A stretch of DNA of 36,627 bases. Source: Saccoglossus kowalevskii. Lineage: Eukaryota; Hemichordata; Enteropneusta; Harrimaniidae. Both the position numbers and the translations under genes were made by a program. Positions 1-36,627 of this stretch are shown here, in pieces. The stretch spans positions 1-36,627 of the forward strand of contig NW_003107670.1 of the NCBI RefSeq assembly GCF_000003605.2. Direction: 5' to 3'. The notes under the pieces are model-generated. The model was not told the DNA's origin. It saw only the letters and a program-made list of their open reading frames with translations, and searched no databases. The number at the start of each line of letters is the position of its first letter. The stretch's first letter is position 1.

Positions 1-86
1 GCAATTCTTATCCGCTAACAGTATTTATTAAGTGCAGCTGGTGTTCTTGTGCAATCTTGCAGAAAACTAAATCGTAGCAGCCAATA

Positions 87-160
87 CGACCCCGACAGGG
101 ACTCGAACCCGCAATCTTCTGATTCGAAGTCAGACGCCTTATCCATTAGGCCACGGAGTC
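87..160 (-). tRNA. tRNA-Arg (UCG), 74 nt with T-stem insertion
   Basis: Consensus apart from one extra base (plus-strand a at 97), which puts a bulged U in the 3' strand of the T stem. The same insertion recurs at 1204, 24760 and 32667, so it marks a subfamily. A and B boxes are intact, terminator aaaa at 63-66. Confidence 0.85.
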
Positions 161-363
161 TTAAGTACATCTTCGTCCTGTGCCATCTAATTTTTTTTAC
201 GAATTCCTATTTACCTGAATAATTGAATATGTCGTTGAGTTCTGCACATCCCCATATTTGCGAATTAGCACCTGGTGAATTTATTCTTGAAATAGTTGCA
301 TGTTTAGCTGTGACAGGTGTAGCAGTTCAATTTTGCAGAACACACAATTATTGCGTCGCTATA

Positions 364-433
364 CGACCACGATGTGACTCGGACCGCAATTATGTGATTC
401 GATGTCACATGCCTTATTCATTGGTATTTTATG
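364..433 (-). pseudogene. Degenerate tRNA-Arg relic, C type (reference)
   Basis: On the minus strand this aligns base for base with the intact tRNA-Arg through GGTCG at the 3' end, GAGTC of the T loop, TCGAA of the anticodon loop and ATAAGGC of the D arm. The 5' acceptor strand is AT-rich and unpaired, the D stem and A box are lost, and the T stem lacks a base. The anticodon stem is still perfect (TGTGA/TCACA) but U33 is A. No TTTT follows. C type means the copy keeps gcgtcg, tacgac, cgatg and gtgactc on the plus strand. Confidence 0.8.
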
Positions 434-652
434 TAATAGTGTTTTGCGTTTTTTTATAGTGCCACAAGGTGTTTTATGTCTAGATCCTAAAATTCCTGTC
501 TAATTGACTGACTCATCTGATCCAGCACATCAATGCTATCTCTTTAATTTCGCAAATTCTTATCCGCTAACAGTATTCACGACGTATTTTTTATTGAGTG
601 CAGCTGGTGTTCTTGTGCAATCTTGCAGAAAACTAAATCGTAGCAGCCCGTT

Positions 653-725
653 CGACCCCGACGGGACTCGAACCCGCAATCTTCTGATTCGAAGTCAGAC
701 GCCTTATCCATTAGGCCACGGAGTC
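653..725 (-). tRNA. tRNA-Arg (UCG), consensus copy
   Basis: Identical to the consensus copy at 3468. Its 3' flank is unusual: cagcccgttcgacc replaces the normal cagcc.atacgacc. Confidence 0.95.
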
Positions 726-927
726 TTAAGTACATCTTCATCCTGTGCCATCTAATTTTTTTACGAATTCCTATTTACCTGGATAATTGAATAAGTCGTT
801 GGGTTCTGCACATCCCCATATTTGCGAATTTTCACCTGCTAAATTTATTCTTGAAATAGTTGCATGTTTAGCTGTGACAGGTGTAGCAGTTCAATTTTGC
901 AGAACACACAATTATTGCGTCGCTATA

Positions 928-997
928 CGACCACGATGTGACTCGGACCGCAATTATGTGATTCGATGTCACATGCCTTATTCATTGGTATTTTATG
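928..997 (-). pseudogene. tRNA-Arg relic, C type
   Basis: Same as the 364 relic. Confidence 0.78.
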
Positions 998-1203
998 TAA
1001 TAGTGTTTTGCGTATTTTTTATAGTGCCACAAGGTGTTTTATGTCTAGATCCTAAAATTCCTGTCTAATTGACTGACTCATCTGATCCAGCACATCAATG
1101 TTATCTCTTTAATTTCGCAAATTCTTATCCGCTAACAGTATTTATTAAGTGCAGCTGGTGTTCTTGTGCAATCTTGCAGAAAACTAAATCGTAGCAGCCA
1201 ATA

Positions 1204-1277
1204 CGACCCCGACAGGGACTCGAACCCGCAATCTTCTGATTCGAAGTCAGACGCCTTATCCATTAGGCCACGGAGTC
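1204..1277 (-). tRNA. tRNA-Arg (UCG), 74 nt with T-stem insertion
   Basis: Carries the same extra T-stem base (plus a at 1214) as the copy at 87. It lies in a short-spacer (551 bp) unit. Confidence 0.85.
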
Positions 1278-1479
1278 TTAAGTACATCTTCATCCTGTGC
1301 CATCTAATTTTTTTACGAATTCCTATTTACCTGGATAATTGAATAAGTCGTTGGGTTCTGCACATCCCCATATTTGCGAATTTGCACCTGCTAAATTTAT
1401 TCTTGAAATAGTTGCATGTTTGGCTGTGACAGGTGTAGCAGTTCAATTTTGCAGAACACACAATTATTGCATCACCATA

Positions 1480-1549
1480 CGACCACGATGTGACTCGGAC
1501 CGCAATTATGTGATTCGATGTCACATGCCTTAATCATTGGTATTTTATG
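1480..1549 (-). pseudogene. tRNA-Arg relic, mixed type
   Basis: gcatcacc upstream but tacgac and cgatg kept; has ccttaatcattgg. Confidence 0.76.
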
Positions 1550-1769
1550 TAATAGTGTTTTGCGTTTTTTTATAGTGCCACAAGGTGTTTTATGTCTAGA
1601 TCCTAAAATTCCTGTCTAATTGACTGCCTCATCTGATCCAGCACATCAATGTTATCTCTTTAATTTCGCAAATTCTTATCCGCTAACAGTATTTACGACG
1701 TATTTTTTTATTGAGTGCAGCTGGTGTTCTTGTGCAATCTTGCAGAAAACTAAATCGTAGCAGCCAATA

Positions 1770-1843
1770 CGACCCCGACGGGACTCGAACCCGCAATCTT
1801 CTGATTCGAAGTCAGACGCCTTATCCATTAGGGCCACGGAGTC
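1770..1843 (-). tRNA. tRNA-Arg (UCG), 74 nt with extra C in D stem
   Basis: One extra G in the plus-strand run near 1831 gives GGCCCTAAT instead of GGCCTAAT. This shifts D-stem pairing and spoils the A-box spacing. The rest is consensus. Confidence 0.8.
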
Positions 1844-2045
1844 TTAAGTACATCTTCATCCTGTGCCATCTAATTTTTTTACGAATTCCTATTTACCTGG
1901 ATAATTGAATAAGTCGTTGGGTTATGCACATCCCCATATTTGCGAATTTGCACCTGCTAAATTTATTCTTGAAATAGTTGCATGTTTGGCTGTGACAGGT
2001 GTAGCAGTTCAATTTTGCAGAACACACAATTATTGCATCGCCATA

Positions 2046-2115
2046 TGACCACAATGTCACTCGGACCGCAATTATGTGATTCGATGTCACATGCCTCATT
2101 CGTTGGTATTTTATG
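2046..2115 (-). pseudogene. tRNA-Arg relic, A type (reference)
   Basis: A type differs from C type at three CpG sites (gcatcg, tatgac, caatg) and has gtcactc in place of gtgactc. Here also cctcattcg. The anticodon stem is unchanged. Confidence 0.76.
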
Positions 2116-2338
2116 TAATAGTATTTTGCGTTTTTTTTATAGTGCCACAAGGTCTTTTATATGTCTAGATCCTAAAATTCCTGTCTAATTTACTGACTCA
2201 TCAGATCCAGCACATCAATGTTATCTCTTTAATTTCGCAAATTCTTATTCGCTAACAGTATTTACGACGTATTTTTTTATTGAGTGCAGCTGGTGTTCTT
2301 GTGCAATCTTGCAGAAAACTAAATCGTAGCAGCAAATA

Positions 2339-2411
2339 CGACCCCGACGGCACTCGAACCCGCAATCTTCTGATTCGAAGTCAGACGCCTTATCCATTAG
2401 GCCACGGAGTC
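2339..2411 (-). tRNA. tRNA-Arg (UCG) with broken G53-C61 pair
   Basis: C61 is G (plus-strand c at 2351). This breaks the nearly universal G53-C61 pair closing the T loop and changes the B box. The same change is seen at 21399 and 28715. Function is doubtful. Confidence 0.8.
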
Positions 2412-2613
2412 TTAAGTACATCTTCATCCTGTGCCATCTAATTTTTTTACGAATTCCTATTTACCTGGATAATTGAATAAGTCGTTGGGTTCTGCACATC
2501 CCCATATTTGCGAATTTGCACCTGCTAAATTTATTCTTGAAATAGTTGCATGTTTGGCTGTGACAGGTGTAGCAGTTCAATTTTGCAGAACACACAATTA
2601 TTGCATCGCCATA

Positions 2614-2683
2614 TGACCACAATGTCACTCGGACCGCAATTATGTGATTCGATGTCACATGCCTCATTCGTTGGTATTTTATG
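2614..2683 (-). pseudogene. tRNA-Arg relic, A type
   Basis: Same as the 2046 relic. Confidence 0.76.
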
Positions 2684-2882
2684 TAATAGTATTTTGCGTT
2701 TTTTTTATAGTGCCACAAGGTCTTTTATATGTCTAGATCCTAAAATTCCTGTCTAATTTACTGACTCATCAGATCCAGCACATCAATGTTATCTCTTTAA
2801 TTTCGCAAATTCTTATTCGCTAACAGTATTTACGACGTATTTTTTTATTGAGTGCAGCTGGTGTTCTTGTGCAATCCTGCAG

Positions 2883-2885
2883 AAA
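2883..2885 (-). terminator. Shortened terminator (TTT)
   Basis: The unit of the 2906 copy has only three T at the terminator (gcagaaact on the plus strand). TTT is a weak Pol III stop, so read-through to the next T run would be expected if this copy is transcribed. Confidence 0.5.
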
Positions 2886-2905
2886 CTAAATCGTAGCAGC
2901 CCATA

Positions 2906-2978
2906 CGACCCAGACGGGACTCGAACCCGCAATCTTCTGATTCGAAGTCAGACGCCTTATCCATTAGACCACGGAGTC
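2906..2978 (-). tRNA. tRNA-Arg (UCG), acceptor mismatch
   Basis: G67 to U makes a C6/U67 mismatch, and C11 to U leaves a U.G wobble in the D stem. The terminator is only TTT. Confidence 0.82.
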
Positions 2979-3178
2979 TTAAGTACATCTTCATCTGTGC
3001 CATCTATTTTTTTACGAATTCCTATTTACCTGGATAATTGAATAAGTCGTTGGGTCCTGCACATCCCCGTATTTGCGAATTTGCACCTGGTAAATTTATT
3101 CTTGAAATAGTTGCATGTTTGGCTGTGACAGGTGTAGCAGTTCAATTTTGCAGAACACACAATTATTGCATCGCCATA

Positions 3179-3248
3179 TGACCACAATGTGACTCGGACC
3201 GCAATTATGTGATTCGATGTCACATGCCTTATTCATTGTTATTTTATG
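3179..3248 (-). pseudogene. tRNA-Arg relic, A type with gtgac
   Basis: Has cattgttatttt downstream, a mark shared with 27858, 28990 and 30121. Confidence 0.76.
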
Positions 3249-3443
3249 TAATAGTGTTTTGCGTTTTTTATAGTGCCACAAGGTGTTTTATGTCTAGATC
3301 CTAAAATTCCTGTCTAATTGACTGACTCATCTGATCCAGCACATCAATGTTATCTCTTTAATTTCGCAAATTCTTATCCGCTAACAGTATTTACGACGTA
3401 TTTTTTTATTGAGTGCAGCTGGTGTTCTTGTGCAATCTTGCAG

Positions 3444-3447
3444 AAAA
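3444..3447 (-). terminator. Pol III terminator TTTT (representative)
   Basis: The minus strand reads TTTT 20 nt past the tRNA 3' end (aaaa within gcagaaaac on the plus strand). The same run sits 21-24 bases before the plus-strand start of almost every tRNA copy. The matching place in the degenerate half has lost it, so only the intact half keeps both promoter and terminator. Confidence 0.75.
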
Positions 3448-3478
3448 CTAAATCGTAGCAGCCAATACGACCCCGACG

Positions 3479-3489
3479 GGACTCGAACC
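3479..3489 (-). promoter_or_regulatory. Pol III B box inside tRNA-Arg (representative)
   Basis: Minus strand GGTTCGAGTCC, tRNA positions 52-62, is an exact match to the B-box consensus GGTTCGANTCC bound by TFIIIC. The relic half has GGTCCGAGTCA-like sequence with two changes and a lost T-stem base. Confidence 0.88.
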
Positions 3490-3522
3490 CGCAATCTTCT
3501 GATTCGAAGTCAGACGCCTTAT

Positions 3523-3533
3523 CCATTAGGCCA
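3523..3533 (-). promoter_or_regulatory. Pol III A box inside tRNA-Arg (representative)
   Basis: Minus strand TGGCCTAATGG, tRNA positions 8-18, fits the eukaryotic A-box consensus TRGCNNAGNGG except A for G at one place, as is usual in Arg tRNAs. It is unchanged in most copies. The degenerate half has only a broken version. Confidence 0.85.
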
Positions 3534-3742
3534 CGGAGTCTTAAGTACATCTTCATCCTGTGCCATCTAATTTTTTTACGAATTCCTTTTTACCTGGATA
3601 ATTGAATAAGTCGTTGGGTTCTGCACATCCCCATATTTGCGAATTTGAACCTGCTAAATTTATTCTTGAAATAGTTGCATGTTTGGCTGTGACAGGTGTA
3701 GCAGTTCAATTTTGCAGAACACACAATTATTGCATCGCCATA

Positions 3743-3812
3743 TGACCACAATGTCACTCGGACCGCAATTATGTGATTCGATGTCACATGCCTCATTCGT
3801 TGGTATTTCATG
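3743..3812 (-). pseudogene. tRNA-Arg relic, A type
   Basis: cctcattcg form with tatttcatg. Confidence 0.76.
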
Positions 3813-4035
3813 TAATAGTATTTTGCGTTTTTTTTATAGTGCCACAAGGTCTTTTATATGTCCAGATCCTAAAATTCCTGTCTAATTGACTGACTCATCT
3901 GATCCAGCACATCAATGTTATCTCTTTAATTTCGCAAATTCTTATCCGCTAACAGTATTTACGACGTATTTTTTTATTGAGTGCAGCTGGTGTTCTTGTG
4001 CAATCTTGCAGAAAACTAAATCGTAGCAGCCCATA

Positions 4036-4108
4036 CGACCCAGACAGGACTCGAACCCGCAACCTTCTGATTCGAAGTCAGACGCCTTATCCATTAGACG
4101 ACGGAGTC
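4036..4108 (-). tRNA. tRNA-Arg (UCG), diverged copy
   Basis: Five differences from consensus: G67 to U, C63 to U, A46 to G, C11 to U and G9 to C. The C6/U67 mismatch is shared with the 2906 copy. Probably weakened; the anticodon is unchanged. Confidence 0.75.
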
Positions 4109-4305
4109 TTAAGTACATCTTCATCCTGTGCCATCTAATTTTTTACGAATTCCTATTACCTGGATAATTGAATAAGTCGTTGGGTTCTGCACATCCCCAT
4201 ATTGCGAATTTGCACTGCTAAATTTATTCTTGAAATAGTTGCATGTTTGGCTGTGACAGGTGTAGCAGTTCAATTTGCAGAACACACAATTATTGCATCG
4301 CCATA

Positions 4306-4375
4306 TGACCACAATGTCACTCGGACCGCAATTATGTGATTCGATGTCACATGCCTCATTCGTTGGTATTTTATG
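4306..4375 (-). pseudogene. tRNA-Arg relic, A type
   Basis: cctcattcg form. The unit has several single-base losses nearby (caatttgcag, atattgcg). Confidence 0.75.
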
Positions 4376-4598
4376 TAATAGTATTTTGCGTTTTTTTTAT
4401 AGTGCCACAAGGTCTTTTATATGTCTAGATCCTAAAATTCCTGTCTAATTTACTGACTCATCAGATCCAGCACATCAATGTTATCTCTTTAATTTCGCAA
4501 ATTCTTATTCGCTAACAGTATTTACGACGTATTTTTTTATTGAGTGCAGCTGGTGTTCTTGTGCAATCTTGCAGAAAACTAAATCGTAACAGCCAATA

Positions 4599-4671
4599 CG
4601 ACCCCGACGGGACTCGAACCCGCAATCTTCTGATTCGAAGTCAGACGCCTTATCCATTAGGCCACGGAGTC
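4599..4671 (-). tRNA. tRNA-Arg (UCG), consensus copy
   Basis: Identical to the 3468 copy. The trailer has gtaac in place of gtagc. Confidence 0.95.
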
Positions 4672-4872
4672 TTAAGTACATCTTCATCCTGTGCCATCTA
4701 ATTTTTTACGAATTCCTATTTACCTGGATAATTGAATAAGTCGTTGGGTCCTGCACATCCCCGTATTTGCGAATTTGCACCTGGTAAATTTATTCTTGAA
4801 ATAGTTGCATGTTTGGCTGTGACAGGTGTAGCAGTTCAATTTTGCAGAACACACAATTATTGCATCGCTATA

Positions 4873-4942
4873 CGACCACGATGTGACTCGGACCGCAATT
4901 ATGTGATTCGATGTCACATGCCTTATTCATTGGTATTTTATG
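4873..4942 (-). pseudogene. tRNA-Arg relic, C type with gcatcg
   Basis: One CpG changed upstream, the others kept. Confidence 0.76.
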
Positions 4943-5147
4943 TAATAGTGCTTTGCGTTTTTTTATAGTGCCACAAGGTGTTTTATGTCTAGATCCTAAA
5001 ATTCCTGTCTAATTGACTGACTCATCTGATCCAGCACATCAATGTTATCTCTTTAATTTCGCAAATTCTTATCCGCTAACAGTATTTATTAAGTGCAGCT
5101 GGTGTTCTTGTGCAATCTTGCAGAAAACTAAATCGTAGCAGCCAATA

Positions 5148-5220
5148 CGACCCCGACGGGACTCGAACCCGCAATCTTCTGATTCGAAGTCAGACGCCTT
5201 ATCCATTAGGCCACGGAGTC
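5148..5220 (-). tRNA. tRNA-Arg (UCG), consensus copy
   Basis: Identical to the 3468 copy. It lies in a short-spacer unit 549 bp from its neighbour. Confidence 0.95.
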
Positions 5221-5423
5221 TTAAGTACATTTTCATCCTGTGCCATCTAATTTTTTTTACGAATTCCTATTTACCTGAATAATTGAATATGTCGTTGAGT
5301 TCTGCACATCCCCATATTTGCGAATTAGCACCTGGTGAATTTATTCTTGAAATAGTTGCATGTTTAGCTGTGACAGGTGTAGCAGTTCAATTTTGCAGAA
5401 CACACAATTATTGCATCGCCATA

Positions 5424-5493
5424 TGACCACAATGTCACTCGGACCGCAATTATGTGATTCGATGTCACATGCCTTATTCGTTGGTATTTTATG
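5424..5493 (-). pseudogene. tRNA-Arg relic, A type
   Basis: Carries the tatgttgtaatag 3-base insertion just past the relic. Confidence 0.76.
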
Positions 5494-5720
5494 TTGTAAT
5501 AGTATTTTGCGGTTTTTTTTATAGTGCCACAAGGTGTTTTATATGTCTAGATCATAAAATTCCTGTCTAATTGACTGACTCATCTGATCCAGCACATCAA
5601 TGTTATCTCTTTAATTTCGCAAATTCTTATCCGCTAACAGTATTCACGACGTATTTTTTTATTGAGTGCAGCTGGTGTTCTTGTGCAATCTTGCAGAAAA
5701 CTAAATCGTAGCAGCCAATA

Positions 5721-5772
5721 CGACCCCGACGGGATTCGAAGTCAGACGCCTTGTCCATTAGGCCACGGAGTC
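5721..5772 (-). pseudogene. tRNA-Arg with 21-nt internal deletion
   Basis: Only 52 nt remain. The deleted block removes the T loop with its 5' stem, the variable loop and the 3' strand of the anticodon stem. A 2-base ga microhomology flanks the joint. The B box is gone, so Pol III transcription from this copy is not expected. A D-loop base is also changed (ttgtccatt). Confidence 0.9.
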
Positions 5773-5980
5773 TTAAGTACATCTTCATCCTGTGCCATCT
5801 AATTTTTTTTACGAATTCCTATTTACCTGGATAATTGAATATGTCGTTGGGTTCTGCACATCCCCATATTTGCGAATTAGCACCTGGTGAATTTATTCTT
5901 GAAATAGTTGCATGTTTGGCTGTGACAGGTGTAGCAGTTCAATTTTGCAGAAATTATTACACAATTATTGCGTCGCCATA

Positions 5981-6050
5981 CGACCACAATGTGACTTGGA
6001 CCGCAATTATGTGATTCGATGTCACATGCCTTATTCGTTGGTATTTTATG
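5981..6050 (-). pseudogene. tRNA-Arg relic, mixed type
   Basis: tacgac with caatg; actcgg is acttgg. Just upstream, aaattattac is a local insertion. Confidence 0.75.
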
Positions 6051-6275
6051 TAATAGTATTTTGCGTTTTTTTTTATAGTGCCACAAGGTGTTTTATATGT
6101 CTAGATCCTAAAATTTCTGTCTAATTGACTGACTCATCTGATCCAGCACATCAATGTTATCTCTTTAATTTCGCAAATTCTTATCCGCTAACAGTATTCA
6201 CGACGTATTTTTTTTATTGAGTGCAGCTGGTGTTCTTGTGCAATCTTGCAGAAAACTAAATCGTAGCAGCCAGTA

Positions 6276-6348
6276 CGACCCCGACGGGACTAGAACCCGC
6301 AATCTTCTGATTCGAAGTCAGACGCATTATCCATTAGGCCACGGAGTC
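6276..6348 (-). tRNA. tRNA-Arg (UCG), B-box and D-stem variant
   Basis: G57 to U in the T loop changes the B box, and G23 to U breaks the C12-G23 pair in the D stem. Likely impaired. Confidence 0.77.
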
Positions 6349-6550
6349 TTAAGTACATCTTCATCCTGTGCCATCTAATTTTTTTACGAATTCCTATTTA
6401 CCTGGATAATTGAATAAGTCGTTGGGTTCTGCACATCCCCATATTTGCGAATTTGCACCTGCTAAATTTATTCTTGAAATAGTTGCATGTTTGGCTGTGA
6501 CAGGTGTAGCAGTTCAATTTTGCAGAACACACAATTATTGCATCGCCATA

Positions 6551-6620
6551 CGACCACAATGTGACTCGGACCGCAATTATGTGATTCGATGTCACATGCC
6601 TTATTCGTTGGTATTTTATG
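6551..6620 (-). pseudogene. tRNA-Arg relic, mixed type
   Basis: gcatcg, tacgac, caatgtgac. Confidence 0.76.
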
Positions 6621-6826
6621 TAATAGTGTTTTGCGTTTTTTTATAGTACCACAAGGTGTTTTTATGTCTAGATCCTAAAATTCCTGTCTAATTGACAGAC
6701 TCATCTGATCCAGCACATCAATGTTATCTCTTTAATTTCGCAAATTCTTATCCGCTAACAGTATTTATTAAGTGCAGCTGGTGTTCTTGTGCAATCTTGC
6801 AGAAAACTAAATCGTAGCAGCCAATA

Positions 6827-6899
6827 CGACCCCGACGGGACTCGAACCCGCAATCTTCTGATTCGAAGTCAGACGCCTTATCCATTAGGCCACAGAGTC
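6827..6899 (-). tRNA. tRNA-Arg (UCG), C6U
   Basis: One difference: C6 to U gives a tolerated U6.G67 wobble in the acceptor stem. Confidence 0.92.
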
Positions 6900-7101
6900 T
6901 TAAGTACATCTTCATCCTGTGCCATCTAATTTTTTTACGAATTCCTATTTACCTGGATAATTGAATAAGTCGTTGGGTTCTCTACATCCCCATATTTGCG
7001 AATTTGCACCTGCTAAATTTATTCTTGAAATAGTTGCATGTTTGGCTGTGACAGGTGTAGCAGTTCAATTTTGCAGAACACACAATTATTGCATCGCCAT
7101 A

Positions 7102-7171
7102 CGACAACAATGTGACTCGGACCGCAATTATGTGATTCGATGTCACATGCCTTATTCGTTGGTATTTTATG
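7102..7171 (-). pseudogene. tRNA-Arg relic, mixed type
   Basis: As 6551 but cgacaac for cgaccac. Confidence 0.75.
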
Positions 7172-7391
7172 TAATAGTGTTTTGCGTTTTTTTATAGTGC
7201 CACAAGGTGTTTTATGTCTAGATCCTAAAATTCCTGTCTAATTGACTGAGTCATCTGATCCAGCACATCAATGTTATCTCTTTAATTTCGCAAATTCTTA
7301 TCCGCCAACAATATTCACGACGTATTTTTTTATTGAGTGCAGCTGGTGTTCTTGTGCAATCTTGCAGAAAACTAAATCGTAGCAGACCATA

Positions 7392-7464
7392 CGACCCCGA
7401 CGGGACTCGAACCCGCAATCTTCTGATTCGAAGTCAGACGCCTTATCCATTAGGCCACGGAGTC
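7392..7464 (-). tRNA. tRNA-Arg (UCG), consensus copy
   Basis: Identical to the 3468 copy. The immediate 3' flank reads cagaccata. Confidence 0.95.
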
Positions 7465-7667
7465 TTAAGTACATCTTCATCCTGTGCCATCTAATTTTTT
7501 TACGAATTCCTATTTACCTGGATAATTGAATAAGTCGTTGGGTTCTGCATATCCCCATATTTGCGAATTTGCACCTGCTAAATTTATTCTTGAAATAGTT
7601 GCATGTTTGGCTGTGACAGGTGTAGCAGTTCAATTTTGCAGAACACACAATTATTGCATCGCCAATA

Positions 7668-7737
7668 TGACCACAATGTCACTCGGACCGCAATTATGTG
7701 ATTCGATGTCACATGCCTTATTCGTTGGTATTTTATG
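7668..7737 (-). pseudogene. tRNA-Arg relic, A type
   Basis: An extra a upstream (gccaatatg) and the ttgtaat insertion. Confidence 0.75.
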
Positions 7738-7963
7738 TTGTAATAGTATTTTGCGTTTTTTTTATAGTGCCACAAGGTGTTTTATATGTCTAGATCCTAA
7801 AATTCCTGTCTAATTGACTGACTCATCTGATCCAGCACATCAATGTTATCTCTTTAATTTCGCAAATTCTTATCCGCTAATAGTATTCACCATGTATTTT
7901 TTTATTGAGTGCAGCTGGTGTTCTTGTGCAATCTTGCAGAAAACTAAATCGTACCAACCAATA

Positions 7964-8042
7964 CGACCTCGACGGGACTCGAACCCGCAATCTTCTGATT
8001 CGAAGTCAGAGTGAGACGCCTTATCCATTAGGCCACGGAGTC
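7964..8042 (-). tRNA. tRNA-Arg (UCG), 79 nt with 6-nt insertion
   Basis: Plus-strand gtgaga (8011-8016 or an equivalent register) is inserted between the D stem and the anticodon stem, at positions 26/27. G68 to A also gives a C5/A68 mismatch. The stems themselves are kept, but normal D-anticodon stacking would be disturbed. The next copy (8541) has the same insertion. Confidence 0.72.
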
Positions 8043-8244
8043 TTAAGTACATCTTCATCCTGTGCCATCTAATTTTTTTACGAATTCCTATTTACCTGGA
8101 TAATTGAATAAGTCGTTGGGTTCTGCATATCCCCATATTTGCGAATTTGCACCTGCTAAATTTATTCTTGAAATAGTTGCATGTTTGGCTGTGACCGGTG
8201 TAGCAGTTCAATTTTGCAGAACACACAATTATTGCATCGCCATA

Positions 8245-8314
8245 TGACCACAATGTCACTCGGACCGCAATTATGTGATTCGATGTCACATGCCTTATTC
8301 GTTGGTATTTTATG
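8245..8314 (-). pseudogene. tRNA-Arg relic, A type
   Basis: ttgtaat form. Its unit duplicates the previous one. Confidence 0.76.
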
Positions 8315-8540
8315 TTGTAATAGTATTTTGCGTTTTTTTTATAGTGCCACAAGGTGTTTTATATGTCTAGATCCTAAAATTCCTGTCTAATTGACTGACT
8401 CATCTGATCCAGCACATCAATGTTATCTCTTTAATTTCGCAAATTCTTATCCGCTAATAGTATTCACCATGTATTTTTTTATTGAGTGCAGCTGGTGTTC
8501 TTGTGCAATCTTGCAGAAAACTAAATCGTACCAAACAATA

Positions 8541-8619
8541 CGACCCGGACGGGACTCGAACCCGCAATCTTCTGATTCGAAGTCAGAGTGAGACGCCTTA
8601 TCCATTAGGCCACGGCGTC
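8541..8619 (-). tRNA. tRNA-Arg (UCG), 79 nt with 6-nt insertion
   Basis: Shares the gtgaga insertion (8588-8593) and the odd 3' flank gtaccaa with the 7964 copy, showing that a single unit of about 577 bp duplicated. G67 to C and U4 to G add two acceptor mismatches. Confidence 0.68.
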
Positions 8620-8821
8620 TTAAGTACATCTTCATCCTGTGCCATCTAATTTTTTTACGAATTCCTATTTACCTGGATAATTGAATAAGTCGTTGGGTTC
8701 TGCACATCCCCGTATTTGCGAATTTGCACCTGGTAAATTTATTCTTGAAATAGTTGCATGTTTGGCTGTTACAGGTGTAGCAGTTCAATTTTGCAGAACA
8801 CACAATTATTGCGTCGCCATA

Positions 8822-8891
8822 CGACCACGATGTGACTCGGACCGCAATTATGTGATTCGATGTCGCATGCCTTATTCATTGGTATTTTATG
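8822..8891 (-). pseudogene. tRNA-Arg relic, C type
   Basis: gatgtcgcatg: one anticodon-stem base changed (a to g). Confidence 0.76.
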
Positions 8892-9111
8892 TAATAGTGT
8901 TTTGCGTTTTTGTATAGTGCCACAAGGTGTTTTATGTCTAGATCCTAAAATTCCTGTCTAATTGACTGACTCATCTGATCCAGCACATCAATGTTATCTC
9001 TTTAATTTCGCAAATTCTTATCCGCTAACAGTATTCACCACGTATTTTTTTATTGAGTGCAGCTGGTGTTCTTGTGCAATCTTGCAGAAAACTAAATCGT
9101 AGCAGCCCATA

Positions 9112-9184
9112 CGACCCCGACGGGACTCGAACCCGCAATTTTCTGATTCGTAGTCAGACGCCTTATCCATTAGGCCACGGAGTC
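9112..9184 (-). tRNA. tRNA-Arg with ACG anticodon
   Basis: The anticodon loop reads CTACGAA, so position 34 is A and the anticodon is ACG, still an Arg anticodon (with inosine it would read CGU/CGC/CGA). G45 to A is the only other change. A box, B box, stems and terminator are intact. The change is a transversion, so it is not explained by CpG decay. The leader is also changed (tgaagaac in place of ttaagtac). Confidence 0.87.
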
Positions 9185-9368
9185 TGAAGAACATCTTCAT
9201 CCTGTGCCATCTAAGTTTTTTACGAACTCCTATTTACCTGGATAATTGAATAAGTCGTTGAATTGCGAATTAGCACCTGGTAAATTTATTCTTGAAATAG
9301 TTGCATGTTTGGCTGTGACAGGTGTAGCAGTTCAATTTTGCAGAACACACAATTATTGCATCGCCATA

Positions 9369-9438
9369 TGACCACGATGTGACTCGGACCGCAATTATGT
9401 GATTCGATGTCACATGCCTTATTCATTGGTATTTTATG
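9369..9438 (-). pseudogene. tRNA-Arg relic, mixed type
   Basis: tatgac with cgatgtgac. The flank near 9260 lacks about 22 bases. Confidence 0.75.
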
Positions 9439-9658
9439 TAATAGTGTTTTGCTTTTTTTTATAGTGCCACAAGGTGTTTTATGTCTAGATCCTAAAATTC
9501 CTGTCTAATTGACTGAGTCATCTGATCCAGCACATCAATGTTATCTCTTTAATTTCGCAAATTCTTATCCGCTAACAGTATTCACGACGTATTTTTTTAT
9601 TGAGTGCAGCTGGTGTTCTTGTGCAATCTTGCAGAAAACTAAATCGTAGCAGCCAATA

Positions 9659-9731
9659 CGACCCCGACGAGACTCGAACCCGCAATCTTCCGATTCGAAG
9701 TCAGACGCCTTATCCATTAGGCCACGGAGTC
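9659..9731 (-). tRNA. tRNA-Arg (UCG), two wobble changes
   Basis: C62 to U and A41 to G both leave G.U pairs, so all stems can still form. Confidence 0.9.
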
Positions 9732-9933
9732 TTAAGTACATCTTCATCCTGTGCCATCTAATTTTTTTACGAATTCCTATTTACCTGGATAATTGAATAA
9801 GTCGATGGGTTCTGCACATCCCCATATTTGCGAATTAGCACCTGCTAAATTTATTCTTGAAATAGTTGCATGTTTGGCTGTGACAGGTGTAGCAGTTCAA
9901 TTTTGCAGAACACACAATTATTGCATCGCCATA

Positions 9934-10003
9934 TGACCACAATGTCACTCGGACCGCAATTATGTGATTCGATGTCACATGCCTTGTTCGTTGGTATTTT
10001 ATG
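9934..10003 (-). pseudogene. tRNA-Arg relic, A type
   Basis: ttgtaat form with ccttgttcg. Confidence 0.76.
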
Positions 10004-10229
10004 TTGTAATAGTATTTTGCGTTTTTTTTATAGTGCCACAATGTGTTTTATATGTCTAGATCCTAAAATTCCTGTCTAATTGACTGACTCATCTGATCCA
10101 GCACATCAATGTTATCTCTTTAATTTCGCAAATTCTTATCCGCTAATAGTATTCACCACGTATTTTTTTATTGAGTGCTGCTGGTGTTCTTGTGCAATCT
10201 TGCAGAAAACTAAATCGTAGCAGCCAATA

Positions 10230-10302
10230 CGACCCCGACGGAACTCGAACCCGCAATCTTCTGATTCGAAGTCAGACGCCTTATCCCTTAGGCCACGGAG
10301 TC
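10230..10302 (-). tRNA. tRNA-Arg (UCG), C61U and D-loop change
   Basis: C61 to U (G53.U61 wobble, B-box change) and U16 to G in the D loop. Its twin with the same two changes is at 31540, part of a duplicated segment. Confidence 0.85.
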
Positions 10303-10505
10303 TTAAGTACATCTTCATCCTGTTCCATCTAATTTTTTTTACGAATTCCTATTTACCTGGATAATTGAATATGCCTTTGTGTTCTGCACATTCCCATATT
10401 TGCGAATTAGCACCTTGTGAATTTATTCTTGAAATAGTTTCATGTTTGGCTGTGACAGGTGTGGCAGTTCAATTTTGCAGAACACACAATTATTGCGTCG
10501 CCATA

Positions 10506-10575
10506 CGACCACGATGTAACTCGGACCGCAATTATGTGATTCGATGTCACATGCCTTATTCATTGGTATTTTATG
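10506..10575 (-). pseudogene. tRNA-Arg relic, C type with gtaac
   Basis: cgatgtaactcgg, shared with 11475 and 31816. Confidence 0.76.
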
Positions 10576-10799
10576 TAATAGTGTTTTGCGTTTTTTTTAT
10601 AGTGCCACAAGGTGTTTTATATGTCTAGATCCTAAAATTCCTGTATAATTGACTGACTCATCTGATCCAGCTCATCAATGTTATCTCTTTAATTTTGCAA
10701 ATTTTTATCCGCTAATAGTATTCACCATGTAGTTTTTTTATTGAGTGCTGCTGGTGTTCTTGTGCAATCTTGCAGAAAACTAAATCGTAGCAGCCAATA

Positions 10800-10872
10800 C
10801 GACCCCGACGGGACTCGAACCCGCAATCTTCTGATTCGAAGTCAGACGCCTTATCGATTAGGCCACGGAGTC
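10800..10872 (-). tRNA. tRNA-Arg (UCG), D-loop GG disrupted
   Basis: The first G of the conserved D-loop GG pair is C (plus-strand g at 10856). This would weaken D-loop/T-loop contact and the A box. The rest is consensus. Confidence 0.85.
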
Positions 10873-11081
10873 TTAAGAACATCTTCATCCTGTGCCATCT
10901 AATTTTCTTACGAATTCCTATTTACCTCGATAGTTGAATAAGTCGTTGGGTTCTGCACATCCCCATATTTGCGAATTGCGAATTTGCACCTGCTAAATTT
11001 ATTCTTGAAATAGTTGCATGTTTGGCTGTGACAGGTGTAGCAGTTCAATTTTCCAGAACACACAATTATTGCATCGCCATA

Positions 11082-11151
11082 TGACCACTATGTGACTCGG
11101 ACCGCAATTATGTGATTCGATGTCACATGCCTTATTCGTTGGTATTTTATG
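11082..11151 (-). pseudogene. tRNA-Arg relic, A-like
   Basis: accactatgtgac, with ttccagaac upstream. Same marks as the relic at 36505. Confidence 0.75.
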
Positions 11152-11364
11152 TAATAGTAGTTTGCGTTTTTTTTTTTATAGTGCCACAAGGTGTTTTATG
11201 TGTCTAGATCCTAAAATTCCTGTCAAATTGACTGAGTCATCTGATCCAGCACATCAATGTTATTTCATTAATTTCGCAAATTCTTATCCGCTAACAGTAT
11301 TCACGACGTATTTTTTTATTGAGTGCAGCTGGTGTTCTTGTGCAATCTTGCAGAAAACTAAATC

Positions 11365-11367
11365 GAA
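11365..11367. other. Deletion joint: unit lacking its tRNA-Arg
   Basis: Sequence jumps from the tRNA trailer (aaatcg) straight to gcgaattagcacc of the other flank. The next tRNA is 970 bp away instead of about 1136, so about 166 bp including one tRNA are missing. Confidence 0.8.
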
Positions 11368-11474
11368 TTTGCGAATTAGCACCTTGTGAATTTATTCTTG
11401 AAATAGTTTCATGTTTGGCTGTGACAGGTGTAGCAGTTCAATTTTGCAGAACACACAATTATTGCGTCGCCATA

Positions 11475-11544
11475 CGACCACGATGTAACTCGGACCGCAA
11501 TTATGTGATTCGATGTCACATGCCTTATTCGTTGGTATTTTATG
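11475..11544 (-). pseudogene. tRNA-Arg relic, C type with gtaac
   Basis: C-type 5' part with the ttgtaat tail of A types, a likely recombinant. It follows the tRNA-less joint at 11365. Confidence 0.75.
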
Positions 11545-11769
11545 TTGTAATAGTATTTTGCGTTTTTTTATAGTGCCACAAGGTGTTTTATATGTCTAGA
11601 TCCTAAAATTCCTGTCTAATTGACTGACTCATCTGATCCAGCTCATCAATGTTATCTCTTTAATTTTGCAAATTTTTATCCGCTAATAGTATTCACCATG
11701 TATTTTTTTATTGAGTGCTGCTGGTGTTCTTGTGCAATCTTGCAGAAAACTAAATCGAAGCAGCCAATA

Positions 11770-11842
11770 CGACCCCGACGGGACTCGAACCCGCAATCTT
11801 CTGATTCGAAGTCAGACGCCTTATCCATTAGGCCACGGAGTC
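11770..11842 (-). tRNA. tRNA-Arg (UCG), consensus copy
   Basis: Identical to the 3468 copy. The trailer has atcgaagc for atcgtagc. Confidence 0.95.
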
Positions 11843-12044
11843 TTAAGTACATCTTCATCCTGTGCCATCTAATTTTTTTACGAATTCCTATTTACCTGGA
11901 TAGTTGAATTAGTCGTTGGGTTCTGCACATCCCCATATTTGCGAATTAGCACCTGGTAAATTTATTCTTGAAATAGTTGCATGTTTGGCTGTGACAGGTG
12001 TAGCAGTTCAATTTTGCAGAACACACAATTATTGCATCGCCATA

Positions 12045-12114
12045 TGACCACAATGTCACTGGGACCGCAATTATGTAATTCGATGTCACATGCCTTATTC
12101 GTTGGTATTTTATG
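12045..12114 (-). pseudogene. tRNA-Arg relic, A type
   Basis: actggg for actcgg, and tgtaatt breaks one anticodon-stem pair; ttgcaatag tail as at 32386. Confidence 0.74.
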
Positions 12115-12340
12115 TTGCAATAGTATTTTGCGTTTTTTTTATAGTGCCACAAGGTGTTTTATATGTCTAGATCCTAAAATTCCTGTATAATTGACTGACT
12201 CATCTGATCCAGCTCATCAATGTTATCTCTTTAATTTTGCAAATTTTTATCCGCTAATAGTATTCACCATGTATTTTTGTATTGAGTGCTGCTGGTGTTC
12301 TTGTGCAATCTTGCAGAAAACTAAATCGTAGCAGCCAATA

Positions 12341-12413
12341 CGACCCCGACGGGACTCGAACCCGCAATCTTCTGATTCGAAGTCAGACGCCTTATCCATT
12401 AGGCCACGGAGTC
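12341..12413 (-). tRNA. tRNA-Arg (UCG), consensus copy
   Basis: Identical to the 3468 copy. The following unit is cut short by the deletion at 12507. Confidence 0.95.
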
Positions 12414-12506
12414 TTAAGTACATCTTCATCCTGTGCCATCTAATTTTTTTACGAATTCCTATTTACCTGGATAATTGAAAAAGTCGTTGGGTTCTGTACA
12501 TCCCCA

Positions 12507-12511
12507 TTTTT
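12507..12511. other. Deletion joint: unit lacking the degenerate half
   Basis: catcccca runs directly into tttttatagtg. The whole relic and its flank (about 200 bp) are missing, giving a 371-bp tRNA-to-tRNA spacing. Confidence 0.8.
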
Positions 12512-12711
12512 ATAGTGCCACAAGGTGTTTTATATGTCTAGATACTAAAATTCCTGTCTAATTGACTGACTCATCTGATGCAGCACATCAATGTTATCTC
12601 TTTAATTTCGCAAATTCTTATCCGCTAATAGTATTCACCATGTATTCTTTTATTGAGTGCTGGTGGTGTTCTTGTGGAATCTTGCAGAAAACTAAATCGT
12701 AGCAGCCCATA

Positions 12712-12784
12712 CAACCCCGACGGGACTCGAACCCGAAATCTTCTGATTCGAAGTCCGACGCCTTATCCATTAGGCCACGGAGTC
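12712..12784 (-). tRNA. tRNA-Arg (UCG), diverged copy
   Basis: C72 to U (G1.U72), G49 to U (U49/U65 mismatch) and U29 to G (G29/A41 mismatch). Probably a weak or dead copy. Confidence 0.75.
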
Positions 12785-12993
12785 TTAAGTACATCTTCAT
12801 CCTGTGCCATCTAATTTTTTACGAATTCCTATTTACCTGGATAATTGAATAAGTCGTTGGGTTCTGCACATCCCCATATTTGCGAATTTGCGAATTTGCA
12901 CCTGCTAAATTTATTCTTGAAATAGTTGCATGTTTGGCTGTGACAGGTGTAGCAGTTCAATTTTGCAGAACGCACAATTATTGCATCGCCATA

Positions 12994-13063
12994 TGACCAC
13001 AATGTGACTCGGACCGCAATTATGTGATTCGATGTCACATGCCTTATTCGTTGGTATTTTATG
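12994..13063 (-). pseudogene. tRNA-Arg relic, A type with gtgac
   Basis: The flank has a duplicated gcgaattt. Confidence 0.75.
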
Positions 13064-13288
13064 TAATAGTATTTTGCGTTTTTTTTTTATAGTGCCACAA
13101 GGTGTTTTATGTGTCTAGATCCTAAAATTTCTTTCTAATTGACTGAGTTATCTGATCCAGCACATCAATGTTATCTCTTTAATTTCGCAAATTCTTATCC
13201 GCTAACAGTATTCACGACGTATTTTTTTATTAAGTGCTGCTGGTGTTCTTGTGCAATCTTGCAGAAAACTAAATCGTAGCAGCCCATA

Positions 13289-13361
13289 CGACCCCGACGG
13301 GACTCGAACCCGCAATCTTCTGATTCGAAGTCAGACGCCTTATCCATTAGGCCACGGAGTC
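13289..13361 (-). tRNA. tRNA-Arg (UCG), consensus copy
   Basis: Identical to the 3468 copy. The leader has tttagtac, which removes the usual AflII motif. Confidence 0.95.
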
Positions 13362-13563
13362 TTTAGTACATCTTCATCCTGTGCCATCTAATTTTTTTAC
13401 GAATTCCTATTTACCTGGATAATTGAATAAGTCGTTGGGTTCTGCACATCCCCATATTTGCGAATTAGCACCTGCTAAATTTATTCTTGAAATAGTTGCA
13501 TGTTTGGCTGTGACAGGTGTAGCAGTTCAATTTTGCAGAACACACAATTATTGCATCGCCATA

Positions 13564-13633
13564 CGACCACAATGTGACTCGGACCGCAATTATGTGATTC
13601 GATGTCACATGCCTTATTCGTTGGTATTTTATG
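13564..13633 (-). pseudogene. tRNA-Arg relic, mixed type
   Basis: As 6551. Confidence 0.76.
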
Positions 13634-13838
13634 TAATAGTGTTTTGCGTTTTTTTATAGTGCCACAAGGTGTTTTATGTCTAGATCCTAAAATTCCTGTC
13701 TAATTGACTGACTCATCTGATCCAGCACATCAATGTTATCTCTTTAATTTCGCAAATTCTTATCCGCTAACAGTATTAATTAAGTGCAGCTGGTGTTCTT
13801 GTGCAATCTTGCAGAAAACTAAATCGTAGCAGCCAATA

Positions 13839-13911
13839 CAACCACGACGGGACTCGAACCCGCAATCTTCTGATTCGAAGTCAGACGCCTTATCTATTAG
13901 GCCACGGAGTC
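13839..13911 (-). tRNA. tRNA-Arg (UCG), three changes
   Basis: C72 to U (G1.U72 wobble), G68 to U (C5/U68 mismatch) and the first D-loop G to A. Confidence 0.77.
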
Positions 13912-14114
13912 TTAAGTACATTTTCATCCTGTGCCATCTAATTTTTTTTACGAATTCCTATTTACCTGAATAATTGAATATGTCGTTGAGTTCTGCACAT
14001 CCCCATATTTGCGAATTAGCACCTGGTGAATTTATTCTTGAAATAGTTGCATGTTTAGCTGTGACAGGTGTAGCAGTTCAATTTTGCAGAACACACAATT
14101 ATTGCATCGCCATA

Positions 14115-14184
14115 TGACCACAATGTCACTCGGACCGCAATTATGTGATTCGATGTCACATGCCTTATTCGTTGGTATTTTATG
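14115..14184 (-). pseudogene. tRNA-Arg relic, A type
   Basis: ttgtaat form; tail gcgggtttt. Confidence 0.76.
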
Positions 14185-14412
14185 TTGTAATAGTATTTTG
14201 CGGGTTTTTTTTATAGTGCCACAAGGTGTTTTATATGTCTAGATCCTAAAATTCCTGTCTAATTGACTGACTCATCTGATCCAGCACATCAATGTTATCT
14301 CTTTAATTTCGCAAATTCTTATCCGCTAACAGTATTCACGACGTATTTTTTTATTGAGTGTAGCTGATGTTCTTGTGCAATCTTGCAGAAAACTAAATCG
14401 TAGCAGCCAATA

Positions 14413-14485
14413 CGACCCCGACGAGACTCGAACCCGAAATCTTCTGATTCGAAGTCAGACGCCTTATCCATTAGGCCACGGAGTC
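14413..14485 (-). tRNA. tRNA-Arg (UCG), T-stem variants
   Basis: C62 to U (wobble) and G49 to U (U/U at the base of the T stem). The G49 change recurs through 16-23 kb. Confidence 0.85.
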
Positions 14486-14688
14486 TTAAGTACATCTTCA
14501 TCCTGTGCCATCTAATTTTTTTTACGAATTCCTATTTACCTGGATAATTGAATATGTCGTTGGGTTCTGCACATCCCCATATTTGCGAATTAGCACCTGG
14601 TGAATTTATTCTTGAAATAGTTGCATGTTTAGCTGTGACAGGTGTAGCAGTTCAATTTTGCAGAACACACAATTATTGCGTCGCTATA

Positions 14689-14758
14689 CGACCACGATGT
14701 GACTCGGACCGCAATTATGTGATTCGATGTCACATGCCTTATTCATTGGTATTTTATG
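14689..14758 (-). pseudogene. tRNA-Arg relic, C type
   Basis: As 364; tail tgctttgcg. Confidence 0.77.
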
Positions 14759-14963
14759 TAATAGTGCTTTGCGTTTTTGTATAGTGCCACAAGGTGTTTT
14801 ATGTCTAGATCCTAAAATTCCTGTCTAATTGACTGAGTCATCTGATCCAGCACATCAATGTTATCTCTTTAATTTCGCAAATTCTTATCCGCTAACAGTA
14901 TTTATTAAGTGCAGCTGGTGTTCTTGTTCAATCTTGCAGAAAACTAAATCGTAGCAGCCAATA

Positions 14964-15036
14964 CGACCCCGACGGGACTCGAACCCGCAATCTTCTGATT
15001 CGAAGTCAGACGCCTTATCCATTAGGCCAAGGAGTT
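14964..15036 (-). tRNA. tRNA-Arg (UCG), acceptor end altered (G1A, G7U)
   Basis: G1 to A and G7 to U break both end pairs of the acceptor stem. Copies at 21953 and 30970 carry the same pair of changes, together with cttgttcaatc in the trailer and, in the next relic, gcgaacac. Confidence 0.82.
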
Positions 15037-15238
15037 TTAAGTACATTTTCATCCTGTGCCATCTAATTTTTTTTACGAATTCCTATTTACCTGAATAATT
15101 GAATATGTCGTTGAGTTCTGCACATCCCCATATTTGCGAATTAGCACCTGGTGAATTTATTCTTGAAATAGTTGCATGTTTAGCTGTGACAGGTGTAGCA
15201 GTTCAATTTTGCGAACACACAATTATTGCGTCGCCATA

Positions 15239-15308
15239 CGACCACGATGTGACTCGGACCGCAATTATGTGATTCGATGTCACATGCCTTATTCATTGGT
15301 ATTTTATG
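15239..15308 (-). pseudogene. tRNA-Arg relic, C type
   Basis: Upstream gcgaacac lacks two bases of gcagaacac, a family mark with 22229 and 31245. Confidence 0.77.
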
Positions 15309-15528
15309 TAATAGTGTTTTGCGTTTTTTTATAGTGCCACAAGGTGTTTTATGTCTAGATCTTAAAATTCCTGTCTAATTGACTGAGTCATCTGATCCAG
15401 CACATCAATGTTATCTCTTTAATTTCGCAAATTATTATCCGCTAACAGTATTCACGACGTATTTTTTTATTGAGTGCAGCTGGTGTTCTTGTGCAATCTT
15501 GCAGAAAACTAAATCGCAGCAGCCTATA

Positions 15529-15601
15529 CGACCCCGACGGGACTCGAACCCGCAATCTTCTAATTCGAAGTCAGACGCCTTATCCATTAGGCCACGGAGT
15601 C
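15529..15601 (-). tRNA. tRNA-Arg (UCG), C40U
   Basis: One change, leaving G30.U40 in the anticodon stem. The trailer is cgcagcagccta, shared with the 19504 copy. Confidence 0.9.
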
Positions 15602-15803
15602 TTAAGTACATCTTCATCCTGTGCCATCTAATTTTTTTACGAATTCCTATTTACCTGGATAATTGAATAAGTCGTTGGGTACTGCATATCCCCATATTTG
15701 CGAAATTGCACCTGCTAAATTTATTCTTGAAATAGTTGCATGTTTGGCTGTGACAGGTGTAGCAGTTCAATTTTGCAGAACACACAATTATTGCGTCGCC
15801 ATA

Positions 15804-15873
15804 CGACCACGATGTGACTCGGACCGCAATTATGTGATTCGATGTCACATGCCTTAATCATTGGTATTTTATG
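15804..15873 (-). pseudogene. tRNA-Arg relic, C type
   Basis: ccttaatcattgg and a downstream caagctg mark. Confidence 0.77.
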
Positions 15874-16097
15874 TAATAGTATTTTGCGTTTTTTTTTATA
15901 GTGCCACAAGCTGTTTTATATGTCTAGATCCTAAAATTCCTGTCTAATTGACTGACTCATCTGATCCAGCAGATCAATGGTATCTCTTTAATTTCGCAAA
16001 TTCTTATCCGCTAACAGTATTCACGACGTGTTTTTTTATTGAGTGCAGCTGATGTTCTTGTGCAATCTTGCAGAAAACTAAATCGTAGCAGCCAATA

Positions 16098-16170
16098 CGA
16101 CCCCGACGGGACTCGAATCCGAAATCTTATGATTTGAAGTCAGACGCCTTATCCATTAGGCCACGGAGTA
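16098..16170 (-). tRNA. tRNA-Arg-like with UCA anticodon, degraded
   Basis: G36 to A (plus-strand t at 16135) gives loop CTTCAAA and anticodon UCA, complementary to UGA. It also has G53 to A, G49 to U, G42 to U and G1 to U, which break the T stem, the anticodon stem and the acceptor end. Most likely a pseudogene. Confidence 0.75.
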
Positions 16171-16374
16171 TTAAGTACATCTTCATCCTGTGCCATCTAT
16201 TTTTTTTTTACGAATTCCTATTTACCTGGATAATTGAATATGTCGTTGGGTTCTGCACATCCCCATATTTGCGAATTAGCATCTGGTGAATTTATTCTTG
16301 AAATAGTTGCATGTTTGGCTGTGACAGGTGTAGCAGTTCAATTTTGCAGAACACACAATTATTGCGTCGCCATA

Positions 16375-16444
16375 CGACCACGATGTGACTCGGACCGCAA
16401 TTATGTGATTCGATGTCACATGCCTTAATCATTGGTATTTTATG
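16375..16444 (-). pseudogene. tRNA-Arg relic, C type
   Basis: ccttaatc form. Confidence 0.77.
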
Positions 16445-16664
16445 TAATAGTGTTTTGCGTTTTTTTATAGTGCCACAAGGTTTTTTATGTCTAGATCCTA
16501 AAATTCCTGTCTAATTGACTGCCTCATCTGATCCAGCACATCAATGTTATCTCTTTAATTTCGCAAATTCTTATCCGCTAACAGTATTCACGACGTATTT
16601 TTTTATTGAGTGCAGCTGATGTTCTTGTGCAATCTTGCAGAAAACTAAATCGTAGCAGCCAATA

Positions 16665-16737
16665 CGACCCCGACGGGACTCGAATCCAAAATCTTCTGAT
16701 TTGAAGTCAGACGCCTTATCCATTAGGCCACGGAGTA
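16665..16737 (-). tRNA. tRNA-Arg-like with UCA anticodon, degraded
   Basis: UCA anticodon plus G53 to A, C50 to U, G49 to U and G1 to U. The T stem has mismatches at both ends and the B box is changed. It is a near repeat of the 16098 unit. Confidence 0.75.
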
Positions 16738-16941
16738 TTAAGTACATCTTCATCCTGTGCCATCTATTTTTTTTTTACGAATTCCTATTTACCTGGATAA
16801 TTGAATATGTCGTTGGGTTCTGCACATCCCCATATTTGCGAATTAGCATCTGGTGAATTTATTCTTGAAATAGTTGCATGTTTGGCTGTGACAGGTGTAG
16901 CAGTTCAATTTTGCAGAACACACAATTATTGCGTCGCCATA

Positions 16942-17011
16942 CGACCACGATGTGACTCGGACCGCAATTATGTGATTCGATGTCACATGCCTTAATCATT
17001 GGTATTTTATG
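16942..17011 (-). pseudogene. tRNA-Arg relic, C type
   Basis: ccttaatc form, near copy of 16375. Confidence 0.77.
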
Positions 17012-17231
17012 TAATAGTGTTTTGCGTTTTTTTATAGTGCCACAAGGTGTTTTATGTCTAGATCCTAAAATTCCTGTCTAATTGACTGCCTCATCTGATC
17101 CAGCACATCAATGTTATCTCTTTAATTTCGCAAATTCTTATCCGCTAACAGTATTTACGACGTATTTTTTTATTGAGTGCAGCTGGTGTTCTTGTGCAAT
17201 CTTGCAGAAAACTAAATCGTAGCAGCCAATA

Positions 17232-17304
17232 CGACCCCGACAGGACTTGAACCCGCAATCTTCTGATTCGAAGTCAGACGCCTTATCCATTAGGCCACGG
17301 AGTC
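17232..17304 (-). tRNA. tRNA-Arg (UCG), C63U and G57A
   Basis: C63 to U is a G.U wobble. G57 to A gives B box GGTTCAAGTCC, still a purine and acceptable. Twin at 23655. Confidence 0.9.
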
Positions 17305-17507
17305 TTAAGTACATCTTCATACTGTGCCATCTAATTTTTTTTACGAATTCCTATTTACCTGGATAATTGAATATGTCGTTGGGTTCTGCACATCCCCATA
17401 TTTGCGAATTAGCACCTGGTGAATTTATTCTTGAAATAGTTGCATGTTTGGCTGTGACAGGTGTAGCAGTTCAATTTTGCAGAACACACAATTATTGCGT
17501 CGCCATA

Positions 17508-17577
17508 CGACCACGATGTGACTCGGACCGCAATTATGTGATTCGATGTCACATGCTTTATTCATTGGTATTTTATG
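17508..17577 (-). pseudogene. tRNA-Arg relic, C type
   Basis: atgctttattc form, shared with 23931. Confidence 0.77.
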
Positions 17578-17797
17578 TAATAGTGTTTTGCGTTTTTTTA
17601 TAGTGCCACAAGGTGTTTTATGTCTAGATCCTAAAATTCCTGTCTAATTGACAGACTCAACTGATCCAGCACATCAATGTTATCTCTTTAATTTCGCAAA
17701 TTCTTATCAGCTAACAGTATTTACGACGTATTTTTTTATTGAGTGCAGCTGGTGTTCTTGTGCAATCTTGCAGAAAACTAAATCGTAGCAGCCCATA

Positions 17798-17870
17798 CGA
17801 CCCCGACGGGACTCGAACCCGAAATCTTCTGATTCGAAGTCAGACGCCTTATCCATTAGGCCACGGAGTA
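17798..17870 (-). tRNA. tRNA-Arg (UCG), G49U and G1U
   Basis: Mismatches at the base of the T stem and at the first acceptor pair (cggagta on the plus strand). Confidence 0.82.
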
Positions 17871-18073
17871 TTAAGTACATCTTCATCCTGTGCCATCTAA
17901 TTTTTTTTACGAATTCCTATTTACCTGGATAATTGAATAAGTCGTTGGGTTCTGCACATCCCCATATTTGCGAATTTGCACCTGGTAAATTTATTTTTGA
18001 AATAGTTGCATGTTTGGCTGTGACAGGTGTAGCAGTTCAATGTTGCAGAACACACAATTATTGCATCGCCATA

Positions 18074-18143
18074 TGACCACAATGTCACTCGGACCGCAAT
18101 TATGTGATTCGATGTCACATGCCTTATTCGTTGGTATTTTATG
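18074..18143 (-). pseudogene. tRNA-Arg relic, A type
   Basis: ttgtaat form; caatgttgcag upstream. Confidence 0.76.
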
Positions 18144-18372
18144 TTGTAATAGTATGTTGCGGTTTTTTTTTATAGTGCCACAAGGTGTTTTATATGTCTA
18201 GATCCTAAAATTCCTGTCTAATTGACTGACTCATCTGATCCAGCACATCAATGTTATCTCTTTAATTTCGCAAATTCTTATCCGCTAACAGTATTCACGA
18301 CGTATTTTTTTTATTGAGTGCAGCTGATGTTTTTGTGCAATCTTGCAGAAAACTAAATCGTAGCAGCCAATA

Positions 18373-18445
18373 CGACCCCGACGGGACTCGAACCCGAAAT
18401 CTTCTGATTCGAAGTCAGACGCCTTATCCATTAGGCCACGGAGTA
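18373..18445 (-). tRNA. tRNA-Arg (UCG), G49U and G1U
   Basis: Same two changes as the 17798 copy. Confidence 0.82.
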
Positions 18446-18647
18446 TTAAGTACATCTTCATCCTGTGCCATCTAATTTTTTTTACGAATTCCTATTTACC
18501 TGGATAATTGACTATGTCGTTGGGTTCTGCACATCCCCATATTTGCGAATTAGCATCTGGTGAATTTATTCTTGAAATAGTTGCATGTTTGGCTGTGACA
18601 GGTGTAGCAGTTCAATTTGCAGAACACACAATTATTGCGTCGCCATA

Positions 18648-18717
18648 CGACCACGATGTGACTCGGACCGCAATTATGTGATTCGATGTCACATGCCTTA
18701 TTCATTGGTATTTTATG
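18648..18717 (-). pseudogene. tRNA-Arg relic, C type
   Basis: As 364; one t lost in caatttgcag upstream. Confidence 0.77.
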
Positions 18718-18937
18718 TAATAGTGTTTTGCGTTTTTTTACAGTGCCACAAGGTGTTTTATGTCTAGATCGTAAAATTCCTGTCTAATTGACTGACTCAT
18801 CTGATCCAGCACATCAATGTTATCTCTTTAATTTCGCAAATTCTTATCCGCTAACAGTATTCACGACGCATTTTTTTATTGAGTGCAGCTGGTGTTCTTG
18901 TGCAATCTTGCAGAAAACTAAATCGTAGCAGCCAATA

Positions 18938-19010
18938 CGACCCGGACGGGACTCGAACCCGCAATCTTCTGATTCGAAGTCAGACGCCTTGTCCATTAGG
19001 CCACGGAGTT
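18938..19010 (-). tRNA. tRNA-Arg (UCG), acceptor variants
   Basis: G67 to C (C6/C67), G1 to A (A1/C72) and a U20 to C change in the D loop. Confidence 0.8.
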
Positions 19011-19213
19011 TTAAGTACATCTTCATCCTGTGCCATCTAATTTTTTTTACGAAGTCCTATTTACCTGGATAATTGAATATGTCTTTGGGTTCTGCACATC
19101 CCCATATTTGCGAATTAGCACCTGGTGAATTTATTCTTGAAATAGTTGCATGTTTGGCTGTGACAGGTGTAGCAGTTCAATTTTGCAGAACACACAATTA
19201 TTGCGTCGCCATA

Positions 19214-19283
19214 CGACCACGATGTGACTCGGACCGCAATTATGTGATTCGATGTCACATGCCTAATTCATTGGTATTTTATG
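19214..19283 (-). pseudogene. tRNA-Arg relic, C type
   Basis: cctaattc form. Confidence 0.77.
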
Positions 19284-19503
19284 TAATAGTGTTTTGCGTT
19301 TTTGTATAGTGCCACAAGGTGTTTTATGTCTCGATCCTAAAATTCCTGTCTAATTGACTGACTCATCTGATCCAGCACATCAATGTTATCTCTTTAATTT
19401 CGCAAATTCTTATCCGCTAACAGTATTCACGACGTATTTTTTTATTGAGTGCAGCTGGTGTTCTTGTGCAATCTTGCAGAAAACTAAATCGCAGCAGCCT
19501 ATA

Positions 19504-19576
19504 CGACCCCGACGGGACTCGAACCCGCAATCTTCTGATTCGAAGTCAGACGCCTTATCCATTAGGCCACGGAGTC
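19504..19576 (-). tRNA. tRNA-Arg (UCG), consensus copy
   Basis: Identical to the 3468 copy. The trailer cgcagcagccta links it to the 15529 unit. Confidence 0.95.
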
Positions 19577-19778
19577 TTAAGTACATCTTCATCCTGTGCC
19601 ATCTAATTTTTTTACGAATTCCTATTTACCTGGATAATTGAATAAGTCGTTGGGTTCTGCATATCCCCATATTTGCGAATTTGCACCTGCTAAATTTATT
19701 CTTGAAATAGTTGCATGTTTGGCTGTGACAGGTGTAGCAGTTCAATTTTGCAGAACACACAATTATTGCATCGCCATA

Positions 19779-19848
19779 TGACCACAATGTCACTCGGACC
19801 GCAATTATGTGATTCGATGTCACATGCCTTATTCGTTGGTATTTTATG
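19779..19848 (-). pseudogene. tRNA-Arg relic, A type
   Basis: ttgtaat form with downstream caagctg. Confidence 0.76.
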
Positions 19849-20076
19849 TTGTAATAGTATTTTGCGTTTTTTTTTTATAGTGCCACAAGCTGTTTTATAT
19901 GTCTAGATCCTAAAATTCCTGTCTAATTGACTGACTCATCTGATCCAGCACATCAATGTTATCTCTTTAATTTCGCAAATTCTTATCCGCTAACAGTATT
20001 CACGACGTATTTTTTTATTGAGTGCAGCTGGTGTTCTTGTGCAATCTTGCAGAAAACTAAATCGTAGCAGCCAATA

Positions 20077-20149
20077 CGACCCCGACAGGACTCGAACCCG
20101 CAATCTTCTGATTTGAAGTCAGACGCCTTATCCATTAGGCCACGGAGTC
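20077..20149 (-). tRNA. tRNA with UCA anticodon on a near-perfect tRNA-Arg body
   Basis: G36 to A (plus-strand t at 20114) gives loop CTTCAAA and anticodon UCA, which pairs with the UGA stop codon. The only other change is C63 to U, a G51.U63 wobble. Acceptor, D, anticodon and T stems, A box, exact B box and TTTT terminator (20053-20056) are all intact. At 73 nt it is not a selenocysteine tRNA, which is longer with an extended acceptor and long variable arm. It would be scored as a suppressor-type tRNA. The next two copies in the same local family (20455, 20833) keep UCG. The change is a CG to TG transition on the plus strand, so recent CpG decay is the simplest source. Confidence 0.88.
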
Positions 20150-20277
20150 TTAAGTACATCTTCATACTGTGCCATCTAATTTTTTTTACGAATTCCTATT
20201 TACCTGGATAATTGAATATGTCGTTGGGTTCTGCACATCCCCATATTTGCGAATTAGCACCTGGTGAATTTATTCTT

Positions 20278-20282
20278 GATCT
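20278..20282. other. Deletion joint: 378-bp short unit, first copy
   Basis: ttattcttga runs straight into tctagatccta. The degenerate half and its left flank (about 188 bp) are absent. Confidence 0.85.
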
Positions 20283-20454
20283 AGATCCTAAAATTCCTGT
20301 CTAATTGACTGACTCATCTGATCCAGCACATCAATGTTATCTCTTTAATTTCACAAATTCTTATCCGCTAACAGTATTCACGACGTATTTTTTTATTGAG
20401 TGCAGCTGGTGTTCTTGTGCAATCTTGCAGAAAACTAAATCGTAGCAGCCAATA

Positions 20455-20527
20455 CGACCCCGACAGGACTCGAACCCGCAATCTTCTGATTCGAAGTCAG
20501 ACGCCTTATCCATTAGGCCACGGAGTC
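20455..20527 (-). tRNA. tRNA-Arg (UCG), C63U
   Basis: One wobble change. It lies between two 378-bp short units. Confidence 0.93.
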
Positions 20528-20654
20528 TTAAGTACATCTTCATACTGTGCCATCTAATTTTTTTTACGAATTCCTATTTACCTGGATAATTGAATATGTC
20601 GTTGGGTTCTGCACATCCCCATATTTGCGAATTAGCACCTGGTGAATTTATTCT

Positions 20655-20659
20655 TGATC
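20655..20659. other. Deletion joint: 378-bp short unit, second copy
   Basis: Same joint, base for base, as at 20279. The spacing is again 378 bp, so the deleted unit was copied in tandem after the deletion arose. Confidence 0.85.
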
Positions 20660-20832
20660 TAGATCCTAAAATTCCTGTCTAATTGACTGACTCATCTGAT
20701 CCAGCACATCAATGTTATCTCTTTAATTTCGCAAATTCTTATCCGCTAACAGTATTTACGACGTATTTTTTTATTGAGTGCAGCTGGTGTTCTTGTGCAA
20801 TCTTGCAGAAAACTAAATCGTAGCAGCCAATA

Positions 20833-20905
20833 CGACCCCGACAGGACTCGAACCCGCAATCTTCTGATTCGAAGTCGGACGCCTTATCCATTAGGCCACG
20901 GAGTC
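20833..20905 (-). tRNA. tRNA-Arg (UCG), C63U and U29C
   Basis: U29 to C puts a C/A mismatch in the middle of the anticodon stem; C63 to U is a wobble. Confidence 0.85.
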
Positions 20906-21108
20906 TTAAGTACATCTTCATACTGTGCCATCTAATTTTTTTTACGAATTCCTATTTACCTGGATAATTGAATATGTCGTTGGGTTCTGCACATCCCCAT
21001 ATTTGCGAATTAGCACCTGGTGAATTTATTCTTGAAATAGTTGCATGTTTGGCTGTGACAGGTGTAGCAGTTCAATTTTGCAGAACACACAATTATTGCG
21101 TCGCCATA

Positions 21109-21178
21109 CGACCACGATCTGACTCGGACCGCAATTATGTGATTCGATGTCACATGCCTCATTCGTTGGTATTTTATG
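21109..21178 (-). pseudogene. tRNA-Arg relic, C type
   Basis: cgatctgac and cctcattcg. Confidence 0.76.
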
Positions 21179-21398
21179 TAATAGTATTTTGCGTTTTTTT
21201 ATAGTGCCACAAGGTGTTTTATGTCTAGATCCTAAAATTCCTGTCTAATTGACTGACTCATCTGATCCAGCACATCAATGTTATCTCTTTAATTTCGCAA
21301 ATTCTTATCCGCTAACAGTATTTACGACGTATTTTTTTATTGAGTGCAGCTGGTGTTCTTGTGCAATCTTGCAGAAAACTAAATCGTAGCAGCAAATA

Positions 21399-21471
21399 CG
21401 ACCCCGACGGCACTCGAACGCGCAATCTTCTGATTCGAAGTCAGACGCCTTATCCATTAGGCCACGGAGTC
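21399..21471 (-). tRNA. tRNA-Arg (UCG), broken T stem
   Basis: C61 to G and G52 to C spoil the two T-stem pairs next to the loop and the B box. Probable pseudogene. Confidence 0.75.
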
Positions 21472-21673
21472 TTAAGTACATCTTCATCCTGTGCCATCTA
21501 ATTTTTTTACGAATTCCTATTTACCTGGATAATTGAATAAGTCGTTGGGTTCTGCACATCCCCATATTTGCGAATTTGCACCTGCTAAATTTATTCTTGA
21601 AATAGTTGCATGTTAGGCTGTGACAGGTGTAGCAGTTCAATTTTGCAGAACACACAATTATTGCATCGCCATA

Positions 21674-21743
21674 TGACCACAATGTCACTCGGACCGCAAT
21701 TATGTGATTCGTTGTCACATGCCTTATTCGTTGGTATTTTATG
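21674..21743 (-). pseudogene. tRNA-Arg relic, A type
   Basis: gattcgttgtcac: loop base changed, as at 27303. Confidence 0.76.
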
Positions 21744-21952
21744 TAATAGTATTTTGCATTGTTTTTTTATAGTGCCACAAGGTGTTTTATATGTCTAGAT
21801 CCTAAAATTCCTGTATAATTACTGACTCATCTGATCCAGCACATCAATGTTATCTCTTTAATTTCGCAAATTCTTATCCGCTAACAGTATTTATTAAGTG
21901 CAGCTGGTGTTCTTGTTCAATCTTGCAGAAAACTAAATCGTAGCAGCCAATA

Positions 21953-22025
21953 CGACCCCGACGGGACTCGAACCCGCAATCTTCTGATTCGAAGTCAGAC
22001 GCCTTATCCATTAGGCCAAGGAGTT
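21953..22025 (-). tRNA. tRNA-Arg (UCG), G1A and G7U
   Basis: Twin of the 14964 copy in sequence and flanks. Confidence 0.82.
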
Positions 22026-22228
22026 TTAAGTACATTTTCATCCTGTGCCATCTAATTTTTTTTTACGAATTCCTATTTACCTGAATAATTGAATATGTCG
22101 TTGAGTTCTGCACATCCCCATATTTGCGAATTAGCACCTGGTGAATTTATTCTTGAAATAGTTGCATGTTTAGCTGTGACAGGTGTAGCAGTTCAATTTT
22201 GCGAACACACAATTATTGCGTCGCCATA

Positions 22229-22298
22229 CGACCACGATGTGACTCGGACCGCAATTATGTGATTCGATGTCACATGCCTTAATCATTGGTATTTTATG
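22229..22298 (-). pseudogene. tRNA-Arg relic, C type, hybrid unit
   Basis: Left side matches the 15239 unit (gcgaacac), right side matches the 15804 unit (ccttaatc, caagctg). Confidence 0.77.
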
Positions 22299-22522
22299 TA
22301 ATAGTATTTTGCGTTTTTTTTTATAGTGCCACAAGCTGTTTTATATGTCTAGATCCTAAAATTCCTGTCTAATTGACTGACTCATCTGATCCAGCACATC
22401 AATGTTATCTCTTTAATTTCGCAAATTCTTATCCGCTAACAGTATTCACGACGTATTTTTTTATTGAGTGCAGCTGATGTTCTTGTGCAATCTTGCAGAA
22501 AACTAAATCGTAGCAGCCAATA

Positions 22523-22595
22523 CGACCCCGACGGGACTCGAATCCGAAATCTTCTGATTTGAAGTCAGACGCCTTATCCATTAGGCCACGGAGTA
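22523..22595 (-). tRNA. tRNA-Arg-like with UCA anticodon, degraded
   Basis: UCA anticodon (plus t at 22560) with G53 to A, G49 to U and G1 to U. Counterpart of the 16098 copy, 6425 bp away. Confidence 0.75.
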
Positions 22596-22798
22596 TTAAG
22601 TACATCTTCACCCTGTGCCATCTATTTTTTTTTACGAATTCCTATTTACCTGGATAATTGAATATGTCGTTGGGTTCTGCACATCCCCATATTTGCGAAT
22701 TAGCATCTGGTGAATTTATTCTTGAAATAGTTGCATGTTTGGCTGTGACAGGTGTAGCAGTTCAATTTTGCAGAACACACAATTATTGCGTCGCCATA

Positions 22799-22868
22799 CG
22801 ACCACGATGTGACTCGGACCGCAATTATGTGATTCGATGTCACATGCCTTAATCATTGGTATTTTATG
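22799..22868 (-). pseudogene. tRNA-Arg relic, C type
   Basis: ccttaatc form, counterpart of 16375. Confidence 0.77.
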
Positions 22869-23088
22869 TAATAGTGTTTTGCGTTTTTTTATAGTGCCAC
22901 AAGGTGTTTTATGTCTAGATCCTAAAATTCCTGTCTAATTGACTGCCTCATCTGATCCAGCACATCAATGTTATCTCTTTAATTTCGCAAATTCTTATCC
23001 GCTAACAGTATTCACGACGTATTTTTTTATTGAGTGCAGCTGATGTTCTTGTGCAATCTTGCAGAAAACTAAATCGTAGCAGCCAATA

Positions 23089-23161
23089 CGACCCCGACGG
23101 GACTCGAATCCGAAATCTTCTGATTTGAAGTCAGACGCCTTATCCATTAGGCCACGGAGTA
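23089..23161 (-). tRNA. tRNA-Arg-like with UCA anticodon, degraded
   Basis: Same changes as the 22523 copy (plus t at 23126). Counterpart of the 16665 copy, 6424 bp away. Confidence 0.75.
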
Positions 23162-23364
23162 TTAAGTACATCTTCATCCTGTGCCATCTATTTTTTTTTA
23201 CGAATTCCTATTTACCTGGATAATTGAATATGTCGTTGGGTTCTGCACATCCCCATATTTGCGAATTAGCATCTGGTGAATTTATTCTTGAAATAGTTGC
23301 ATGTTTGGCTGTGACAGGTGTAGCAGTTCAATTTTGCAGAACACACAATTATTGCGTCGCCATA

Positions 23365-23434
23365 CGACCACGATGTGACTCGGACCGCAATTATGTGATT
23401 CGATGTCACATGCCTTAATCATTGGTATTTTATG
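23365..23434 (-). pseudogene. tRNA-Arg relic, C type
   Basis: ccttaatc form, counterpart of 16942. Confidence 0.77.
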
Positions 23435-23654
23435 TAATAGTGTTTTGCGTTTTTTTATAGTGCCACAAGGTGTTTTATGTCTAGATCCTAAAATTCCTGT
23501 CTAATTGACTGCCTCATCTGATCCAGCACATCAATGTTATCTCTTTAATTTCGCAAATTCTTATCCGCTAACAGTATTTACGACGTATTTTTTTATTGAG
23601 TGCAGCTGGTGTTCTTGTGCAATCTTCCAGAAAACTAAATCGTAGCAGCCAATA

Positions 23655-23727
23655 CGACCCCGACAGGACTTGAACCCGCAATCTTCTGATTCGAAGTCAG
23701 ACGCCTTATCCATTAGGCCACGGAGTC
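23655..23727 (-). tRNA. tRNA-Arg (UCG), C63U and G57A
   Basis: Twin of the 17232 copy. The trailer has cttccagaaaac in place of cttgcagaaaac; the terminator is kept. Confidence 0.9.
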
Positions 23728-23930
23728 TTAAGTACATCTTCATACTGTGCCATCTAATTTTTTTTACGAATTCCTATTTACCTGGATAATTGAATATGTC
23801 GTTGGGTTCTGCACATCCCCATATTAGCGAATTAGCACCTGGTGAATTTATTCTTGAAATAGTTGCATGTTTGGCTGTGACAGGTGTAGCAGTTCAATTT
23901 TGCAGAACACACAATTATTGCGTCGCCATA

Positions 23931-24000
23931 CGACCACGATGTGACTCGGACCGCAATTATGTGATTCGATGTCACATGCTTTATTCATTGGTATTTTATG
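23931..24000 (-). pseudogene. tRNA-Arg relic, C type
   Basis: atgctttattc form, counterpart of 17508. Confidence 0.77.
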
Positions 24001-24205
24001 TAATAGTGTTTTGCGTTTTTTATAGTGCCACAAGGTGTTTTATGTCTAGAATCCTAAAATTCCTGTATAATTTACTGACTCATCTGATCCAGCACATCAA
24101 TGTTATCTCTTTAATTTCGCAAATTCTTATCCGCTAACAGTATTTATTAAGTGCAGCTGGTGTTCTTGTGCAATCTTGCAGAAAACTAAATCGTAGCAGC
24201 CCATA

Positions 24206-24278
24206 TGACCCCGACGGGACTCGAACCCGCAATCTTCTGATTCGAAGTCAGACGCCTTATCCATTAGGCCACGGAGTC
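24206..24278 (-). tRNA. tRNA-Arg (UCG), discriminator A73
   Basis: Consensus over 1-72 with G73 changed to A (plus atatgacc for atacgacc, a CpG-type change). The same change is at 34915 and 35464. Confidence 0.93.
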
Positions 24279-24480
24279 TTAAGTACATCTTCATCCTGTG
24301 CCATCTAATTTTTTTACGAATTCCTATTTACCTGGATAATTGAATAAGTCGTTGGGTTCTGCACATCCCCATATTTGCGAATTTGCACCTGCTAAATTTA
24401 TTCTTGAAATAGTTGCATGTTTGGCTGTGACAGGTGTAGCAGTTCAATTTTGCAGAACACACAATTATTGCATCACCATA

Positions 24481-24550
24481 TGACCACAATGTCACTCGGA
24501 CCGCAATTATGTGATTCGATGTCACATGCCTTATTCGTTGGTATTTTATG
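24481..24550 (-). pseudogene. tRNA-Arg relic, A type
   Basis: gcatcacc upstream. Confidence 0.76.
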
Positions 24551-24759
24551 TAATAGTATTTTGCGTTTTTGTTTATAGTGCCACAAGGTGTTTTATATGT
24601 CTAGATCCTAAAATTCCTGTATAATTTACTGACTCATCTGATCCAGCACATCAATGTTATCTCTTTAATTTCGCAAATTCTTATCCGCTAACAGTATTTA
24701 TTAAGTGCAGCTGGTGTTCTTGTGCAATCTTGCAGAAAACTAAATCGTAGCAGCCAATA

Positions 24760-24833
24760 CGACCCCGACAGGGACTCGAACCCGCAATCTTCTGATTCGA
24801 AGTCAGACGCCTTATCCATTAGACCACGGAGTC
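24760..24833 (-). tRNA. tRNA-Arg (UCG), 74 nt with T-stem insertion
   Basis: Extra base at plus 24770, as in the 87 copy, plus C11 to U (U.G wobble in the D stem). Confidence 0.83.
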
Positions 24834-25036
24834 TTAAGTACATCTTCGTCCTGTGCCATCTAATTTTTTTTACGAATTCCTATTTACCTGAATAATTGAA
24901 TATGTCGTTGAGTTCTGCACATCCCCATATTTGCGAATTAGCACCTGGTGAATTTATTCTTGAAATAGTTGCATGTTTAGCTGTGACAGGTGTAGCAGTT
25001 CAATTTTGCAGAACACACAATTATTGCGTCGCTATA

Positions 25037-25106
25037 CGACCACGATGTGACTCGGACCGCAATTATGTGATTCGATGTCACATGCCTTATTCATTGGTAT
25101 TTTATG
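25037..25106 (-). pseudogene. tRNA-Arg relic, C type
   Basis: As 364; tail gttttcgtatt lacks a g. Confidence 0.77.
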
Positions 25107-25326
25107 TAATAGTGTTTTCGTATTTTTTATAGTGCCACAAGGTGTTTTATGTCTAGATCCTAAAATTCCTGTCTAATTGACTGACTCATCTGATCCAGCA
25201 CATCAATGTTATCTCTTTAATTTCGCAAATTCTTATCCGCTAACAGTATTTACGACGTATTTTTTTATTGAGTGCAGCTGGTGTTCTTGTGCAATCTTGC
25301 AGAAAACTAAATCGTAGCAGCCAATA

Positions 25327-25399
25327 CGACCCCGACGGGACTCGAACCCGCAATCTTCTGATTCGAAGTCAGACGCCTTATCCATTAGGCCACGGAGTC
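25327..25399 (-). tRNA. tRNA-Arg (UCG), consensus copy
   Basis: Identical to the 3468 copy. Ordinary flanks. Confidence 0.95.
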
Positions 25400-25602
25400 T
25401 TAAGTACATCTTCATCTTGTGCCATCTAATTTTTTTACAGAATTCCTATTTACCTGGATAATTGAATAAGTCGTTGGGTTCTGCACATCCCCATCTTTGC
25501 GAATTTGCACCTGCTAAATTTATTCTTGAAATAGTTGCATGTTTGGCTGTGACAGGTGTAGCAGTTCAATTTTGCAGAACACACAATTATTGCATCGCCA
25601 TA

Positions 25603-25672
25603 TGACCACAATGTCACTCGGACCGCAATTATGTGATTCGATGTCGCATGACTTATTCGTTGGTATTTTATG
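25603..25672 (-). pseudogene. tRNA-Arg relic, A type
   Basis: gtcgcatgactta: two changes in the anticodon to D-arm stretch. Confidence 0.75.
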
Positions 25673-25890
25673 TAATAGTGTTTTGCGTTTTTTTATAGTG
25701 CCACAAGGTGTTTTATGTCTAGATCCTAAAATTCCTGTCTAATTGACTGACTCATCTGATCCAGCACATCAATGTTATCTCTTTAATTTCGCAAATTCTT
25801 ATCCGCTAACAGTATTTACGACGTATTTTTATTGAGTGCAGCTGGTGTTCTTGTGCAATCTTGCAGAAAACTAAATCGTAGCAGCAAATA

Positions 25891-25963
25891 CAACCCCGAC
25901 GGGACTCGAACCCGCAATCTTCTGATTCGAAGTCAGACGCCTTATCCATTAGGCCACGGAGTC
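25891..25963 (-). tRNA. tRNA-Arg (UCG), C72U
   Basis: One change, giving a G1.U72 wobble at the acceptor end. The leader has ttaggtac. Confidence 0.91.
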
Positions 25964-26165
25964 TTAGGTACATCTTCATCCTGTGCCATCTAATTTTTTT
26001 ACGAATTCCTATTTACCTGGATAATTGAATAAGTCGTTGGGTTCTGCACATCCCCATCTTTGCGAATTTGCACCTGCTAAATTTATTCTTGAAATAGTTG
26101 CATGTTTGGCTGTGACAGGTGTAGCAGTTCAATTTTGCAGAACACACAATTATTGCATCGCCATA

Positions 26166-26235
26166 TGACCACAATGTCACTCGGACCGCAATTATGTGAT
26201 TCGATGTCACATGCCTTATTCGTTGGTATTTTATG
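26166..26235 (-). pseudogene. tRNA-Arg relic, A type
   Basis: ttgtaat form. Confidence 0.76.
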
Positions 26236-26463
26236 TTGTAATAGTATTTTGCGTTTTTTTTTTATAGTGCCACAAGGTGTTTTATATGTCTAGATCCTAA
26301 AATTCCTGTATAATTTACTGACTCATCTGATCCAGCACATCAATGTTATCTCTTTAATTTCGCAAATTCTTATCCGCTAACAGTATTCACGACGTATTTT
26401 TTTATTGAGTGCAGCTGGTGTTCTTGTGCAATCTTGCAGAAAACTAAATCGTAGCAGCCAATA

Positions 26464-26536
26464 CGACCCCGACGGGACTCGAACCCGCAATCTTCTGATT
26501 CGAAGTCAGACGCCTTATCCATTAGGCCACGGAGTC
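26464..26536 (-). tRNA. tRNA-Arg (UCG), consensus copy
   Basis: Identical to the 3468 copy. The leader reads cttcattctg. Confidence 0.95.
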
Positions 26537-26738
26537 TTAAGTACATCTTCATTCTGTGCCATCTAATTTTTTTACGAATTCCTATTTACCTGGATAATTG
26601 AATATGTCGTTGGGTTCTGCACATCCCCGTATTTGCGAATTTGCACCTGGTAAATTTATTCTTGAAATAGTTGCATGTTTGGCTGTGACAGGTGTAGCAG
26701 TTCAATTTTGCAGAACACACAATTATTGCATCGCAATA

Positions 26739-26808
26739 CGACCACAATGTGACTCGGACCGCAATTATGTGATTCGATGTCACATGCCTTATTCATTGGC
26801 ATTTTATG
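26739..26808 (-). pseudogene. tRNA-Arg relic, mixed type
   Basis: tacgac with caatg; cattggcattttatgg tail. Confidence 0.75.
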
Positions 26809-27027
26809 GAATAGTGTTTTGCGTTTTTTTATAGTGCAACAAGGTGTTTTATGTCTAGATCCTAAAATTCCTGTCTAATTGACTGACTCATCTGATCCAG
26901 CACATCAATGTTATCTCTTTAATTTCGCAAATTCTTATCCGCTAACAGTATTTACGACGTATTTTTTATTGAGTGCAGCTGGTGTTCTTGTGCAATCTTG
27001 CAGAAAACTAAATCGTAGCAGCCAATA

Positions 27028-27100
27028 CGACCCCGACGGGACTCGAACCCGCAATCTTCTGATTCGAAGTCAGACGCCTTATCCATTAGGCCACGGAGTC
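27028..27100 (-). tRNA. tRNA-Arg (UCG), consensus copy
   Basis: Identical to the 3468 copy, with a one-base shorter T run in the trailer-side flank. Confidence 0.95.
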
Positions 27101-27302
27101 TTAAGTACATCTTCATCCTGTGCCATCTAATTTTTTTACGAATTCCTATTTACCTGGATAATTGAATAAGTCGTTGGGTTCTGCACATCCCCATATTTGC
27201 GAATTTGCACCTGCTAAATTTATTCTTGAAATAGTTGCATGTTTGGCTGTGACAGGTGTAGCAGTTCAATTTTGCAGAACACACAATTATTGCATCGCCA
27301 TA

Positions 27303-27372
27303 TGACCACAATGTCACTCGGACCGCAATTATGTGATTCGTTGTCACATGCCTTATTCGTTGGTATTTTATG
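27303..27372 (-). pseudogene. tRNA-Arg relic, A type
   Basis: gattcgttgtcac, as 21674. Confidence 0.76.
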
Positions 27373-27582
27373 TAATAGTATTTTGCGTTTTTTTTTTATA
27401 GTGCCACAAGGTGTTTTATATGTCTAGATCCTAAAATTCCTGTATAATTTGCTGACTCATCTGATCCAGCACATCAATGTTATCTCTTTAATTTCGCAAA
27501 TTCTTATCCGCTAACAGTATTTATTAAGTGCAGCTGGTGTTCTTGTTCAATCTTGCAGAAAACTAAATCGTAGCAGCCAATA

Positions 27583-27655
27583 CGACCCCGACGGGACTCG
27601 AACCCGCAATCTTCTGATTCGAAGTCAGACGCCTTATCCATTAGGCCACGGAGTC
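27583..27655 (-). tRNA. tRNA-Arg (UCG), consensus copy
   Basis: Identical to the 3468 copy. It has the cttgttcaatc trailer of the 14964 family but a normal acceptor end, which suggests a recombinant unit. Confidence 0.95.
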
Positions 27656-27857
27656 TTAAGTACATCTTCATCCTGTGCCATCTAATTTTTTTACGAATTC
27701 CTATTTACCTGGATAATTGAATAAGTCGTTGGGTTCTGCACATCCCCATATTTGCGAATTTGAACCTGCTAAATTTATTCTTGAAATAGTTGCATGTTTG
27801 GCTGTGACAGGTGTAGCAGTTCAATTTTGCAGAACACACAATTATTGCATCGCCATA

Positions 27858-27927
27858 CGACCACAATGTCACTCGGACCGCAATTATGTGATTCGATGTC
27901 ACATGCCTTATTCATTGTTATTTTATG
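27858..27927 (-). pseudogene. tRNA-Arg relic, mixed type
   Basis: tacgac, caatgtcac, cattgtt. Confidence 0.76.
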
Positions 27928-28146
27928 TAATAGTGTTTTGCGTTTTTTATAGTGCCACAAGGTGTTTTATGTCTAGATCCTAAAATTCCTGTCTAATTGA
28001 CTGACTCATCTGATCCAGCACATCAATTTTATCTCTTTAATTTCGCAAATTCTTATCCGCTAACAGTATTTACGACGTATTTTTTTATTGAGTGCAGCTG
28101 GTGTTCTTGTGCAATCTTGCAGAAAACTAAATCGTAGCAGCCAATA

Positions 28147-28219
28147 CGACCCCGACGGGACTCGAACCCGCAATCTTCTGATTCGAAGTCAGACGCCTTA
28201 TCCATTAGGCCACGGAGTC
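28147..28219 (-). tRNA. tRNA-Arg (UCG), consensus copy
   Basis: Identical to the 3468 copy. First member of a two-unit period of about 1131 bp. Confidence 0.95.
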
Positions 28220-28421
28220 TTAAGTACATCTTCATCCTGTGCCATCTAATTTTTTTACGAATTCCAATTTACCTGGATAATTGAATAAGTCGTTGGGTTC
28301 TGCACATCCCCATATTTGCGAATTTGCACCTGCTAAATTTATTCTTGAAATAGTTGCATGTTTGGCTGTGACAGGTGTAGCAGTTCAATTTTGCAGAACA
28401 CACAATTATTGCATCGCCATA

Positions 28422-28491
28422 TGACCACAATGTCACTCGGACCGCAATTATGTGATTCGATGTCACATGCCTCATTCGTTGGTATTTTATG
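28422..28491 (-). pseudogene. tRNA-Arg relic, A type
   Basis: cctcattcg form. Confidence 0.76.
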
Positions 28492-28714
28492 TAATAGTAT
28501 TTTGCGTTTTTTTTATAGTACCACAAGGTCTTTTATATGTCTAGATCCTAAAATTCCTGTCTAATTTACTGACTCATCAGATCCAGCACATCAATGTTAT
28601 CTCTTTAATTTCGCAAATTCTTATTCGCTAACAGTATTTACGACGTATTTTTTTATTGAGTGCAGCTGGTGTTCTTGTGCAATCTTGCAGAAAACTAAAT
28701 AGTAGCAGCAAATA

Positions 28715-28787
28715 CAACCCCGACGGCACTCGAACCCGCAATCTTCTGATTCGAAGTCAGACGCCTTATCCATTAGGCCACGGAGTC
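28715..28787 (-). tRNA. tRNA-Arg (UCG), C72U and C61G
   Basis: G1.U72 wobble plus loss of the G53-C61 pair. Related to the 2339 copy by the trailer agcaaata and the C61 change. Confidence 0.78.
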
Positions 28788-28989
28788 TTAAGTACATCTT
28801 CATCCTGTGCCATCTAATTTTTTTACGAATTCCTATTTACCTGGATAATTGAATAAGTCGTTGGGTCCTGCACATCCCCGTATTTGCGAATTTGCACCTG
28901 GTAAATTTATTCTTGAAATAGTTGCATGTTTGGCTGTGACAGGTGTAGCAGTTCAATTTTGCAGAACACACAATTATTGCATCGCCATA

Positions 28990-29059
28990 CGACCACAATG
29001 TGACTCGGACCGCAATTATGTGATTCGATGTCACATGCCTTATTCATTGTTATTTTATG
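28990..29059 (-). pseudogene. tRNA-Arg relic, mixed type
   Basis: tacgac, caatgtgac, cattgtt. Confidence 0.76.
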
Positions 29060-29278
29060 TAATAGTGTTTTGCGTTTTTTATAGTGCCACAAGGTGCTTT
29101 ATGTCTAGATCCTAAAATTCCTGTCTAATTGACTGACTCATCTGATCCAGCACATCAATGTTATCTCTTTAATTTCGCAAATTCTTATCCGCTAACAGTA
29201 TTTACGACGTATTTTTTTATTGAGTGCAGCTGGTGTTCTTGTGCAATCTTGCAGAAAACTAAATCGTAGCAGCCAATA

Positions 29279-29351
29279 CGACCCCGACGGGACTCGAACC
29301 CGCAATCTTCTGATTCGAAGTCAGACGCCTTATCCATTAGGCCACGGAGTC
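29279..29351 (-). tRNA. tRNA-Arg (UCG), consensus copy
   Basis: Identical to the 3468 copy; 1132 bp from the 28147 copy. Confidence 0.95.
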
Positions 29352-29553
29352 TTAAGTACATCTTCATCCTGTGCCATCTAATTTTTTTACGAATTCCTAT
29401 TTACCTGGATAATTGAATAAGTCGTTGGGTTCTGCACATCCCCATATTTGCGAATTTGAACCTGCTAAATTTATTCTTGAAATAGTTGCATGTTTGGCTG
29501 TGACAGGTGTAGCAGTTCAATTTTGCAGAACACACAATTATTGCATCGCCATA

Positions 29554-29623
29554 TGACCACAATGTCACTCGGACCGCAATTATGTGATTCGATGTCACAT
29601 GCCTCATTCGTTGGTATTTTATG
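29554..29623 (-). pseudogene. tRNA-Arg relic, A type
   Basis: cctcattcg form, 1132 bp from 28422. Confidence 0.76.
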
Positions 29624-29846
29624 TAATAGTATTTTGCGTTTTTTTTATAGTACCACAAAGTCTTTTATATGTCTAGATCCTAAAATTCCTGTCTAATTTA
29701 CTGACTCATCAGATCCAGCACATCAATGTTTATCTCTTTAATTTCGCAAATTCTTATTCGCTAACAGTATTTACGACGTATTTTTTTATTGAGTGCAGCT
29801 GGTGTTCTTGTGCAATCTGCAGAAAACTAAATCGTAGCAGCAAATA

Positions 29847-29919
29847 CGACCCCGACGGGACTCGAACCCGCAATCTTCTGATTCGAAGTCAGACGCCTTA
29901 TCCATTAGGCCACGGAGTC
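29847..29919 (-). tRNA. tRNA-Arg (UCG), consensus copy
   Basis: Consensus tRNA with the agcaaata trailer of the 28715 unit but without its C61 and C72 changes. Confidence 0.95.
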
Positions 29920-30120
29920 TTAAGTACATCTTCATCCTGTGCCATCTAATTTTTTACGAATTCCTATTTACCTGGATAATTGAATAAGTCGTTGGGTCCT
30001 GCACATCCCCGTATTTGCGAATTTGCACCTGGTAAATTTATTCTTGAAATAGTTGCATGTTTGGCTGTGACAGGTGTAGCAGTTCAATTTTGCAGAACAC
30101 ACAATTATTGCATCGCCATA

Positions 30121-30190
30121 CGACCACAATGTGACTCGGACCGCAATTATGTGATTCGATGTCACATGCCTTATTCATTGTTATTTTATG
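30121..30190 (-). pseudogene. tRNA-Arg relic, mixed type
   Basis: Copy of 28990, 1131 bp away. Confidence 0.76.
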
Positions 30191-30409
30191 TAATAGTGTT
30201 TTGCGTTTTTTATAGTGCCACAAGGTGTTTTATGTCTAGATCCTAAAATTCCTGTCTAATTGACTGACTCATCTGATCCAGCACATCAATGTTATCTCTT
30301 TAATTTCGCAAATTCTTATCCGCTAACAGTATTTACGACGTATTTTTTTATTGAGTGCAGCTGGTGTTCTTGTGCAATCTTGCAGAAAACTAAATCGTAG
30401 CAGCCAATA

Positions 30410-30482
30410 CGACCCCGACGGGACTCGAACCCGCAATCTTCTGATTCGAAGTCAGACGCCTTATCCATTAGGCCACGGAGTC
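30410..30482 (-). tRNA. tRNA-Arg (UCG), consensus copy
   Basis: Identical to the 3468 copy; 1131 bp from the 29279 copy. Confidence 0.95.
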
Positions 30483-30684
30483 TTAAGTACATCTTCATCC
30501 TGTGCCATCTAATTTTTTTACGAATTCCTATTTACCTGGATAATTGAATAAGTCGTTGGGTTCTGCACATCCCCATATTTGCGAATTTGCACCTGCTAAA
30601 TTTATTCTTGAAATAGTTGCATGTTTGGCTGTGACAGGTGTAGCAGTTCAATTTTGCAGAACACACAATTATTGCATCGCCATA

Positions 30685-30754
30685 TGACCACAATGTCACT
30701 CGGACCGCAATTATGTGATTCGATGTCACATGCCTCATTCGTTGGTATTTTATG
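30685..30754 (-). pseudogene. tRNA-Arg relic, A type
   Basis: cctcattcg form, 1131 bp from 29554. Confidence 0.76.
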
Positions 30755-30969
30755 TAATAGTATTTTGCGTTTTTTTTATAGTGCCACAAGGTGTTTTATA
30801 TGTCTGGATGCTAAAATTCCTGTATAATTGACTGACTCATCTGATCCAGCACATCAATGTTATCTCTTTAATTTCGCAAATTCTTATCCGCTAACAGTAT
30901 TTATTTTTTATTGAGTGCAGCTGGTGTTCTTGTTCAATCTTGCAGAAAACTAAATCGTAGCAGCCAATA

Positions 30970-31042
30970 CGACCCCGACGGGACTCGAACCCGCAATCTT
31001 CTGATTCGAAGTCAGACGCCTTATCCATTAGGCCAAGGAGTT
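30970..31042 (-). tRNA. tRNA-Arg (UCG), G1A and G7U
   Basis: Third member of the 14964/21953 family. The T-rich flank has a unique intermediate form (tttattttttattgag). Confidence 0.82.
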
Positions 31043-31244
31043 TTAAGTACATTTTCATCCTGTGCCATCTAATTTTTTTTACGAATTCCTATTTACCTGA
31101 ATAATTGAATATGTCGTTGAGTTCTGCACATCCCCATATTTGTGAATTAGCACCTGGTGAATTTATTCTTGAAATATTTGCATGTTTAGCTGTGACAGGT
31201 GTAGCAGTTCAATTTTGCGAACACACAATTATTGCGTCGCCATA

Positions 31245-31314
31245 CGACCACGATGTGACTCGGACCGCAATTATGTGATTCGATGTCACATGCCTTATTC
31301 ATTGGTATTTTATG
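31245..31314 (-). pseudogene. tRNA-Arg relic, C type
   Basis: gcgaacac family. Confidence 0.77.
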
Positions 31315-31539
31315 TAATAGTGTTTTGCGTTTTTTTTTTATAGTGCCACAAGGTGTTTTATGTGTCTAGATCCTAAAATTTCTGTCTAATTGACTGACTC
31401 ATCTGATCCAGCACATCAATGTTATCTCTTTAATTTCGCAAATTCTTATCCGCTAATAGTATTCACCACGTATTTTTTTATTAAGTGCTGCTGGTGTTCT
31501 TGTGCAATCTTGCAGAAAACTAAATCGTAGCAGCCAATA

Positions 31540-31612
31540 CGACCCCGACGGAACTCGAACCCGCAATCTTCTGATTCGAAGTCAGACGCCTTATCCCTTA
31601 GGCCACGGAGTC
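31540..31612 (-). tRNA. tRNA-Arg (UCG), C61U and D-loop change
   Basis: Twin of the 10230 copy (plus a at 31552 and c at 31597). Confidence 0.85.
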
Positions 31613-31815
31613 TTAAGTACATCTTCATCCTGTTCCATCTAATTTTTTTTACGAATTCCTATTTACCTGGATAATTGAATATGCCTTTGTGTTCTGCACA
31701 TTCCCATATTTGCGAATTAGCACCTTGTGAATTTATTCTTGAAATAGTTTCATGTTTGGCTGTGACAGGTGTGGCAGTTCAATTTTGCAGAACACACAAT
31801 TATTGCGTCGCCATA

Positions 31816-31885
31816 CGACCACGATGTAACTCGGACCGCAATTATGTGATTCGATGTCACATGCCTTATTCATTGGTATTTTATG
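31816..31885 (-). pseudogene. tRNA-Arg relic, C type with gtaac
   Basis: Counterpart of 10506. Confidence 0.76.
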
Positions 31886-32110
31886 TAATAGTGTTTTGCG
31901 TTTTTTTTTATAGTGCCACAAGGTGTTTTATATGTCTAGATCCTAAAATTCCTGTATAATTGACTGACTCATCTGATCCAGCTCATCAATGTTATCTCTT
32001 TAATTTTGCAAATTTTTATCCGCTAATAGTATTCACCATGTAGTTTTTTTATTGAGTGCTGCTGGTGTTCTTGTGCAATCTTGCAGAAAACTAAATCGTA
32101 GCAGCCAATA

Positions 32111-32183
32111 CGACCCCGACGGGACTCGAACCCGCAATCTTCTGATTCGAAGTCAGACGCCTTATCCATTAGGCCACGGAGTC
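32111..32183 (-). tRNA. tRNA-Arg (UCG), consensus copy
   Basis: Identical to the 3468 copy. Its unit pairs with the 10800 unit, but lacks that copy's D-loop change. Confidence 0.95.
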
Positions 32184-32385
32184 TTAAGTACATCTTCATC
32201 CTGTGCCATCTAATTTTTTTACGAATTCCTATTTACCTGGATAGTTGAATAAGTCGTTGGGTTCTGCACATCCCCATATTTGCGAATTAGCACATGGTAA
32301 ATTTATTCTTGAAATAGTTGCATGTTTGGCTGTGTCAGGTGTAGCAGTTCAATTTTGCAGAACACACAATTATTGCATCGCCATA

Positions 32386-32455
32386 TGACCACAATGTCAC
32401 TCGGACCGCAATTATGTGATTCGATGTCACATGCCTTATTCGTTGGTATTTTATG
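32386..32455 (-). pseudogene. tRNA-Arg relic, A type
   Basis: ttgcaatag tail, as 12045. Confidence 0.76.
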
Positions 32456-32666
32456 TTGCAATAGTATTTTGCGTTTTTTTTATAGTGCCACAAGGTGTTT
32501 TATATGTCTAGATCCTAAAATTCCTGTATAATTTACTGACTCATCTGATCCAGCACATCAATGTTATCTCTTTAATTTCGCAAATTCTTATCCGCTAACA
32601 GTATTTATTAAGTGCAGCTGGTGTTCTTGTGCAATCTTGCAGAAAACTAAATCGTAGCAGCCAATA

Positions 32667-32740
32667 CGACCCCGACAGGGACTCGAACCCGCAATCTTCT
32701 GATTCGAAGTCAGACGCCTTATCCATTAGGCCACGGAGTC
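32667..32740 (-). tRNA. tRNA-Arg (UCG), 74 nt with T-stem insertion
   Basis: Extra base at plus 32677. Sequence and flanks match the 87 copy. Confidence 0.85.
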
Positions 32741-32943
32741 TTAAGTACATCTTCGTCCTGTGCCATCTAATTTTTTTTACGAATTCCTATTTACCTGAAT
32801 AATTGAATATGTCGTTGAGTTCTGCACATCCCCATATTTGCGAATTAGCACCTGGTGAATTTATTCTTGAAATAGTTGCATGTTTAGCTGTGACAGGTGT
32901 AGCAGTTCAATTTTGCAGAACACACAATTATTGCGTCGCTATA

Positions 32944-33013
32944 CGACCACGATGTGACTCGGACCGCAATTATGTGATTCGATGTCACATGCCTTATTCA
33001 TTGGTATTTTATG
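32944..33013 (-). pseudogene. tRNA-Arg relic, C type
   Basis: Matches the 364 relic and its flanks. Confidence 0.78.
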
Positions 33014-33233
33014 TAATAGTGTTTTGCGTTTTTTTATAGTGCCACAAGGTGTTTTATGTCTAGATCCTAAAATTCCTGTCTAATTGACTGACTCATCTGA
33101 TCCAGCACATCAATGCTATCTCTTTAATTTCGCAAATTCTTATCCGCTAACAGTATTCACGACGTATTTTTTTATTGAGTGCAGCTGGTGTTCTTGTGCA
33201 ATCTTGCAGAAAACTAAATCGTAGCAGCCCATA

Positions 33234-33306
33234 CGACCCCGACGGGACTCGAACCCGCAATCTTCTGATTCGAAGTCAGACGCCTTATCCATTAGGCCAC
33301 GGAGTC
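33234..33306 (-). tRNA. tRNA-Arg (UCG), consensus copy
   Basis: Identical to the 3468 copy. Counterpart of the 653 copy. Confidence 0.95.
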
Positions 33307-33508
33307 TTAAGTACATCTTCATCCTGTGCCATCTAATTTTTTTACGAATTCCTATTTACCTGGATAATTGAATAAGTCGTTGGGTTCTGCACATCCCCAT
33401 ATTTGCGAATTTGCACCTGCTAAATTTATTCTTGAAATAGTTGCATGTTTGGCTGTGACAGGTGTAGCAGTTCAATTTTGCAGAACACACAATTATTGCA
33501 TCGCCATA

Positions 33509-33578
33509 TGACCACAATGTCACTCGGACCGCAATTATGTGATTCGATGTCACATGCCTTATTCATTGGTATTTTATG
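33509..33578 (-). pseudogene. tRNA-Arg relic, A type
   Basis: A type with the cattgg tail usual in C types. Confidence 0.76.
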
Positions 33579-33797
33579 TAATAGTGCTTTGCGTTTTTTT
33601 ATAGTGCCACAAGGTGTTTTATGTCTAGATCCTAAAATTCCTGTCTAATTGACTGACTCATCTGATCCAGCACATCAATGTTATCTCTTTAATTTCGCAA
33701 ATTCTTATCCGCTAACAGTATTTACGACGTTTTTTTTATTGAGTGCAGCTGGTGTTCTTGTGCAATCTTGCAGAAAACTAAATCGTAGCAGCCAATA

Positions 33798-33870
33798 CGA
33801 CCCCGACGGGACTCGAACCCGCAATCTTCTGATTCGAAGTCAGACGCCTTATCCATTAGACCACGGAGTC
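33798..33870 (-). tRNA. tRNA-Arg (UCG), C11U
   Basis: One change, a U11.G24 wobble in the D stem and a changed A-box base. Confidence 0.92.
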
Positions 33871-34073
33871 TTAAGTACATCTTCGTCCTGTGCCATCTAA
33901 TTTTTTTTACGAATTCCTATTTACCTGAATAATTGAATATGTCGTTGAGTTCTGCACATCCCCATATTTGCGAATTAGCACCTGGTGAATTTATTCTTGA
34001 AATAGTTGCATGTTTAGCTGTGACAGGTGTAGCAGTTCAATTTTGCAGAACACACAATTATTGCGTCGCTATA

Positions 34074-34143
34074 CGACCACGATGTGACTCGGACCGCAAT
34101 TATGTGATTCGATGTCACATGCCTTATTCATTGGTATTTTATG
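34074..34143 (-). pseudogene. tRNA-Arg relic, C type
   Basis: As 928, including the gcgtattttttat tail. Confidence 0.77.
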
Positions 34144-34364
34144 TAATAGTGTTTTGCGTATTTTTTATAGTGCCACAAGGTGTTTTATGTCTAGATCCTA
34201 AAATTCCTGTCTAATTGACTGACTCATCTGATCCAGCACATCAATGTTATCTCTTTAATTTCGCAAATTCTTATCCGCTAACAGTATTTACGACGTATTT
34301 TTTTATTGAGTGCAGCTGGTGTTCTTGTGCAATCTTGCAGAAAACTAAATCGTAGCAGCCAATA

Positions 34365-34437
34365 CGACCCCGACGGGACTCGAACCCGCAATCTTCTGAT
34401 TCGAAGTCAGACGCCTTATCCATTAGGCCACGGAGTC
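34365..34437 (-). tRNA. tRNA-Arg (UCG), consensus copy
   Basis: Identical to the 3468 copy. The leader reads cttcatcttg, as at 25327. Confidence 0.95.
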
Positions 34438-34639
34438 TTAAGTACATCTTCATCTTGTGCCATCTAATTTTTTTACGAATTCCTATTTACCTGGATAATT
34501 GAATAAGTCGTTGGGTTCTGCACATCCCCATATTTGCGAATTAGCACCTGGTGAATTTATTCTTGAAATAGTTGCATGTTTAGCTGTGACAGGTGTAGCA
34601 GTTCAATTTTGCAGAACACACAATTATTGCGTCGCTATA

Positions 34640-34709
34640 CGACCACGATGTGACTCGGACCGCAATTATGTGATTCGATGTCACATGCCTTATTCATTGG
34701 TATTTTATG
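34640..34709 (-). pseudogene. tRNA-Arg relic, C type
   Basis: As 364. Confidence 0.77.
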
Positions 34710-34914
34710 TAATAGTGTTTTGCGTTTTTTTATAGTGCCACAAGGTGTTTTATGTCTAGATCCTAAAATTCCTGTATAATTTACTGACTCATCTGATCCA
34801 GCACATCAATGTTATCTCTTTAATTTCGCAAATTCTTATCCGCTAACAGTATTTATTAAGTGCAGCTGGTGTTCTTGTGCAATCTTGCAGAAAACTAAAT
34901 CGTAGCAGCCCATA

Positions 34915-34987
34915 TGACCCCGACGGGACTCGAACCCGCAATCTTCTGATTCGAAGTCAGACGCCTTATCCATTAGGCCACGGAGTC
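34915..34987 (-). tRNA. tRNA-Arg (UCG), discriminator A73
   Basis: Same as the 24206 copy, in a 550-bp unit. Confidence 0.93.
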
Positions 34988-35189
34988 TTAAGTACATCTT
35001 CATCCTGTGCCATCTAATTTTTTTACGAATTCCTATTTACCTGGATAATTGAATAAGTCGTTGGGTTCTGCACATCCCCATATTTGCGAATTTGCACCTG
35101 CTAAATTTATTCTTGAAATAGTTGCATGTTTGGCTGTGACAGGTGTAGCAGTTCAATTTTGCAGAACACACAATTATTGCGTCGCTATA

Positions 35190-35259
35190 CGACCACGATG
35201 TGACTCGGACCGCAATTATGTGATTCGATGTCACATGCCTTATTCATTGGTATTTTATG
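35190..35259 (-). pseudogene. tRNA-Arg relic, C type
   Basis: C-type relic joined to a left flank of the A-type form (tttgcacctgcta). Confidence 0.77.
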
Positions 35260-35463
35260 TAATAGTGTTGTGCGTTTTTTTATAGTGCCACAAGGTGTTT
35301 TATGTCTAGATCCTAAAATTCCTGTATAATTTACTGCTCATCTGATCCAGCACATCAATGTTATCTCTTTAATTTCGCAAATTCTTATCCGTTAACAGTA
35401 TTTATTAAGTGCAGCTGGTGTTCTTGTGCAATCTTGCAGAAAAATAAATCGTAGCAGCCCATA

Positions 35464-35536
35464 TGACCCCGACGGGACTCGAACCCGCAATCTTCTGATT
35501 CGAAGTCAGATGCCTTATCCATTAGGCCACGGAGTC
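35464..35536 (-). tRNA. tRNA-Arg (UCG), A73 and G26A
   Basis: Discriminator A and G26 to A. The terminator is longer here (TTTTT on the minus strand). Confidence 0.9.
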
Positions 35537-35739
35537 TTTAAGTACATCTTCATCCTGTGCCATCTAATTTTTTTACGAATTCCTATTTACCTGGATAATT
35601 GAATAAGTCGTTGGGTTCTGCACATCCCCATATTTGCGATTTTGCACCTGCTAAATTTATTCTTGAAATAGTTGCATGTTTGGCTGTGACAGGTGTAGCA
35701 GTTCAATTTTGCAGAACACACAATTATTGCATCGCCATA

Positions 35740-35809
35740 TGACCACAATGTGACTCGGACCGCAATTATGTGATTCGATGTCACATGCCTTATTCATTGG
35801 TATTTTATG
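35740..35809 (-). pseudogene. tRNA-Arg relic, A type with gtgac
   Basis: cattgg tail. Confidence 0.76.
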
Positions 35810-36029
35810 TAATAGTGTTTTGCTTTTTTTTATAGTGCCACAAGGTGTTTTATGTCTAGATCCTAAAATTCCTGTCTAATTGACTGAGTCATCTGATCCA
35901 GCACATCAATGTTATCTCTTTAATTTCGCAAATTCTTATCCGCTAACAGTATTCACGACGTATTTTTTTATTGAGTGCAGCTGGTGTTCTTGTGCAATCT
36001 TGCAGAAAACTAAATCGTAGCAGCCCATA

Positions 36030-36102
36030 CGACCTTGACGGGACTCGAACCCGCAATCTTCTGATTCCAAGTCAGACGCCTTATCCATTAGGCCACGGAG
36101 TC
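36030..36102 (-). tRNA. tRNA-Arg body with UGG (Pro-type) anticodon
   Basis: C35 to G (plus c at 36068) gives loop CTTGGAA and anticodon UGG, which reads CCN proline codons. G68 and G67 are both A, leaving two adjacent C/A mismatches in the acceptor stem, so the copy may be dead. A box, B box, T arm and terminator are intact. Arginyl-tRNA synthetase usually depends on C35, so charging with Arg would be expected to fall. Confidence 0.8.
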
Positions 36103-36304
36103 TTAAGTACATCTTCATCCTGTGCCATCTTATTTTTTTACGAATTCCTATTTACCTGGATAATTGAATAAGTCGTTGGGTTCTGTACATCCCCATATTT
36201 GCGAATTAGCACCTGGTAAATTTATTCTTGAAATAGTTGCATGTTTGGCTGTGACAGGTGTAGCAGTTCAATTTTGCAGAACACACAATTATTGCATCGC
36301 CATA

Positions 36305-36317
36305 CGACCACAATGTG
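36305..36317 (-). pseudogene. Truncated tRNA-Arg relic
   Basis: Only the 3' acceptor and part of the T arm remain before the deletion joint. Confidence 0.7.
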
Positions 36318-36319
36318 CT
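36317..36319. other. Deletion joint: relic cut and tRNA half missing
   Basis: The relic starting at 36305 stops after 13 nt (caatgtg) and joins ctatctattttttta of the next tRNA leader flank. About 365 bp, including a whole tRNA-Arg, are missing. Confidence 0.8.
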
Positions 36320-36504
36320 ATCTATTTTTTTACCAATTTCTATTTACCTGGATAATTGAATAAGTCGTTGGGTTCTGCACATCTCCATATTTGCGAATTT
36401 GCGAATTTGCACCTGCTAAATTTATTCTTGAAATAGTTGCATGTTTGGCTGTGACAGGTGTAGCAGTTCAATTTTCCAGAACACACAATTATTGCATCGC
36501 CATA

Positions 36505-36574
36505 TGACCACTATGTGACTCGGACCGCAATTATGTGATTCGATGTCACATGCCTTATTCGTTGGTATTTTATG
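36505..36574 (-). pseudogene. tRNA-Arg relic, A-like
   Basis: accactatgtgac, as 11082; tail tatgataatag. Confidence 0.75.
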
Positions 36575-36627
36575 ATAATAGTAGTTTGCGTTTTTTTTTT
36601 TATAGTGCCACAAGGTGTTTTATGTTG

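Follow-up and report, generated by a model that had tools for sequence, protein, structure and literature searches.

A single 36,627-bp contig in a 572-Mb animal assembly of 4830 contigs, analysed here in its entirety as the window (1..36627; C237), consists of copy after copy of one tRNA gene, tRNA-Arg(UCG). The question that it raises is whether such an array supplies tRNA in bulk, is a satellite that took up a tRNA by chance, or serves to organise chromatin. We find it likely that the locus functions as a Pol III gene array, from which, by tandem amplification, the animal obtains its tRNA-Arg(UCG); many small-RNA genes of the same genome form arrays of their own, one gene to each.

Structure and origin of the repeat unit

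The first-pass annotation described 65 minus-strand tRNA-Arg copies at a pitch of about 565 bp, 20 of them identical over 73 nt, and both counts were reproduced. ARAGORN predicts 64 tRNA genes in the window, all on the minus strand and none on the plus strand, and Rfam cmscan at the gathering threshold gives 64 tRNA matches that score 40.0–72.1 bits against a cut-off of 29. These are the full-length copies. The gene-cluster reading was to fall if most copies scored as pseudogenes, but all 64 are recognised by both programs. With blastn a 65th copy is added, which is internally deleted. Spacing over the 64 tRNA-to-tRNA intervals has a median of 566 bp and a mean of 561.6 bp, with three short intervals (378, 378 and 371 bp) and one long interval (970 bp) departing from the pitch. 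Tandem Repeats Finder (longest period 500) returns four rows of 200–392 bp and no short tandem repeats in the window. The unit DNA, 0.57 kb in length, has a GC content of 38–40%.

It had also been claimed that the window holds no other gene. This is true of Rfam families, as cmscan finds none other than tRNA at the gathering threshold, and, judged by open reading frames, of proteins (five ATG-initiated frames of at least 80 amino acids, the longest of 113), but it passes over a second, decayed tRNA-like copy, which occurs exactly once in 60 of the 64 intervals, twice in one and not at all in three. The decayed copies are 76–81% identical to the intact tRNA over stretches within nt 14–73 (blastn). 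With one such relic in nearly every interval, the unit of about 566 bp is an old tandem dimer of tRNA-Arg. Downstream of the gene, the relic half aligns to the tRNA half with a score of 96, compared with a mean of 46 and a maximum of 70 in 500 shuffles; the upstream halves show no match above chance (18.5 versus 19.4). An ancestral tRNA and its 3′ spacer would have been duplicated in tandem, one of the two tRNAs would then have decayed, and the resulting dimer would have been amplified, with unequal exchange or gene conversion, of the kind at work in rDNA, holding its units alike. In favour of this account, neighbouring units resemble each other slightly more than chance predicts (0.0320; permutation p 0.0005), and C237 and C1937 have exact stretches of up to 1020 bp in common; against it, there is no trend in similarity across the whole array (r -0.067).

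Table 1. Features of the tRNA-Arg(UCG) array, in window coordinates
Feature	Position	Strand	Basis or remark
~566-bp units in tandem, with one tRNA-Arg apiece and, in 60/64 intervals, one decayed tRNA copy	1..36627	-	Whole contig, without unique flank
Decayed second tRNA copy (relic), example, lacking the first 13 nt	364..422	-	80% identity over nt 14-73
TTTT run, candidate Pol III terminator, 20 nt downstream of tRNA 653..725	629..632	-	Sequence
Canonical 73-nt tRNA-Arg(UCG), example of 20 identical copies	653..725	-	ARAGORN; Rfam 70.4 bits
65th tRNA copy with internal deletion (nt 1-40, then nt 60-73)	5721..5772	-	blastn
Direct duplication, 392-bp period x2, within the 970-bp, two-relic interval	10972..11759	-	Tandem Repeats Finder and spacing
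Two 371-bp periods; relic absent from the tRNA-to-tRNA interval	12136..12881	-	Tandem Repeats Finder and spacing
Other copies with anticodon UCA	Starts 16098, 16665, 22523, 23089	-	ARAGORN, Rfam
Three head-to-tail 378-bp periods; relic absent from both tRNA-to-tRNA intervals	19902..21035	-	Tandem Repeats Finder and spacing
Near-intact copy with anticodon UCA (would read the UGA stop)	20077..20149	-	ARAGORN; Rfam 67.5 bits
Arg tRNA body with UGG anticodon (Pro-type)	36030..36102	-	ARAGORN, Rfam

Gene features of the array copies

The array copies have the features of Pol III tRNA genes: a cloverleaf, a T-run as candidate terminator and internal boxes. In the canonical copy, the A box TGGCCTAATGG and the B box GGTTCGAGTCC of the internal promoter are both intact. 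A TTTT run lies at most 25 nt downstream of 92% of the 64 copies in the window, compared with 9% of random spacer positions. The same run is kept at 0.84–1.00 of copies versus 0.09–0.40 of random spacer positions in five of six array families, each represented by one locus (64, 19, 30, 35 and 16 copies); in the sixth, a Trp array of 13 copies, the fraction is 0.00 versus 0.12.

Most of the 64 ARAGORN genes carry the expected anticodon (TCG, 57), the others having TCA (5), ACG (1) or TGG (1). Among 112 Arg array copies, 10 have another anticodon, which counts against the gene-array reading, and 6 are predicted to read UGA.

Exact copies of a 54-nt Arg-TCG core were counted by pattern search; the DNA similarity search of the genome skips common words (C1937 and C3006 are absent from its results), and diverged dispersed copies may escape it. 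Of 77 copies genome-wide, 76 lie on three array contigs (31 on C237, 35 on C1937 and 10 on C3006, the last two known from sampled parts) and one on C3484, the sole exact core outside the arrays, which has a TTTT nearby. Exact cores thus stand in tandem with this one exception, and the dispersal expected of a tRNA-derived SINE was not seen among them. C1938 carries a decayed relative of the array unit. Outside the source genome, a 23-nt spacer word and a 57-nt tRNA core have no exact match in viral_contigs, nor does a 31-nt tRNA core in genome_contigs.

Because 76 of the 77 exact cores lie in arrays whose copies keep the cloverleaf and the T-run, bulk supply of tRNA is the best supported of the three readings that had been proposed. 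Expression itself is the part that we infer, as are the number of active copies and maintenance by selection on total dose.

Small-RNA arrays elsewhere in the genome

The array had been presented as unusual for consisting of one rare-codon isoacceptor, a misleading description, as it is one of many in this genome. Further single-isoacceptor arrays are formed by Arg-ACG, Arg-CCT (with an intron), Cys-GCA, Thr-TGT and Trp-CCA; Ile tRNA (269 pattern matches) is arrayed, and for initiator Met (177 pattern matches) 97 of the 100 places listed fall on four contigs with repeated matches. Eight tRNA types, Arg-TCG included, are thus arrayed, and where units were examined, each holds a single tRNA type. 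One further tRNA pattern has 30 of its 37 matches on C4166 and 4 on C2779. Both 5S rRNA and U5 are also arrayed in this genome. The spacers of six array families, compared over one stretch each, are unrelated except for one 41-nt match. Readable array flanks have a GC content of about 0.36; seemingly very AT-rich flanks (0.20–0.24 GC) were rejected, as those stretches contain N.

Gene array or satellite

The strongest competitor, although we consider it unlikely, is that a satellite DNA captured a tRNA-Arg and multiplied through repeat dynamics of its own, with the array copies as passengers and the dispersed copy on C3484 doing the work. The units do stand head to tail and evolve together in the manner of a satellite, and the decayed tRNA spreads together with the intact one. 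In Arg-TCG the tRNA and the spacer are equally diverse (0.036/0.034), and in Thr (0.047/0.038) and Trp (0.042/0.040) the tRNA is likewise not the less diverse part. Within the window there is no signal of purifying selection on the tRNA: its variants and those of the spacer do not differ significantly in copy number (p 0.41), and for 17% of spacer windows the number of units with an intact copy is as high as for the tRNA. The isolated copy on C3484, with its TTTT, could be the expressed gene, which would count against the array reading.

Against capture stand the other three of the six families, in which diversity is lower in the tRNA than in the spacer (Cys 0.051/0.104, Arg-ACG 0.058/0.086 and Arg-CCT 0.038/0.071) and the fraction of spacer windows as low in diversity as the tRNA is 0.00, 0.15 and 0.00, respectively, as well as the candidate terminators kept in five of six families and the near-confinement of exact cores to arrays. 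The 64 tRNAs above the Rfam cut-off also tend to weigh against a satellite without a functional gene. The capture reading, which had been among those proposed, is weakened by the like arrangement of seven further tRNA types, 5S rRNA and U5, several of them essential small RNAs, on spacers that are unrelated in the six families compared; the equal diversity of tRNA and spacer in Arg-TCG remains in its favour. A gene array homogenised by concerted evolution fits best, and a satellite that captured a tRNA less well.

It is very improbable that the array chiefly serves chromatin, with Pol III factors at a regular pitch organising a nuclear domain or boundary, a role proposed for the human 1q23.3 tRNA repeat. 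Intact tRNA genes at regular pitch would suit such a role, and the human 1q23.3 repeat, in which tRNA genes also lie in tandem, is described as CTCF-bound; its unit, however, is GC-rich and 7.3 kb long, in 9–43 units per allele (PMC4041453), and so differs in size and composition from the unit here. Organisation of chromatin may be a side effect of the gene array.

An assembly artefact, in which a short cluster appears long through collapse or mis-joining of repeats, is the least credible reading of all: although the Arg-TCG contigs lack unique flanks in the parts examined (C1937 and C3006 being sampled) and C237 shares exact stretches of up to 1020 bp with C1937 and up to 656 bp with C3006, units differ by 3.5% on average, pairwise comparison of 43 window units gives just 1 identical pair out of 903, the offsets of the long exact matches to C1937 are scattered and form no single diagonal, and about ten gene types share the pattern.

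Comparison with known systems

A genome in which many tRNA types, 5S rRNA and U5 form separate homogenised arrays makes it possible to study what drives the layout (concerted evolution, dose or nuclear organisation) and how a cell handles copies with a drifted anticodon. The host's COX1 is 81% identical to that of mouse, reads ATA as Ile and looks bilaterian by its motifs; Hydractinia, considered as the host for its matching layout, seems less likely, and the host may be an ambulacrarian. We tentatively suggest that in a bilaterian, probably an ambulacrarian, much of the small-RNA gene set has come to lie in one-gene satellites like those of Hydractinia through independent amplification, and that the animal puts up with tRNA-Arg copies that read UGA or have another wrong anticodon because most copies are silenced or because such copies are diluted. 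In literature titles and abstracts we found no genome-wide single-isoacceptor arrays in a bilaterian, which is weak evidence.

Clusters of fifty and more tDNAs are described for Nematostella vectensis, with more than 17,000 tDNAs of which 89% are clustered, and for teleosts; zebrafish differs in that neighbours of mixed type (K-N, K-S and R-T) are the commonest pairs reported (PMC2888827). Entamoeba has tandem, homogenised tRNA arrays for most types, some of a single type such as [R-TCT], but many of its units as described hold several tRNAs (up to 5 in E. histolytica) and some include 5S, whereas units here hold one type; E. histolytica and E. dispar also have short tandem repeats between genes (PMC2652664), of which the window has none.

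A close likeness is found in Hydractinia, in which ncRNA arrays are described as evenly spaced, with tens to hundreds of similar copies and spacers of several hundred nucleotides or more (PMC11067881). The two genomes have in common even spacing, many near-identical copies of a single small-RNA gene, spacers that are alike and several hundred nucleotides long, and arrays of 5S rRNA and U5. The arrayed genes listed for Hydractinia comprise tRNAs of all 20 amino acids, 5S, U5, U1, U2, U6 and U3; among the tRNAs arrayed here are those for Arg (with three anticodons), Cys, Thr, Trp and Ile, and initiator Met. Section 14 of the same source calls this layout unusual outside Entamoeba. One-gene small-RNA arrays are already published for Hydractinia (PMC11067881) and in part for Nematostella (PMC2888827); should the present host lie outside the cnidarians, the layout either had more than one origin or occurs more widely than has been reported.

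The array and its unit

The window spans the entire contig C237, which belongs to an assembly of 572,110,611 bases in 4830 contigs and consists of head-to-tail, minus-strand units with a median pitch of 566 bp. ARAGORN finds 64 tRNAs, Rfam gives 64 tRNA matches and no other RNA family above cut-off, and blastn brings in one more, with an internal deletion, for a total of 65, 20 of which are identical over 73 nt; the longest ATG-initiated open reading frame has 113 amino acids. These values bear out the first-pass annotation, which had counted 65 copies, 20 of them identical over 73 nt, on the minus strand at about 565 bp. It overlooked a second, decayed tRNA-like stretch (the relic), which occurs exactly once in 60 of the 64 tRNA-to-tRNA intervals, not at all in 3 and twice in 1.

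Relics align over stretches within tRNA nt 14–73 at 76–81% identity, most commonly 291 bp from tRNA to relic and 274–275 bp from relic to tRNA. Compared on one consensus with mononucleotide shuffles, the relic and the tRNA are followed by matching sequence (score 96, where shuffles average 46 with sd 7.5 and reach at most 70 in 500 trials), whereas the upstream sequences do not match (18.5 versus shuffled 19.4, sd 5.2). Because a relic is present and the downstream but not the upstream halves match, the unit is, judged from its sequence, a tandem dimer, now decayed, of one tRNA plus its 3′ spacer. The three short relic-free intervals and the one long two-relic interval look like products of unequal exchange. 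The Thr-TGT unit (C4103:91000–100000) apparently also carries decayed tRNA-like sequence, with two such segments per ~580 bp on visual inspection, so relics would not be confined to Arg-TCG; 38 partial tRNA matches lie there beside 16 full copies.

Arg-TCG arrays elsewhere in the genome

Two further contigs carry Arg-TCG arrays: C1937 (51,187 bp; 18 and 14 tRNAs in two stretches examined) and C3006 (16,305 bp; 15 in one stretch). An exact 54-nt tRNA core occurs 77 times genome-wide (C1937 35, C237 31, C3006 10, C3484 1), and units of C237, C1937 and C3006 intermingle by nearest neighbour (76 units: 43, 24 and 9). Exact stretches common with C237 reach 1020 and 711 bp in the two pieces of C1937 and 656 bp in C3006. 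Because such stretches lie at scattered offsets and the best three-unit run differs by 0.9%, the contigs probably draw on a common unit pool rather than being plain copies of one another.

The sole exact-core copy off these contigs is C3484:37170–37242, whose flanks, where readable, show no match to the array spacer. Inside a 1.9-Mb contig, C1938:1574424–1574996 is a decayed relative of the unit (72–84% identity) whose partial tRNA adjoins N letters, perhaps an old array remnant.

Arrays of other small-RNA genes

Arrays of five other tRNA types (table) were examined in stretches of 4–10 kb, in which a few copies read as other types.

Drifted-anticodon copies in the window and arrays of other tRNA types
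Feature	Location	Pitch	ARAGORN label
tRNA-Arg, anticodon UCA	16098–16170		tRNA-SeC
tRNA-Arg, anticodon UCA	16665–16737		tRNA-SeC
tRNA-Arg, anticodon UCA	20077–20149		tRNA-SeC
tRNA-Arg, anticodon UCA	22523–22595		tRNA-SeC
tRNA-Arg, anticodon UCA	23089–23161		tRNA-SeC
Arg-ACG array	C4645, C4549, C3594, C574, C4163, C4113	485 bp	
Arg-CCT array, with intron	C476, C3883		
Cys-GCA array	C926, C682, C4368	about 237 bp	
Thr-TGT array	C4103 (sampled part)	about 580 bp	
Trp-CCA array	C4826	466 bp	

Patterns based on animal tRNAs gave 177 genomic matches for initiator Met (among the 100 listed: C341 64, C3681 28, C2143 3, C848 2, and one each on C183, C285 and C3574) and 269 for Ile, which we take to be of the Ile-AAT type from the 46 displayed with sequence. 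A further tRNA type has 30 of 37 matches on C4166 and 4 on C2779. Arrays of 5S rRNA (47 scored matches; C3485, C3801 and C2212) and U5 (45 matches, all on C191, C3795 and C2012 except a single one on C4724) also occur. Listed U5 copies on C3795 lie on the plus strand until about 12 kb and on the minus strand from about 20 kb, either because the array is inverted or because the assembly folds back on itself. A first Rfam tRNA pass over the genome gave 25,204 candidates, 63 of which were scored.

Gene array or satellite

The C237 copies score as tRNAs in Rfam, which counts for a gene array. TTTT lies within 25 nt downstream of 92% of 64 Arg-TCG copies, versus 9% of random spacer positions; corresponding fractions are 0.84/0.22 for Arg-ACG (n=19), 1.00/0.14 for Arg-CCT (n=30), 0.97/0.40 for Cys (n=35) and 0.88/0.16 for Thr (n=16), with no enrichment for Trp (0.00/0.12, n=13). 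Spacers of the six families, compared on one stretch each, are unrelated save for one 41-nt match; different genes therefore underwent separate amplification, a pattern that one opportunistic satellite with a captured tRNA leaves unexplained. That alternative fits less well, although in its favour tRNA diversity is not below spacer diversity (relics included) in Arg-TCG (0.036/0.034, 97 units; 0.027/0.033 without CpG sites), Thr (0.047/0.038, 13 units) and Trp (0.042/0.040, 9 units). It is lower in Cys (0.051/0.104, 162 units), Arg-ACG (0.058/0.086, 79) and Arg-CCT (0.038/0.071, 33), where spacer windows as low as the tRNA amount to 0.00, 0.15 and 0.00.

Outside CpG, C237 tRNA variants occur in a mean of 2.1 copies and spacer variants in 3.6, a difference short of significance (p 0.41). 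The tRNA is intact in 22 of 60 units, a number that 17% of spacer windows match; weak selection per copy would be expected where many copies are redundant. Neighbouring units resemble each other slightly more than expected (0.0320, permutation p 0.0005); across the whole array similarity shows no trend (r −0.067). We consider concerted evolution of a predicted gene array the most probable reading of this evidence.

Drifted anticodons and the mitochondrial code

Among 112 Arg-TCG copies examined on the three contigs, anticodons are TCG in 102, TCA in 6, TCC in 2, and ACG and TGG in 1 each. If expressed, UCA copies would read UGA stop codons; the copy at 20077–20149, otherwise near-intact (67.5 bits, Rfam), would insert Arg there if transcribed and charged with Arg. 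The persistence of drifted copies suggests dilution or silence.

The one COX1 found in the assembly (C4830, 17,037 bp; 13523–14863, 447 codons) has seven in-frame TGA codons and is identical to mouse at 362 of 447 positions. None of its 8 ATA codons aligns with Met in mouse or bovine, and of its 19 ATG codons, 17 stand opposite Met in mouse and 18 in bovine. Because ATA stands for Ile in cnidarians and sponges too, the code alone does not set the host apart from those groups. By its motifs the protein nevertheless looks bilaterian, and the host, an animal, may be a hemichordate. One AAA aligns with Lys; AGA and AGG are absent from the 447 codons, which is unusual if these codons are assigned. 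According to published work, ATA as Ile is common to echinoderms and hemichordates, while AAA stands for Lys in Saccoglossus and for Asn in echinoderms (PMC2697986).

Comparison with known arrays

Evenly spaced tandem arrays of small-RNA genes, with tRNAs, 5S and U5 among them, are published for Hydractinia (PMC11067881). The literature also describes more than 17,000 tDNAs in Nematostella, 89% of them clustered, and large tDNA clusters in teleosts (PMC2888827); in Entamoeba, the units of many arrays carry several tRNAs (PMC2652664). Because these clusters and arrays are published, this kind of array is already known, and the present genome adds another example, perhaps from a distant lineage.
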